This document shows, piece by piece, positions 1-44,361 of a DNA stretch of 44,361 nucleotides (position 1 is the first letter of the stretch; every line of letters starts with the position of its first letter). This DNA is from a virus. The stretch lies in IMG/VR virus record IMGVR_UViG_3300020119_000128, positions 1-44,361 of that record; one strand, 5' to 3'. A program made the translations under genes and the position numbers. The notes under the pieces are model-generated. The model worked only from the letters and a program-made list of their open reading frames with translations. It did no database searches and had not been told where the DNA came from.

Positions 1-127
1 AATTTGCAATCGAATGGCGAGAGGGATTTCACGGTTTCAGCCACAAACCAGCCTTATGCAGTTTTTTGGCAGCAAAAAAACGCGGGGACGGATGGGGACC
101 ATTTTACGAGCGCGACGTGGACGAACA
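1..127. repeat. Left copy of the 127-bp terminal direct repeat
   Basis: These 127 bases are identical to 44235-44361. The tail-spike frame at the right end continues without shift into base 1, so the repeat joins the two ends of one circular or circularly permuted molecule. A 127-base overlap equals a common maximum assembler k-mer, so it is more likely an assembly overlap than a biological terminal repeat. Confidence 0.95.
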
Positions 128-516
128 CGATGCTTAACACAGTGAATCGGGATACGCTGTCGGCATTTTCACTTTCGGGCGGTGTATTGACGGTGAACGC
201 GGCGGGGGCCGGCCGATGGAAAGTTCGAGCGGTAGTGCCAATCGTAGATTGGGACACGGGAAGCACTCACTACAATAAGGCGCGGTTGCGACGGACGAAT
301 AACACAGCAGCGACTTTGTTAGTAGGCCAGGTGGGGCTTCACGTTGAGGAAACGGATGCTGTGCATATCGTGGGTTCGGTGGCGCTGTCTTCCGGGGACA
401 CTTTGGAGTTGCAGGGATGGGCAAGCAGTCCGACGCCGCAGTTTGGGAAATCGCCAGGTTCGGACACGAGCGGCGAGGTGAACATTTTTGCGCTGATCGA
501 GTTTGAGAGGGAATAG
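1..516 (+). CDS. C-terminal part of the tail-spike protein (continues from 41865)
   Basis: This is the 3' end of the gene starting at 41865. Joined across the circle the protein is 961 aa: 790 codons before base 44235 and 171 here. The segment is beta-rich, with a compact C-terminal domain from about residue 800. The stretch near HIVGSVALSSGDTLELQGWA and the closing FALIEFERE resemble the C1q/TNF-type jelly-roll tips of phage fibres. By analogy it would trimerise the spike and touch the receptor. The jelly-roll call is from pattern only. The stop is TAG at 514-516, and the lysis cassette begins 26 bases later. Confidence 0.85.
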   Translation, partial: NLQSNGERDFTVSATNQPYAVFWQQKNAGTDGDHFTSATWTNTMLNTVNRDTLSAFSLSGGVLTVNAAGAGRWKVRAVVPIVDWDTGSTHYNKARLRRTNNTAATLLVGQVGLHVEETDAVHIVGSVALSSGDTLELQGWASSPTPQFGKSPGSDTSGEVNIFALIEFERE

Positions 517-542
517 GCGCGTTGACGGGCGGGCGATGGTGA

Positions 543-719
543 GTGATAGGCGGAAGTTCAGAACGTTTTTGGGACCGGGAGACTGTCGGGGTCATTGTGG
601 CCGCGGTGACGTCGGGAGGGGTTAGCCTGGCGCAGATCAATGCGGGCCTGACGACGGTGGTGTTAATCGGATCGGCGATCTATACGTGGCGCAAAGTCCT
701 GCGAGGGAGGAAGAAGTAA
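543..719 (+). CDS. Small membrane protein, holin candidate (58 aa)
   Basis: The frame runs from GTG 543 to TAA 717-719. The protein has one clear hydrophobic stretch (VGVIVAAVTSGGVSLAQ) and a second weaker one (LTTVVLIGSAIYTW), then a basic tail, WRKVLRGRKK. Size, membrane segments, charged C-terminus and place directly after the tail-spike gene fit a class II-type holin or pinholin. The stop overlaps the next ATG (TAATG), implying translational coupling. No sequence motif proves function, and an antiholin role is equally possible. Confidence 0.6.
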   Translation: MIGGSSERFWDRETVGVIVAAVTSGGVSLAQINAGLTTVVLIGSAIYTWRKVLRGRKK

Positions 720-1075
720 TGGAGACGTCGATTTTCACGGCGCTGTTTCAGCAGGTGATCAATTCGCCGGCGTCGCTGCTGGTGATCGTGGGCCTGAGCG
801 TGATTGCGTATCTGCTCGAGGTTTGGCCGCGGTTTAACAGCAAGTTCATTCCACACATTTGCGTGCTGGCGGGGGCGTGCAGTTATTGGCTGTTCTCGAG
901 CCGATCGAGCGTGCCGCCGGGTTTTCCGCATCCGGCAGCGGTCCTGGTAGTGAACGGGATCATCTGCGGGTTCATTTCGTTTTTGGTTCATGTGTCTTTG
1001 ATCGCGAATCTGATCAAACGGTTCGGCACGGCCGGGCCTGCTCAACCTCCAACAAATCCTCAAAATCCATCATGA
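719..1075 (+). CDS. Membrane protein with about three TM segments, holin-like (118 aa)
   Basis: I chose ATG 719 because it overlaps the upstream stop; an in-frame start at 686 lies inside the previous gene. Three hydrophobic segments are visible: near residues 15-35 (SPASLLVIVGLSVIAYLL), 45-62 and 74-100 (VLVVNGIICGFISFLVHVSL). The tail is proline-rich (GPAQPPTNPQNPS). Three TM segments, small size and a neighbouring 58-aa membrane protein fit a class I holin with a partner, but this is by topology only. The stop overlaps the next start as ATGA. Confidence 0.65.
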   Translation: METSIFTALFQQVINSPASLLVIVGLSVIAYLLEVWPRFNSKFIPHICVLAGACSYWLFSSRSSVPPGFPHPAAVLVVNGIICGFISFLVHVSLIANLIKRFGTAGPAQPPTNPQNPS

Positions 1076-1641
1076 AAAATAAGAATGGCAAAACAACGGC
1101 AATGTTAACGGTCGTGGCGATCGCCGCGGCGGTGATCTTCACCGGCACGGGCTGCAGGACGGTGACGAGCACGGATCCGATCTACGGGACGAATGTGGTG
1201 ACGCGAGTGCCCGATGTGGCCTTGATGTGTACGACGGCACAGAGCGCGGCTTACCTGGGAAGCGTGATTTACCTGAACGGGTTGGGATCGAAGAATTTTC
1301 CAGCGCATCCGGAGGCGAGGCCTCAATTTGAGCTGGCGAGGACCTCGCTGAGGGCTTTGATCGCCGGGGGGAGCTTTGATGGGGCGCAATTGACGGCGGC
1401 CTTGCAGGGATTGCCGATCCAGGAACTGCAGGGGGCGCAGGGAAGTTTGATCGTCGGGGAGGCTGTCATCTTGTGGGACCAGTATGGGCAGCAGTTGGCA
1501 AGGCTGGATAAGGCGCAGATTTTCGCGACTTACGTGCTACCGGTGGCGAAGTCGATCCTGGATGGGTTGGATATGGCGTTGGGTCCGCCTTCGCCAAGCT
1601 CCGGCGCGACAAGCGCGACGCCGGCGGCGGCTGCGCCTTAG
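1072..1641 (+). CDS. Lipoprotein of the lysis cassette (189 aa)
   Basis: ATG 1072 overlaps the upstream stop. A lipoprotein signal peptide is plain: basic MKNKNGKTT, a hydrophobic core, then a lipobox FTGTGC with Cys28. The mature part is mostly helical and alanine/leucine-rich with no enzymatic motif. The C-terminal PSPSSGATSATPAAAAP is encoded partly by a fragment of the dispersed CTCCGGCGCGACAAG repeat. An outer-membrane spanin-like or superinfection-exclusion role is possible, but the mature domain is longer than usual for an o-spanin. Function is not recognised. Confidence 0.7.
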   Translation: MKNKNGKTTAMLTVVAIAAAVIFTGTGCRTVTSTDPIYGTNVVTRVPDVALMCTTAQSAAYLGSVIYLNGLGSKNFPAHPEARPQFELARTSLRALIAGGSFDGAQLTAALQGLPIQELQGAQGSLIVGEAVILWDQYGQQLARLDKAQIFATYVLPVAKSILDGLDMALGPPSPSSGATSATPAAAAP

Positions 1642-1645
1642 CTGC

Positions 1646-1849
1646 ATGGACTTCGTTGGGTTGATCAAGTCGGGGTTTCAGTTGGTGGCGAACTGGCTGG
1701 GGTTTGCCAAGCAGCGGGATGGGGAGAAGAATGCTCCGGACATGAAGGCGGCGGCGCTGGCCAAAGATGAGCAGGCGGCGCGCGACAAAACCCGAAAGGC
1801 TATCAGTGAAGGAAATATCGACGAAGAACGGCGCGAGCTCGCTGAGTGA
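1646..1849 (+). CDS. Small charged protein of the lysis cassette (67 aa)
   Basis: ATG 1646 lies four bases after the upstream stop. The N-terminal 22 residues (DFVGLIKSGFQLVANWLG) form an amphipathic or weakly membrane-associated helix. The rest is a highly charged helical region (KDEQAARDKTRKAI...EERRELAE). Its 3' end overlaps the next gene by 44 bases in another frame, an arrangement reminiscent of overlapping spanin pairs, though it lacks a full TM anchor. Function is not recognised. Confidence 0.6.
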   Translation: MDFVGLIKSGFQLVANWLGFAKQRDGEKNAPDMKAAALAKDEQAARDKTRKAISEGNIDEERRELAE

Positions 1850-2240
1850 GGATCGCTGGATTATTTGGGTGTGCGCTTTAGTCGTGGGCGCACTTTACCT
1901 GGCGGCCGGGATCGTCTTGCTTTGCTCTTTTGGTTGCGCCTCGACGGTGCGGCCGAAGATCGCTCAAAGCGCCCAGGCGAGCTGGGATGGCACAGAGCAG
2001 AATTCCGGGTTGATCGGGATCGCTCCGGACGGACGAAGGATTATCACGGCGCACGCTCGGGAGCGGTATAGCGCTTTGATGAAGGATTACGGGAAATTCT
2101 TCGAACGCCCAGTAACTGATCCGAACGAGGGGATAACGCCGACGGGGACTAATACGTTTTTGATCGATCCTCAGCATGAGGAGTATTTTATCGACGCGAT
2201 CCGCTGGGAGAAGCAAAAGCGGCCGCCATGGGATCCATGA
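1806..2240 (+). CDS. Membrane-anchored or lipoprotein-like protein, conserved lysis-cassette type (144 aa)
   Basis: I prefer GTG 1806, preceded by AAAGG, over ATG 1767, which would deepen the overlap with the upstream gene. A long hydrophobic segment (WIIWVCALVVGALYLAAGIV) ends in a lipobox-like LLCSFGC. The exported part contains SWDGTEQNSGLIG and an acidic, aromatic C-terminus. Proteins with a similar WDGNEQNSG-type segment occur in other phage lysis modules as lipoproteins, so a structural envelope role is more likely than lytic enzyme activity; no Glu/Asp or zinc catalytic pattern is evident. It overlaps the next gene as ATGA. Confidence 0.6.
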   Translation: MKEISTKNGASSLSEDRWIIWVCALVVGALYLAAGIVLLCSFGCASTVRPKIAQSAQASWDGTEQNSGLIGIAPDGRRIITAHARERYSALMKDYGKFFERPVTDPNEGITPTGTNTFLIDPQHEEYFIDAIRWEKQKRPPWDP

Positions 2241-2431
2241 AGACCAGGCTGTCGTTGCTTTGCTGCTGCTGCCTTCTGGCGCAAGGGTGCACGGTTGTTT
2301 CTGCGAACCGGGTCTTTCCGAAGCTTGATTGGTACTGGAGTCGCGACGCGAAGATGCAACGTGAGAGCCGGCAGCAGGGGAGAGTGACGCCGATTGAGGA
2401 GACGCCTTTTATGACAGCCTATGACAAATAG
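2237..2431 (+). CDS. Short lipoprotein, o-spanin candidate (64 aa)
   Basis: ATG 2237 overlaps the upstream TGA; an in-frame ATG at 2228 is an alternative. The protein has a short signal peptide with four adjacent cysteines (LCCCCLLAQGC), ending in a lipobox LAQGC with Cys18. It has only about 46 mature residues, hydrophilic and with a proline. Small size, lipidation and place at the end of the lysis cassette match an o-spanin. The partner could be the membrane-anchored protein at 1806-2240. It is the last gene before the convergent integrase. Confidence 0.6.
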   Translation: MKTRLSLLCCCCLLAQGCTVVSANRVFPKLDWYWSRDAKMQRESRQQGRVTPIEETPFMTAYDK

Positions 2432-2533
2432 GTGTCGTAACGTGGCGGAACTTGGCGGTTTTGAGGTTTTGGGGGATAGAGGGCGTGAGGCGAAAATGGG
2501 GCTGTAAACTCGGTATTACCGAGTGAATTGGAG

Positions 2534-2590
2534 TGGCGGGAGCGGCGGGGCTCGAACCCGTAACAGGCGTCGGCAGATCAAGGGGTTTAG
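2534..2590 (-). other. Candidate attP core: 3'-end-like segment of a tRNA
   Basis: Read on the minus strand, this ends with a CCA (2536-2534), a discriminator G (2537), a 7-base acceptor strand (2544-2538), and a T arm whose TTCGAGC loop (2556-2550) is closed by four of five possible pairs. No matching 5' acceptor strand is found up to about 2700, so only the 3' half is present. The segment ends about 60 bases from the integrase stop, the usual place for attP when a phage integrates into a tRNA or tmRNA 3' end. The tRNA identity is not clear: discriminator G fits serine, the 3' arm looks class II. Confidence 0.6.
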
Positions 2591-2631
2591 GAGGCGACGG
2601 AAATTTTATGACGCCGGTATGACAACCGCGT

Positions 2632-2647
2632 GTGACCAATTGGTCAC
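2632..2647. repeat. 16-bp palindrome, half-site GTGACCAA (copy 1)
   Basis: A perfect palindrome between the convergent ends of the lysis operon (2431) and the integrase (2650). Four other copies lie at 10536, 23978, 27641 and 33133. It could fold as a 6-bp stem with an AATT loop, but no T-run follows. Confidence 0.9.
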
Positions 2648-2649
2648 TT

Positions 2650-4158
2650 TCAGGCGCGGAATTTGATCTCCAAAACTTCGGTGGGGAGATCTTCGTAGAA
2701 GTCGAATTTGACCTGGGGAATGTCGCCGGACATGGGGTGAATGTTGAAGTAGCGGGTCGCCTGGCCAGGCTTCGGAGTCTTTTTGTAGTTGTGGAGAATG
2801 CGGTCCGGAGAGGTGCCGGCTTCGGTGGCGACTTTGCCAATGTTCTCAGTGATGGCGAGGCGGTAGCTGATGAAGGATTTCCGGAGGCCATTGTCTTTCC
2901 ATTTGATGCCGGCGCGGTTCGCAGTCTCGAGGAGGGCGTTGGTGGCGTTCTCGATCGGACAGACGGGGCCGCTGTCCTGGACGTAGCGCTTGAGCCAGGC
3001 GCGGGCGTTGGGTTGGATCTTGATTACGCGGTCGATCCCGATTTTGCGCGCGACTTCCTGGAGGACGTGGATCTCGCCAAAGCAGGTTTTGGTTTTGCCG
3101 TTAGGCAGATCGATGGTCCACGGGGCGTCGAGGTCCACCTGGGCCCAGTCGAGGACGGGGGAGCCGGGGGCGGAGAGTTCTTCGTGGCGAAGTCCGCAAA
3201 AGCCGTTGCAGATCATGAAAGGGATGAAGGGCTTGGCGCGTTTATTGCCGGCCTCGATGGCGACACGGGCGGCCAGAAGCTTGAGCATTTCTTCCGGAGT
3301 GAAGATTTCGATGCGGACAGGTTCGTTTTCGACGCGGACGACTTCGGCCATGGGGTTCCAGTTTTTGGGGACGTCGCCGGCTTCGCGGGCGTAGCGAAGG
3401 AAGTCGCCGATGTTGCCGCGGTAGTTGTTGCGGGTGCGTCGGGCAACGGGAAGTTTTCGGAGCCAGTCGTTGATCTGCTGCGAGGTGATGGAGGCGACGG
3501 GGCCGGGGAAGGACTGGACGAATTTGGGGAGGCGGCTGCGCCAGTCGTCCACGGTATTTTTTGAGGAGCCGTCTTTTTCGCGGATGGCAATCATTTCATC
3601 GAGGATCTCCTGGGATGGGCGATTACGGACGTCTGCAGGGCGGGTGTCGTTGTAATGGGCGATGACTTGTTCGAGCGAGACGCCGGCGGGGAGCTTAGGG
3701 ACGTGCTCGGTGTATTCGCTGATCACCAGCTCCATGGGCTTGATGATTTCGGCGCGCTCGAGGAGTTCGCAGCAACGGAGGTAGCTGGCGCATTGGGCTT
3801 CGCTGAAGCGGGCGCGGGCGAGCTCGCCATTGGCGAGGGCGATGGCTTTTCCTTTGGCGAAGGTGGTGGCGCCGTCGAGGGTGGCGCGCATGGTGCGCTG
3901 CCGGGGGCCGCCGGCGTGCTCGCGCCAGGCGATGGTGAAGGGGCCGGTCTTTTTGCGGCCATAGATCTTGATGACGACGGAGCCGGCGGGGACGATCTTG
4001 ACAGGTTCGCCGCGGGGCTTCTTTTGTTTCGGGATAGTGACGCGGACGCGGCCGGAGGGGTCGCGGGTGATTTGAAGGTTGATCCTGGGACGGGCCTGAG
4101 GGATTTGAAATTTGAAATTTGAAATTTGAGAGGGGGAGCGGACAGGTGTGGTGTTCAT
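2650..4158 (-). CDS. int: Tyrosine recombinase / phage integrase (502 aa)
   Basis: It should catalyse site-specific recombination between attP and the host attB. The N-terminal half holds an arm-type and a core-binding SAM-like region (about residues 140-270, with ITSQQINDWLRKL). The catalytic domain is about 280-470. The box I arginine is R324 in CGLRHEEL, a beta-hairpin lysine is near K355, the second arginine is R426 in NGLRKSF, and the nucleophile is Y458 in ILHNYKK. Two usual histidine positions are occupied by N423 and T449. Similar deviations occur, as far as I recall, in planctomycete and verrucomicrobial integrases. Residues 10-19 (SQISNFKFQI) come from an ATTTGAA tandem repeat. It faces the lysis genes and ends beside attP. 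Confidence 0.9.
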   Translation of the reverse strand: MNTTPVRSPSQISNFKFQIPQARPRINLQITRDPSGRVRVTIPKQKKPRGEPVKIVPAGSVVIKIYGRKKTGPFTIAWREHAGGPRQRTMRATLDGATTFAKGKAIALANGELARARFSEAQCASYLRCCELLERAEIIKPMELVISEYTEHVPKLPAGVSLEQVIAHYNDTRPADVRNRPSQEILDEMIAIREKDGSSKNTVDDWRSRLPKFVQSFPGPVASITSQQINDWLRKLPVARRTRNNYRGNIGDFLRYAREAGDVPKNWNPMAEVVRVENEPVRIEIFTPEEMLKLLAARVAIEAGNKRAKPFIPFMICNGFCGLRHEELSAPGSPVLDWAQVDLDAPWTIDLPNGKTKTCFGEIHVLQEVARKIGIDRVIKIQPNARAWLKRYVQDSGPVCPIENATNALLETANRAGIKWKDNGLRKSFISYRLAITENIGKVATEAGTSPDRILHNYKKTPKPGQATRYFNIHPMSGDIPQVKFDFYEDLPTEVLEIKFRA

Positions 4159-4185
4159 GGGCTTTGACTGGTAGGGTTATATTAC

Positions 4186-4392
4186 ATGGGCGAAGATTTT
4201 GATGTCCTGGATGAGAAGCGCGACGGCGATGGGATTCTTCTCGGAACGGTGCTTGTAAATCGTCTCACGGGCAAAATCTTGTTTTACGGCCGTTATGCTC
4301 GTGAGGAAGTGGACGAAATCTCCAAGCGAAGCAATCCAAAGAACTCTTTGGGCAAATCGCCGTCCAGCCAAGCCGGAAGCATGACGAACTGA
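4186..4392 (+). CDS. Possible small protein, antisense to cargo gene (68 aa, doubtful)
   Basis: An open frame from ATG 4186 with plausible protein character (GTVLVNRLTGKILFYGRYAREEVDEI). It overlaps the 3' end of the minus-strand gene 4293-4610 by 100 bases and diverges from the integrase. No ribosome site is obvious. I keep it because its codon pattern is reasonable, but it may be a shadow. Confidence 0.3.
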   Translation: MGEDFDVLDEKRDGDGILLGTVLVNRLTGKILFYGRYAREEVDEISKRSNPKNSLGKSPSSQAGSMTN

Positions 4393-4610
4393 TAGCCGCC
4401 GTGCTGCATCGCGGCCTCGTCTGGCAATTGGCGCGGGTCGATGCCCCAGATCAAGCCCAACCCATCCCTGGATTCATTAGCCTTAAGGGAGATCCAAGTT
4501 TTGGTTTCGGTTGGCCTCGAGACTAAGTCGGCTCCAATCCGCTCGGTCTTTTCTCCGCGGACGTTTGCCAGGAATTTAACGGCCTTCAATGCAGTAACTT
4601 TGTAGGACAT
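4293..4610 (-). CDS. Hypothetical cargo protein (105 aa)
   Basis: Reads from ATG 4610 to TAA 4293. It begins three bases after the stop of the secreted protein at 4614-5150, so the two are probably co-transcribed leftwards. The protein is soluble with no signal peptide. A segment around residues 70-92 (HGGYQFVMLPAWLDGDL) is compact and folded-looking, but I recognise no family. Base composition here is more balanced than the G-rich plus strand elsewhere, suggesting later acquisition. Position between integrase and regulators marks it as lysogenic-conversion cargo. Confidence 0.6.
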   Translation of the reverse strand: MSYKVTALKAVKFLANVRGEKTERIGADLVSRPTETKTWISLKANESRDGLGLIWGIDPRQLPDEAAMQHGGYQFVMLPAWLDGDLPKEFFGLLRLEISSTSSRA

Positions 4611-4613
4611 AAT

Positions 4614-5150
4614 TTATTTTTGGGTGCCGGCGATGGAGTTGGTCCGGGCGGGTTTATTTGTGGTGACAAGCAAGACCATGTGGGGAAGCCCATAGTCGAG
4701 AAATTCAAGAGTGCGATCGCCATATCGAATCTTCCCTAGCGGAAATGCCCTAACCGAAACTCTCTTGTCCAGGGATGGCCACAGGGCAATTGGATAGTTG
4801 GTGATAAAATATACGCGGTGAGTCGGAACCTGCTTTTCTCTTGTAACCGAGCTAACAGGAGGAGCATATCCACCAACGCTCTGATTTGCTGTCAGAGGGC
4901 CCGGTCCAAGAGAGTGAGTTTCGTAAACAGTTTTTTCCCCAGAAAGAACGATCGCGTTGGTAAGAACTTGTGTAATTTTCCATTCGACTGTTTTCCAGAG
5001 AACACTTAGATCGGCGTTGTAGAGCTTTCCATCGACGTCGCGGTAACTAGATGCGGCTGGGACGAGGTTTGTCGTCAGCGTTTGAGCAGAGACGGGAAGG
5101 ATGGCCAATAGCAAATAGCAGATGGCAAATGATCGGATTGTCGCATTCAT
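4614..5150 (-). CDS. Secreted cargo protein with repeat-derived signal peptide (178 aa)
   Basis: A Sec signal peptide is evident: MNATIRS, a hydrophobic core FAICYLLLAILP, then VSAQ with cleavage likely after Ala22. The core is encoded by a GCCATCTGCTATTTGCTATT run belonging to the dispersed AATAGC/ATGGCA repeat families. The mature protein begins TLTTNLVPAASSYRDVDGKLYN, a start I associate with exported hypothetical proteins of Verrucomicrobiota. It is beta-rich with no catalytic motif. Lying on the minus strand between integrase and regulators, it is probably expressed in the lysogen and acts in the envelope. Function unknown. Confidence 0.7.
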   Translation of the reverse strand: MNATIRSFAICYLLLAILPVSAQTLTTNLVPAASSYRDVDGKLYNADLSVLWKTVEWKITQVLTNAIVLSGEKTVYETHSLGPGPLTANQSVGGYAPPVSSVTREKQVPTHRVYFITNYPIALWPSLDKRVSVRAFPLGKIRYGDRTLEFLDYGLPHMVLLVTTNKPARTNSIAGTQK

Positions 5151-5159
5151 GGGAGTGGC

Positions 5160-5366
5160 ATGGGGTTTGCGGTTTATGATTTGGGAGTGGGCGCGAAAAA
5201 GTCTATTCCGGGGAAGGACCAGTGTCCTTGCGGCGCTTGCGAGGCTTACCGTACTTTATTGGCGGGGATGTCTGAGACGGAATTGCTTGCCCTGGCGGAG
5301 TTGTTGTCGCGGAGGGCTGAGGATCTGAAGGAGCGTGTGGCGCGGCGCCGTGCCCGGCGGAACTGA
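5160..5366 (+). CDS. Possible small cysteine-containing protein, antisense to the RHH regulator (68 aa)
   Basis: ATG 5160 follows GGGAGTGG. The protein has a CPCGAC cysteine cluster and a strongly helical, charged C-terminus (LLALAELLSRRAEDLKERVA). Codon style (GCG, GAG, TTG, CTG) matches the phage's plus-strand genes. However, its 3' 164 bases lie opposite the proline-rich end of the minus-strand regulator at 5203-5634, and its start is only nine bases from the divergent 5150 start, leaving no room for a promoter. One of the overlapping ends may not be translated. Confidence 0.45.
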   Translation: MGFAVYDLGVGAKKSIPGKDQCPCGACEAYRTLLAGMSETELLALAELLSRRAEDLKERVARRRARRN

Positions 5367-5634
5367 TTTGTCTTTTTGCCTCGGCGGCTATTTCGTAGGC
5401 GACCTGGTGTTCGGGATATTTGGCCGGCGTCGGAACATGCGTGGGCTCAAGCCGGAATTCGATAGGGACAACCAGGCGGAAATCGTTTGCCTCGATGGCT
5501 TCGACGGCCGCCTCGATGGCTTCCTGAGCCAAGGTATGCTTTTTCTGCTTAATTTTCTGCGCGCAGTTTTCCAGCCGCCTTGTTAGTTCCGGACTTAACC
5601 GCAGGGAGATAGGAACGGTCTTTTTAGTGGCCAC
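5203..5634 (-). CDS. Ribbon-helix-helix DNA-binding regulator, leftward (143 aa)
   Basis: I choose GTG 5634; the open frame extends upstream to 5763 but that part crosses the promoter region. Residues 2-45 (TKKTVPISLRLSPELTRRLE... then an alanine-rich helix) match the CopG/Arc ribbon-helix-helix pattern: a short strand, then two helices. Residues about 85-143 are proline-rich and likely disordered, with a basic KYGKPRKRRKD near the end. It is divergent from the second such regulator at 5715, with paired promoters between, so it is the best lysogeny-repressor candidate. Leftward transcription would continue into the cargo genes and perhaps int. Confidence 0.7.
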   Translation of the reverse strand: MATKKTVPISLRLSPELTRRLENCAQKIKQKKHTLAQEAIEAAVEAIEANDFRLVVPIEFRLEPTHVPTPAKYPEHQVAYEIAAEAKRQISSAGHGAAPHAPSDPQPSATTTPPGQAIPSQTSPPIKYGKPRKRRKDTGPSPE

Positions 5635-5653
5635 GGGGACACTCTGAAACAAA

Positions 5654-5711
5654 ATGTAGTGAAATGCAATATTTTTGTTGACGGGTGTGTGAAATTCACT
5701 ACAATGCGTTG
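5654..5711. promoter_or_regulatory. Divergent promoters with shared TTCACTACA motif (candidate genetic switch)
   Basis: Rightward promoter: TTGACG, 16-base spacer, TACAAT, ending about nine bases before ATG 5715. Leftward promoter read on the minus strand: a weaker TCAACA, about 17 bases, then TACATT. Both -10 elements sit in the same motif, TTCACTACA(A/T)T, facing opposite ways. A ribbon-helix-helix protein bound to this motif would block both promoters at once. The arrangement is read from sequence; the binding is inferred. Confidence 0.65.
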
Positions 5712-5714
5712 GTA

Positions 5715-5939
5715 ATGAGCAAGCAGTCGAACAAAACGGCGAACAAACCAGACAATAAAACAATTCCGTTGCAGATCCGTGTTGGAGAGGACACGCGCGA
5801 GAAGCTGAAGGTGATTGCCGAGAAAAACGGCCTGAGCCTGAACGATATAGCGACGATGTGCCTGGCAGCGGGATTGAACAAAGTTTCGGTTAAGCTGGAC
5901 GAGATCAATTCTCCAGAGCCCGCCGAGCAAGCGGCCTAG
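5715..5939 (+). CDS. Ribbon-helix-helix DNA-binding regulator, rightward (74 aa)
   Basis: ATG 5715 is preferred to the in-frame 5685 start because a strong promoter lies in between. A basic N-terminal arm (KQSNKTANKPDNK) is followed by the strand IPLQIRV and two helices (TREKLKVIAEKNGL, SLNDIATMCLAAGL), the classic Arc/MetJ layout. The C-terminus is acidic. It is the first gene of the rightward early operon, so it plays the role that Cro or an anti-repressor has in lambda-like phages. Autoregulation through the shared TTCACTACA motif is likely. Confidence 0.75.
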   Translation: MSKQSNKTANKPDNKTIPLQIRVGEDTREKLKVIAEKNGLSLNDIATMCLAAGLNKVSVKLDEINSPEPAEQAA

Positions 5940-5963
5940 TCCGCGCGTAGAAAGAGAAAGCCC

Positions 5964-6614
5964 ATGAACACCACGAATGGAGTTTTGCCGTCTGCAGCCA
6001 AAGGAATAGCCAATAGCCGATTGCCAATAGCCAAGCGGAGGAGGGCGGTTTCGGGGGAGCAGGTTTATTCGAGGTATTTGAAGGGGCTTTTCAGGTTGCG
6101 GGAGACGCTGCGAAAGGATGGGGAGGTTGATTATGAGCTGGGGCCGATCCAAAAGTTGATCGATGAGGCCTCGACAAAGCTTTGGGCGTTGCGGGATAAG
6201 CGGTTGATGAAGCAGGCCGTCCGCAAAGATAAGGGCGTGGTTTGTTGGGAGGTATTTCATCCGAGGAGTGAGAAGCCGTTGGATGTGGGGTTTTTCGACA
6301 CGCAACGGCATGTGGTGCGGACGCCGAACCGGGTGTTCGAGGAGGGAACGTACGTCACGATCAAGGCGGAGTGGCGAGTGGCGAGTGGTGATCCGTGGAC
6401 GGAGCTGGATCGGGAGTTGCATCGGGTGCCGTTTGATCTGGGGAAGTTCGAGCAGTTTCATCGGGATTTGAGGGAGTCGCTACGACGTCACAAGCTGAAG
6501 AGGAATTGGCTGGTGAAGGATGACCAGGGGCACGTAACTCGGGTGAGCTGTGAGACGGAGGTGGAAGCGTTGAGCCGCGTTATGTGGTCCGTGAGCGCGG
6601 AGGAGGAATGGTGA
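5964..6614 (+). CDS. Hypothetical early protein (216 aa)
   Basis: ATG 5964. The N-terminus contains GIANSRLPIAKR, encoded by an AATAGCCAATAGCCGATTGCC run of the dispersed repeat family, so residues about 14-25 are probably not part of the fold. The remainder is helical and basic (YLKGLFRLRETLRKDGEVDYELG) with a central beta-like part and a charged C-terminus. I recognise no family. It overlaps the next gene as GTGA, so it belongs to the early operon. Confidence 0.65.
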   Translation: MNTTNGVLPSAAKGIANSRLPIAKRRRAVSGEQVYSRYLKGLFRLRETLRKDGEVDYELGPIQKLIDEASTKLWALRDKRLMKQAVRKDKGVVCWEVFHPRSEKPLDVGFFDTQRHVVRTPNRVFEEGTYVTIKAEWRVASGDPWTELDRELHRVPFDLGKFEQFHRDLRESLRRHKLKRNWLVKDDQGHVTRVSCETEVEALSRVMWSVSAEEEW

Positions 6615-6742
6615 AGGATTGGCAACTGACAATTCTGTGCGTGGCGGCGCTGTCGTTCGGCGTCGGGGTAATGGTGTTTTCGGTGGGGCGATTGATCGCG
6701 GAGGTGCGGAAGTGGAAACAGTTCAACAGGACTTACCTATGA
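6611..6742 (+). CDS. Small single-span membrane protein (43 aa)
   Basis: GTG 6611 overlaps the upstream TGA and its own TGA overlaps the next ATG, so it is held in a tightly coupled operon. The sequence VKDWQLTILCVAALSFG... holds one hydrophobic helix of about 20 residues, followed by a basic tail (RLIAEVRKWKQFNR), predicting an N-out or N-in single span with a cytoplasmic basic end. Early position argues against a lysis role. It may be a membrane-acting inhibitor or exclusion protein, but nothing shows which. Confidence 0.6.
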   Translation: MKDWQLTILCVAALSFGVGVMVFSVGRLIAEVRKWKQFNRTYL

Positions 6743-7002
6743 AGAATAGGAAGCAGATGGATGAGCGGCTGGAGATCACGATTTTGGCGGGGAAGTTGAG
6801 TCCGTCCGGGGCGGACCTGGCGCGGGTGACGTTGGAGCGGTTGTTCGAGATCGGGGCGGCCTCGACGTCGGAGCCGATCTGCACGGCGGTGCGGAAGTTT
6901 TTGAGGACGGATAAAGCGATTTTGTACGTGCGGCGGGGTCAGGGGTTGCGGTTGATCCAGGCGTATCGGCCGGATGACATGTTTCCGATCGAGGAGAGCT
7001 GA
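6739..7002 (+). CDS. Hypothetical early protein (87 aa)
   Basis: ATG 6739 is chosen for its overlap with the upstream stop. The protein is soluble, mostly helical at first (RLEITILAGKLSPSGADLARVTLERLF) and ends in short strands (AILYVRRGQGLRLIQAYRP). No family is recognised. Coupled genes on both sides place it in the early operon. Confidence 0.6.
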   Translation: MKNRKQMDERLEITILAGKLSPSGADLARVTLERLFEIGAASTSEPICTAVRKFLRTDKAILYVRRGQGLRLIQAYRPDDMFPIEES

Positions 7003-7004
7003 GC

Positions 7005-7427
7005 ATGGAAACTTCAAGTATCAACATTCCGCCTTCGCCCAAAAGCAGCTCCGGCGCGACAAGGGCGACGAATGGCAATAACGGGAATGGAGTGGAGAGG
7101 CCGGGGCCGACGGTGGTGTTGCGGTTCGATGTGATGGAGTTGGGGAGCCGGCTGTTTGTGGGTGCGTATTGCTGGGCGACGGTGGCGACGCAGGATGGGC
7201 AGTTCGCGGCGGTGATTCATAACATGCTGACGCGGTATCAGGCGGAGGAGCTGGCGCGGGCGTTGAACCGGACGTTGGAGGGAATGCGGGAGGTGATCGG
7301 GTTGAGCGAGCGGGCGATGGCGAAGCAGTTGGCGATGGATTTCCGGCCGCGAATTGAGAAGAGAAGGGCTAAACCGCTAATCCACGCTAATGGGGAGAAA
7401 TCTGAAACGCGGAAAACTGAAAGCTGA
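7005..7427 (+). CDS. Hypothetical early protein with repeat-derived ends (140 aa)
   Basis: ATG 7005 lies two bases after the upstream stop. The core, about residues 33-115, has a beta-rich start (TVVLRFDVMELGSRLFVGAY) and a helical half (MLTRYQAEELARALNRTLEG). Residues 11-22 (PKSSSGATRATN) derive from the CTCCGGCGCGACAAG repeat. The last 20 residues come from the CCGCTAATC and CTGAAA repeat families, so the ancestral stop was probably earlier. Function unknown. Confidence 0.6.
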   Translation: METSSINIPPSPKSSSGATRATNGNNGNGVERPGPTVVLRFDVMELGSRLFVGAYCWATVATQDGQFAAVIHNMLTRYQAEELARALNRTLEGMREVIGLSERAMAKQLAMDFRPRIEKRRAKPLIHANGEKSETRKTES

Positions 7428-7431
7428 AACC

Positions 7432-7794
7432 ATGGCCACAAAAGAGCACAGAGAACACAAAGAGGCGGAGAGGCCGCCGGCGACTTTGACGTTGGAATTT
7501 CCGGAGGGGAGTTATCGGCAGGCGTTGGAGCATCATTTCCTGGCGCGTGATTGGTTGCTGAATAACGGGTGCTGTTTCCGGGATGACCTGGACGGGATCA
7601 TCAATAGTCCGACGTACAAAGGGCAGAAGTGTCCGGGTGGAATTGTGCCGGAGGAATGGCCGGAGGATGGGGGTTGGCAAGTGACGGTGGATTTTTGGAC
7701 GTTGCCGAGCGCGACGGAGTTTCTGAGGTCGAAGCAGTTGCCGGCGGGAGCGAGGTGGGCGGAAAAAGCTGAAACGCTGAAATCGGAAAGCTGA
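7432..7794 (+). CDS. Hypothetical early protein whose start codon lies in a dispersed repeat (120 aa)
   Basis: ATG 7432 lies inside the repeat ATGGCCACAAAAGAGCACAG, which supplies the first 13 residues (MATKEHREHKEAE). The phage-specific core follows (TLTLEFPEGSYRQALEHHFL ... EEWPEDGGWQVTVDFW), with several Trp and Cys. The last seven residues (ETLKSES) come from the CTGAAA repeat. The same start repeat recurs at 7801 without a gene behind it. I see no known domain. Confidence 0.6.
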   Translation: MATKEHREHKEAERPPATLTLEFPEGSYRQALEHHFLARDWLLNNGCCFRDDLDGIINSPTYKGQKCPGGIVPEEWPEDGGWQVTVDFWTLPSATEFLRSKQLPAGARWAEKAETLKSES

Positions 7795-7868
7795 AATCCA
7801 ATGGCCACGAAAGAGCACAGAGAACACAAAGAGGCGGAGTTTAACCGCTAATCAACGCTGATAAACGA
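7795..7868. repeat. Repeat-filled gap: ATGGCCAC- and CCGCTAATC-type repeats
   Basis: The gap consists of a second copy of the ATGGCCACGAAAGAGCACAG repeat (from 7801) followed directly by a TTTAACCGCTAATCAACGC repeat. No gene or promoter is apparent; the ATG in the first repeat opens only a short frame. Confidence 0.8.
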
Positions 7869-8177
7869 ATGAATAATTTTGCGCATTTGAAGCGGGAATC
7901 GGAGTGGTACGGGTTGTTCGAGAATGGGATGGCGCCGATTCAAAACGTGTTGCTGCCGGTCCGCGCGCACCTGGAAGGGCTGGGCCCAGCGGAGGTTCAC
8001 CTGGTCGATGTGGCGAAGTTAACCGAGGAGCAGAAGCGGAAGATTGCCGAGGCGGTAGCGGCAAAGAAAAACGCGAAAGCTTCTGAGGTGTTGGCCTGGA
8101 TGGAGGATGGCGGTGTGATTCCGATCCGGGCGGACCAGTGCAATGGAACATGCTCGGACACAAGGGCATTTCTCTAA
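7869..8177 (+). CDS. Hypothetical early protein (102 aa)
   Basis: ATG 7869 follows directly on a CCGCTAATC repeat and has no strong ribosome site. The protein is soluble. Residues 35-75 (LEGLGPAEVHLVDVAKLTEEQKRKIAEAVAAKK) suggest a small alpha/beta fold with a basic helix, and the end carries DQCNGTCSDT. No family recognised. It lies between repeat-filled gaps, which makes it look like an exchangeable cassette. Confidence 0.6.
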   Translation: MNNFAHLKRESEWYGLFENGMAPIQNVLLPVRAHLEGLGPAEVHLVDVAKLTEEQKRKIAEAVAAKKNAKASEVLAWMEDGGVIPIRADQCNGTCSDTRAFL

Positions 8178-8187
8178 AATCTGAGAT

Positions 8188-8562
8188 TTGAAAGCTGAAA
8201 TTCCAACGATCGAGCAATTGCTGACGGCGGAGGAGTTGTTGCGGATTCTGCCGATCAGCCGGCGTTCGCTGGCGCGGCTTACGGGCGGAAGGAAGAGGAA
8301 ACCGCAGATCGCGATTACAAAGGTGGGCGGCCAAATATTTTATCCGGCGGCGGGGGTGCTGGAATACATCGTGAGCAACACGGTGCGAGCGGACAATGGC
8401 TACGGTTACCAGGGAAGGCGGCTGGCGGCGGAGGATATGGAGGTGCTTTGGGAGAGGATCGTAAGGTTGGTGCGAGTTGAGGTGGAGCGAGTGAAAACTC
8501 CAAGCACCAACATCCAAGCTCCAGAGAAGCACCAAACTCCAAACTTCAAGGAGGCGGCGTGA
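8188..8562 (+). CDS. Helix-turn-helix protein, excisionase/AlpA-like (124 aa)
   Basis: TTG 8188 is the only in-frame start before the domain. Residues 10-60 (LLTAEELLRILPISRRSLARL ... then QIFYPAAGVLEYI) fit the MerR-like winged helix of excisionases and AlpA regulators. Such proteins bend DNA at att sites or activate early genes. Residues about 103-124 (TPSTNIQAPEKHQTPNFK) are encoded by the dispersed CCAAGCACCAACATCC repeat, an in-frame tail. It overlaps the next gene as GTGA. It could be the missing Xis partner of the integrase, although it is 4 kb away. Confidence 0.6.
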   Translation: MKAEIPTIEQLLTAEELLRILPISRRSLARLTGGRKRKPQIAITKVGGQIFYPAAGVLEYIVSNTVRADNGYGYQGRRLAAEDMEVLWERIVRLVRVEVERVKTPSTNIQAPEKHQTPNFKEAA

Positions 8563-9017
8563 GCGCCAAGCGAGATCCGCGGCGAAGGGCCTGGACTGTT
8601 GATTGTTACGGGCGCAAACGGGCTTCGCATGATGAGGTTTGTTACTGCGCCAAGTTTTGCGAAGCGTTTGATATTCTTCGAACTAAGAGACATCTGCGGA
8701 TCCTGAAATTGGTGGCGCAAGGTATGACCCCATCAGCGGCAGCGAGGCGGTGCGGGTATAGCGCACCTCGGGGACATCAAATTCTGGCTTTGTCGGTGCA
8801 GAAGGCGAGGAGGGCTCAAACGAATATCAGATCAGGGGGCCTCGCATCGTATCTAATGTTCCCAATGAAAAGTCCCATAATGCTTAATCGGGATCGCTTG
8901 CTGCTCAGACTCAAGCAAGCCAAGGCGCTTGAACGCAGGATCGAGCGGGTAAAGGAGTTAAAGAAAACCTTGAGAAGGCTTTTGAAGCAAATCCCTCAGG
9001 AAAGGAGGGCCGCGTGA
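8559..9017 (+). CDS. Basic helix-turn-helix protein (152 aa)
   Basis: GTG 8559 overlaps the upstream stop. A cysteine pair near residues 28-33 (CYCAKFC) precedes an HTH at about 47-72 (ILKLVAQGMTPSAAARRCGYS), the style seen in sigma-like and terminase-like HTHs. The C-terminus is a long basic coiled-coil (LLLRLKQAKALERRIERVKE). Base composition is more balanced than in neighbouring genes. Probably a transcription regulator of the early region; the target is unknown. Confidence 0.6.
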   Translation: MSAKRDPRRRAWTVDCYGRKRASHDEVCYCAKFCEAFDILRTKRHLRILKLVAQGMTPSAAARRCGYSAPRGHQILALSVQKARRAQTNIRSGGLASYLMFPMKSPIMLNRDRLLLRLKQAKALERRIERVKELKKTLRRLLKQIPQERRAA

Positions 9018-9139
9018 TGGATGGGTTTTTATTCTTTGCAGCGGCGTTACTCGTGCTGACGCATGTGGCTGGGTTTTGCTTTGGTTATGCCGCGGCGTTG
9101 CGATCCCAGATTCGATTCATCAAGAGGGGGAGGAAATGA
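9017..9139 (+). CDS. Small single-span membrane protein (40 aa)
   Basis: ATG 9017 overlaps the upstream TGA, and its TGA (9137-9139) overlaps the next ATG at 9136. The protein is one hydrophobic helix (GFLFFAAALLVLTHVAGFCF) with a basic end (RFIKRGRK). Together with 6611-6742 this is the second tiny membrane protein coupled inside the early operon. Role unknown. Confidence 0.55.
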   Translation: MDGFLFFAAALLVLTHVAGFCFGYAAALRSQIRFIKRGRK

Positions 9140-9642
9140 AGCAGGAGGATGTGACAGCGACGGGTTTGCCGGAGCCGGGGATCACGTTTGTGAAGCTGGC
9201 GGATGGGGGGATGAACGCGATGGCGTATCTGGACACTTATCCAGGGATCGGCGGGTTGGAAATGCATGTGCATGAGGTGTGGGGGGCGGACGAGTATCAG
9301 GTGACGTTTTCGCGGTCGGGGTTGCGGGTGACGTTCACGGCGTCGTTGTTTCAGTTGAGCGCGATGGAGCAGGCGTGCCTGGCTTATGTGCAGCGGCTGC
9401 GATCGGAGCGGCAATGGCCGACGATGGCGACGTTGATGGATGGGCCGATCGAGGATAGCGCGAACCGGTTTTTGGTTGGGGTGCGGCGAGGAGCTGATCA
9501 GGAGGAGGAGGTTTTCATTAACAAGGTTGTGCCGTCGAAGTTGACGAGGGCAGCGGCGATCAACCTGGCGGCGTGGCTGGCGTTGATGGCGGATCCGGGA
9601 GGGCAGGAGTTTTGCAAGGTGTACAACAAGATCAAAAGCTGA
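9136..9642 (+). CDS. Hypothetical early protein (168 aa)
   Basis: ATG 9136 is chosen for the overlap with the upstream stop. Two parts are visible: a beta-rich N-terminal half (GITFVKLADGGMNAMAYLD ... EYQVTFSRSGLRVTFTASLF) and a helical C-terminal half (LTRAAAINLAAWLALMAD). I recognise no family. The gene ends in a CTGAAA repeat region. Confidence 0.6.
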   Translation: MKQEDVTATGLPEPGITFVKLADGGMNAMAYLDTYPGIGGLEMHVHEVWGADEYQVTFSRSGLRVTFTASLFQLSAMEQACLAYVQRLRSERQWPTMATLMDGPIEDSANRFLVGVRRGADQEEEVFINKVVPSKLTRAAAINLAAWLALMADPGGQEFCKVYNKIKS

Positions 9643-9709
9643 GAACTGAAAGCTGAAAACTGAAATGAGTTTTTACCGCTAATCTTCGCTAATGAACGCT
9701 AATCACGTC
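9643..9709. repeat. Repeat-filled gap: CTGAAA run and CCGCTAATC repeat
   Basis: Holds GAACTGAAAGCTGAAAACTG followed by TTTTTACCGCTAATCTTCGC and a third CGCTAAT. No promoter is apparent. Confidence 0.8.
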
Positions 9710-9919
9710 ATGAAACTGATTGCGCCCATAATCGTTCCTCGTACGAGCCCTGATGAGATTTATCGTCTTGGTCTTGAGGCGGGAAAGCTTCTCAAGGTGC
9801 GCGATCGTCGTGGAAAAACAAAAGCCTGGCTAAAGAAACGGGATGCTCACTTGAAACGTTGCCGGGAGGCAGGTTTGAACATCGCCGATGATGCTCTGGA
9901 TGGGACCCCGGCGAAATGA
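9710..9919 (+). CDS. Small basic hypothetical protein (69 aa)
   Basis: ATG 9710 is preferred over ATG 9692, which lies inside the CCGCTAATC repeat. The protein is helical and basic (LGLEAGKLLKVRDRRGKTKAW, KKRDAHLKRC), as for a nucleic-acid-binding protein. Codon use is more even than in the surrounding genes. It overlaps the next gene as ATGA. Confidence 0.55.
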   Translation: MKLIAPIIVPRTSPDEIYRLGLEAGKLLKVRDRRGKTKAWLKKRDAHLKRCREAGLNIADDALDGTPAK

Positions 9920-10125
9920 ACCTCAGAGAGTTTACAGCCAGGGTGAGGGCGCAGAGGCAGCGGGGTGAGGAGTTGCATCATGCGGTGGTGATGATGCCGG
10001 GATTGGGGGAGAGACCGGCGCGGGTGTTCAGGGCGATGGATTGTCCGACGGAGAATGGCGCGCGGTTGGAGGTCCTGGAGTGGGCGCAGCGGCATGGGAA
10101 AGTGGAAAGTCTGCGATGGGAATAA
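9916..10125 (+). CDS. Small hypothetical protein (69 aa)
   Basis: ATG 9916 overlaps the upstream stop. A helical N-terminus (LREFTARVRAQRQRGEELHH) is followed by a mixed C-terminal half (RLEVLEWAQRHGKVESLRW). No recognised domain. Coupling suggests it works with, or is expressed like, the preceding basic protein. Confidence 0.55.
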   Translation: MNLREFTARVRAQRQRGEELHHAVVMMPGLGERPARVFRAMDCPTENGARLEVLEWAQRHGKVESLRWE

Positions 10126-10147
10126 CGAATAGCAAATAAAGGTAACG

Positions 10148-12112
10148 ATGAGAAAAATTGAAATCAGTCATGGACGGTTGAGCCACGGGCCGGATATCCG
10201 GGGGATAGCGGCGGGGTTGCCGGCGTCGGGGCCAAGGTATGATTTTCCAGCGGTGGCGAAGTTGGAGAAGTTGTCGCGGGATGAGAAGCGGCGGAAGGCG
10301 GAGTGCGAGGGGAAGATCGCGGTGTGGGAGGAGTATTCGATCGAGGCGTCGGCGGCGATCAAGATGATCCGGGATGAGCGGTTGTATCGGGATGAGTATG
10401 CGACGTGGGATGAGTATTGCGAGAAGCGGTGGAGCTGGAGCGCGCGGCACGGGCACAGGCAGTGCAAGGCGGCGGAGATAATACAGAATTTGCTGACCAC
10501 AGGACTACCAGACCAAGGGACGAAGGGGCCGGAAAGTGACCAATTGGTCGCAAAAGGGACGACGGACGACCAGACTAAGGGACCGCAGATCCAGTTGCCG
10601 ACGAATGAGAGCCAGTTGCGGGCGTTATCGGGGTTGGAGCCGGAGGAGCAGAGGCGGGTGTGGGCGGCGGTGCTCGAGGAGTGCAGATCATCGAGGAAAG
10701 AGCCGACGGCGACGCATATCATCGCGGTAAGGGCGAGGGTGGTTGGGGGAGGAGTGCCGGAGTATGATTTGGGAGGGGGGGAGGAAATAGCCGATAGCCA
10801 ATCGCCAATAGCCAAAGGGAAGCAGCAAGATCCAAAAGGGGAAAAGAGAGGGCCGGAAGTGGAGGCTGATTTTTTGGCGGCTTGTTTGGGGCTGCAGGGC
10901 TGCCGGGAGACCGTTCGTATTTCGCTTCTGGAGGAGCGTTTTCGATGGACCTATAATCGCGCGCTCGAGGTGTTTGATTTGTTGGTGGAACGGAATCGGT
11001 TGCGGGATGGGAAGTTTGTTAGTGCGCCGGAGAGCAAGAGTGAGGAGGCGTTTCCGGGCGGGCCGCAGGCGATTGAATTTAATCATGCGCTGGCGAAGGG
11101 AACGATCCGGTTCACGAAGGGGAGCGCTGGTTGGTTGTGGGCGTGGGGTTATTCGTACGCAGTGGGGAGCAAACAGTCCAGGCGGGCGGATTTCGATCCG
11201 ACGGATGGAGCGGTGCCAACTCGAGAGGGGGCGATTCGGATGGGGGCAACGGCTTTGCGTGAATCGGCGTTGGTGGTGTTGCGTGGGCCCACTACTCCAG
11301 GGAAACAGAAGCGGATAGCGAAGATGTTGGTGGAATGGTGCAATACGCAGATTCGCGAGGCGGGCGCGACGCGGACTTCTGAGGAGGGAATAGCCGATAG
11401 CCAATCGCAAATAGTCGAAGTTGAGAGAACAGAGGTTGCCGAGCCGGAGTTGCAGCTCGAGGGGGAGAAGGTTGAGGAGGAAGCGGGTATCAGGGAAGTG
11501 CTGCGGCTGGCGGTGGATGAGAAGTTAAGCTGGCTGGCGAAGAAAGCGCTCGAGCAGTTACGGCCGTTACAATCGGTTTTGGAGGCGAGGGAGTTTCCGA
11601 CGGTGATTTATGATCAGTTTGGCCAGGCGCGGTATTTCATGGGGTGCATCGAAAGCGAGCTGCAGAGGATCGTGAAGGAGGGGTTTCGGGGAAAGCAGAA
11701 AGAAGAAAGCGGAGAGCAGAAAACGGAAAAGCCACAAAAGAGCACAAAGGGCGCAAAGAGGAGGAGCGCGAACAGAAGGCAGCAGGTTGAGAATCGCAAA
11801 ATCACGATGGCGGCGAAGAGCGCGCACAGCAAGAAATCGACGGGCGGGACCAAAGCGACACGGGCAATGGACGCGCAGGAGGATTGGTTTGTGGCGCTGG
11901 CATTTAACGCGAATTCGACGCTGGCGAAGAAGCCGTTTTATGCGGGGCGTGGGAAGTGGACGAGTGATTTGAAGGAGGCGATGCGGGGCGAGACGTCGGC
12001 GGCGGGGAATCGGATGCTGGCTGGTATCAAGGTGCCCGGCAAGGGAGTGGTGGTGGAGTTGCGAACGATCGAGGAGGCGCAGCGGATCACGAAAATGTAC
12101 AAGCGCCAATGA
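10148..12112 (+). CDS. Large multidomain DNA-binding-type protein with repeat insertions (654 aa)
   Basis: ATG 10148. Residues 60-115 (IRDERLYRDEYATWDEYCEKRW) match the N-terminal helical domain common in phage and plasmid proteins near methyltransferases and ParB-like factors. Residues about 240-290 (EADFLAACLG ... SLLEERFRWTYNRALEVFDL) look like a winged helix of FtsK-gamma type. A compact domain at 585-650 closes the protein. Between these lie low-complexity segments from dispersed repeats: the 16-bp palindrome (10536), IADSQSPIAKG, IADSQSQI, and KPQKSTKGAKR. The gene overlaps the cytosine methyltransferase as ATGA. It may regulate or target DNA modification; exact function unknown. Confidence 0.6.
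   Translation: MRKIEISHGRLSHGPDIRGIAAGLPASGPRYDFPAVAKLEKLSRDEKRRKAECEGKIAVWEEYSIEASAAIKMIRDERLYRDEYATWDEYCEKRWSWSARHGHRQCKAAEIIQNLLTTGLPDQGTKGPESDQLVAKGTTDDQTKGPQIQLPTNESQLRALSGLEPEEQRRVWAAVLEECRSSRKEPTATHIIAVRARVVGGGVPEYDLGGGEEIADSQSPIAKGKQQDPKGEKRGPEVEADFLAACLGLQGCRETVRISLLEERFRWTYNRALEVFDLLVERNRLRDGKFVSAPESKSEEAFPGGPQAIEFNHALAKGTIRFTKGSAGWLWAWGYSYAVGSKQSRRADFDPTDGAVPTREGAIRMGATALRESALVVLRGPTTPGKQKRIAKMLVEWCNTQIREAGATRTSEEGIADSQSQIVEVERTEVAEPELQLEGEKVEEEAGIREVLRLAVDEKLSWLAKKALEQLRPLQSVLEAREFPTVIYDQFGQARYFMGCIESELQRIVKEGFRGKQKEESGEQKTEKPQKSTKGAKRRSANRRQQVENRKITMAAKSAHSKKSTGGTKATRAMDAQEDWFVALAFNANSTLAKKPFYAGRGKWTSDLKEAMRGETSAAGNRMLAGIKVPGKGVVVELRTIEEAQRITKMYKRQ
10536..10551. repeat. 16-bp palindrome with one mismatch (copy 2, inside a gene)
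   Basis: Matches the GTGACCAA half-site palindrome except for one base (GTCGC instead of GTCAC). It is translated as SDQLVA inside the 654-aa protein. Confidence 0.85.
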
Positions 12113-13116
12113 GTATCTACGCAACACAATGGCCGGTGTGGCCGGAGGCAGAGATTTTGCGCGAGCCGGTGCGCGGGAATGCGTCTGAGCCGGAGGTGAT
12201 TGTTCGCCGACGGCAGAGCGGCCTGGTTGGGCCCAACGGAGAAGATATCGGGGTGTTCGGAGGGCTGCCCCACATTTCGCTGTTTGCCGGGATTGATGGG
12301 TTTTCGCTCGGGATGGAATGGTCCGGTGGTTACGAGACGGTTTTGCAGCATGAAATGTCGGAGATGTGCTGTCACACCTTGCTGGCGAATCGGCCGGGGC
12401 ATTTCCGGAGCGCGGCGTTGATCCAGGGCGACATCTTCAAGACGCCGACATCGATGATCCTGGAGGAATCAGGCCTGATGGTCGGAGAGTGCCGCGTCGT
12501 TACGGGAGGTCCTCCTTGTCAGGGTTTTTCGTGGGCGAATTCCAACCGAGGAAACGGGCACGATAAACGCAACGATTGCATTCTCGAGTTCGTGCGAAAG
12601 GTGGATGAGATCAAGCCGTGGTTCTTTATCTTCGAAAATGTCCCGGAGTTTTTGCAGCTCAATAAGGGGGAGTATTTTGAATCGTTTTTGGAGGTGGCTT
12701 ACAACAGTTATTACGAGCTGGTTTATGGGCTGATCGATTGTTGCGAGTATGGCGTGCCTCAACGGCGGGTGCGGTTCATTTGCATGGGAACGCGAAGGGA
12801 CGTGGCGGAGGTCAAAGGGCAGATTGCCGGTCTTCCGGCGCCGGAGCATTTCGGGAAGTCAGATCTCAGAATTTTGCGGGCTGCGGACCGGCGTCCAGAA
12901 AAGTATCCAGAGGCAGCCTCGATCCGGCGGGCGCCCGGGATACGGTATTTTCCAGATCGCCCGGTCCTGGTGCCACCGTCGCCGGCATATCACGGTGGCC
13001 ATGGTGATGATAATCACGAATTCGACGGCCGTCCGAAATCGTTCCTTAAGTTTTATGATCGCTTGGCGAAGGAGGAGCCGGATCGATTGGTGGAAATCGG
13101 AAAGGAGGCGGCATGA
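12109..13116 (+). CDS. DNA (cytosine-5) methyltransferase, lacking motifs IX and X (335 aa)
   Basis: It should transfer a methyl group from SAM to C5 of cytosine in phage DNA, giving protection from restriction. Motif I is LFAGIDGFSLGME (about residue 57), motif IV with the catalytic cysteine is GGPPCQGFSWAN (about 131), motif VI is FENVPEF (about 165), and motif VIII is QRRVRF (about 221). After a target-recognition-like stretch the protein stops; I see neither motif IX nor the GN(S/A)VPP motif X that normally completes the SAM site. It may be a degraded or unusual enzyme. Overlaps the next methyltransferase as ATGA. Confidence 0.88.
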   Translation: MSIYATQWPVWPEAEILREPVRGNASEPEVIVRRRQSGLVGPNGEDIGVFGGLPHISLFAGIDGFSLGMEWSGGYETVLQHEMSEMCCHTLLANRPGHFRSAALIQGDIFKTPTSMILEESGLMVGECRVVTGGPPCQGFSWANSNRGNGHDKRNDCILEFVRKVDEIKPWFFIFENVPEFLQLNKGEYFESFLEVAYNSYYELVYGLIDCCEYGVPQRRVRFICMGTRRDVAEVKGQIAGLPAPEHFGKSDLRILRAADRRPEKYPEAASIRRAPGIRYFPDRPVLVPPSPAYHGGHGDDNHEFDGRPKSFLKFYDRLAKEEPDRLVEIGKEAA

Positions 13117-14375
13117 AAGCGCCCTTTCCATGGTTTGGAGGCAAGCGGCGCGTGGCGGGCCTGGTCTGGTCGCGGCTGGGGGACGTAGCCACTTACAATG
13201 AACCGTTTGCGGGAAGCCTAGCGGTGTTATTGGAGCGGCCGACGGCGCCGCGGATTGAGACCGTGAACGACCTGGATTGTTATGTAGCGAATTTCTGGCG
13301 GGCGCTGCAGCAGGATCCTGAAGGAGTGTCGAAGCACGCGGACAGTCCAGTGAATGAAGCGGACTTACACGCACGGCATCGCTGGCTGGTGGAGGTGGCC
13401 AGGCCGAATGCAGAGCGGGTGATGCGGGACCCGGATTTTTATGATGTGAAGATCGCGGGTTGGTGGGTTTGGGGGCAGTGTCTGTGGATCGGGTCGGGCT
13501 GGTGTCAGCGGCCGAAATGGGGTCGCGGCCATGCAGGCAGAAAACCAACGGGCATTCACACCTTGAATGGCCAGCGATCGGCGTCCACGAGGAGCGGAGA
13601 AAAACCAAGCAACCAGCGCAAGCGTCCGCACATCACTGATTCCCGTGGCGTGAATGGATATGGCCGGGCCGGTTACGGGGTGGAACAGCACAGACGTCCA
13701 CAGTTGACCGGGGAGCAAGGAATTTTCACGAAAGTTGGGGCTGATCCGGCAAACCAAAGGAAGCGGCCGAAGCTGAGAGAACGAGGGACAGATGGAGTTG
13801 CTTATCGCCGGTGGCAAGGGGGCGGTCAGGGCGGCGGCAGTGGCGTCCATGCGCCGACGTTGCGAACGCAGAAGCCCCAACTCTCGGGCGATCATTCGGG
13901 CGCGCAAGGTGGTTACCTGCGCGAAGAGGTTAAGGCTTTCGGGCTCTATGAATATTTACACGCCCTGGCGAAGCGGTTGCGCTATGTGCGGGTCTGCTGT
14001 GGCGATTGGAAGCGGGTCCTGACGCCGAGTGTGACGACATATATCGGTGTGACTGGAGTGTTTTTGGATCCGCCTTATGCGCATGATTTGAGGGAGCGCT
14101 GCTATTCGGAGGATCATGATATCAGCGGGGAGGTACGGGAATGGGCGATCGAGAACGGCGAGAATCCCGAGATGCGGATTGCATTGTGCGGCTACGAGGG
14201 AGAACACAAAATGCCGGCGTCATGGGACTGCGTGAAGTGGAAGGCCCATGGCGGGTATTCGCGATCGGAGCGAGGCCGGGCAAACCGGGAGCGGGAGCGG
14301 GTATGGTTTAGCCCGCATTGCTTGCAGCCAGAAAACGAGCGGGACCTTTTCGAGAGTAAGTTTCGGGCAGCATAA
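13113..14375 (+). CDS. DNA N6-adenine methyltransferase, D12 class, with long low-complexity insertion (420 aa)
   Basis: It should methylate adenine N6. The SAM-binding start is PFPWFGGKRRVA (residue 4), followed by NEPFAGSLAVLL (about 30), and the catalytic motif IV is DPPY (about 317). Residues about 130-275, between the helical domain and motif IV, are hydrophilic, Gly/Arg/Gln-rich and repetitive (three SNQRKRP/ANQRKRPK-like units) and may be disordered or contact DNA. Coupled to the cytosine enzyme upstream, it gives the phage two base modifications. No cognate endonuclease is near, so these are orphan methyltransferases. Confidence 0.88.
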   Translation: MKAPFPWFGGKRRVAGLVWSRLGDVATYNEPFAGSLAVLLERPTAPRIETVNDLDCYVANFWRALQQDPEGVSKHADSPVNEADLHARHRWLVEVARPNAERVMRDPDFYDVKIAGWWVWGQCLWIGSGWCQRPKWGRGHAGRKPTGIHTLNGQRSASTRSGEKPSNQRKRPHITDSRGVNGYGRAGYGVEQHRRPQLTGEQGIFTKVGADPANQRKRPKLRERGTDGVAYRRWQGGGQGGGSGVHAPTLRTQKPQLSGDHSGAQGGYLREEVKAFGLYEYLHALAKRLRYVRVCCGDWKRVLTPSVTTYIGVTGVFLDPPYAHDLRERCYSEDHDISGEVREWAIENGENPEMRIALCGYEGEHKMPASWDCVKWKAHGGYSRSERGRANRERERVWFSPHCLQPENERDLFESKFRAA

Positions 14376-14398
14376 CAAACCAACAAAAAGGACAAACT

Positions 14399-14713
14399 AT
14401 GAATCAGTATCGGCAGGGAGATGTTTTGATTGAGCGGGTGGAGGAAATTCCGCGGGGGATAAAGCGGCAGAAGCATAAGGGAAAGATCGTTTTGGCGCTG
14501 GGCGAAGCGACGGGGCATCATCATTGCCTGGAAACGGAGGCGGATGCGGCTGATTGGTGGAAGACGGATGGCGGAGATCAGTTTGTGGAGACCCGGGCTT
14601 CGGCTGTGATCACGCACCAGGAGCACGCGCCGATTCCGTTGCCGGCGGGACGGTACCGAGTGCGCCGGCAGCGAGAGTATTCGCCGGAAGCGATCCGCAA
14701 CGTTGCTGATTAG
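14399..14713 (+). CDS. Conserved hypothetical protein of the QGDVL...REYSPEAIRNVAD family (104 aa)
   Basis: ATG 14399. The protein opens with YRQGDVLIERVEEIP, has a central EATGHHHCLE segment and HQEHAPIPLPAGRYRVRRQ, then ends REYSPEAIRNVAD. I recognise this as a widely distributed small beta-barrel-like family whose genes normally precede a DUF6745-type protein, exactly as here. The role of the pair is not established to my knowledge. Histidines in the TGHHH and HQEHAP segments could bind a metal. Confidence 0.7.
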   Translation: MNQYRQGDVLIERVEEIPRGIKRQKHKGKIVLALGEATGHHHCLETEADAADWWKTDGGDQFVETRASAVITHQEHAPIPLPAGRYRVRRQREYSPEAIRNVAD

Positions 14714-14730
14714 CTATGAGGAGGCGATTT

Positions 14731-15951
14731 ATGGTGCCCCAAGAGTTCATCGAGGCGTGCGATTATCCGGGCGAGTTGCGGATCGGCGAGGTCGAAAAAT
14801 CGTTGCTCGATTATTTGAGCGCACTGGGACTGGAGCGAAAGGTTCAGCGGATCGAGCCAGGCTGGGAGCTGGGGGATTACCCGGCGCTGAAGCGGTACGC
14901 TAACGAAGTGCTGGACGATTTCGCGAAGCGCAGCGGGTACAAAAGAGACGCCAGAGACGCCATAGACGCCAGAGACGCCATAGACGCCAGAGACGCCATA
15001 GACGCCAGAGCCGCCATAGACGCCAGAGCCGCCAGAGCCGCCATAGCCGCCAGAGCCGCCATAGCCGCCATAGCCGCCATAGACGCCATAGCCGCCAGAG
15101 CCGCCATAGCCGCCAGAGCCGCCAGAGCCGCCAGAGCCGCCAGAGCCGCCATAGCCGCCAGAGCCGCCATAGACGCCAGAGCCGCCATAGACGCCAGAGC
15201 CGCCAGAGATGCCAGAGCCGCCATAGACGCCATAGACGCCATAGACGCCATAGACGCCATAGACGCCATAGACGCCAGAGCTATCGATCGATTCGCCGCC
15301 TGGTGCATTCAGTACGGCGGTTGGTATTATTGGGATTGGGAGTTGTCCTGGCTGGCAGCGCTTTTTCTTGGGGCGAAGGAGCTGGATAAATCAGCGGTGG
15401 TGAAGTGGTCAGAGCCGCTGTATCGCGCGTTTGTAAATGGCGCATGGATGCTTCATTGTACGGAGGACACTTTGTTTTGGGTGGCAAAACCAAAGGTGAA
15501 CGTCGAGCTGATCAACGGACAGCGGCGGCTTCATAATGCGACTTACGCCGCGTTGGAGTCCGACATTGAGAACATCTATTTCTGGCACGGAGTGCTGGTG
15601 CCGGCCTTCGTGGTGGTCCGGCCTGAGTGGATAACGGTCAAACATGTCGAGACTGAAGAGAATGCCGAGGTCCGGCGGATTATGATCGAGCGCTACGGGC
15701 AGGCGAAGTACCTGCTGGATTCTGGAGCGTCACAGATCCACCAGGATGATTTTGGGACTTTGTACCGCAAGGAGATCTCGAACGATGAGCCGCTGGTAAT
15801 GGTGAAGGTGGTGAATTCGACGCCGGAAGCGGATGGCTCGTTTAAGGATTACTTTTTGCGTGTGCCTCCTTCGATCAGCCGGGCGCGTGAAGCGGTGGCG
15901 TGGACGTTCGACCGGGCTGAGGGCGATTACGATCCGGCGTTGCAAACATAA
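14731..15951 (+). CDS. DUF6745-like protein interrupted by a 37-unit (D/A)A(I/R) repeat (406 aa)
   Basis: ATG 14731 is chosen over 14716 because AGGAGG stands six bases before it. Residues 1-72 form a helical N-terminal part. Residues 73-183 are 37 uninterrupted tripeptides Asp/Ala-Ala-Ile/Arg, predicted as one long alanine-rich helix of about 111 residues. From 187 the conserved region resumes (WCIQYGGWYYWDWELSWLAA) and continues with YFWHGVLVPAFVVVRPEWIT and RAREAVAWTF, typical of the DUF6745 family. It follows its usual partner at 14399. The repeat uses AGA and ATA codons that are otherwise rare here. Confidence 0.7.
   Translation: MVPQEFIEACDYPGELRIGEVEKSLLDYLSALGLERKVQRIEPGWELGDYPALKRYANEVLDDFAKRSGYKRDARDAIDARDAIDARDAIDARAAIDARAARAAIAARAAIAAIAAIDAIAARAAIAARAARAARAARAAIAARAAIDARAAIDARAARDARAAIDAIDAIDAIDAIDAIDARAIDRFAAWCIQYGGWYYWDWELSWLAALFLGAKELDKSAVVKWSEPLYRAFVNGAWMLHCTEDTLFWVAKPKVNVELINGQRRLHNATYAALESDIENIYFWHGVLVPAFVVVRPEWITVKHVETEENAEVRRIMIERYGQAKYLLDSGASQIHQDDFGTLYRKEISNDEPLVMVKVVNSTPEADGSFKDYFLRVPPSISRAREAVAWTFDRAEGDYDPALQT
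14947..15279 (+). repeat. Minisatellite: 37 tandem copies of a 9-bp unit G(A/C)CGCCA(T/G)A
   Basis: Exactly 333 bases, 37 units, in frame throughout. Units differ almost only at two positions: A or C (Asp or Ala) and T or G (Ile or Arg); one unit has GAT for GAC. A nine-base unit changes protein length in three-residue steps without frameshift, so copy number can vary freely. Confidence 0.97.
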
Positions 15952-16574
15952 TGAGCGAGCAGCAGGCATATCCACTTTCTTGGCCGGAGGGTTGGTCGAG
16001 GACGCAGTTCCGCAAGAGCAGCAATTTCAAGCGAACCGCGCCAGAATTCGCAGGTCGCCGGCATTCGATGGAGGAGAGTTGCGATTTCCTGGCCGATGAA
16101 CTTGGCCGGTTGGGAGCAAAAAAGCAGATTCTCTCAACGAACGTGCAGCGGCGTTTGGATGGACGGCCGTATTCGGGCCAGGGCCAGCCGAGAGATCCGG
16201 GCGCGGCGGTGTACTTCGAGCTGAAGGGGAAACCGGTAAGCCTGGCTTGCGATAAGTGGGATCGCGTGGAGGACAATGTTTGGGCGATTGCCAAACATAT
16301 CGAGGCGCTGCGCGGACAGCAGCGTTGGGGCGTGGGATCGATCGAGCAGGCGTTTCGTGGCTACACAGCTTTGCCGGGCCTGGGAGAATCGGAGGCGTCG
16401 AGTTGGTGGAAAACTTTGGGCGTTCCGATCAATGCTGGCCCTGACCAGGTGAAGGAGGCTTATCGGATCCTGGTGAAGAAGCATCATCCGGATTCGGGCG
16501 GGGATTCGGAAATGTTCCGGAGAGTTACGAAGGCGATGGAACTGTTCGAACTGAGCCAAAGGAAGGCGGCATGA
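15951..16574 (+). CDS. J-domain protein (207 aa)
   Basis: ATG 15951 overlaps the upstream TAA. The C-terminal 60 residues are a J domain: SWWKTLGVPINAGPDQVKEA, then the HPD motif in KKHHPDSGGD, and a last helix FRRVTKAMELF. J domains stimulate the ATPase of DnaK/Hsp70. The N-terminal 140 residues contain MEESCDFLADELGRLGAKKQ and AVYFELKGKPVSLACDKW, a form I associate with plasmid and phage proteins that carry a terminal J domain. It may direct host DnaK to a phage replication complex; the initiator gene follows 300 bases later. Confidence 0.8.
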   Translation: MSEQQAYPLSWPEGWSRTQFRKSSNFKRTAPEFAGRRHSMEESCDFLADELGRLGAKKQILSTNVQRRLDGRPYSGQGQPRDPGAAVYFELKGKPVSLACDKWDRVEDNVWAIAKHIEALRGQQRWGVGSIEQAFRGYTALPGLGESEASSWWKTLGVPINAGPDQVKEAYRILVKKHHPDSGGDSEMFRRVTKAMELFELSQRKAA

Positions 16575-16817
16575 TGGAAAAACTGAACGCGGTGAACAAG
16601 TCGTGAATATCCTGATCTTCCAACTGTGTGGTGGTTGGCGGAAGATGGAGCGCGTGGTGAAGATGTTCTTCGAGTGAAGAGCTTTTGCAATAAACAAAAA
16701 TGAAGGCCGGCCCCACCACAGGGCCAGCCCCCAAACTAAATCGCCCATGAATAGGCTGACTCTAGATAGCAGTTTTGCCGGTATTTTCAACATAAATTGG
16801 GGCAGGGGAGAGGGCTG
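16575..16817. other. Non-coding gap with a GC-rich hairpin
   Basis: No convincing gene; only 11- and 24-codon frames occur. Near 16704-16733 GGCCGGCCC and GGGCCAGCC can form a stem around a CACCACA loop. T-rich sequence follows it only on the minus strand, so any terminator would serve leftward transcription. Composition is more balanced than the flanking genes. No clear promoter for the initiator gene is seen. Confidence 0.5.
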
Positions 16818-16880
16818 GGAGGACCGGCGCTGTGAGCGGCGGAGGACCGGCGCTGTGAGCGGCGGAGGACCGGCGCTGTG
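16818..16880 (+). repeat. 23-bp tandem repeat, nearly three copies, ending in the initiator start codon
   Basis: GGACCGGCGCTGTGAGCGGC recurs at 16821, 16844 and 16867, a 23-base period. The third copy is cut off after CGCTGTG, and that GTG (16878) is the start of the replication gene. Each copy carries GGAGGA, so the ribosome site is repeat-derived. Confidence 0.9.
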
Positions 16881-17876
16881 AATAGCACAGAACGAGCGTA
16901 CCGGCTGGCGATGAGGCAGCACGATTTCGACAAGCAGCATTTGAAGGTGCTGGATTTTGTTTTGTTCCATTCGTACGGCCGGCCGGATGCGAGGGCGAAG
17001 GCGTGGGTTCCGCGGCAGCTTTGTATTGCGATTTGCACGGGGATGGATGACGGGGATTTGTCGAGAACGGTGAAATGGTTGAAGGCGCAGCGGGTTATCG
17101 AGCAAACGGCAGATGAGGATGGGGCGTGGTTTGCGATGTTGCCGCCGGGTACGTGGAAGGTGTCGCTGAAGGTGGATAGCGAGTCGATGGCGAATGATAT
17201 GGAGGAATGGTTATACCGGGCGGATCCGGGGCATCCGGAATTCTGGGAAATACCAGCGAGTTTGAGCGATGCTTTGAGGGAGGTATTTGTCGAGTCGTCG
17301 AGCGCGAATGGTCGAGCGGAGTCGAGAGTCGAGCCGTCGAGCGACAAGGCGTCGAGTTGGATCGGATCCAAGTCGGTGCAGAGGGGGATAACCAACGATG
17401 AGGTTGGGAAATCCCCAAATCCGGGCAATGCTAGCCCGGGCGGTCGAGTTGGGGAATTCCCAAGTCAGTCGAGGCCTGGCGCTGGGGCGCCGGGTTTTGG
17501 CGTTGGGAATTTCCCAACTTCGGTCCCTCGAGAACGAGAAGCTCGAGCACGAGAAGATTCCCGATGCTCGACATCTCGGGAACGAGTACTCGGTCTCGAT
17601 AAGGAGCGGGTTAACGTCTCGGATTTCCAGGCGTACGTTGAGCGGGAGTTATTTGGGCTGATCGGCAATGAGGAGCGGGGAGGCGAATGTGGCCTGATGT
17701 GGGAGAGGGCGATCCGAGACATGCCGGAGGAGCTGAATGAGCTGATCGGCCAGGCGAAGTTGCTTCAACAGGAGGGGAAGATAACGAGGAGCGTCGGGGC
17801 CTGGCTTAACGCGAGTGTTTACCGGGCATTGGAGCGGCGGAAGACGGAACGGTTGAGGGTTGCAGAAAGAAGGTAA
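16878..17876 (+). CDS. Replication initiator, O-like, with internal iterons (332 aa)
   Basis: GTG 16878. The N-terminal 75 residues fit a winged helix (LKVLDFVLFHSYG ... LSRTVKWLKAQRVIEQ) as in lambda O and related initiators. Residues about 140-235 are low-complexity and contain VG(K/E/N)(S/F)P three times, encoded by three palindromic DNA sites. The C-terminal 90 residues are helical (FQAYVERELFGLIG ... ITRSVGAWLNASVYRALE) and may contact a helicase or loader. The gene is the only replication gene seen, so host helicase and polymerase would be recruited. An origin inside the initiator gene is the lambda arrangement. Confidence 0.7.
   Translation: MNSTERAYRLAMRQHDFDKQHLKVLDFVLFHSYGRPDARAKAWVPRQLCIAICTGMDDGDLSRTVKWLKAQRVIEQTADEDGAWFAMLPPGTWKVSLKVDSESMANDMEEWLYRADPGHPEFWEIPASLSDALREVFVESSSANGRAESRVEPSSDKASSWIGSKSVQRGITNDEVGKSPNPGNASPGGRVGEFPSQSRPGAGAPGFGVGNFPTSVPREREARAREDSRCSTSRERVLGLDKERVNVSDFQAYVERELFGLIGNEERGGECGLMWERAIRDMPEELNELIGQAKLLQQEGKITRSVGAWLNASVYRALERRKTERLRVAERR
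17404..17517. other. Candidate replication origin: three palindromic iterons
   Basis: Three 15-bp sites of the form TTGGG(A/G)A(A/T)(T)(C/T)CCCAA lie at 17404-17418, 17449-17463 and 17503-17517. The second and third are perfect apart from the central base. They are followed by two CTCGAG(A/C)ACGAGAAG direct repeats (about 17527-17556). Placement inside the initiator gene matches lambda-type origins, where the initiator binds iterons in its own gene. Confidence 0.6.
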
Positions 17877-17913
17877 AAACAGAGGTAACAGGCTGATTTT
17901 CAAAGGGGGAGTA

Positions 17914-17925
17914 TTGACTTATACT
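17914..17925 (+). promoter_or_regulatory. Possible promoter of the response regulator
   Basis: TATACT (17920-17925) lies 11 bases before ATG 17937 and could be a -10 box; the matching -35 (TTTTCA, 17897) is weak. TTGACT at 17914 directly precedes it but is badly spaced for any -10 downstream. If TATACT is used, the message would be nearly leaderless. Confidence 0.35.
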
Positions 17926-17936
17926 CGACGCATAGA

Positions 17937-18575
17937 ATGCGTGATAATTGGATCCGCGTAGCGCTGGTCGAGGATTTGAAACCGTTATTGATCGCGCTGG
18001 AGGTGGAGTTGGGAATGGCGCGGGGAATCCAGTGTTGCGGGAGTTTCGAGACGTTCGATCGGGCGTTCAAAGCGATCGCGGGGGCGAAGATTTTTCCGGA
18101 TGTGGTGTTGATGGATATTTCTTTGCCTGGGCGCAGCGGGATCGAGGGTTGCGAGATCCTGAAACGGAAGTGGCCGCGGATCAAGGTGCTGATTTTCTCG
18201 GGGGATGATAACCAAAGGACGGTGTTGCGAGCGTTCGCGGCCGGGGCGGATGGTTATCTGGAGAAGAAGGCGCCGCGGGAGGAGCTGGCGGCGGCGGTGG
18301 AGTCGGCGCACAGGGGCGGGTTTCCAATGTCGGAAAAGGTGCGTGAAGCGATCGCGCGGTACCAGTGGGGTGTGCATAGTTTGTTGCCGAAGTTGTCGCC
18401 GACGGAAAAGGAGATCTTTGAGGAGGTTGAGAAAGGGAAGAGTCACAAGGAGATCGCGGATCTGATGCAGATGAGTTTGCACACTGTGAAGACGCATCTG
18501 AGGAGGATCCTGGAGAAGCATGGGGCGGGTTCGAGTTTGCAGGTGTTGGCGATGCGCCGGAGCGCTGCGTTTTAG
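17937..18575 (+). CDS. NarL/FixJ-type response regulator (212 aa)
   Basis: Residues 6-125 are a receiver domain: acidic pair in VED (E12, D13), phospho-acceptor D60 in VVLMDISLPG, S88 in IFSGDD and K110 in YLEKKAP, all in place. Residues 150-205 are a LuxR-type HTH (LSPTEKEIFEEVEKGKSHKE, then TVKTHLRRILEKHG). It should bind DNA when phosphorylated by a host histidine kinase; no kinase is in the phage. It sits between the initiator and the Gam-like gene, so it may tie early phage expression to a host signal, or redirect host genes. Phage-encoded response regulators of this type are uncommon. Confidence 0.9.
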   Translation: MRDNWIRVALVEDLKPLLIALEVELGMARGIQCCGSFETFDRAFKAIAGAKIFPDVVLMDISLPGRSGIEGCEILKRKWPRIKVLIFSGDDNQRTVLRAFAAGADGYLEKKAPREELAAAVESAHRGGFPMSEKVREAIARYQWGVHSLLPKLSPTEKEIFEEVEKGKSHKEIADLMQMSLHTVKTHLRRILEKHGAGSSLQVLAMRRSAAF

Positions 18576-18637
18576 CGGGCGCTTGTCGCACTTTTGTGGG
18601 ACTGCCGGGGTGAGTGAGGAGCGGGCAGGATGGGCGC

Positions 18638-19174
18638 GTGACTGATACGACAGTTCTTCCAAACGAAATCAAATCTCTGGATGAAGCTGAGGCCGCAATG
18701 GGCCATATCGCGTTGCTGGCGATCCAGGTGTGTTATTGCAAGGCGCGCAAAAGCAAGTTGATGATGATCGTGAATCGGCGCGATCAGAAGATCAAAGCAT
18801 TGGGAGACAGTATCGCGCGGCAAGAGTTGAGGTTGAAGGAGTGGGCGACGAAACAGAGAGCTGAATGGGAGGAGAAGAGTTTTCCGTTGAGGCAAGGGAC
18901 GATCGGTTTTCGGCCGACGCGGGAATCGGTAAGGCCGGCTGAAGGGGAGACGGATTTGACGGTGTTGGCGAGGCTTCGAAAGTTGATCAAGCGGAATAAG
19001 GAGAAGTGGAAGGCTTATGTGCGGACGAAGGAGGAGATCGATCGGCAGCAGATATTCAAGGATACGCGGCCGGAGACGTTGAAGCTGACGGCCGGCGACC
19101 TGGAGAAGATGGGTGTGGTGATCGAAAAGGGAGAGGTTTTCTACGCGGATCCAAAAATCGAGCGCGCGCAGTGA
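18638..19174 (+). CDS. gam: Gam-like host-nuclease inhibitor (178 aa)
   Basis: GTG 18638 follows GGATGG; the upstream in-frame start at 18614 adds residues with no family likeness. The layout matches the Mu Gam family: an N-terminal helix (SLDEAEAAMGHIALLAIQV), a long charged coiled region (NRRDQKIKALGDSI...), the beta hairpin QGTIGFRPTRESV, and a C-terminal EKMGVVIEKGEVFY. Mu Gam binds DNA ends as a Ku-like dimer and shields them from RecBCD. Length is close to Mu Gam (174 aa). Overlaps the next gene as GTGA. Confidence 0.85.
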   Translation: MTDTTVLPNEIKSLDEAEAAMGHIALLAIQVCYCKARKSKLMMIVNRRDQKIKALGDSIARQELRLKEWATKQRAEWEEKSFPLRQGTIGFRPTRESVRPAEGETDLTVLARLRKLIKRNKEKWKAYVRTKEEIDRQQIFKDTRPETLKLTAGDLEKMGVVIEKGEVFYADPKIERAQ

Positions 19175-19641
19175 GCAAGGTGGCGTTCAAAGACCCGGCG
19201 GAGTTGCCGCAGGTGGCGGTCGTTGATCATCCAGAGGATCATTGTCTGGAGGCGTTTTGCCGGCGTTGCAATCACGAAGTGGACGCGGTGTGTCCGAAGT
19301 GCAGTTCGAACGTCGATACGGCCGGGCACGTACACAGCAATGAGAAGGGGGCGGTGTTGAGGCATCCGGAGTTTTATCGGCGATTGATGACGATGTTGCG
19401 GACCGCGCGGCAAACGAAGTTCACGTTGGATTGTTATTTCATCGCGACAGGGGACGCGTACGCCGACGGGATCAGCATGACTGACGTCGGCCGAACCTGG
19501 GGAGTGACGAAGGCGGCCGTAAGCAAACATTGCCGGGCGATTTGCGCTTACCTGGGAATTGCGCCGTCGCCGTACATGCGCAAGGAGCAGGCTGCAGAGA
19601 CTTTCCGATTATCAAATCGCAGACCGATAAAATATGAATGA
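19171..19641 (+). CDS. Zinc-ribbon plus HTH regulator (156 aa)
   Basis: GTG 19171 overlaps the Gam stop. Four cysteines in FCRRC and AVCPKCSS (residues 31-50) form a probable zinc ribbon. Residues about 108-135 (MTDVGRTWGVTKAAVSKHCR) are an HTH like those of sigma-type regulators. It could be a late-gene activator because the late operon starts 900 bases downstream. Overlaps the next gene by eight bases. Confidence 0.7.
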   Translation: MSKVAFKDPAELPQVAVVDHPEDHCLEAFCRRCNHEVDAVCPKCSSNVDTAGHVHSNEKGAVLRHPEFYRRLMTMLRTARQTKFTLDCYFIATGDAYADGISMTDVGRTWGVTKAAVSKHCRAICAYLGIAPSPYMRKEQAAETFRLSNRRPIKYE

Positions 19642-20260
19642 TAACCTGACGGTAATTTCTTCTGAGCTCGCGGCGAATGGGGCGGAGTTTACGCCAGTCG
19701 AATTAAAGCTTCCGGATGATATGTCGCTCGAGCAGTGGAGCGCGGTCGGGCGAAGGTTGTGCCGTACGGATCAAATCGTGAAGTGGTGGCTAGGGGATTG
19801 GGCGGCCTTTGGCGCCGGCGACAAGGAGCGGAAAGAAAAGGATTGGCGGAAGTATGGGAAGCTGAAGGAGTTCGCCGAAGCAAACGGGATCGATTATGGG
19901 ATGCTGCGCAATATGGCGTGGGTGTCGAGGTCGATACCGTTGTCACGCCGGCGCGATAATGTTGAGTGGTCCAAGCATCAGGAGATCGCGCCATTGCCAG
20001 CTAAGGACCAGGCCAAGTGGCTTGCTAAAGCAGAGAAGGAAGAGCTGCCTCGAGCTGAACTACGTCGGCAGATACGGCAGAGTGGCGGGGAGTCTAATGC
20101 GCTGCAGAGTGATGGCCCGGTGATCCGCTTCGCATCGAAGTCTTGCGACGATCTTATTCATTGGCTGACTACACAGCCAGCGGACTTCTGGAACGCAGAC
20201 CGGCGCCGGCTATGGAAGGATCGGCTCGAACCGATCGCGAAATTCTGGGAAGGCCTGTAA
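19634..20260 (+). CDS. LmbU-like regulator (208 aa)
   Basis: ATG 19634. The segment LPDDMSLEQWSAVGRRLCRT, followed by QIVKWWLGDWAAFG, GIDYGMLRNMAWVSRSIPLS and WSKHQEIAPLPAKDQAKWL, matches the LmbU family, an HTH group known from actinobacterial antibiotic clusters and also seen on phages and plasmids. It would bind DNA and control transcription. As the last gene of the early operon, followed by a terminator, it may control the late promoter. The assignment rests on motif order from memory. Confidence 0.65.
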   Translation: MNDNLTVISSELAANGAEFTPVELKLPDDMSLEQWSAVGRRLCRTDQIVKWWLGDWAAFGAGDKERKEKDWRKYGKLKEFAEANGIDYGMLRNMAWVSRSIPLSRRRDNVEWSKHQEIAPLPAKDQAKWLAKAEKEELPRAELRRQIRQSGGESNALQSDGPVIRFASKSCDDLIHWLTTQPADFWNADRRRLWKDRLEPIAKFWEGL

Positions 20261-20295
20261 TCACACACGGCAATGAGGCTATCAATAGCAACCAT

Positions 20296-20316
20296 AACCC
20301 GCCCTAATAGCGGGTT
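20296..20316 (+). terminator. Rho-independent terminator of the early operon
   Basis: AACCCGC and GCGGGTT form a perfect 7-bp stem around CCTAATA, 35 bases after the stop of the LmbU-like gene, followed by TGGGTCCTTCC. The T tract is weak, so termination may be partial. Confidence 0.65.
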
Positions 20317-20569
20317 TGGGTCCTTCCACCATAGGGCGCCGAAAGCAGGTTTCCGAACTTCGGAAAGTGGCTGCGCACAGAAAAAAAAGAGCCCGCCAGC
20401 CAGCCAGAGCGATTTTTTTCTAAAAGCGATGGCGAGGCCGGCCAGCCAGGCGAGAGCTGAAGGAAGCTATGCGCGTTTTCACGCGCATAACGCATTTGCA
20501 GATTTGCAAATTTTGGGCTGCAAATTTGCAAGTGGATCGCGGAGTTAAAGTTTTTGGATTGGAAATTGT
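20317..20569. promoter_or_regulatory. Palindrome-rich region before the terminase genes (candidate pac/cos or late control)
   Basis: No gene is seen. Notable are two GCCAGCCAG blocks flanking GATTTTTTTCT, a perfect 9-bp hairpin TATGCGCGT-TTTC-ACGCGCATA (20468-20489), and five TTTGCA/TGCAAA half-sites between 20495 and 20530, including a 12-bp palindrome at 20519-20530. Such clusters just upstream of the small terminase gene are typical of packaging sites or of a late promoter's activator sites. I do not find a convincing -35/-10 pair. Confidence 0.5.
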
Positions 20570-20743
20570 ATGAAGGCGTATCTGATCGTTTTGTTGATCT
20601 GGTTTTCGATTTGCGTGCTTTCGAATTTGCTGAGCCTGGCGATCGATCCAAAGGAAAAGCATGGGAGCGCGTTGTTTCATCTGGTGGTTCACCTGGGGTT
20701 TTTGGTGGCAACGATTTGTGTTCTGACTTTGCTTGGTGGGTGA
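20570..20743 (+). CDS. Small two-span membrane protein (57 aa)
   Basis: ATG 20570 to TGA 20741-20743. Two hydrophobic segments (LIVLLIWFSICVLSNLLSLA and LVVHLGFLVATICVLTLLGG) are joined by a charged loop DPKEKHGS. The next gene starts at the base after its stop. A two-span protein at the head of the late operon could be a holin, antiholin or exclusion protein, but position away from the lysis cassette leaves this open. Confidence 0.65.
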   Translation: MKAYLIVLLIWFSICVLSNLLSLAIDPKEKHGSALFHLVVHLGFLVATICVLTLLGG

Positions 20744-21172
20744 GTGAAGAAGAGAAAGCAGAAGCGGAAGTTTAGTTTTCGGGAGGTGGCGAAGGAGGCG
20801 GGAGTGGACCGGGCCTCAGTGCCGAAGTGGTGCGGGAATTGCAAAACGAAGGAGGAGGCGATCGCGGTATGCCTGGAGAGGAAGAAGCCGGCGGAGGAGG
20901 GGTTGAGCTGGTTTCAGCAGAAGGCAAAGGAGGAGACGATCCGGTTGCGGCGGTTGAATGAGATCGAGGAGAACACAAAGAACAGGTCGTGGGTGGCGAT
21001 GAAGACTTTGCAGGGGATTGTGTCGTTGATCATGAATCAGTTGGAGCAGTTGCCTGGGCGAGTGGGTTCACAGCTCGGGCTTGATGGACGGCAGGTGGCG
21101 GCGATGCAGAGGTTGATCGATGAGGTGAGGTTGAGCGCGGCGAAGGAGATCGAGTCGGGGGGTGAGAAGTGA
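20744..21172 (+). CDS. Terminase small subunit, Nu1-like (142 aa)
   Basis: GTG 20744. A basic N-terminus (KKRKQKRK) leads into an HTH (FSFREVAKEAGVDRASVPKW). A coiled middle (ETIRLRRLNEIEENTKNRSW) and a helical C-terminus (LQGIVSLIMNQLEQLPG) follow, as in Nu1-like small subunits that recognise the packaging site and oligomerise. It directly precedes the large terminase, overlapping as GTGA. The palindromes at 20468-20530 are plausible binding sites. Confidence 0.75.
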   Translation: MKKRKQKRKFSFREVAKEAGVDRASVPKWCGNCKTKEEAIAVCLERKKPAEEGLSWFQQKAKEETIRLRRLNEIEENTKNRSWVAMKTLQGIVSLIMNQLEQLPGRVGSQLGLDGRQVAAMQRLIDEVRLSAAKEIESGGEK

Positions 21173-23523
21173 CGATATCGGAGGAGGGCAGGAAGGAGGT
21201 GGCGGCGCTGGTGCGTCCGCCGGAGCGGTTAAAGATATCGGAGTGGGCGCACAAGGAGGCGTGGATGCCGGAGGAGGGGAACGCGGAGCCGGGGCATTAC
21301 AGCCTGGCGCGAATGCCGCATCAGGAGGAGATGCTGGATGATCCGTTGGATCCGGATGCGCGTGAGATTTTCTGGATGATGGCAAGCCAGGCGGCGGGGA
21401 AGACGACGTGCCTGAATTTGATCACGGAGTACACGATCAAGGTTTGGCGGAAGTCGGTGCTGGTGGTGAGGGCGACGTTGGAAACGGCGCGGGAGTGGAT
21501 CAACGACAAGTTTTTGCCGATGACGGAGGCGACGCCGTGCATGAGGGGGCTTTTGAAGGATCCACGGGAGAAGGGGAGCCGGAGTTCGATGTTAAAGCGG
21601 CGGTTTCCGGGCGGGACATTGAAGGTGGCAGGGGCGAAGTCGCCGGCGACGTTTCGTGGGAGCAGCCAGGGGAAGGTTTACCAGGATGAGATCGATTCGT
21701 ACGAGGTGACGAAGGAGGGTGATCCGTGCGCTTTGGCGGACCGGGCGACGATCACGTTCAGCGATGCGACGAAGTTGAAGTGTTGCACGCCGACGATCAA
21801 GGGGTTTTCTAGGATCGAGGCGGGGTTCGAGCGCGGGGACCAGCGGTATTACTTCGTGCCGTGTGTTTGTTGCGGGCGGATGCAGTGGCTGAAGACGGAG
21901 CAGATGAAGTTCAGTTTTACGGCGGAGGAGTATGCGAGGTTTCAGAAACATCCAAGCACCAACATCCAAGCTTCCGCCTACGCTCAAAAGCAGCTTCGGC
22001 GCGACGAGCCAGAGAAGATCCAAGATCCAAACTTCAAGGGCCACCTCTCCCCTAACCCCTCTCCCCCAGGAGCGGAGAGGGGGACGGAAATGGCGGAGCC
22101 GAATACGAAGGAGTTTCAGGAGATAGCGAATGGATACAGGTGGCAGGTGGGGAATTTTGCGATCCGGGACACGAGGCGGTGCATTTATGTGTGCGAGGGT
22201 TGCGGGCGTGGCTGGACGGATCGGCAGCGGTTGGAGGCGTATTGGAGCGGCTGGCGGGAGAATCGGCCGGTGGTGGTGGACGGGGAGGAGCTGCGGGCGG
22301 CCTGGTGCCCGACGGCGGAGTTCAAGGGGATCCGAAGCCGGCACATTAACGGGATGTACCTGAGCATGGGGTTGAAAAAGGGGATGGTGAATTATTTGCA
22401 CCAGTTCGCGGAGGATTTCCTGGAGGCAGTTAAGGGTGGGCGGGAGACGTTGATGGTATGGACCAACATTTTCAAGACGGTGGCGTACGAGGATCCGCAC
22501 CAAAAGATTGCGTGGAAGGAGCTGAAGGAGCGGGCAGAGGATTATGTGGCGAGCGGCGATGAGGGGGCGGAGTTGCCGGCACAGGCGGTGTGGATTTGTT
22601 TCGGGGCGGACGTGCAGCAGGATCGGGTGGAGTTTTTGTTTTTCGGATGGGGGGAGGGGCAGGAGTGCTGGGTGTTGGAGTGGACGACGTTGAACGGGGA
22701 TTTCGACATGCCGAGCATGCAGAAGCGGGTACAGGAGTTCCTGGATAATAAACGGTTCAAGCATCCGGTGCTGGGTGAGCTGACAGTGAGCGCGGGGGCG
22801 TTTGATAGCGGGCATCAGACGCGGGTGAAAGCGGTGTACCAGTTTTGCGCGCGGAACACTTTTAAGAATTGGTGGAGTGTTAAGGGGTTTGATAACGCAT
22901 TGGGGGCGGTTTATCAGGTGGCGAAGGAGAAGGTTTATGGGGGGAAGCGGTTTAATCTGAATGTGGATTACCTGAAGACGGTGTTGTTCGATCGATTGTT
23001 GAACAAGGAGCCGGGGCCGCGATACATCCATTTCCCGAAGGAGGAGGTGACGGTGACTGATGCGCCGGCGGTGGCGGGCGGTGATCCGGTGAAGCGGGTG
23101 GTGCGGACGCGGTTCGGGGAGTTGTTTTACAACCAGTTGTGCAGCGAGAAGAGGGTGGTGGTGAAGACGGGCAAGAAGCCGAGGGAGGGATTTAAGCTGC
23201 AATGGGTGAAGGTGGTGAGTTCGGCGAGGAACGAGGTGCTGGATATGACGGTGTATGCGTTTGGGGTGTATGAGATATCGAGGCAGGAGGAGGCAATCGC
23301 GAGCAAGTGGAAGGAGGTGCAAGGAAAGCTCCAACATTCCGCCTACGCTCGAAAGCAGCTACGGCGGGACGAGCCAGGGGATGGCAAAGGGCAAATGGCA
23401 GATGGCAAAGAGGAGAGGAAAATTCCAACATCCAACATCCAACATCCAGAGAAGCACCAAGCTGCAGGGAAGCCGGGGAAGAAGAGGATCAGGATCAGGA
23501 GTCCGTTTGGGGGGTTTAGGTGA
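21169..23523 (+). CDS. Terminase large subunit, GpA family, with in-frame repeat insertions (784 aa)
   Basis: It packages DNA into proheads and cuts the concatemer. The Walker A-like segment is MASQAAGKTT (residues 70-80), Walker B is GKVYQDEID (about 168-176), and the nuclease part contains GAFDSGHQTR (about 545). A zinc-knuckle-like CVCCG and CEGCG pair lies between. GpA enzymes are about 600-700 aa; this one is longer because residues about 261-306 and 720-765 are encoded by dispersed repeats, including two copies of the 36-bp element in the same frame. The first insertion falls between ATPase and nuclease halves. GTG start overlaps the small subunit. Confidence 0.93.
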   Translation: MTISEEGRKEVAALVRPPERLKISEWAHKEAWMPEEGNAEPGHYSLARMPHQEEMLDDPLDPDAREIFWMMASQAAGKTTCLNLITEYTIKVWRKSVLVVRATLETAREWINDKFLPMTEATPCMRGLLKDPREKGSRSSMLKRRFPGGTLKVAGAKSPATFRGSSQGKVYQDEIDSYEVTKEGDPCALADRATITFSDATKLKCCTPTIKGFSRIEAGFERGDQRYYFVPCVCCGRMQWLKTEQMKFSFTAEEYARFQKHPSTNIQASAYAQKQLRRDEPEKIQDPNFKGHLSPNPSPPGAERGTEMAEPNTKEFQEIANGYRWQVGNFAIRDTRRCIYVCEGCGRGWTDRQRLEAYWSGWRENRPVVVDGEELRAAWCPTAEFKGIRSRHINGMYLSMGLKKGMVNYLHQFAEDFLEAVKGGRETLMVWTNIFKTVAYEDPHQKIAWKELKERAEDYVASGDEGAELPAQAVWICFGADVQQDRVEFLFFGWGEGQECWVLEWTTLNGDFDMPSMQKRVQEFLDNKRFKHPVLGELTVSAGAFDSGHQTRVKAVYQFCARNTFKNWWSVKGFDNALGAVYQVAKEKVYGGKRFNLNVDYLKTVLFDRLLNKEPGPRYIHFPKEEVTVTDAPAVAGGDPVKRVVRTRFGELFYNQLCSEKRVVVKTGKKPREGFKLQWVKVVSSARNEVLDMTVYAFGVYEISRQEEAIASKWKEVQGKLQHSAYARKQLRRDEPGDGKGQMADGKEERKIPTSNIQHPEKHQAAGKPGKKRIRIRSPFGGFR
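21973..22008 (+). repeat. 36-bp mobile element (copy 1)
   Basis: Runs from TCCGCCTACGCTC to GGCGCGACGAG. Removing it restores the uninterrupted host repeat CCAAGCT/CCAGAGAAG. It encodes SAYAQKQLRRDE-like residues in frame. Confidence 0.9.
22042..22084 (+). repeat. CACCTCTCCCC palindromic repeat (copy 1)
   Basis: CTCTCCCC and its complement GGAGAGGGG form the arms. Translated as HLSPNPSPPGAERGT in the terminase. Confidence 0.9.
23338..23373 (+). repeat. 36-bp mobile element (copy 2)
   Basis: Lies in the 3' part of the terminase gene, in the same translation frame as copy 1 (SAYARKQLRRDE). Excising it joins CCAACAT to CCAGGG, close to the usual repeat text. Further ATGGCAAAGGGC and CCAACATCC repeats follow to the gene end. 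Confidence 0.88.
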
Positions 23524-23610
23524 GCAGATGGAAGATAGGAGATCGAAGATAGAAAAGAGGGAGGCTTACCTTTTAGTATGTTAGCAAAGGTATATTACTA
23601 ATGAGTAAGC

Positions 23611-23958
23611 ATGGCTGACGGGAAAGGCATGAAGGGCAAAGCGTCGTTTGACGGCGGGAAGACGTGGTTCGAGGTGACGATCACAGGTCTGGAGAAATTG
23701 GTGCGTTGCCCGGCGTGCCTGGGGGTTACGCCGATTATCGATCGGTTCGATCATTCGAAGTTCACGACGTGCTCGGTGTGCGGCGGCCGGGGGAAAGTGA
23801 ATGAACTTTTTGGATTTCCGGTGGCGGAGGTGGAGCTGCCGGCGGGTGTGAGGTGCGCGATAGTCGAGGAGGGTTTTGAGGGGGCGGTTTTGTTGATGGA
23901 GGATGGGCGGGTTTTGAAGTGGCGAAGGAAAGGGACGAATTTCAAATTTGAGATTTGA
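23611..23958 (+). CDS. DnaJ-type zinc-finger protein (115 aa)
   Basis: ATG 23611. Two CxxC motifs, CPACLG and CSVCGGRGK (residues 30-60), resemble the CxxCxGxG repeats of the DnaJ central domain. The rest is beta-rich (VAEVELPAGVRCAIVEEGF). The last residues TNFKFEI come from an ATTTGA repeat. An imperfect inverted repeat (GCTTAC near 23564 and GTAAGC near 23604) with TATATT lies just upstream and may hold its promoter. Zinc-finger proteins of this size occur near head genes, but the role is unknown. Confidence 0.6.
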   Translation: MADGKGMKGKASFDGGKTWFEVTITGLEKLVRCPACLGVTPIIDRFDHSKFTTCSVCGGRGKVNELFGFPVAEVELPAGVRCAIVEEGFEGAVLLMEDGRVLKWRRKGTNFKFEI

Positions 23959-23977
23959 GATTTGAAAGGGGGAAAAA

Positions 23978-23993
23978 GTGACCAATTGGTCAC
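23978..23993. repeat. 16-bp palindrome (copy 3), between convergent genes
   Basis: Perfect copy in the 42-base gap between the zinc-finger gene and the minus-strand Acb2-like gene, seven bases from the latter's stop. Confidence 0.9.
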
Positions 23994-24000
23994 AATCCGA

Positions 24001-24243
24001 TCATCCATTGCGGGCGATGGCGGCGTTGGCCCACATGACGGAGTTTTCGAGATGGGTCATGGCGAGGGCTTTTTCGCGGGAGCTGGGGCAGTGGGCTTCG
24101 ATGAGGTAGGCGAACTCTTTGGCTTTGGCGCGAAGGAGTTCGTAGAGCTCGGGCTGGCCGGGCCTGGGCGGGTGGTAGCGGAAGTTGTTTTCGATTGCGG
24201 GGTTGCCGGTGACGGGAGTGGGAGCGGGGATCGCGGTGCTCAT
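24001..24243 (-). CDS. acb2: Acb2/Tad1-hairpin-domain protein, probable anti-CBASS nucleotide sponge (80 aa)
   Basis: ATG 24243, stop 24001. After a 20-residue proline-rich leader come FRYHPPRPGQPELYELLRAK, AYLIEAHCPSSREKALAMTH and LENSVMWANAAIARN, a close fit to the short helical-hairpin family that includes Acb2 (T4 Vs.4 type). Acb2 forms compact hexamers that bind the cyclic di- and trinucleotides made by CBASS defence, stopping effector activation; related proteins also bind Thoeris signals. It lies alone on the minus strand between packaging genes with its own promoter, as an acquired defence-evasion gene would. Nucleotide binding itself is inferred from the family. Confidence 0.88.
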   Translation of the reverse strand: MSTAIPAPTPVTGNPAIENNFRYHPPRPGQPELYELLRAKAKEFAYLIEAHCPSSREKALAMTHLENSVMWANAAIARNG

Positions 24244-24250
24244 GGATGGG

Positions 24251-24292
24251 ATTATATGGAGGGGGCAAACATTGTCACGCCGGCGTGACAAT
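24251..24292 (-). promoter_or_regulatory. Strong promoter of the Acb2-like gene with 22-bp palindrome
   Basis: On the minus strand GTGACA (24278-24273) and a perfect TATAAT (24256-24251) are 16 bases apart. The -35 lies within a perfect 22-bp palindrome (24271-24292, half-site ATTGTCACGCC). The -10 ends seven bases before ATG 24243, so the transcript may be leaderless. A protein on the palindrome would shut the promoter. Confidence 0.7.
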
Positions 24293-24413
24293 GTTTTGGT
24301 GCGCCTGGCCGGCGCGACAAGGGGGGGGCGCCGCCAGGGGAATAGCCGATAGCCAATAGCCAATAGCCAAGGGGAGCGAGGACGAATGGGGGCTTTGACT
24401 TGGGGGGGTAGGC
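24293..24413. repeat. Repeat-filled gap: AATAGCC run and element fragment
   Basis: Contains GCCGGCGCGACAAGG, a fragment like the end of the 36-bp element, a G-run, and AATAGCCGATAGCCAATAGC repeats. No gene is seen on the plus strand before GTG 24414. Confidence 0.75.
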
Positions 24414-25025
24414 GTGAGTCAAAGTATTCCAGGAAGAGAGCCGGTGGAGATCGCGGCGGGTGATACGCTGCAGTTTCGGCGAAGTTTGCCGGGGTTCCGG
24501 GCGGATGAGGGTTGGAGCCTGGTGTATGAGTTGAGGAGCGGTCCGATGGCGGGGCCCGCGATTGAGTTTGTGTCAACGGCGCAGGGGGCAGACCACGTGA
24601 TAACGGTGGCGGCGGCGGTGACCGGTGCCTGGCTGGCTGGTGAGTATGTGTTTGCGGGGTATGCGGTCAGTGGGGAGGAACGGCATCAGATCTACCTGGC
24701 GACGTTAACGGTGACGCCGGATGAGGTGGCGGCGGCTGCTGATGAGCCGCAGAAGACGTTTTCCCAACAGATGTTGGAAAAGATCGAGGCAGTGCTGCTG
24801 GGGAAGGCGAGCGAGGATATTTTGGAGAGCCGGGTTGGAGATACGTTGTTCAAGTATCTGACGCCGGCACAGTTGAGGGAGGAGCACGGGTATTGGACGA
24901 TCGCAAGGAGGGTGGAGATCGCCAAAGAGAACGCGAGGAATGGGAGGCCGACGGGGAACAAGATCCGGATGGTGGCGAATGTGACTGGTGGAACGGGGGG
25001 ATGGGGAGGGGTGAGACCTTTCTGA
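24414..25025 (+). CDS. Head-region protein between terminase and portal (203 aa)
   Basis: GTG 24414. The first 105 residues form a beta-sandwich-like part (AAGDTLQFRRSLPGF ... WSLVYELRSGP ... QIYLATLTVTP). It is followed by a helical part (FSQQMLEKIEAVLLG) and LREEHGYWTIARRVEIAKEN. This two-part layout recurs at the same place, between terminase and the gpW-like gene or portal, in many lambda- and Mu-like phages. It may serve as a head completion or connector component; function is not settled. Confidence 0.65.
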   Translation: MSQSIPGREPVEIAAGDTLQFRRSLPGFRADEGWSLVYELRSGPMAGPAIEFVSTAQGADHVITVAAAVTGAWLAGEYVFAGYAVSGEERHQIYLATLTVTPDEVAAAADEPQKTFSQQMLEKIEAVLLGKASEDILESRVGDTLFKYLTPAQLREEHGYWTIARRVEIAKENARNGRPTGNKIRMVANVTGGTGGWGGVRPF

Positions 25026-25091
25026 TGAAAAGCTGAAATCTGAAAGGGGAAATGGCCACAAAAGAGCACAAAGACCACAAAGGGGGGAATT
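25026..25091. repeat. Repeat-filled gap: CTGAAA run and ATGGCCAC repeat
   Basis: GAAAAGCTGAAATCTGAAAG is followed by ATGGCCACAAAAGAGCACAA (from 25051). The ATG of the repeat opens no long frame here; the next gene starts at 25092. Confidence 0.8.
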
Positions 25092-25388
25092 ATGGCGTCT
25101 GAGTTTCGATCGGCGAAGGAGCTGCAGAAGGAGAGGGAGTGGAAGGGCTTGGAGATCCGGGCGTTGAGGGCGTTGATCGAGATGCACGCGGCACAGCAGG
25201 CGTACGTGACGGTGCGTCCGGGGGGAACGAGCCGGCTGACGTTTACGAACGAGGAGTTGATAACGGCGATGAGGAGTTACGATCACCATATCGGGAGTGT
25301 GGCGAAGCATTTCAATGTGAGCCGGGGGTGCATTTATAACCGGTTACGCGAACTGCCTCCTGGGGCGACGGACAAAGTTGAAAGCTGA
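25092..25388 (+). CDS. Small HTH protein in the head module (98 aa)
   Basis: ATG 25092 follows GGGGGGAATT. Residues 6-40 are a charged helix (SAKELQKEREWKGLEIRALR). Residues about 66-92 (HIGSVAKHFNVSRGCIYNRL) are a clear helix-turn-helix. Position before the portal is where gpW-type joining proteins lie, but the HTH argues for DNA binding. The last residues come from a CTGAAA repeat. Confidence 0.6.
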   Translation: MASEFRSAKELQKEREWKGLEIRALRALIEMHAAQQAYVTVRPGGTSRLTFTNEELITAMRSYDHHIGSVAKHFNVSRGCIYNRLRELPPGATDKVES

Positions 25389-25456
25389 AAAACTGAAACG
25401 CTGAAATGAGGGGAATTTTTTACAGCTAATCTTCGCTAATAAACGCTGATAAAGGC
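25389..25456. repeat. Repeat-filled gap: CTGAAA run and GCTAATC repeat
   Basis: GCTGAAAAACTGAAACGCTG then TTTTTACAGCTAATCTTCGC and an AAACGCTGAT end. No gene. Confidence 0.8.
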
Positions 25457-25786
25457 ATGAGATTTGAACGGTTAAGGGAGTTGAGGGAGAAGAGCGCGCC
25501 GATGGTGGCCCAGGCATTGACGGTGGATGAGTGCGATGTGGTCCGGCATGAGGCGGCGTTTGTGCTGGGGGATAGTTTTGCGCAGGTGCCGGAGATGGAG
25601 GGGGTGTTGATCCGATCGGCGCTGAATGACAGTTCGGTGTTGGTGCGGCATGAGGCGTGCCTGGCGCTGGCGAAGTTCAAGACGGTTAATGCGCTGCGAG
25701 CGCTTCTGGAGTGCATGAAGGATGCGGCGCCGGAGGTGAGGGGCTCGGCGGCGTACGCGGTAGAGGAGATGATGTTTTCGAAATGA
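25457..25786 (+). CDS. HEAT-repeat protein (109 aa)
   Basis: ATG 25457. Three helical repeats of about 31 residues are visible, each with a (V/L)RHEA or VRGSAAYA core: DVVRHEAAFVLGDSF, VLVRHEACLALAKF and PEVRGSAAYAVEEM. These are PBS-lyase-type HEAT repeats, a protein-binding solenoid. It overlaps the portal gene as ATGA, so stoichiometry is tied to it. Such a protein is not a usual part of head modules; a scaffold or chaperone for portal assembly is one possibility. Confidence 0.75.
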   Translation: MRFERLRELREKSAPMVAQALTVDECDVVRHEAAFVLGDSFAQVPEMEGVLIRSALNDSSVLVRHEACLALAKFKTVNALRALLECMKDAAPEVRGSAAYAVEEMMFSK

Positions 25787-27609
25787 AGTTTTCACTTTCG
25801 TTGTTTGAGAAGAAGGGGGCGGAGGCCGCGGCGGCGGCGCCGGCGATCAGGTATCCGACGGGGAGGGCGTTGAGGTCGAGCAGGGTTCTGCCGCGGGATG
25901 CGGGTGTGTTGCGGGCGGTGAACCGGAAGATGATGCGGATGTACGAGGCGGCGGTTAGCAATAACCTGAACGCGGATTTCCCGACGAATATTTCGAGCGC
26001 GAACGCGGAAATTTTCGGGAGTTTGCTGGCGACGAGGTCGCGAGCGAGGACGTTGGACCGGGATAACCCGTACGCATGGGCGATCCTGGAGTCGATGCGG
26101 GTGAATGTGGGCGGGCATGAGCCGTTCCGGCTGGAGATGAAGGTGGGGCAGAAGACGGCGGAGGGTGAGTTCATCGAGGAGCTGGACGTGAATGATGAGA
26201 TCGAGGAGGCGTGGGCGGAGGCTGGGTTGCCGGAGAATTGCACAACGACGGGTGATATCTCGAGGTTGGAGCTGGATCTGCAGGCGATCACGGCGATGGT
26301 GCGGGATGGAGGAATTTTGGGGAAGCATTGGCGGGGGTTTCCGTTCAACGATTTCCGGTATGCGATCCAGCCGCTGGAGTACGACCGGCTGGATCATTAT
26401 TGGAACGGGAAGAATCCGCAGAATGGGAATGATATCAAGATGTCGGTGGAGACTGACCCGAGGTGGGGCGGGCGGGTGGCGGCGTATTGGCTGCTGACGA
26501 AGCATCCGGGTGATTATTTTTATATTGGGAATTTCAAGCAGGGGTACCGGGAGCGGGTGCCGCGGGAGGATTTGATCGCGTTGTTCGATTTGCGGACTCG
26601 AGCGGAGCAGGTGACGGCAGTGAGCCGGTTTGCATCGATCATCCAGCGGCTGCATCGGATCGATCAGTTCGACATTGCGCATGTGACGGCGGCGATCTGG
26701 GCGAGCTGCAAACCGTTTTTCATCACGCAGGAGTTTCCGACGGCGATGGAGTATGTGCCGGATTTCATCAAGACGGCGATGCAACGGGCAATGGAGGCGG
26801 GGGATGACGGGGCCGGGGATGGGGACAAGACGAGCACAGCAGAGCCAGGGACGGGTGAGGTGTTGCCGTGGGGGCAGAAGCCGATCCTGGTGGATCCGAA
26901 GTTTCCGATCGAGGCAGCGGCGGGTTTTAAGAAGGATAACTTGCGGGCGGCGGCGGCGGGGAGTGGAACGGCGTATCACCAGATCGGGAACGACCTTGAG
27001 GGAGTGAATTTTTCGAGCGGGAGGCTGGGGGAGAATGCTTTCCATGATTCGTGCAAGATTTTGCAGGAGCATTTTGTGCTTGGGTACCGGCGGCCGCATT
27101 TCAATGCGTGGCTGAGGAGTTATTTGTTGAGCGAGCGGACGAAGTTGCCGATAGCCAGGTGGGAGGAGTTTTGCAAGGCGGCGAAGTTCCACGGGCGGCG
27201 ATGGCCGTATGTGAATCCGTTGCAGGATGTGCAGGCGGCGATATTGTCGATCGATGCGGGGTTAACGAGCCGGGATTACGAGATCCAGAACAGTGAACGG
27301 GGCGGGGATGTGCATCGGGTGAACGCCGAAGTGTGCGCGGGGAAGGTGAGTGATGAGGCGCATGGGTTGAATTTCGATGCGGAGGATCAGGCCACCCGCG
27401 TCACCGAGTCCACCGGGGAAGCAGAGGACGCGAAGGGCGGTGACGCGGAAAATCCAAATTCCAAGCACCAAGCTCCAGAGAAGCCCCAAGCATCAAAAAA
27501 GGGGAGCAAGCAATCGATTGGGCCGGGGGCGAGGAAGCCGAGTGTGAGCAGAGCCTTGGGGAGGATGAGGCAGTTTCGGGAAGCGACGTATTTGAATGGG
27601 GAGCACTGA
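25783..27609 (+). CDS. Portal protein, lambda B-like (608 aa)
   Basis: ATG 25783 overlaps the upstream stop. Portal dodecamers form the DNA channel at one capsid vertex. Family marks are the early RNRKMMRMYEAA-like helix (VNRKMMRMYEAA), RARTLDRDNPYAWAILES, GDYFYIGNFKQGYRERVPRE, and VTAVSRFASIIQRLHRIDQF, followed by the C-terminal WRSYLLSERTKL-like region. Length 608 aa is slightly above lambda B (533). Residues about 565-585 (NPNSKHQAPEKPQASKK) are encoded by the CCAAGCACC repeat, in frame near the C-terminus where they should project from the core. Confidence 0.9.
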   Translation: MKFSLSLFEKKGAEAAAAAPAIRYPTGRALRSSRVLPRDAGVLRAVNRKMMRMYEAAVSNNLNADFPTNISSANAEIFGSLLATRSRARTLDRDNPYAWAILESMRVNVGGHEPFRLEMKVGQKTAEGEFIEELDVNDEIEEAWAEAGLPENCTTTGDISRLELDLQAITAMVRDGGILGKHWRGFPFNDFRYAIQPLEYDRLDHYWNGKNPQNGNDIKMSVETDPRWGGRVAAYWLLTKHPGDYFYIGNFKQGYRERVPREDLIALFDLRTRAEQVTAVSRFASIIQRLHRIDQFDIAHVTAAIWASCKPFFITQEFPTAMEYVPDFIKTAMQRAMEAGDDGAGDGDKTSTAEPGTGEVLPWGQKPILVDPKFPIEAAAGFKKDNLRAAAAGSGTAYHQIGNDLEGVNFSSGRLGENAFHDSCKILQEHFVLGYRRPHFNAWLRSYLLSERTKLPIARWEEFCKAAKFHGRRWPYVNPLQDVQAAILSIDAGLTSRDYEIQNSERGGDVHRVNAEVCAGKVSDEAHGLNFDAEDQATRVTESTGEAEDAKGGDAENPNSKHQAPEKPQASKKGSKQSIGPGARKPSVSRALGRMRQFREATYLNGEH

Positions 27610-27640
27610 CTAACACGGACGGGCACGGACGGATAGAAAA

Positions 27641-27656
27641 GTGACCAATTGGTCAC
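27641..27656. repeat. 16-bp palindrome (copy 4), containing the stop of the minus-strand gene
   Basis: Perfect copy between the portal end and the small minus-strand gene. The TGA of that gene (27655-27653) lies inside the palindrome. Confidence 0.9.
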
Positions 27657-27823
27657 AATGCTTTCAAGCGCCGAGCCTCCAGGGGCCGGGCGATAATCCG
27701 AAATCGTGGATAGCGCACGACCCTTGATTGCCGTTCCTGGAGCCTGGCGAGCTTGAGCAAACGCATGTGCTTGCGGAAGGTGGTCCGCCGCGTCTCGCGA
27801 ACGAGATAATGATCGTCTGCCAT
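27653..27823 (-). CDS. Small very basic protein (56 aa)
   Basis: ATG 27823 to TGA 27653. The frame reads MADDHYLVRETRRTTFRKHM, then RLLKLARLQERQSRVVR and ends RPLEARRLKAL. It is arginine-rich, helical and soluble, likely nucleic-acid-binding. It is the second lone minus-strand gene inserted in the head module. Like the first (24001-24243), it has the 16-bp palindrome at its 3' end. No family recognised. Three other frames overlap it, but this one has the most protein-like composition. Confidence 0.55.
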   Translation of the reverse strand: MADDHYLVRETRRTTFRKHMRLLKLARLQERQSRVVRYPRFRIIARPLEARRLKAL

Positions 27824-28002
27824 TCCGGATGTTCATTTTTTCTGGCTCGAATGAGGAGGAGAAAATGGACAGGCCGGGCAGGAAATAGCCAATCGCCAAT
27901 CGCCAATAGCCGAAGGGAATCCGAAGGGAATCTGATCAGATTCTGATTGGAGTCAGCCTCGTTACCTCGGCTGCTACAGGTTTGACTCACAGAGGGGAGT
28001 GA
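27824..28002. repeat. Gap with AATAGCC repeats and a 16-bp GAATCTGA palindrome
   Basis: Holds CCAATCGCCAATCGCCAATAGCC-type repeats, a GAAGGGAATC direct repeat and a perfect palindrome at 27928-27943 (half-site GAATCTGA). GAGTCA and TGACTC near 27950 and 27983 form a further inverted pair. Ribosome site GAGGGGAG precedes ATG 28003. Confidence 0.7.
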
Positions 28003-30168
28003 ATGGCGACGGATAGGTTGTATCGGTATGTGGCGGTGGATCGGGCGAAGATCGACCGTGGGGCGAGGACGGTGCCGGTTAGTTTTTCGAGCGAGACGCC
28101 GGCGTTGCAACGGTGCGAGGGTCTTTCGGAGGAGATGATGCGATCGGCAGGCCTGCGGGAGGGAGAGGTGTATGTCGAGGTGCTGGATCACGAGCCTGAG
28201 AATGTGGATTTGTCGTTGTTGAACAACCGGGGCGCCTTCCTGGATGAACACGACGACAAGGACCAGCTCGGGGTGGTGGAACGGGCGGAGGTGGTGGAGC
28301 GGCAGGGGCGCGCGATCGTAAAGCTGGATACTCACGAGAAGGCGGAGACGCGGCTGGAGCAGATGGCGAACAACAGCCGGCCGCATATTTCGGCGGGGTA
28401 TAAGTACACGCGGTTTTTGCGGGATGAGACGGGGCCGAACGGGCGGAAGGCGAAGCGGTTTGCGTGGAAGGGGTTGGAGATCAGTTCGGTTGCCATTCCC
28501 GCCGACGCAACAATTGGAGTTGCCAGGGCGTATCAGGATTTGCCGGCAGAAATTCCAAGCACCAACCTCCAAGCTCCAGAGAAGATCCAAACTCCAAGCA
28601 CCAATAGCCACCTCTCCCCTAACCCCTCTCCCCCAGAGGCGGAGAGGGGGACCAGAGCGGGAGTGGTTGACTCGATTGAAGGGGCGAGTGCTAAGCACAT
28701 TTTTGAAAAACTGTCCGATGAACAGAAACGAGGTATGAGAAATCTTTTTGGGGGAGTGTTGGCTACCATATTGCTTGATCCGAATCCGGCTGCCGGCGGC
28801 GGTGGCGCCGCGGTGGTGGATGAAAAGGTTGTGCGCGCCGACGCGCTAAAGCTGGAGCGGCAACGGGCCAAGGAAATCGGGGATATCGCCGATGCATTGA
28901 TCAAGGATCATGGCGCCAAGGATGGGGGAAAGCTGGCGGAGAAGATCCGGACAATGGCGCGCGAGGCGCTGGCGAAGGATGAAGGGGTGCAGGATTTCAA
29001 GGTTCGGTGCATGGAGGATGTGCTGAAGGCGAAGCCGGCGAAAGCGGTGATGATCGAGGAATGCACGGATGATCCGGAGCAGTATTCGCTGATGCGCGGG
29101 ATCCAGAGCGCGGTGAAGCGGAAGGAGCAGGGGATGAGCCCGATTCCGGACGGCCGGGAGGGAGAGGTTCACCAGGAAATTTTACGCCGGAGCAAAGAGT
29201 TCGGCGGGCTGGGTTATGAAGCCGAAGGGTTTCAGGTGCCGGCGAATGCGCCGATGCGGGTGGGGATGACCAGGTCAGCGAGCCGCCGGATGCAGCGGGA
29301 CATGCAGGCGACGGTGTTCAACGCGGGCGGTGCTTTCGTGCCGACGCAGTTGCTGCCGGGGGTGATCGAGCTGCTGCGCAACGCGATGGTTTTGGACCGG
29401 GTTGGGATGCGGGTAATGGCGGGCCTGCAGGGGAACATTCTGATTCCCCGGCAAGAGGCGGCTTCGACTGCTTATGCGGTCGCAGAAATCGCCGCATTGA
29501 CCGCAAGCCAACAGATTCTCGGACAAATTGCGCTTTCGCCGAAACGGGTGGGAGCGACACAGACGTACTCGAAGCAGTTCATCATGCAGTCTTCGCCGGA
29601 TGCGGAAGCGTTCATGCGGGATGACATGCTGAAGGTGATCGCGCTGGCGTGGGACCGGTTCGGTTTGAACGGCCAGGGCGCAGCGAGCGAGCCGCTGGGA
29701 ATTATGAACACGCCGGGGATCGCGAGCGTCGTGTTCGGGGCAACGCCGACGTACATCAAGCTGCTTTCGATGCGGACATCGCTGCGCAAAGCGAACGTGA
29801 CGGATGATCTGACGCTATTGAGCACGCCGGCGGTAGAAGGATCTCTTTCGGGAGTGGCCGAAGCGCTGACGGGGGCGACGACGGTGGGCGGCGCGCAGAA
29901 TGCGATCTGGAAACCGGGCGCGAGCCAGGGCGAGGGCCGGGTGATCGGGTGTCCGGCGATCGCGAGCAACCAGGTGCCGAATGACCAGGTGATCCTGGGG
30001 GCTTTCACACATTTGATCCATGCGCTGTGGGGCGGACTGGATGTAGTGGTGGATCAGTTCACGAAGGCTGGGAACGCCGAGACGGTTATCACGTTCAATA
30101 CGTGGGGTGATTTTGTGGCGCGGCATCCGCAGGCTTTCTGCGTGTCGGCTGACAGCGGCGCACAATAA
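28003..30168 (+). CDS. Prohead protease fused to HK97-type major capsid protein (721 aa)
   Basis: Residues 1-180 are a prohead protease: LDHEPENVDLSLLNNRGAFL with the histidine region, and GLEISSVAIPAD with the candidate catalytic serine. Residues about 185-217 are repeat-encoded linker (PSTNLQAPEKIQTPSTN, then HLSPNPSPPEAERGT). Residues 220-390 are charged and helical, like an HK97 delta/scaffold domain. Residues 400-721 are the capsid fold (AGGAFVPTQLLPGVIELLRN, GLNGQGAASEPLGIMNTPG). The protease should cut itself and the scaffold during maturation. Fused protease-capsid genes are known; the repeat linker is the oddity. Confidence 0.9.
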   Translation: MATDRLYRYVAVDRAKIDRGARTVPVSFSSETPALQRCEGLSEEMMRSAGLREGEVYVEVLDHEPENVDLSLLNNRGAFLDEHDDKDQLGVVERAEVVERQGRAIVKLDTHEKAETRLEQMANNSRPHISAGYKYTRFLRDETGPNGRKAKRFAWKGLEISSVAIPADATIGVARAYQDLPAEIPSTNLQAPEKIQTPSTNSHLSPNPSPPEAERGTRAGVVDSIEGASAKHIFEKLSDEQKRGMRNLFGGVLATILLDPNPAAGGGGAAVVDEKVVRADALKLERQRAKEIGDIADALIKDHGAKDGGKLAEKIRTMAREALAKDEGVQDFKVRCMEDVLKAKPAKAVMIEECTDDPEQYSLMRGIQSAVKRKEQGMSPIPDGREGEVHQEILRRSKEFGGLGYEAEGFQVPANAPMRVGMTRSASRRMQRDMQATVFNAGGAFVPTQLLPGVIELLRNAMVLDRVGMRVMAGLQGNILIPRQEAASTAYAVAEIAALTASQQILGQIALSPKRVGATQTYSKQFIMQSSPDAEAFMRDDMLKVIALAWDRFGLNGQGAASEPLGIMNTPGIASVVFGATPTYIKLLSMRTSLRKANVTDDLTLLSTPAVEGSLSGVAEALTGATTVGGAQNAIWKPGASQGEGRVIGCPAIASNQVPNDQVILGAFTHLIHALWGGLDVVVDQFTKAGNAETVITFNTWGDFVARHPQAFCVSADSGAQ
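28555..28652 (+). repeat. Composite repeat insertion inside the protease-capsid gene
   Basis: A CCAAGCACCAACCTCC repeat, a partial second copy and a CACCTCTCCCC palindromic repeat (28609-28652) lie in frame between the protease and scaffold parts. The order is the same as in the terminase insertion, without the 36-bp element. Confidence 0.9.
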
Positions 30169-30219
30169 CCGGAACCAGACAGGATTTTTTAACCGCTAAT
30201 CTTCGCTAATAAAGACAAA
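30169..30219. repeat. Repeat-filled gap: CCGCTAATC repeat
   Basis: TTTTTTAACCGCTAATCTTC and CGCTAATAAAG fill most of the gap before ATG 30220. No promoter seen. Confidence 0.8.
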
Positions 30220-30882
30220 ATGAAAACACGAAAAACTTTTACGGCGGTCGCGATGGCGGCCGCCTTCTTCGCCATTATCGCCTTAAGCCTGGCGCCAGAG
30301 CGGGCGCGGGCACAGTCGGCATTTGATTTGCCGGGGAGCATCCGGACGGTGCTGGTGGATGCGCCGCGGTTGATCAGCGGGAACGCCGCGAACGCGGTGA
30401 CCTCGACTGTGCCGGTCGATATCCATTTGTTCACAGGGAAGGTGAAGATCGATTTCATCCTGAAGACGAACACGGGGAACAGCGATGTGCTGGCAGCGAA
30501 TGTGCAGACTTCGCCGGACCTGGTGTCGTGGACGTCGTTGCAGAATTACGCGCTGTTGAGCCGGGCGACGGCCGTGATCTACACGAATCTCTACTATGGA
30601 ACGAACGGGTTAACGGCGACGAATTATTACAATTTGCCGGGTGCGATTGTAACGCCGACGGCCGCAACGGCTGGCTGGGCGACGCCGTATCTGGATAATT
30701 CGACGCCGTACACGAACACCGGGGCGATCACGATGGCCGGGGAGGGTGTTTATACGATCGGGTTCCAGGCGGATGATCAGCAGCGGTTTTTGCGGGTGTG
30801 GTATTTGCCGTCGGGGAACGCGACGAACAATAACGTGGCGGCGGTGATGACGGGCCGCACTCTTGGCAACAATCCTCCGTAG
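30220..30882 (+). CDS. Exported or decoration-type protein after the capsid gene (220 aa)
   Basis: ATG 30220. A signal peptide-like start is present: MKTRKTFTA, a hydrophobic core (AMAAAFFAIIALSLA), then PERARAQS with cleavage likely after Ala31. The rest is beta-rich, with NVQTSPDLVSWTSLQNYALL, a motif frequent in secreted proteins of Verrucomicrobiota as I remember them, and YYGTNGLTATNYYNLPG. Position directly after the capsid suggests a head decoration protein, but a Sec signal would send it to the periplasm. It may instead be cargo. Role undecided. Confidence 0.6.
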   Translation: MKTRKTFTAVAMAAAFFAIIALSLAPERARAQSAFDLPGSIRTVLVDAPRLISGNAANAVTSTVPVDIHLFTGKVKIDFILKTNTGNSDVLAANVQTSPDLVSWTSLQNYALLSRATAVIYTNLYYGTNGLTATNYYNLPGAIVTPTAATAGWATPYLDNSTPYTNTGAITMAGEGVYTIGFQADDQQRFLRVWYLPSGNATNNNVAAVMTGRTLGNNPP

Positions 30883-30947
30883 CCCGAGGGCCGGAGATAG
30901 CCAATAGCCAATAGCAGATAGCAGATCGAAAAAACGGAACACAAAAA

Positions 30948-31316
30948 ATGAAACTGATCGCACTGAAAGATTTCGCGAATAACTTCGGCCTGGAGGTCGA
31001 GGATCCGCTGCACGAGCGCCATGTCCATGCCGGGGCCATTTTTGATATTGGCCAGGGGAAGACGCTGGAGGAGCTGCGGAAGAAGGAAGTGCCGGCAGCG
31101 ATGCTGGTGGCGCAATTGACCGTGGCCGGGTGCGTGGGGGATGCGACCGATGAAAAGGTCGTGAAGGCAGTGAAGGAAAGCGTCGCGCAGGACCGGAAGC
31201 GGGAGGAAACGGCGAAGAAGCTGCAGCAAGCGGCTGACGGAAGCGCGCTGGTGGCGCAATTGACGGCGTTGCTGCAAAAGGCAGCGAGCGCTGCGCCGGC
31301 GAAGCCGCGAGAGTAA
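30948..31316 (+). CDS. Head-module protein with helical, alanine-rich C-terminus (122 aa)
   Basis: ATG 30948. The N-terminal MKLIALKDFANNFGLEVEDP resembles small head-fibre or head-completion proteins. A charged segment (QDRKREETAKKLQQAA) and an alanine-rich end follow. Upstream sequence is a run of AATAGCC repeats. It is the last gene before the strong terminator, closing the head operon. Confidence 0.6.
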   Translation: MKLIALKDFANNFGLEVEDPLHERHVHAGAIFDIGQGKTLEELRKKEVPAAMLVAQLTVAGCVGDATDEKVVKAVKESVAQDRKREETAKKLQQAADGSALVAQLTALLQKAASAAPAKPRE

Positions 31317-31339
31317 GAAATTTTGGGTTGTTGCCTGCG

Positions 31340-31385
31340 ATCCGCGGCGCGTTTGTATGTTGCGCGCCGCGGATTTTTGTTTTTA
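31340..31385 (+). terminator. Strong rho-independent terminator after the head genes
   Basis: A perfect 12-bp stem, ATCCGCGGCGCG (31340-31351) with its complement (31363-31374), closes an 11-base loop and runs straight into TTTTTGTTTTT. It separates head from connector and tail genes and probably lowers expression of the latter after abundant capsid synthesis. Confidence 0.92.
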
Positions 31386-31403
31386 ACGGGGAGCAGCCCG
31401 ATT

Positions 31404-31435
31404 ACGAGGGCGAGGACGAGGACGAGGACGACGAA
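31404..31435 (+). repeat. GATTACGAGG(G/A)CGAGGACGAG repeat upstream of the connector gene
   Basis: A purine-rich GAGGAC run directly before ATG 31436 also occurs at 39373. It may double as the ribosome site. Confidence 0.75.
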
Positions 31436-31792
31436 ATGAACGACTATAAGGCACATGGGGCGCGGATCCGGATGATGCAGGCGCGGCTGGGGAAGGATTG
31501 TCCGATGGTGAGCTGGAATGACAAGGAATGGCGGGTGATTCCGGGGAGCGCATTGAGGAAATCGGAGCTGGGGGCGGGCGGGTATTCGTTGGATGCGGAT
31601 TTTGTTTTCGAGGCGCTGGTGGAGACGTTTGTGGGAACGGAGGGGATTACCGACGCGAAAAGTTTGAAGGATGCGTTGTTGAGGACGCCGATCGGCTACC
31701 TGGATGATGAGTATCAGGTGGCGACGGTGCGGATCCGGCCGGGAGGGTTCCAGGTGATGATGGAATGCACGGCGTTGAACCAGCGGGCGTGA
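31436..31792 (+). CDS. Putative head-tail connector protein (118 aa)
   Basis: ATG 31436 is preferred; the frame upstream to 31328 crosses the terminator hairpin. The protein is mixed alpha/beta (PMVSWNDKEWRVIPGSALRK, then DYEYQV-like DDEYQVATVRIRPGGFQVMM). Size and place, first gene after the head operon, fit lambda FII-type or HK97 gp6/gp7-type joining proteins. Assignment is by position. Confidence 0.55.
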   Translation: MNDYKAHGARIRMMQARLGKDCPMVSWNDKEWRVIPGSALRKSELGAGGYSLDADFVFEALVETFVGTEGITDAKSLKDALLRTPIGYLDDEYQVATVRIRPGGFQVMMECTALNQRA

Positions 31793-31806
31793 TCGATTGG
31801 GGATAA

Positions 31807-32616
31807 GTGGTGAATATCGAGTGCAAGGTGGATATGCGGGGGCTGGCGAATGGCATCGCGGCCGCGGCGCAGTATAGCAAGCGGACGGTACCGCAGATTG
31901 TGAATACTTCTGCGTACTGGGTGGCGGTGAACGCGAAGAACGGAATGCCGTTTGTGGCGCCGGAGCGGGTGGATAGCGAGCTGGCGGTGATTGCAACGCC
32001 GGTGATCGGAAAGAGGGGGAAGCCGTTGAAGAGAAAGCGGACGTTTCGCGGCGGGATAAGCGAGGGTCAGAGGCGAAAGGATGTGCCGCTGGCGGCGTTG
32101 ATCGTGGCGGCGCGGGCGAACCCGAAATCGAATTATAATCAGATCACGAATCAACGGTACCGGCTGCCGGGCGGGAACCCGTTCAAGGGGGTGTCGCGGG
32201 CGGAGGGGGCGGCGCGGATGCGGGAGTTGGAGGACAGGATGATCAAGTCGCGGCATCGGAGCGGGAAGTTTTTGCTGGCGGGGTGGATCCCGGCGATCCG
32301 GACGCTGGCAGGGCTGGCGGTGACGAAGTTTTTGAGGGGGGCAGGGAAACCGAGCGAGGGGGCGAAAAGCTTTTATGGAGGAGAGCTGGGGAGCGCGCAG
32401 CCGGCGCGGGAGAATGAGTTGGAGGCGAGCGCGACGATCGCGAATGAGGTGGGAGCGGAGGGAATGAACGCGGGGAATTTCAACCGGGCATTGATGTTGT
32501 ACGGGATCGGGCCGTTGCAGATGGCGATCGATCAGGAGGGGGAGAGACAGATGGCGTATGCGTTGAAGAAGTACGAGGCGGAGCTGGCTGAGAGGGTGAA
32601 TAAGCATTGGGGATGA
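31807..32616 (+). CDS. Putative minor tail / HK97 gp10-like protein (269 aa)
   Basis: GTG 31807 (or GTG 31810). The start MVNIECKVDMRGLANGIAAA resembles gp10-type proteins that act at the head-tail joint, where a short strand precedes a helix. The middle is basic (GKRGKPLKRKRTFRGGI) and the end helical (ERQMAYALKKYEAELAERV). It is longer than most gp10 relatives. Assigned by position and N-terminus only. Confidence 0.5.
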   Translation: MVNIECKVDMRGLANGIAAAAQYSKRTVPQIVNTSAYWVAVNAKNGMPFVAPERVDSELAVIATPVIGKRGKPLKRKRTFRGGISEGQRRKDVPLAALIVAARANPKSNYNQITNQRYRLPGGNPFKGVSRAEGAARMRELEDRMIKSRHRSGKFLLAGWIPAIRTLAGLAVTKFLRGAGKPSEGAKSFYGGELGSAQPARENELEASATIANEVGAEGMNAGNFNRALMLYGIGPLQMAIDQEGERQMAYALKKYEAELAERVNKHWG

Positions 32617-32706
32617 AAAAAAGCTCCAACATCCAACATCCAAGCTCCAGAGAAGATCCAAAATCCAAACTTCAAACTTCTAGCGAGGCCTGGGATAGTG
32701 AGGCCG
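32617..32706. repeat. Repeat-filled gap: CCAACATCC family
   Basis: CTCCAACATCCAACATCC, AAGCTCCAGAGAAGATCC and AAATCCAAACTTCAAAC follow one another. An ATG at 32613 opens a frame that is wholly repeat text and is not called. Confidence 0.8.
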
Positions 32707-33105
32707 ATGAAACTAAAGAAGGCTCCAAAAAAACGTCGGGTTTCAAACTCCAAAGGGCCCGGCTGGGGACCGATATTCGTGATGGCGATATGGGTGCTCT
32801 ATGTGTTTTGCCGACAAGTGTACGACGGGGGCAAATTGCGCGAGCAGATGAAGGGCTGGGGAAAGGTGATCGAGGAGCAGAATGTCGAGGTGGCGCTGGA
32901 AGGGGATATGGTCCGCGAGCAGACGAAAACAATAAAACTGCTGTCGGATTATGTGTTCAAGCTTCCGAAAAGTCCGGTGATCGAGTTCTCGATTACGAAT
33001 TGGCCTTCGGAGATCTGGACCAATCCGTATGGGGCAACGATATCGACGAATTTGAGCGCGCCGGCGGAGGAACCGAAGATGTATCGACTGGGGCCGAGGG
33101 CATAG
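32707..33105 (+). CDS. Single-span membrane protein in the tail module (132 aa)
   Basis: ATG 32707. A basic start (KLKKAPKKRR) leads to one TM helix (GPIFVMAIWVLYVFC) and a coiled region (LREQMKGWGKVIEEQNVEVA). The C-terminal part is Pro/Ser/Thr-rich. A membrane protein is unusual between connector and tail genes. The topology (N-in, long exported coiled part) recalls an i-spanin, which makes it a possible partner for the lipoprotein at 2237-2431; this is speculation. Confidence 0.55.
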   Translation: MKLKKAPKKRRVSNSKGPGWGPIFVMAIWVLYVFCRQVYDGGKLREQMKGWGKVIEEQNVEVALEGDMVREQTKTIKLLSDYVFKLPKSPVIEFSITNWPSEIWTNPYGATISTNLSAPAEEPKMYRLGPRA

Positions 33106-33132
33106 CGGAAAGGAGCCTAACCTGCAGGCTAA

Positions 33133-33148
33133 GTGACCAATTGGTCAC
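33133..33148. repeat. 16-bp palindrome (copy 5)
   Basis: Perfect copy in the 71-base gap before ATG 33177, here between genes on the same strand. Confidence 0.9.
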
Positions 33149-33176
33149 AAGTGGGCGCTGACTTGGGCGCAGGGAT

Positions 33177-33734
33177 ATGGCTGAGGCATTTAATCGGGTT
33201 CGGAGCAAGTTGAACCGGGCGATCGCGGCTTACCTGGTGAGCGTGGGAGCGTGAGGTCCGGAGGATGTGTTGCCGGCGAATACGACGTCGCCGAACAAGT
33301 ACCCGAACACGACGGTGCGGGCGACATTGAGCCTGGCGGAAGTGGCGCTGACGGGTTTGAGGCGGGTGAAGGTGCATATTTCGATCAAGGGGAGCGCAGT
33401 GCAACGGCCAGGTGAACCGAACGAAGGGGCCTCGAGGGTGGAGTTCGATAAGCGGGTGGCAACGACGTATGACGCTTTGATGCAGACGGAGGATGGGCAG
33501 ACGTTGCGGGGGACGGCGGCGGCGATCACGGAGGCGGGCCGGGCGCTGGCAGTGGCGGTGGACGGTAGCGAGGAGGCGCAGCAGCTCGCGGCGAACAATG
33601 CGGACATGGTGGATTTCACGTGCCAAGGGTGGTACGACGCAGGGGAGGGGGACGGGGAGGCGGATGCCGAGGGGTGCAGTTGGGAGGAGATATTGATGTT
33701 CGAGGCGTTGTGCAGCCCAAGCAATACAGATTGA
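33177..33734 (+). pseudogene. Tail-region gene with an in-frame TGA (185 codons)
   Basis: ATG 33177 opens MAEAFNRVRSKLNRAIAAYL, VSVGA, then meets TGA at 33252-33254. The same frame continues without another stop to 33734 (GPEDVLPANTTSPNKYPNTT ... WEEILMFEALCSP). Both parts read as one protein, a helical start followed by a beta-rich body, as in tail completion or terminator proteins at this position. Possibilities are a nonsense mutation, readthrough, restart at GTG 33267 or TTG 33270 after GGAGG, or a sequencing error. TGA ends many genes here, so it is not generally recoded. Confidence 0.65.
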
Positions 33735-33775
33735 AAAACCCGAAATTTTTAACCGCTAATCTACGCTAATCACAG
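33735..33775. repeat. Repeat-filled gap: CCGCTAATC repeat
   Basis: TTTTTAACCGCTAATCTACG and CGCTAATCACAG lead straight into ATG 33776; the start codon lies at the repeat edge. Confidence 0.8.
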
Positions 33776-34138
33776 ATGAACACAGACAACGAATTGCCAG
33801 TGGGGATCCCGATCGTGCATAACCCGAGCGCGCCAAGGCCGGATAAGTTGAAACGGCGGGAGAGGGAGGAAGCGAGAGGGGAGAACCGGAGGCCGGCTGG
33901 GTGGTGGGCGTTGAGTGATTTGAGCGGAAGCCTGGAGGGGGTGACAAAGGCGGTCCAGGGAGCGGCGGATGTGCCGGCGCATTGGAAGGCGGCGATCATC
34001 GAGGATCTGAGGGTGAGATGTTCAGCTTCCGGTGGGGCCCCAGAATTCAATTTCGTTTATCTGGATGCGCATTGTTACGTGGAGAAGGGGAATGTGGTGC
34101 TGCATTACCATGCGACGCCGGACAGGAAGCTTCTATGA
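33776..34138 (+). CDS. Hypothetical tail-region protein (120 aa)
   Basis: ATG 33776 (MNTDNELPVG) is at the edge of a repeat. The first 45 residues are basic and disordered-looking (RPDKLKRREREEARGENRR). A compact part follows (GWWALSDLSGSLEGVTKAVQ ... NFVYLDAHCYVEKGNVVLHY). No family recognised. Confidence 0.55.
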   Translation: MNTDNELPVGIPIVHNPSAPRPDKLKRREREEARGENRRPAGWWALSDLSGSLEGVTKAVQGAADVPAHWKAAIIEDLRVRCSASGGAPEFNFVYLDAHCYVEKGNVVLHYHATPDRKLL

Positions 34139-34208
34139 ATGGCAAATAGCAAATGGCAGATGGCAAAGGGGAGGGGTTGACTCAGGAGCAAGCGTGACGT
34201 GAAGCGTG
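34139..34208. repeat. Repeat-filled gap: ATGGCAAATAGC family
   Basis: ATGGCAAATAGCAAATGGCA and GATGGCAAAGGGGAGGGG. No gene. Confidence 0.75.
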
Positions 34209-34406
34209 ATGCCGAATATGGACCCTGAAGGAACAACGGCCGTTAATCCCCCGAATACTGCAGGCGAAGTGTCGCCGGCGCCGCTGAGTGAAAGAGCGGC
34301 GGGAATCAAGGCGTACATGGATGCGGAAACGAAGGAAGCGAAGGCGGCAGCAGTGACGAAGTATCCGTTCCTGAAGGAAGTTTTTTCGGAAGTGAATCAC
34401 TCGTAA
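34209..34406 (+). CDS. Small hypothetical protein (65 aa)
   Basis: ATG 34209, with GTG 34206 as alternative. A disordered start (DPEGTTAVNPPNTAGEVSP) precedes a helix (ERAAGIKAYMDAETKEAKAA). It lies three bases before the next gene, with which it is probably co-translated. Function unknown; possibly a tail-tube accessory protein. Confidence 0.55.
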   Translation: MPNMDPEGTTAVNPPNTAGEVSPAPLSERAAGIKAYMDAETKEAKAAAVTKYPFLKEVFSEVNHS

Positions 34407-34409
34407 GCC

Positions 34410-34832
34410 ATGGCGACGATTACAAAGCGGGGAAAGGCAAATGTCGAGGGGATCGCGGGAACGATCGATGTGATCGTTTATCCGGTGGCGCAGACCGGGG
34501 ACATGGAGATGAATTTCGAGGAGGAAATCATCAAGGATGTTCGGGGGTTCGATACAGCCTGGCTGGCGAGGAACAATCATTATCTTTCGAATTTCGCGTT
34601 CAAGCTGCTGGGCGACACGGCGGCGCACGCGGCAGCGGGCGGGGTATTCCTGGCGCCATTCGCGACAGTGACGTTGAGCGGATTTGATTTGGCGGCGTTC
34701 AACGGGACGTACCAAAATATTTCAGGGCAAAAGATCGACCTGGGGAACACGAAGGTAAGCGACCTGAACACGAAGTTCCGCCGGTACGACGACAGCACGC
34801 AGAATACGCTGTCACAAACCACACCGAGTTAG
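34410..34832 (+). CDS. Putative major tail tube protein (140 aa)
   Basis: ATG 34410. The protein is beta-rich throughout (ANVEGIAGTIDVIVYPVAQT, ATVTLSGFDLAAFNGTYQNI) with one helix-like region, as tail tube proteins are, and has tube-like length. It lies between the connector genes and the chaperone/tape-measure genes, the expected place. No diagnostic motif is available, so the call rests on composition and order. Confidence 0.55.
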   Translation: MATITKRGKANVEGIAGTIDVIVYPVAQTGDMEMNFEEEIIKDVRGFDTAWLARNNHYLSNFAFKLLGDTAAHAAAGGVFLAPFATVTLSGFDLAAFNGTYQNISGQKIDLGNTKVSDLNTKFRRYDDSTQNTLSQTTPS

Positions 34833-34839
34833 TCTTCTT

Positions 34840-35577
34840 ATGCACGAGCTGGCCTTTGCCGACGCGGCGCGGCAAGCGCCGTGCGTTATCCTTGGGTTGG
34901 GGATGCGTCCGTTTTCAATCGGACACGAGATCCTGTTGCTGGCTCAAAGGAATCCACTGGTCTTCATCGAGGAGGAGTTCAATAAGCTACCGAAGGAGGA
35001 AAGGATCGCGGCGATCAAGAGGGCGGCGCTGATCTGCAACTCGAGCTGGAGGGAGAACGGCCGGCCGCAAAAGAATGTGCGGTTGTGGAATTGGATGACG
35101 CGAGGGGCGCATTGGGCGCTGGAAATTGCGGAATTTCGCAATTATCGGATGGCGGGCTCGAGCACGCCGGCGTCGCCAAGCCAGGAGAATTACGAGATCG
35201 CCAATGGATTGCAGAATGAAGAGGGGGGGCGTGAGTTTGGCGGGTGCCACCTGGCGCGAGTGCTGGCGTATGTGAGCTGCAGGGGAATGTTTTCGGCGTT
35301 GGGAGCGGAGACGCCGTATGACGTGCCGCTGGGCCTGGGGAATCATTTGTATCTGACGGCGTTGGAGATCGAGGGGCATTACCGGATCGAGAATCGGCGG
35401 GAGGCGCAGGTGAGGGAGGAGATGGAGCAACACCGCAGGGAGATTGCGAAGGAAAAAGCTGAAAGCGGAAAGCTGAAAACTGAAATAAAAGGCCGCCTCT
35501 CCCCTAACCCCTCTCCCCCACCTGAGCCAGGCCTGCCACCGGCGGAGAGAGGAACCGAACAGGGAGGAACCGAATAA
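34840..35577 (+). CDS. Putative tail assembly chaperone-type protein (245 aa)
   Basis: ATG 34840. A helical protein with LGMRPFSIGHEILLLAQRNP near residue 20, a start I have seen in phage proteins lying before the tape measure. Residues about 205-245 are repeat-encoded (KAESGKLKTEIKGRLSPNPS ... GLPPAERGTEQGG): a CTGAAA run and a CACCTCTCCCC palindromic repeat. Its stop overlaps the tape-measure ATG (TAATG). No -1 slippery frameshift site is evident between it and the next gene. Confidence 0.5.
   Translation: MHELAFADAARQAPCVILGLGMRPFSIGHEILLLAQRNPLVFIEEEFNKLPKEERIAAIKRAALICNSSWRENGRPQKNVRLWNWMTRGAHWALEIAEFRNYRMAGSSTPASPSQENYEIANGLQNEEGGREFGGCHLARVLAYVSCRGMFSALGAETPYDVPLGLGNHLYLTALEIEGHYRIENRREAQVREEMEQHRREIAKEKAESGKLKTEIKGRLSPNPSPPPEPGLPPAERGTEQGGTE
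35493..35555 (+). repeat. CACCTCTCCCC palindromic repeat, variant (copy 3)
   Basis: GCCTCTCCCCTAACCCCTC with an inserted GAGCCAGGCCTGCCACCGG before the closing GGAGAGAGGAACCG arm. Encodes the C-terminus of the chaperone-type gene. Confidence 0.85.
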
Positions 35578-36887
35578 TGCCGGCATTGATGGCAGTGATA
35601 TCGGGGACGTCGGTACCGCTAAAGCGGGAGATGGATGATGTGATGCGGGCAGCCAGGCGGGCGGGAATGGTGCTGGAGGAGAATTTGAATCCGAAGGGAG
35701 GCGGGCATGGGGGCCCGCTGAAATCGGGGGTGATTCGAGAATTGCTGGTTTTACTGCGGGAGATTGGGAGCGGCAACTGGACTCGGGTACCGGGAAGCTT
35801 GAGCCTTTTGATTCAGCGGATGGGGATGCTCAAGTTTTTGATCAATCCGATTACGATCGGTTTTGTGGCGATGGGAACGGCGGCGTTTTTCGTGATACGG
35901 CACTTCATGAAGTTGCGAGAGGAGGCGAAAAACCTGGCGGACCTGATGGATATAACGACGATCAAATTTTCCGAGCAATCGGCGCTGATGAAAAAGTCGA
36001 TCCAGGAGGCGCAAGCGTTTAACGATTGGCTAAGGAACCTTGGAAAGTCGGAACAAAATCTGGGAGATCAAATCCAAGAAACGCTAAGGGGAATGCGCGA
36101 GAAAGCGCGTTTGGAACGCGAACTGGCAGCAGAGGGCGGTGCGAGCAAGAAGAAATTGGCGGACATGGATATTGCCGAGCTTCAGAAGGAAGTACACATC
36201 CTGGAGGTCGCGAAAAGGGAGGCGCACAGACAGATCGAGCGCGATAAGCGGCTTACGGCGGATGCCGAGAAGAGGAGAAATGATGTTACACGCGAGGGAC
36301 AGCTTAAAAAGGCCAGCGATAGCGCGGCGGAGATGGCCCGAATCGTAGATGCGCTGAAAGAAAAGGTTAAAACGCAAAGGATATCGGAGTTGGGGGTTAC
36401 GGCCACCGGAGACGATGTGATGATCGCGCGCGAAGCAACGGCGGAGGATGTTTTTAGCGTCAATGTCGGAGGCAAGGATTGGCATATGAGTCAGCGCCAG
36501 GCGGAGGAGAGACACAAAGAGTTGGAAGCGGCCGAACTGCGGTTGGCGCGAGAGCAGAAGGGCCTTGCTGACACCGTCGAAGCCCGCAAGAAAAAATCCC
36601 AGAAGGACGAAGCCGAAGAAGCTCGGGTGAATAAAGAATTGAGAGAGGCCAGAACAGACCTCCGCCTAAAACAACAGTACTTGCCGAAATTGGCAGAGGA
36701 GGCGGTGCGGTCGCGGGTGTTGCATGGGAATGTGACGTCGTTGCAGGGGGTTGGCGGGTACACGAGCCCGGCGTCGATCGCGCTGATTGATACGGCGAAG
36801 AAGAGCGAGCATCACCTGAAAACGATCAGGGACCATGTGGTGAGCCGCGCGCACGCCGGCAGCGGGATGAGGAGAGGGAAATTCTAA
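35577..36887 (+). CDS. Tape measure protein (436 aa)
   Basis: ATG 35577 overlaps the upstream stop. One hydrophobic segment (residues 87-111, LINPITIGFVAMGTAAFFVI) is followed by about 250 residues of charged coiled coil (EKARLERELAAEGGASKKKL, KKSQKDEAEEARVNKELREA). These two features, gene order and its being the longest gene before the baseplate set mark it as tape measure. At roughly 1.5 angstrom per residue it would set a tail of about 65 nm, short for a siphophage. Codon use is more even in the coiled part than in neighbours. Confidence 0.75.
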   Translation: MPALMAVISGTSVPLKREMDDVMRAARRAGMVLEENLNPKGGGHGGPLKSGVIRELLVLLREIGSGNWTRVPGSLSLLIQRMGMLKFLINPITIGFVAMGTAAFFVIRHFMKLREEAKNLADLMDITTIKFSEQSALMKKSIQEAQAFNDWLRNLGKSEQNLGDQIQETLRGMREKARLERELAAEGGASKKKLADMDIAELQKEVHILEVAKREAHRQIERDKRLTADAEKRRNDVTREGQLKKASDSAAEMARIVDALKEKVKTQRISELGVTATGDDVMIAREATAEDVFSVNVGGKDWHMSQRQAEERHKELEAAELRLAREQKGLADTVEARKKKSQKDEAEEARVNKELREARTDLRLKQQYLPKLAEEAVRSRVLHGNVTSLQGVGGYTSPASIALIDTAKKSEHHLKTIRDHVVSRAHAGSGMRRGKF

Positions 36888-37681
36888 TGGATCTGAGAGC
36901 GAAGATAAAAGGGAGCCTGCTGCCTTATTTGCAGAATGAGGTCTGGGATTTCGACCCGATCCGGGGGTACATCCACAGCTTCAATTTCAAGGGGGCGAGC
37001 CAGCCGGCGATGCTGGGCCTGCAGCAGGATTTCGTGAGGGCCGGAATTGCGTGCCGGCTGATCTATCACCAGGGGGAGACGGCCGGGCTGGAGGTGGAGG
37101 ATGGGACGCAGCAGTACACGATCGATCAATGGCAGATTTTGGGGAATGAGGAGAGGCCGGATTGGATGCTGCATCCGACGGTTCAAGCGCTGGTGATTAG
37201 TGATGAGATCCAGGACGACTTTGGAACGATGCGACAGGGATTGCTGGATGGCACCGGCGGCGATCAGCTTTTTGAGAATGGCGGACCGGTGGACTATCTG
37301 CAGGGTGGCCCGGTGGACCGGATGTACCGGCAGGCGCTGGCGGGGGATACGGCGTTTCTACGGCCGCAGTACGTGCTGAGGCACACGACGAATGCGCCGA
37401 ACCGGTGGGCGGTGAACATTGCGGATTTCGGGATCGAGAAAATTTATACGCCGGCGCAGCTTTTAAGCGAGGCGCAGAGTTCGGCATTGTGGATATTTCC
37501 TTTGCCGGCACGACTGGCTTACAAGATCGCGAACATTGAGGCGCCGACTTTCCAGCCGTTTTATCAATGGGGCTGGCTGAAGCAACCGAGCACGGAGACG
37601 AATGCGCCGCATAACCGAATCGAGATCGCGCAGGAGTATATCCTGTATCAGTGGAGCACGGATAAGTACGAACCCTATTAG
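36887..37681 (+). CDS. Baseplate / distal tail protein candidate (264 aa)
   Basis: ATG 36887 overlaps the tape-measure stop (TAATG). The protein is rich in aromatic residues (VWDFDPIRGYIHSFNFKG, QPFYQWGWLKQP) with mixed strands and helices. It is the first gene after the tape measure, where the distal tail protein normally lies. No domain is recognised with certainty. Confidence 0.55.
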   Translation: MDLRAKIKGSLLPYLQNEVWDFDPIRGYIHSFNFKGASQPAMLGLQQDFVRAGIACRLIYHQGETAGLEVEDGTQQYTIDQWQILGNEERPDWMLHPTVQALVISDEIQDDFGTMRQGLLDGTGGDQLFENGGPVDYLQGGPVDRMYRQALAGDTAFLRPQYVLRHTTNAPNRWAVNIADFGIEKIYTPAQLLSEAQSSALWIFPLPARLAYKIANIEAPTFQPFYQWGWLKQPSTETNAPHNRIEIAQEYILYQWSTDKYEPY

Positions 37682-37762
37682 GAGATGGAAGCTAGAAGAT
37701 AGGAGATAGGGAAGAATCGGAATGGCCACAAAAGAGCACAAAGTTCACAAAAAGGGAGAACG
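37682..37762. repeat. Repeat-filled gap: AGATAGGAGATAG and ATGGCCAC repeats
   Basis: AGCTAGAAGATAGGAGATAG is followed by ATGGCCACAAAAGAGCACAA. The same AGATAGGAGAT text occurs near 23530. Confidence 0.8.
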
Positions 37763-38386
37763 ATGAAGGGGTTTTTGCCACCAAGGCCGGATGGGGATGA
37801 TGAGGAGTTTCTGTATCATCAATCGATCTGGGATCGAGTGCATGGACCGGCCGGACAGATCAACTCGAGTAACACGGTCATTGCGGAGAGGACGACGAAG
37901 GGAATCCGGTTGCGAGCGGCTGCAGGGGGCGGGGCGCAGTTCAGACTGCGGCTTTGCAAGGTAACGACGTTGTTCGAGGAGGATTATATCGGGGTGAAGT
38001 TGTGGAACCCGCTGGCAAACGATGGGGATGGTGATTTTGTGGGGCGTGAGTTTTTGGTGGCGAAGAGTATTCCGAGCCGGATGCCGGATGAGGAGACGAT
38101 TGACCAGGATCTGATCGATTACACGTACGCGGATGATCCGGATGCGGATAATTACCGGAAGGCGCACCTGGCTGGGGATGATCCGAGCGAGTTCGAATGG
38201 CAGGTGGTGCATCCAAGGTACGTGGATGATGATCCGGACAACGGGCAGGAGGGGGATTTGATCATCGTGGCAAAGGTGAGCAACGGGACGGGGGTGTTGG
38301 ATCAGGATGGGAAGCAGATCTATTTCGTGGAGCTGCAGCCGTGCCGGTATTGGGCGAAGCAGTTTTCGCAATCAGGCCCACCCTGA
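37763..38386 (+). CDS. Baseplate or fibre-associated protein (207 aa)
   Basis: ATG 37763 after AGGGAGAACG. Beta-rich and very acidic in the middle (YADDPDADNYRKAHLAGDDP, RYVDDDPDNGQEGDLIIVAK), suggesting calcium-binding loops or a secreted-type fold. Short protein in the baseplate region; no family recognised. Confidence 0.55.
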   Translation: MKGFLPPRPDGDDEEFLYHQSIWDRVHGPAGQINSSNTVIAERTTKGIRLRAAAGGGAQFRLRLCKVTTLFEEDYIGVKLWNPLANDGDGDFVGREFLVAKSIPSRMPDEETIDQDLIDYTYADDPDADNYRKAHLAGDDPSEFEWQVVHPRYVDDDPDNGQEGDLIIVAKVSNGTGVLDQDGKQIYFVELQPCRYWAKQFSQSGPP

Positions 38387-38526
38387 TTTTTTACCGCTAA
38401 TCTTCGCTAATAAACGCTGATGAAAAGCCACCTCTCCCCTAACCCCTCTCCACCAGAGGTGGAGAGGGGGACCGGCAAGGCTACGCGCGAGTCGGGCCTG
38501 CGATCAGCGGAGAGGGGGACCGAAGT
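38387..38526. repeat. Repeat-filled gap: CCGCTAATC and CACCTCTCCCC repeats
   Basis: TTTTTTACCGCTAATCTTCG and AAACGCTGATG are followed at 38429-38521 by the palindromic repeat and its second module (GCGCGAGTCGGGCCTGCG, then CGGAGAGGGGGACCG). Confidence 0.88.
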
Positions 38527-39279
38527 ATGAGTGAGACGATTTTGGAGAGTCCGTATCGGGCGTTGCAGGAGACGCGGGCGTTTGCGCTGGATACAGGCGG
38601 CAAAAGCGGAGTGATCTTTTGCGCGCATTGTTTTGCGTACGTGCGGACGGGAATACTGCTTCAGACGCAGGACCCGACGGATGGCCTGGGTATCGATGCG
38701 TTGATGCAGCAGGATCATTTGCAGATCGGCTTGCGAATGAATGCGCATGGGGCTGATCCGATGCCGTTCCATGATCAGTTGGGTTTTCCCCAACCGATCG
38801 AGAATTTTTATTCGGTGGTGTCGAGGGGTGATTTCCAGTGGAGAATCCGGCGGAAGGGTTACAACGTGGAAGCGGAGTTGAGCGGGTCATCGCTGGTTTA
38901 TACGCGGTTGCGGGATGCTATCGAGCTGGTGAAGGGGTTTGCGGTGTATCCGAAGGATTTTACTTCCGGCAGCCCTGGGGCGGAGGTGCGGGAGACGAAG
39001 CTGGGGGCCAGCCTGGCTCTTTACCTGAAGGGGACGAAGGGGATCGTGGCGATTCATCCGCCAGGGGCGTTTCCGTTGCTGGAGCCGGCGACGTCGGCAA
39101 CGGTCGTGAACCTGGCTGCGAGCGCGACGGCGGCGGACATGGCGGCGCTGGATGGAAGGTTCAACTTTTCGTGCGGGCCTGATGAGGTGTTGGTGTTTTG
39201 GATCGGGAAGCAGGATCCGGGGACGTTGCCGGATGCGGAGTTTGATCCGAGGGATAAGAAGTTGAAGTTGGTGTACTGA
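38527..39279 (+). CDS. Baseplate-region protein (250 aa)
   Basis: ATG 38527. A well-folded mixed protein (FALDTGGKSGVIFCAHCFAY with a CAHC pair, FYSVVSRGDFQWRIRRKGYN, DEVLVFWIGKQDPGTL). The two cysteines near residue 35 could bind zinc, but no second pair is close. Gene order places it in the baseplate or fibre set. Not recognised. Confidence 0.55.
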   Translation: MSETILESPYRALQETRAFALDTGGKSGVIFCAHCFAYVRTGILLQTQDPTDGLGIDALMQQDHLQIGLRMNAHGADPMPFHDQLGFPQPIENFYSVVSRGDFQWRIRRKGYNVEAELSGSSLVYTRLRDAIELVKGFAVYPKDFTSGSPGAEVRETKLGASLALYLKGTKGIVAIHPPGAFPLLEPATSATVVNLAASATAADMAALDGRFNFSCGPDEVLVFWIGKQDPGTLPDAEFDPRDKKLKLVY

Positions 39280-39437
39280 GGGGGAATTTTTACCGCCCGC
39301 CTGCGCTCAAACGCAGCTCCGGCGCGACAAGCTAATCTTCGCTAATAAGCGCTAATCAAAACCACGGAAGCCCGATTACGAGGACGAGGACGAGAACGAG
39401 GACGAGGGGGAGGGTTTGACTCGGGGCGTTGGGGGAA
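39280..39437. repeat. Repeat-filled gap: CCGCTAATC repeat carrying a 36-bp element, and GAGGAC run
   Basis: TTTTTACCG is cut by the 36-bp element and resumes as CTAATCTTCGCTAATAAGCG. A GATTACGAGGACGAGGACG repeat follows at 39373. Confidence 0.9.
39296..39331 (+). repeat. 36-bp mobile element (copy 3)
   Basis: Begins CCCGCCTGCGCTC and ends GGCGCGACAAG. Excision restores ACCG/CTAATC, the exact uninterrupted repeat. Confidence 0.93.
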
Positions 39438-40079
39438 GTGGCGGATCTCAAGTTATTCAATAATATCTCGAATAATACGCTGGTTGCCGGGCAGAAGAGC
39501 ACGCAGCCGGTGGATCCGTCGAGCCTGCCGCTGTACTTCGGGGACACGCTGAACCTGATCATTTACCTGTTGCAGATCCCGACGGGGTATAACGCGCAGG
39601 ATCCGAGCAATTCGACGCTGGAGACGGTGACGACGGCCGGATTGCAGCTTTTCCTTTACCTGGATGATGGGGTGGTGGGAGGGACGATCTACACGCAGCA
39701 GGTGGCTTTCGCGACGGATCCAACGAACTCGTACTTTTACGGAACGCTGGCGTTGAACACGCCGGCCTTGCAGACGTTGCTGGGGACGAATACGAGCGCG
39801 CCCTGCTGGTTGAAGATGGGGTACGTCCAGAACGGGGTGCAGACGACGACGTTGAGCAAGCAGGTAACGATCGGCGTGGGGATCCCGGTGGGGGCGTTGG
39901 TGGTACCGGCGGGGTTGACGCCGTTGAGCCAGGAGGTGGCACAGGCTGAGTTTTTCCCACTGCAGCCGAAGGCGGGGCTGGCGCTGTACCTGGAGAGTCC
40001 AAACGGGAAGATCATCGCGGTGGTCGCGGTGGATAATCCGGATGGGACGGCGAGCCTGCAGGCGAACCCGGTTAATTAG
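39438..40079 (+). CDS. Fibre or baseplate protein (213 aa)
   Basis: GTG 39438; a TTG at 39429 is an alternative. The sequence is beta-rich and rich in Thr, Asn and Gln (TLNLIIYLLQIPTGYNAQDP, LGTNTSAPCWLKMGYVQNGV, LYLESPNGKIIAVVAVDNPD), typical of phage adhesion proteins. The order before two long fibre genes supports a fibre-attachment role. No exact family. Confidence 0.6.
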   Translation: MADLKLFNNISNNTLVAGQKSTQPVDPSSLPLYFGDTLNLIIYLLQIPTGYNAQDPSNSTLETVTTAGLQLFLYLDDGVVGGTIYTQQVAFATDPTNSYFYGTLALNTPALQTLLGTNTSAPCWLKMGYVQNGVQTTTLSKQVTIGVGIPVGALVVPAGLTPLSQEVAQAEFFPLQPKAGLALYLESPNGKIIAVVAVDNPDGTASLQANPVN

Positions 40080-40187
40080 CCACGAAAGAACGCAAAGAAC
40101 ACAAAGGAAAACCAAAACTTTTTACCGCTAATCTTCGTCCGCCTGCGCTCAAAAGCAGCTCCGGCGCGACGAGCTAATAAAAACCTA
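40080..40187. repeat. Repeat-filled gap: GCCACGAAAG and CCGCTAATC repeats with 36-bp element
   Basis: AGCCACGAAAGAACGCAAAG precedes TTTTTACCGCTAATCTTCG, which is cut by the element and resumes CTAATAAAAAC just before ATG 40188. Confidence 0.9.
40138..40173 (+). repeat. 36-bp mobile element (copy 4)
   Basis: Begins TCCGCCTGCGCTC and ends GGCGCGACGAG. Excision restores CTTCG/CTAATAA exactly. The site differs from that of copy 3 although the host repeat is the same. Confidence 0.93.
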
Positions 40188-41834
40188 ATGAAGACGAAAA
40201 ATTTAAGCACGGCCACCTCTCCCCTAACCCCTCTCCCCCAGAGGCGGAGAGGGGGACTGTGCGCGAGCCAGGCCTGCCACCGGGCCGGCTATGTGGCTTT
40301 CTGCTTTCTGATTTTTGCTTTCTGCTTTTCGGGATGGGCACAGCAGACGATTACGACGGCGACGGTGACGTTCACGAACGCGGCGGGGACAACCAATGGG
40401 CAGACGATTTCTGTGAATGGAGTGGTGCGGACGTTCACCAATACGATCACAACGGCAAATGTGCAGGTGGCGACGGGGACGAATATTGGGATCGCATCGA
40501 GCAACCTTTTCCTGGCTTACGCGAGTTTTCCCCAGGCGAACACACTCATCTCGAGGCCGGCGACGAACATTGTGCAGTTCCAGAGCTATCCGGGGTTTGC
40601 GCTGACGGTGCTGGCGGGAACGAGCCCGACGGGCTGGGCGAGCGTGAGTTACTCGACGAACACGCTGACGAGCATGACGGTGGTCCGGGTACCGCGGAGC
40701 GGGATGGGGAATTATGAGCGGACAAATGTGGAGAGCGGATTGATCGAGTTGATCAGCTCGAATGAGGCGACGAACATTGTGCCGCTGACGGCGCCGGCGT
40801 TCATTTTGTATCGGCCGATCGACGCCGCGGGCCTGACGAACTTCATTCTGGCGATGGGGACGCGTTGCACGAATTTCTCGCTGATCCTTTCGCAGAACGG
40901 AACGAACTTCACGGTGGCGGTTTCGAATTACTTCCAGGGATTGTGGGACACGCTGGGGACGATGGCGTTTGAGCCGGCGGCAAACTTTCAGCCTGGCTGT
41001 GATGTGCTAACGAACATTTGCGCGCTGGGCAACTCGATACTGTCGGGCCTGAGCTACATCGAAAATCCGGATAATATCCTGCTGAAGCATACGAATGGGG
41101 TGGAACGGTTGCGGGCGAATGAGGGAGGGGATTTCACGGCGAAGTTCGAGGATGGGACAACGTTCCTGGATGCGGACACGAGCCACAATATCAAGCTGGA
41201 GAGTTCAGGAATTAACCGGTTTGAATCGACGGACGGCGGCGAGACGGTGATCCGGAGCAAGTCGGGGAATAATGGGCTGTCGGTCCGCGGGGATACGGAT
41301 GCGGTGCAGATGTATGGGGTGGCGAGCGAGAGCCTGCAGAATTGGCCGGCGACGTTGATTGGGACAACAACGAACTTCCTGAGCGATGCGGACAATTCGG
41401 GGACGTCGGATACGACGGTGGATAGCTTCAATGTGCCGGCGAACACAATGACCAATAACGGGGATGGTGTGATCCGGAATATCGGGGTGAAGTTTTTGAG
41501 CGGGGGAGGGACGAAGCGGGTGCAGGTGTATTTCGCCGGGACGAGCATTTTTGATTCGGGCGCGGTGTCGGCGAGCTCGGAGAGTTATGTCTCGATCCGG
41601 TGCGAGGTGACGCGGCGGGACTCGAGCACGGTGGCGTACAACAGCGGGGCGACGGGAACGATTGATGGGGCGGGGACGTCGTTTGCGAAGGTGGGAACGA
41701 TCGGAGGGTTGGATTTCAGCACGACGAAGAACTTTTACATCATCCTGACGAGCTCGAGCAGCGGGGCGTTTCTGCGGGTGCAGAGCGATAACACGAGGTG
41801 GGCGCCGAGCCCGGCGTGGGCAGGGTTTAATTGA
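40188..41834 (+). CDS. Tail fibre protein with repeat-encoded N-terminus (548 aa)
   Basis: ATG 40188. Residues 9-35 are encoded by a CACCTCTCCCC palindromic repeat (ATSPLTPLPQRRRGG). Residues about 35-50 (VAFCFLIFAFCFSGWA) look like a signal peptide but come from a TTTCTGCTTTCTG-type repeat. The remaining 500 residues are Thr/Asn/Gly-rich beta structure (TTATVTFTNAAGTTNGQTIS), with a head-like C-terminal domain (TKNFYIILTSSSSGAFLRVQ). It is a receptor-binding fibre by size, composition and place. Whether the fibre truly uses the first 50 residues is open; TTG or GTG starts further in are possible. Confidence 0.75.
   Translation: MKTKNLSTATSPLTPLPQRRRGGLCASQACHRAGYVAFCFLIFAFCFSGWAQQTITTATVTFTNAAGTTNGQTISVNGVVRTFTNTITTANVQVATGTNIGIASSNLFLAYASFPQANTLISRPATNIVQFQSYPGFALTVLAGTSPTGWASVSYSTNTLTSMTVVRVPRSGMGNYERTNVESGLIELISSNEATNIVPLTAPAFILYRPIDAAGLTNFILAMGTRCTNFSLILSQNGTNFTVAVSNYFQGLWDTLGTMAFEPAANFQPGCDVLTNICALGNSILSGLSYIENPDNILLKHTNGVERLRANEGGDFTAKFEDGTTFLDADTSHNIKLESSGINRFESTDGGETVIRSKSGNNGLSVRGDTDAVQMYGVASESLQNWPATLIGTTTNFLSDADNSGTSDTTVDSFNVPANTMTNNGDGVIRNIGVKFLSGGGTKRVQVYFAGTSIFDSGAVSASSESYVSIRCEVTRRDSSTVAYNSGATGTIDGAGTSFAKVGTIGGLDFSTTKNFYIILTSSSSGAFLRVQSDNTRWAPSPAWAGFN
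40214..40288 (+). repeat. CACCTCTCCCC palindromic repeat (copy 5)
   Basis: First module to 40257, then GAGCCAGGCCTGCCACCGG as in copies 3 and 6. Lies in the 5' end of the fibre gene. Confidence 0.9.
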
Positions 41835-41864
41835 AAAGCTGAAAGGTGAAAGCTGAAAACTGAA

Positions 41865-44361
41865 ATGAAAAATAAAGAAGCCACCTCTCCCCTAACCCCT
41901 CTCCCCCAGAGGCGGAGAGGGGAACCGGCAAGGCGCCCAGGTCAGGCCCGCCACCGGCGGAGAGGGGGACCGCTACTCTGCTTTCTGCTTTTTGCTTTCT
42001 GCTTTTCAGGGTGGGCGGGGACGGTGGATGCGACTTATACGTTCACGGATTTTCAACTGACGGCGCAGGCGGTGCGGAGGGTGACACAAACGCCGCTGGA
42101 GCCGTTTGCGGATTATAACGGGGCGATCTTGAGCGCGGCGCCGCGGTCGATTGTGACGGGGACGAATGGGAGCGTGACCTTCAGCAACACGGTGGCGGGA
42201 TACTCGTATCGGGTGACGTTGGACACGCCGTATGGAAGCACGGTGCGGACGTCGGGGTACCCGGCGAACTTGAGCGGGCCGGTGAACGGGAGGGATTGGC
42301 TGGGAGAGCAGAAGGGGATGCGGTTTTATTATTTGTATAACACCAATGGGGCGGGCCTGGCAGTGGCGGCGGGAACTAACCTGACGATGGTGCGCGTGGC
42401 AGGGACGAACACGCTCAACCTGGCTGATCCGCTGGTGCTGGGTGATTGGCGGATTTCGCACGGGACGGCTGGAGGCGATTTGACATTCTTTAACCTGACG
42501 GATCTTGGGCAAGTGCGGATAAGATCGGATGGGGAATTCATACTCGATAACTCGCAGGGAGGAAGATTTATCGGCGATGGATCGGGCCTCACGAATTTAT
42601 CATCGGCCGGGGCATTGACGAACAATGAGGCGCGAGACGTGCGGCTGAACAGCAGCCTGAAAATAGTGCAACCAGGTCCTGGATTTTCGATAAGCGTGAC
42701 CAACAATCAGGGTTCGAACACTTTTGTTTTGGACGACGGGGGCAATGCAACCTTTTTGGATACGGTGACAGCGGTGCAGTTCAACGGAACGGTGCCGGCG
42801 TCGGATATCAGCGGGAAGATCCCAAATGACCGGCTTTCTGGAATGACAAACATGGCGATGATGACGCCGTATGATTTTGGAGCGGCGGGCGACGGGGTTA
42901 CGGATGACACGGCGGCGATCTGGCGCTGGGTGGATACGTGCAGCAAAAGCAATTGGATTGCTTATCTGCCGCCGGCATTTGGCGACTATTACAAAATCAC
43001 GGATGCGATCAACATTACGAATTTCACCGGGCTGAGAATTTTAGGAGCTGGCGGGCAGGTGGTAGGAACATCTCCAGTGGTGACACGGTGCCGCATTCAC
43101 CAGATGACGTCCGGGAAAGACGGGTTTGTGATCGGCCGGACGAACAATGGGGCGGTAACGCCAGACCATATCGTCATCGAGGGAATCGCGATTACGGCAG
43201 AGACCTATAACTGGACATCGAGGGGGATTGCGTTCGCTGGCACGGCGGCGGATTCGGACTGCGACACCGTTCGAGATTGCACGGTGCGAAACTTTGGCAA
43301 GGGGATTTACCTGCGGTCGGCGTCGAGCATGGAGATTGTGAATTGCTCGGTCGGCTACGGCTGCGGAGAGGGGATTCGGATTGGTGACAGTTCGGCGGTG
43401 GGCGGCGGCTCACAGGTTATCAACGGAGTTTACCTGAGGATGATTCACATGGGGCAGTGCAAGACGAACGAGATCCATTGCGATGGCGGGTCGGCGATTC
43501 TGATTGATTCGTGTGACGCAGGAACAGGAGAGGCGACGGATCATAGCGGAGATAACGAGCATGGTTTACTGATCGAGAATGGGGCGGACGTGACGGTGAT
43601 TAACTGCATCGACTGGCAGGGGACGAGCCTGGCAACGAATAGTTTCATTGTGGCGGATGGCGGGGCGATTCCTGGAGGCGTGACGCTTAAGCTGATTAAC
43701 GTGGCCGCTGGCGGAACAAGCTGCCCTTACGCGCTGGTGGCAACGAACGCAAGGGTCTATGTCGAGAGGTTTGTGGGAACGGCGGCCAATACGCCGGCAG
43801 TGCTCTGGAACGGGCAGCCGCAAGATCTGACAGCGATCGGTTCGGCAATCCAGGTGACAATCGTTTTTGGTCGGACGGAAACGGAAACCATTGTTCCTGG
43901 AATCCCGACGTACTATACGGGGTCGGCGATCAATTCCTTGCCGGGAGGGTCGATCGCGAGCCTGCGAACATCGGATGCTTCTGAGATTAGCGATCGGCTG
44001 GATTTCAGGGCGCGGTTTACTTATGGCGGCTCGGGGGCGCACGGGGCAACGGAGACGGTCAATCTGCTGGACTTTCACCAGATGGAGGCGGATGGAGCGA
44101 TTACCAATATTCACGGGGACAACGTGAACATCAATTATTCGACCGGGACAAAGGCAACGACCAATGCCGGGCAAGTCACCCTGACAGCGACCAACTCATG
44201 GGTAATCGCCGGGCCCAGCATTACGGTGACGACGAATTTGCAATCGAATGGCGAGAGGGATTTCACGGTTTCAGCCACAAACCAGCCTTATGCAGTTTTT
44301 TGGCAGCAAAAAAACGCGGGGACGGATGGGGACCATTTTACGAGCGCGACGTGGACGAACA
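41865..44361 (+). CDS. Tail spike with pectate-lyase-like beta-helix, N-terminal 790 codons before the circle join
   Basis: ATG 41865; the frame crosses the terminal repeat and ends at base 516 (961 aa in total). Residues 6-36 are encoded by a CACCTCTCCCC repeat and 38-50 (LLCFLLFAFCFSG) by a TTTCTGC repeat. Residues 330-345 (MTPYDFGAAGDGVTDDTAAI) are the hallmark start of pectate-lyase-3-type right-handed beta-helices; strand repeats follow (CDTVRDCTVRNFGKGIYLRS, SVGYGCGEGIRIGDSSAVGG). Such spikes bind or cleave host surface polysaccharide. The acidic catalytic residues cannot be assigned by eye. A jelly-roll-like tip lies at the C-terminus. Confidence 0.88.
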   Translation, partial: MKNKEATSPLTPLPQRRRGEPARRPGQARHRRRGGPLLCFLLFAFCFSGWAGTVDATYTFTDFQLTAQAVRRVTQTPLEPFADYNGAILSAAPRSIVTGTNGSVTFSNTVAGYSYRVTLDTPYGSTVRTSGYPANLSGPVNGRDWLGEQKGMRFYYLYNTNGAGLAVAAGTNLTMVRVAGTNTLNLADPLVLGDWRISHGTAGGDLTFFNLTDLGQVRIRSDGEFILDNSQGGRFIGDGSGLTNLSSAGALTNNEARDVRLNSSLKIVQPGPGFSISVTNNQGSNTFVLDDGGNATFLDTVTAVQFNGTVPASDISGKIPNDRLSGMTNMAMMTPYDFGAAGDGVTDDTAAIWRWVDTCSKSNWIAYLPPAFGDYYKITDAINITNFTGLRILGAGGQVVGTSPVVTRCRIHQMTSGKDGFVIGRTNNGAVTPDHIVIEGIAITAETYNWTSRGIAFAGTAADSDCDTVRDCTVRNFGKGIYLRSASSMEIVNCSVGYGCGEGIRIGDSSAVGGGSQVINGVYLRMIHMGQCKTNEIHCDGGSAILIDSCDAGTGEATDHSGDNEHGLLIENGADVTVINCIDWQGTSLATNSFIVADGGAIPGGVTLKLINVAAGGTSCPYALVATNARVYVERFVGTAANTPAVLWNGQPQDLTAIGSAIQVTIVFGRTETETIVPGIPTYYTGSAINSLPGGSIASLRTSDASEISDRLDFRARFTYGGSGAHGATETVNLLDFHQMEADGAITNIHGDNVNINYSTGTKATTNAGQVTLTATNSWVIAGPSITVTTNLQSNGERDFTVSATNQPYAVFWQQKNAGTDGDHFTSATWTN
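41882..41972 (+). repeat. CACCTCTCCCC palindromic repeat (copy 6)
   Basis: Both modules are present, ending in CGGAGAGGGGGACCG. It is in the 5' coding part of the spike gene, as copy 5 is in the fibre gene. Confidence 0.9.
44235..44361. repeat. Right copy of the 127-bp terminal direct repeat
   Basis: Identical to bases 1-127 and in the same reading frame of the spike gene, marking circular closure. Confidence 0.95.

Follow-up and report, generated by a model that had tools for sequence, protein, structure and literature searches.

Organization of the locus

The analyzed sequence (hereinafter, the window) is the entire 44,361-nucleotide stretch of the IMG/VR virus record IMGVR_UViG_3300020119_000128, which represents a tailed phage. 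One of its genes encodes, in a single open reading frame (ORF), an N-terminal domain, a long array of tandem 9-bp units and a C-terminal region with a DUF6745 domain (Table 1). The terminase, the portal protein and the major head protein are encoded downstream of this gene in the record, and a Mu Gam-like protein and DNA methylases are encoded around it.

Table 1. Features of the array locus, in window coordinates
Feature	Coordinates	Strand	Comments
'QGDV' partner gene	14399..14713	+	104 aa; phrog_27831 (PHROG match, E 3.8e-14); YRQGDVLI...GEATGHHH...HQEH...RQREY
Probable ribosome-binding site	14719..14724	+	AGGAGG, read directly from the sequence
Array protein gene	14731..15951	+	406 aa; ORF opens at 14716 (411 aa)
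N-terminal domain	14731..14943	+	Mixed helix/strand, well predicted; conserved in relatives with 3-aa arrays
Array	14944..15279	+	37 units of 9 bp, A[G/T]AG[A/C]CGCC, coding (R/I)(D/A)A
C-terminal region with DUF6745 domain	15280..15948	+	Pfam match 15520-15948; PF20530

Because of the AGGAGG sequence, the ATG at 14731, rather than the first ATG of the ORF at 14716, is the likely start codon. The protein had been described, from the nucleotide sequence alone, as DUF6745-like, with an in-frame insert between conserved halves, and both proposals are borne out. The protein passes the curated PF20530 cut-off of 27 bits with a score of 143.5 bits (E 6.8e-42; residues 269-411 against profile positions 63-206), and the array is flanked by the N-terminal domain on one side and the DUF6745 domain on the other. 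Profile positions 1-62 are not matched in the window protein, and because the match begins at position 63, only the C-terminal part of the protein is filed as DUF6745; in two relatives (L028 and L017), the match begins at profile position 6-10. N-termini related to that of the window protein were found in L004 and L014.

The segment 14947-15279, for which 37 units of 9 bp had been reported, is exactly 333 bp long, that is, 37 x 9 bp, and the units follow one another head-to-tail and in frame. Counted in the phase of the preliminary description, which recognized two variable sites and four unit types, the units are GCCGCCATA (10 copies), GACGCCATA (9), GCCGCCAGA (9) and GACGCCAGA (8), in agreement with that account except for one additional copy, GATGCCAGA, the lone exception in the array, which carries a synonymous GAC to GAT change. 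Tandem Repeats Finder (TRF) gives the array a score of 410 at period 9 and of 453 at period 36, far above all other repeats of the window, and units two positions apart match at a frequency of 0.65, compared to 0.28 in shuffled arrays. The array is written in codons that are in the minority elsewhere in the record: in the other genes, AGA accounts for 35 of the 600 arginine codons and ATA for 37 of the 384 isoleucine codons, so the rarity of these two had been noticed correctly, and the same holds for GCC (90 of 783 alanine codons) and GAC (108 of 402 aspartate codons). The array is also open in the antisense direction (14877-15308, minus strand; 143 aa, MASMAALAAL...), which is a by-product of the unit sequence.

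Association with the 'QGDV' gene

Of the 66 loci with enough flanking sequence, 55 have the small 'QGDV' gene immediately ahead of the DUF6745 gene, and no gene is common downstream across the loci examined. The same gene pair, without an array, is found in cellular copies in Streptomyces and Deinococcus as well as in Microcystis phages of the LMM01 group. Under the best explanation, the array protein and the 'QGDV' protein comprise a two-gene phage accessory module. Sequence searches detected no relatives with solved structures for DUF6745 or for the 'QGDV' partner.

Arrays in related proteins

The C-terminal domain was used to scan IMG/VR and GTDB genomes for relatives, and plasmid records were added; 80 of the 272 IMG/VR relatives were kept, and the resulting 103 distinct DUF6745 ORFs are to be regarded as a sample rather than a census. 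The question, raised in the preliminary description, of whether other DUF6745 proteins contain such repeats has a clear answer: in 78 of these 103 ORFs, an array separates the N-terminal part from the DUF6745 domain. The repeat unit is 3 aa long in 38 of the arrays and 4 aa long in 40, and units of 2, 5, 6 or 7 aa are absent among the 78. The initial view of a single 9-bp minisatellite was thus too narrow: arrays of 3- or 4-residue units recur family-wide, and that of the window represents one of their spellings. A second set of loci, identified via the 'QGDV' gene and partly overlapping with the first, contains arrays in 41 of the 61 loci inspected (4 aa in 37, 3 aa in 4).

The spellings are diverse. 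The 3-aa arrays combine R/L, R/I, R/M, R/W, R/Q/L or R/H/S/L with D/A, and the 4-aa arrays read QVx[DA], SVx[DA], SLx[DA], QLx[DG], ATx[DA], SQLx or SAAx. The largest array, that of L121, has about 150 12-bp units and takes up 602 aa of a 917-aa reading frame. Arrays are present in the deposited Mycobacterium abscessus prophage prophiGD102-1 (gp38, 45 units), in Nocardia farcinica NCTC11134 (38 units) and in phage cta39025 (29 units). The two Nocardia records (L034 and L055) overlap at 99.9% identity with small gaps only, and the array frame is shifted in one of them, probably by a sequencing indel. In L092, a region that matches L015 occurs twice (about 2657-4027 and 4238-5608), 1581 bp apart and with identical match scores; either the array gene is tandemly duplicated or the second copy was created in the assembly.

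No array is found in the Microcystis phages LMM01 and MaMV or in the DUF6745 proteins of Streptomyces and Obscuribacter, in which the middle part is non-repetitive; in the Deinococcus and Methylobacterium proteins (L035 and L059), LRR-like N-termini replace the array, and these genes adjoin genes of the STM4011-STM4015 family. A Candidatus Obscuribacter metagenome-assembled genome (G005, L045-L054) yields 11 DUF6745 matches on many contigs; the copies read lack arrays of 3- or 4-aa units. A search with the C-terminal domain of the window protein itself detected no cultured phages, and one with another family member as the query retrieved two. In the within-species comparison for M. abscessus, the gene was covered, among the matches listed, only by prophiGD102-1 itself.

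A protein search with the array only led to few confirmed candidates (three loci), and a DNA pattern search also matched unrelated short stretches (L003, L005, L006, L008 and L009). L003 (377-1069) encodes a different phage protein, without a Pfam match, that ends in a short alanine-rich repeat of the AAARAARAAW type, so such arrays may extend beyond DUF6745. Literature searches, with bioRxiv preprints and most subscription papers outside their reach, produced no description of such arrays, and DUF6745 is not named in any paper of the literature searched.

Turnover of unit number and order

Array sizes among the DUF6745 relatives range from 6 to 150 units. The order of units was compared in 13 pairs of relatives with C-terminal DNA 78-93% identical, using the best local alignment of the unit strings against shuffled strings; two pairs (L102/L109 and L113/L119) had no unit words in common and were uninformative. 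In 10 of the 11 informative pairs, the order fell inside or close to the shuffled range, and one pair, L066/L077, retained some order (score 14 versus 8.9, s.d. 1.5, in shuffles). Among relatives, then, the order of units is mostly not conserved. Even L085 and L087, which are 93.6% identical over 3.3 kb, differ in the runs of units at the 3' end of the array. The differences in unit number and order between related contigs, which the preliminary description had put forward as the point to compare, are thus apparent for both properties.

The sole difference between L076 and L077 is a 171-nt gap in the array (19 units), with zero mismatches elsewhere in the full alignment, and L132 and L133 differ by 36 nt in the array (3 units) and by one other mismatch. 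The former pair, initially taken for a strain difference, was downgraded because the mismatches reported by BLAST vanished in the full alignment. Since the flanks are practically identical, each of these pairs may be one sample assembled twice, and length change within one phage or population is accordingly only suggested by them. Of the proposed in-frame length variation, then, the part that pertains to differences between relatives stands, and the part that pertains to a single phage is a suggestion.

Many array lengths from short-read contigs are uncertain because the array runs to the end of the contig, which is the case for 30 of the 78 arrays in the DUF6745 set and 16 of the 41 behind the 'QGDV' gene. 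In at least two contigs (IMGVR_UViG_3300045303_000172 and 3300044822_000062), the 'QGDV' gene and the start of the array are at one end, and the end of the array and DUF6745 are at the other, as expected if a circular genome is broken at the array. The window array is not obviously beyond the resolution of short-read assembly because the longest exact repeat within it is 50 bp.

Variation within and between arrays

Site patterns were analyzed in 74 arrays, which are related by descent, so that the counts per array are not independent; L090, in which the array is read in another frame, was excluded. Nucleotides with a minor frequency of at least 0.2 occur 51 times in codon position 1, 108 times in position 2 and only 6 times in position 3. 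Two units of the same array differ, on average, by 0.020 synonymous and 1.156 nonsynonymous codon differences; 57 of the 74 arrays have no synonymous difference at all, and in 55 the variable positions in a unit number exactly two. In the 38 arrays of 3-aa units, both sites stay variable or, in the shortest arrays, nearly so.

The codon scaffold in which these two sites are embedded changes between lineages. The D and A codons agree in the third base in 58 of 60 arrays (CC in 40, TT in 18), and L015 and L092, about 80% identical in the aligned stretches, use GAC/GCC and GAT/GCT, respectively, throughout. Arginine is encoded by CGC, CGG, AGA or AGG in different lineages, and the hydrophobic alternative is the residue one base away from the local arginine codon: L accompanies CGN, I accompanies AGA, and M or W accompanies AGG. 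On the tree of the DUF6745 domain, at least 16 changes of the D/A third base and 27 of the R codon are needed, these counts being approximate given that many inner branches are weak. The recurrence of the same residue polymorphism after the scaffold has changed would amount to convergence on a residue rule and, by implication, to selection on the protein. Under the simplest reading, arrays are repeatedly reduced to few units or homogenized, and the R/hydrophobic and D/A polymorphisms are then rebuilt by mutation. Beyond what the preliminary description recognized, two positions of the protein are kept variable while synonymous variation is erased, and the polymorphism returns on the new scaffold.

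In the 3-aa arrays, the fractions of R and D cluster near one half (0.52 and 0.57, respectively), and the net charge is near zero, so a balanced mixture of charges seems to be favored; across arrays, the contents of R and D were not significantly correlated (rho 0.22, p 0.21). A fixed coupling of the two variable sites was considered and rejected: the sign of their association is random between arrays (positive in 15, negative in 18), so no fixed pattern code is apparent.

Structure prediction

In the AlphaFold2 model of the 406-aa form, residues 1-60 (pLDDT mostly 86-98) and the C-terminal region (mostly above 80) are well predicted, and helices span residues 73-127 and 132-198, with pLDDT of about 47-78 in the array. 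Helices through the array, with low confidence inside it, are predicted for both the 3-aa and the 4-aa classes, and in the 4-aa model pLDDT is below 60 over much of the array. Of the single helix of about 111 residues that had been envisaged, the helical character is borne out by the predictions, at this low confidence. A helical turn comprises 3.6 residues. Units of 3 and 4 residues straddle this value, which would fit a helix with variable residues winding around its whole surface. Foldseek comparison of both models with the PDB yielded nothing with E below 0.5.

Evolutionary interpretation

We interpret the array as a hypervariable helical spacer or surface whose diversity is kept by selection. 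More specifically, with a probability that we put at slightly above one half (about 0.55), it is a probably helical segment, within the two-gene phage accessory module, in which slippage or recombination drives the turnover and diversifying selection at the protein level maintains the mixture. Slippage or unequal recombination would expand, contract and homogenize the array, and diversifying selection would restore the mixture of charged and uncharged residues, with R versus L/I/M/W/G/S at one position and D versus A/G/S at the other. Conceivably, the mixed surface contacts or evades a putative partner that differs from host to host or from one competing phage to another, and the length and pattern of the array might tune this contact. 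The low confidence of the helix, the array-less relatives and the derivation of most arrays from metagenome assemblies count against this explanation, as do the shared descent of the arrays, the random sign of the association between the two sites, the order retained in L066/L077 and the lack of a structural relative by sequence or fold.

The most serious competitor, which we nevertheless deem unlikely, is a neutral coding minisatellite, that is, a tolerant linker that slips and drifts without selection for diversity. Slippage-like blocks, manifest in the higher TRF score at period 36 than at period 9 and in the lag-2 match of units, are what such a linker would show, and relatives without arrays exist. 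The strain on this scenario comes from the synonymous sites, the neutral yardstick: a merely tolerant linker is expected to vary at silent sites as it does at tolerated ones, and the arrays, with their almost invariant synonymous sites, do not. Nor is it obvious under neutrality why the 38 arrays of 3-aa units remain variable at both sites or why the unit length is restricted to 3 and 4 residues.

Selection for diversity at the protein level also fares better than the very improbable scenario in which the repeated DNA itself matters, as a recombination site, an unusual structure or a protein-binding array, and the protein reading is incidental. The identity of the 9-bp unit words in the window and in L004, with flanks that are 78% identical, would be compatible with such an element, but between lineages third bases and whole codons change while the residue rule stays, the unit is either 9 or 12 bp long, relative to shuffled sequences, the plus strand of the array shows reduced folding (DNA z 5.98, RNA z 5.16), and there is no Rfam match for the array.

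Targeted mutagenesis, for example by a diversity-generating retroelement that writes the two sites, would account for the restriction of the variation to fixed positions. We consider it hardly probable given that the variable sets include G/T, A/C, T/C/G and A/T/G rather than adenine only, and that no reverse transcriptase (RVT_1 match) is present in the 44-kb record, which may be a fragment. The least probable of all, collapse or invention of repeats in the assembly of short-read metagenomes, is compatible with the arrays that reach contig ends and make many lengths unreliable, but is countered by the 50-bp limit on exact repeats in the window array, by the arrays in deposited isolate and prophage genomes, and by the reading rule kept by the units, which no assembler can know.

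Among known systems, the window protein clearly belongs to DUF6745 with its C-terminal half, and the 'QGDV' gene is shared with cellular members, but in the cellular members examined the middle is non-repetitive or the N-termini are LRR-like, and the window array lies outside the matched domain. As in the collagen-like (GXY) proteins of phages and bacteria, 9-bp units in variable number are embedded in frame in a coding region; unlike in these proteins, there is no glycine at every third residue, the unit being (R/I)(D/A)A, a helix rather than a triple helix is predicted, and 12-bp units are equally common. TAL effector repeats, with their repeat-variable di-residues, are likewise arranged in tandem, with about two residues varying on an otherwise fixed scaffold, but those units are 33-35 residues long, compared to 3-4 here, and the array shows no evidence of nucleic acid recognition. 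The proteins diversified by retroelements are also phage proteins variable at set positions, but the absence of a reverse transcriptase in the record and the base changes that are not adenine-specific set the arrays apart. Thus, the resemblance to each of these three systems is in single respects only, and the defining features fail. Coding minisatellites and VNTR proteins in general (reviewed in PMC3899988) share with the arrays the turnover of copy number and order by slippage or recombination: as in hypervariable coding VNTRs, both number (6 to 150 units) and order (at 78-93% flank identity) differ between relatives. The difference is that the arrays pair near-zero synonymous variation with persistent nonsynonymous variation at two sites, in dozens of lineages and with two unit lengths.

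If the selection-based explanation is correct, a fast-evolving segment with directly readable design rules, namely, 3 or 4 residues, two variable sites and erased synonymous sites, belongs to a module that is spread over several bacterial phyla in their phages and prophages. It would then be testable whether phages diversify a binding surface with simple coding minisatellites, and the breakage of many viral metagenome contigs at one gene would be accounted for. That about 80 related phages and prophages have this gene with repetitive and differently spelled middles, each usually varying at two amino-acid positions only, points to a widespread, unstudied protein whose middle is kept variable by evolution. 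A broader generalization, possible in our view although doubtful, is that this is a general phage system in which a variable helical surface is built from a two-position residue alphabet: slippage would supply the lengths and orders, recurrent point mutation at the two sites the letters, and selection by hosts or rival phages the diversity, making it a counterpart, at the protein level, of the diversity-generating retroelements without a dedicated enzyme.

Other tandem repeats in the window

The window contains five separate short arrays whose 7-bp units differ in sequence from one array to the next (4103-4129, 23424-23448, 24341-24370, 40296-40328 and 41977-42005), and heptamers make up more than one-third of the tandem repeats listed by TRF in this phage. 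A perfect 23-bp repeat (GGAGGACCGGCGCTGTGAGCGGC, 2.8 copies) occupies positions 16818-16881, just before the gene at 16878.

Follow-up and report, generated by a model that had tools for sequence, protein, structure and literature searches.

A candidate REP-like mini-hairpin element inserted into repeats of a phage genome, with relatives across bacterial phyla

Introduction

Candidates for mobile DNA hardly come smaller than REP-like hairpins, whose mode of spread is still not settled. In Escherichia coli, the TnpA-REP enzyme cuts single-stranded REPs, whose stem must carry a bulge, at CT, while the corresponding enzyme from Marinomonas cuts at CT and CA (PMC8266576). The second, CGTC-tagged superfamily of REPs, to which dRS3, RPE-4 and RPE-6 belong, has been defined by a stem of 8-9 bp starting with A-T pairs, a loop of 4-5 bases and a CCA tail (Di Nocera et al. 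2013, PMC3733652). Here we analyse a phage sequence of 44,361 nucleotides (IMG/VR record IMGVR_UViG_3300020119_000128, hereafter the window), in which an initial annotation had pointed out a 36-base mobile element inserted cleanly into other repeats at four sites.

Results

Copies of the element in the phage

The analysis of repeat families revealed a direct terminal repeat, with positions 1-127 (plus strand) identical to positions 44235-44361, which suggests that the phage genome is complete. It contains six copies of the element, five of 36 bases and one of 30. The four copies originally annotated were recovered with the same coordinates, length and end sequences; they differ from the 36-base consensus by 0, 1, 2 and 0 mismatches, respectively, and the best match across 50 simulated sequences had 11. 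The copies at 7028-7063 and 1584-1613 had been overlooked. For the empty-site test quoted below, the 10+10 flanking bases of each copy were joined and searched for in the remainder of the window.

1584-1613, plus strand: short copy of 30 bases, TCCGCCTTCGCC-AAGCTCCGGCGCGACAAG; empty-site test 5 mismatches in 20, no repeat restored
7028-7063, plus strand: fifth 36-base copy, 2 mismatches to the consensus; empty-site test 6 mismatches, no repeat restored
21169-23523, plus strand: terminase large subunit (GpA-like ATPase, residues 39-257; nuclease, residues 408-706)
21973-22008, plus strand: 36-base copy within the terminase gene, splitting a CCAAGCT^CCAGAG repeat
23338-23373, plus strand: 36-base copy in the C-terminal tail of the terminase, flanked by CCAACAT (left) and CCAG (right)
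39296-39331, plus strand: intergenic 36-base copy, splitting TTTTTACCG^CTAATCTTCG
40138-40173, plus strand: intergenic 36-base copy, splitting CTAATCTTCG^CTAATAA

The left flank of the 7028-7063 copy ends in CAACAT. The loop of the phage copies is of the type CAAAAGCAGCT, and its pattern C[AG]AA[AC]GCAGCT occurs in 0 of 223 element copies from outside the window. Judged by this loop, the phage copies appear to be a local subfamily, which would have been amplified in this phage or in its host line. The exact phage 36-mer had no match among viral_contigs or INPHARED phages, in scans that possibly excluded the window's own and near records; the same restriction applies to the looser element pattern, which matched two viral contigs. 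For the uninterrupted CTAAT target, viral_contigs gave no match.

Empty sites within the window

Three of the insertions can be undone on paper. The joined flanks of the 21973 copy match positions 32637-32656 exactly (0 mismatches in 20), and five places have at most 4 mismatches. Those of the 39296 copy show 1 mismatch in 20 to an empty copy at 9669 (seven places with at most 4), and those of the 40138 copy 1 mismatch in 20 to an empty copy at 30196. When the right end is shifted by 1-8 bases either way, each of these values rises to at least 3 mismatches, and of 400 random 36-base deletions in the phage, 5 left at most 2 mismatches. The repeats concerned are represented by the following features, identified from the repeat families.

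21945-21972, plus strand: left half of the interrupted CCAAG-family repeat
22009-22085, plus strand: right half of the CCAAG repeat, followed by a CACCTCTCCCCTAACCCC repeat, translated within the terminase
9670-9713, plus strand: empty reference copy of the TTTTTACCGCTAATC repeat

Empty relatives of the CCAAG-family repeat lie at 8494-8549, 28549-28604 and 32620-32675, further empty TTTTTACCGCTAATC copies at 25417, 30187, 33747 and 38388, and the window contains more empty than filled forms. All phage repeat copies (48/48) are oriented on the plus strand. The repeat interrupted at 40138-40173 is the same as that at 39296-39331, one unit further on. The initial claim of four clean insertions into repeats hence holds for 21973, 39296 and 40138 but not for 23338, which has 6 mismatches and resembles the CCAAG family only by CCAACAT and CCAG at its two sides; the test is passed by three of the four named copies and by three of all six.

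Terminase gene and reading frame

Both copies in the terminase gene are translated in one frame, as had been annotated, giving SAYAQKQLRRDE and SAYARKQLRRDE; the encoded residues 269-280 and 724-735 lie outside the ATPase and nuclease domains. Because all six phage copies are free of stops in the three forward frames, this in-frame reading carries little weight. Among 118 de-duplicated public copies (described below), lengths modulo 3 leave the remainders 0, 1 and 2 in 46, 48 and 24 cases, and of the 32 copies that lie within ORFs of 150 or more amino acids, as defined by a crude ORF caller, 14 are multiples of three, against 46 of 118 overall. The suggested resemblance to the in-frame elements of Rickettsia was therefore not borne out as a property of the family, whose lengths show no clear bias towards multiples of three. 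Close relatives of the phage, sought through the terminase, were found neither in viral_contigs nor in 288 Verrucomicrobiota-phylum genomes (0/288 at E 1e-30), and those in phages are all distant (443 records, every one below 60% identity).

A hairpin family in public genomes

The initial annotation had proposed a search in Verrucomicrobiota; 387 genomes of this phylum gave about 212 matches to the pattern TCCGCCTnCGC-loop-AGCTnCGGCGnGACRAG, compared with about 17 for the reversed pattern, which had 0 matches in sets of 17 and 120 genomes. At least 117 matching stretches occur in genome_contigs. Carriers include Verrucomicrobiota, Bradyrhizobium, Acidobacteriota, deltaproteobacteria, candidate phyla and others. 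For the statistics, de-duplication removed 34 of 114 copies from a strict set, leaving 80, and 49 of 167 from a broad set, leaving 118; the removed copies stem mostly from one amplified Lentisphaeria context, together with some true self-nests in one genome (G307).

The pattern describes an imperfect, end-tagged hairpin. On one strand, the 5' tag CTYGTC is followed by a hairpin that has a 3x3 internal loop, a stem opening with C-G pairs and an apical part of 1-16 bases. The tag forms the foot of the better-folding strand in 80/80 copies, which is fixed by the search pattern; in the GACRAG that closes the top strand at its 3' end, R is A in 66/80 and G in 14/80. DNA folding is better on the tagged strand in 76/80 copies. 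The apical loops vary while their base pairing is kept, with 33 of 47 paired versus 20.1 after shuffling and 15 of 20 versus 7.6, values reached by 0 of 2000 shuffles in either case. Individual phage copies do not stand out by their fold (z -0.10 to -1.73). On balance, the 36-mer would seem to be a single subfamily within a widely distributed REP-like hairpin element that measures about 29-44 bases. No description of it was found in the open-access literature, including for the sequences TCCGCCTTCGC and CCGCCTTCGC; the family consensus sequences of PMC3733652 are contained in its Figures 1 and 2, outside the searched text, so the element may be listed there.

Junctions and target sites

In public genomes, the boundaries of the element are sharp within unrelated flanks. 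The absence of target duplications, seen directly in the phage as annotated, also applies to the family: 4-base duplications occur in 0/80 and 0/118 copies, and 3-base duplications in 1/80 (1.08 expected) and 2/118 (1.50 expected). The dinucleotide C(A/T) directly precedes 38 of 80 copies, as compared with a random mean of 8.7 and a maximum of 18 in 2000 draws, and 58 of 118 in the broad set (random 12.9; opposite side 14/118). It persists when copies with element-like right flanks are left aside (48/105), and was tabulated before it was compared with the published cutting at CT and CA. It is a preference and not a rule; among the phage copies only that at 21973 follows C(A/T) (1/6).

Empty sites exist in public genomes as well. 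With every element copy masked, 15 of 80 joined flanks recur elsewhere with at most 2 mismatches, against 3/400 for swapped flanks and 7/400 for random deletions. An unmasked count of 21/80 (swapped 29/240, random 5/240) was set aside as inflated, because element-like right flanks had matched a filled copy. Insertions at palindrome centres amount to 8/80 versus 1.4%; most lie away from such centres, some split other palindromes or REPs, and one context is a partial tRNA copy. The element also nests in itself, at AGCT^WCGGCG, in 12 of 118 copies compared with 50 of 20000 random places. At one orthologous tRNA-side site in Bradyrhizobium, 9 of 72 sequences are nested, one of them triply. The annotated reading of a mobile element that inserts cleanly and without target duplication is thus supported, and it gains strength from public genomes, in which the boundaries are the same and both empty sites and self-nests occur.

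Y1 transposase genes were found in 25 of 26 carrier genomes and in 16 of 26 non-carriers; the carriers had been picked by copy number and not randomly, so that a generally high burden of mobile DNA may underlie this association.

Discussion

The hairpin, its boundaries and its insertions can be read directly from the sequences; the enzyme is inferred. We lean towards a REP-like single-strand element that is moved in trans by a presumed HUH enzyme, mainly because REP transposases cut at CT and CA. A single-tyrosine (Y1) transposase of the REP/IS200 kind would cut the hairpin as single-stranded DNA at CT or CA dinucleotides and rejoin it, preferably into an unpaired strand such as the hairpin loops of a single-stranded template. 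The phage might have acquired its copies in its host and then amplified one loop type, and neutral sites such as repeats or the linker and tail of the terminase would tolerate copies, as these have 36 bases and no forward stops.

A mobile hairpin without any transposase, spreading by replication accidents in which hairpins and short repeats provoke template switching or mispriming, is the most serious competitor, even though we consider it unlikely. Such accidents would likewise favour repeats, palindrome centres and copies of the same kind, and they would suit the uniform plus-strand orientation of the phage repeats. Moreover, no transposase is linked to the element, since 0 of 20 Y1_Tnp loci examined, out of many matches in 41 genomes, had copies of it, and one carrier (G368) gave no Y1 match despite 17 element copies. 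However, template switching should yield variable end points, whereas the ends are fixed and free of duplications over unrelated flanks and lineages, and the C(A/T) junction survives the exclusion of element-like right flanks.

The phage alone could also be viewed as a modular mosaic, in which short units abut to make up the repeats and the 36-mer counts as a further unit that was never inserted. The three phage insertions do lie at unit boundaries of degenerate repeats, and the copy at 23338 is flanked by half a repeat on either side. This improbable view is already disfavoured by the bacteria, where an element with the same ends sits in unrelated, non-modular flanks, in the middle of palindromes, within itself and in an incomplete tRNA copy, and by the rarity with which random 36-base deletions restored a repeat in the phage.

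About equally improbable is a transcription terminator or another selected RNA hairpin distributed by ordinary descent and recombination. Pairing is kept in the loops, and 37 of the 51 public copies with a near upstream ORF are located downstream of a co-oriented one. Nevertheless, the element has no T-run, the window gave no Rfam match at gathering scores, copies inside ORFs run either with the ORF (15) or against it (17), as judged by a simple ORF caller, and the flanks are mostly unrelated between copies. The converse of insertion raised in the initial annotation, in which the filled text would have come first and precise deletions would have produced the short forms, is very improbable: hairpins can be lost through slippage, but empty sites outnumber filled ones in the window, deletion cannot put one element text with the same ends at many unrelated sites across bacteria, and self-nests require an insertion step.

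One could tentatively go further, at somewhat less than even odds, and regard the element as belonging to an undescribed superfamily of autonomous-looking mini-hairpins that crosses phyla. These might choose as targets the unpaired stretches in other hairpins, among them REPs of both known superfamilies and their own internal loop, nest like Russian dolls at fixed places in chromosomes, and also settle in phages, entering essential genes, for instance the terminase, without disrupting them. The family offers exact ends, its target preference can be measured and agrees with the dinucleotide cut by REP transposases, and at the orthologous Bradyrhizobium site empty, filled, nested and triple-nested states coexist; hence, movement of a 30-base element becomes directly testable. 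The phage adds an example of a virus that harbours such an element and apparently multiplies it, even within its terminase gene.

Small mobile repeats are known from other bacteria. Elhai and co-workers reportedly described, in Genome Research in 2008, cyanobacterial small dispersed repeats that are very small, mobile and inserted in other repeats. Our element shares these features, while sequence and hosts differ. The palindromic elements of Rickettsia, compared by description, are likewise sometimes found within genes, but are about 150 bp long and mostly in frame there, whereas our family has no clear in-frame bias (PMC10969869). With IS200/IS605 elements it has in common the lack of target duplication, a short fixed target directly 5', hairpin ends and strand specificity; it differs by one hairpin instead of two, the lack of a transposase gene and a target of two bases instead of four or five (PMC8266576).

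The closest relatives are probably to be sought among the REPs. GTAG REPs, which are moved by TnpA-REP/RAYT enzymes, are also small hairpins (20-50 bases) in which the stem is irregular and one end bears an unpaired tag, they lie between genes and at 3' ends, and C(T/A), at which their enzymes cut, is the dinucleotide preferred beside our element (PMC8266576). In contrast, our tag is CTYGTC, and GTAG was not seen at the hairpin foot in 80 copies; our copies are mostly single, do not flank a Y1 gene as in a REPtron at the loci examined, and insert into REPs and into themselves. Compared with CGTC REPs, our stem is without their almost invariable initial A-T pairs and is broken by the 3x3 internal loop, the apical length is highly variable, the 3' neighbour is not CCA, and the element self-nests (PMC3733652). 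Yet both carry a terminal CGTC/TGTC tag, in our case as CTCGTC or CTTGTC, CGTC REPs have been reported from Bradyrhizobium and Micavibrio without a dedicated transposase, and dimers of some of their families insert into larger palindromes, much as our element does (PMC3733652).

Element copies and other repeats in the phage genome

The window of 44361 bases carries a 127-base repeat that is identical at both ends, and its genes include a GpA-type terminase, a portal and a head protein. The four 36-base copies listed in the initial annotation were re-located in the sequence and are real; a fifth copy had been missed, and a 30-base version of the element is also present.

Copies of the element in the window
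1584-1613, 30-base version
7028-7063, plus strand, fifth 36-base copy
21973-22008, plus strand, terminase residues 269-280
23338-23373, plus strand, terminase residues 724-735
39296-39331, plus strand, 36-base copy
40138-40173, plus strand, 36-base copy

Chance does not account for these copies: in a set of 50 simulated sequences, even the closest match differed from the 36-base consensus at 11 positions. They share one CAAAAGCAGCT-like loop type, which occurs in none of 223 element copies from outside the window, hence the phage subfamily has apparently multiplied locally.

Seven repeat families were counted in the phage (CTAAT 8, CCAAG 8, GCTGAAA 8, ATAGCC 7, CACAAAG 6, CTCTCCCC 6, element 5; example positions 8494, 9670, 35454, 24330, 11721 and 28606), and all 48 copies are on the plus strand, none on the minus strand. 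Of 51 bacterial copies with an ORF close upstream, 37 point in the same direction as that ORF. These biases may reflect transcription, replication or selection. Separately, the palindrome TGACCAATTGGTCA occurs five times against 0.01 expected (2633-2646, 10537-10550, 23979-23992, 27642-27655, 33134-33147; one copy carries a mismatch) and is a candidate operator for a regulator of the phage. At 14872-15300, a 9-base tandem repeat of about 34 registers overlaps ORF 14716-15951 and would, if this ORF is a gene, encode a three-codon protein repeat. Three near-perfect 23-base tandem units (16818-16898) lie just upstream of ORF 16878-17876 and over its start.

The claim that all four copies were cleanly inserted into other repeats was examined by joining 10+10 flanking bases and searching the product elsewhere in the phage. 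It holds for 21973, 39296 and 40138 (0, 1 and 1 mismatches of 20; at least 3 when the right end was shifted by 1-8 bases) and fails for 23338 (6), as it does for 7028 (6) and 1584 (5); among random 36-base deletions, 5/400 restored a repeat with at most 2 mismatches.

Within the terminase gene (21945-22110), the reading frame runs through a CCAAG repeat, the element and a CTCTCCCC repeat in succession. Four distant homologues lack most of this repeat-coded stretch, two of them having a short linker there. Neither the ATPase domain (39-257) nor the nuclease domain (408-706) contains element-coded residues. The element is tolerable in this gene because phage copies are open in all three forward frames and are 36 or 30 bases long. 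The suggested likeness to in-frame elements of Rickettsia is weak, since the lengths of public copies show no clear multiple-of-three bias (46, 48 and 24 with remainders 0, 1 and 2).

Distribution outside the phage

A looser pattern, CCGCCTNCGC-N(1-16)-AGCTNCGGCGNGACRAG, matched two viral contigs and, among genome contigs, at least 117 stretches, the titles among the matches listed including Opitutaceae, Kiritimatiellae, Lentisphaeria, Akkermansia, Bradyrhizobium, Devosia, Micavibrio, Desulfohalobiaceae, Acidobacteriota, Sedimentisphaerales, Elusimicrobia, Sumerlaeia, Marinimicrobia and several candidate-phylum bacteria. Isolates are among them, and many records are MAGs, so that single taxon assignments may be contamination; two Streptomyces matches in one common context may be a coding coincidence. 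Within one family, 7 of 120 genomes had a match (reversed pattern 0), and a broader pattern matched 55 of 387 Verrucomicrobiota-phylum genomes, with about 212 matches vs about 17 for the reversed pattern (hand-summed). The element is patchy and mostly low in copy number, with expansions in genomes such as G017 (78 copies), G342 and G368 (17 each).

Hairpin, ends and targets

The element ends pair (CCGCC with GGCG); next come a 3x3 internal loop and an apical part, 1-16 bases long. Among 47 copies with at least 5 apical bases, 33 are complementary at the second apical pair (shuffled 20.1), and among 20 longer copies 15 are so at the third (7.6), values not reached in 2000 shuffles. The CTYGTC strand folds better as DNA in 76/80 copies (mean -6.9 vs -5.7 kcal/mol). 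Taken singly, the phage copies do not fold exceptionally well, hence it is the family that carries the case.

The constancy of CCGCCT and GACRAG is built in by the search pattern; the first base, left free, is T in 72/80 de-duplicated public copies. Sequence likeness stops at the element ends, and flanks are unrelated between public copies. C(A/T) directly precedes 38/80 copies (random mean 8.7, maximum 18 in 2000 draws) and 58/118 of the broad set (12.9, maximum 25), compared with 10 and 14 behind the element; among phage copies only 21973 (1/6) shows it. The absence of a target duplication was borne out, with 3-base duplications in 1 copy vs 1.08 expected (n=80) and 2 vs 1.50 (n=118), and none of 4 bases.

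With all copies masked, joined flanks recurred as an empty site for 15/80 copies in 1.2 Mb of loci (swapped flanks 3/400, random deletions 7/400); an earlier unmasked count was inflated and set aside. Palindromes scoring at least 7 are centred on the junction in 8/80 copies vs 1.4% of 4000 random places. One of the junctions that recur empty is in Bradyrhizobium locus L059, where the element occupies the loop of a GTAG-tagged hairpin of which locus L052 has an exact empty copy. In further examples of such junctions it splits the palindrome CTCTCCCCGC^GCGGGGAG (L016), lies inside a GTCAGGAGTCAGG tract (L051), or, in a Komeilibacteria contig (L080, 1077-1106), splits a partial tRNA-Thr-like copy at ATAGCT^CAGTGG just before an intact tRNA-Thr (1131-1205). 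In L022 it lies within a ATTCCGGC...GCCGGAAT hairpin, which in our reading fits the CGTC-REP description of PMC3733652.

Self-nesting, defined by a right flank like the element 3' half and a left flank ending CT, GT or TT, was found in 12/118 copies vs 50/20000 random places, four of the 12 being weak at the 4-mismatch limit. The clearest case is a site beside tRNA-Met in Bradyrhizobium, for which the query matched 117/117 genomes of the genus. Among 72 sequences of this site, a number short of the 117 matches (30 search loci, 40 fetched, 2 seeds), element-like text immediately follows GTCAA in 30, GCAAAG-type text in 39, some with an element further on, and 3 show other states, one masked by Ns. 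A whole element sits within an older one at AGCT^ in 9/72, twice over in L240 (a triple nest), and L248-L250 and L254 have no element at this site. The right flanks have diverged too far for filled and empty sites to align perfectly, and the order of events is inferred.

Proposed mobilization and relation to REP sequences

Y1 transposase genes occur in 25/26 carriers, chosen by copy number, vs 16/26 non-carriers. The most economical inference is that a REP-type Y1/HUH enzyme would move the element in trans. No Y1 gene was detected in G368 with its 17 copies, and none of 20 Y1 loci examined holds an element copy; spread without any enzyme, by template switching at hairpins, is a less probable alternative.

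PMC8266576 describes REP transposases as HUH enzymes acting on single-stranded REP, which they cut at CT; one Marinomonas enzyme cuts at CT and CA, and the E. coli enzyme requires a bulge in the stem. In the element, a tag and an interrupted stem go together with C(A/T) next to it and no target duplication. A search of open-access text found no description of the element. It is REP-like by kind and falls outside the GTAG and CGTC REP superfamilies on tag or stem features.
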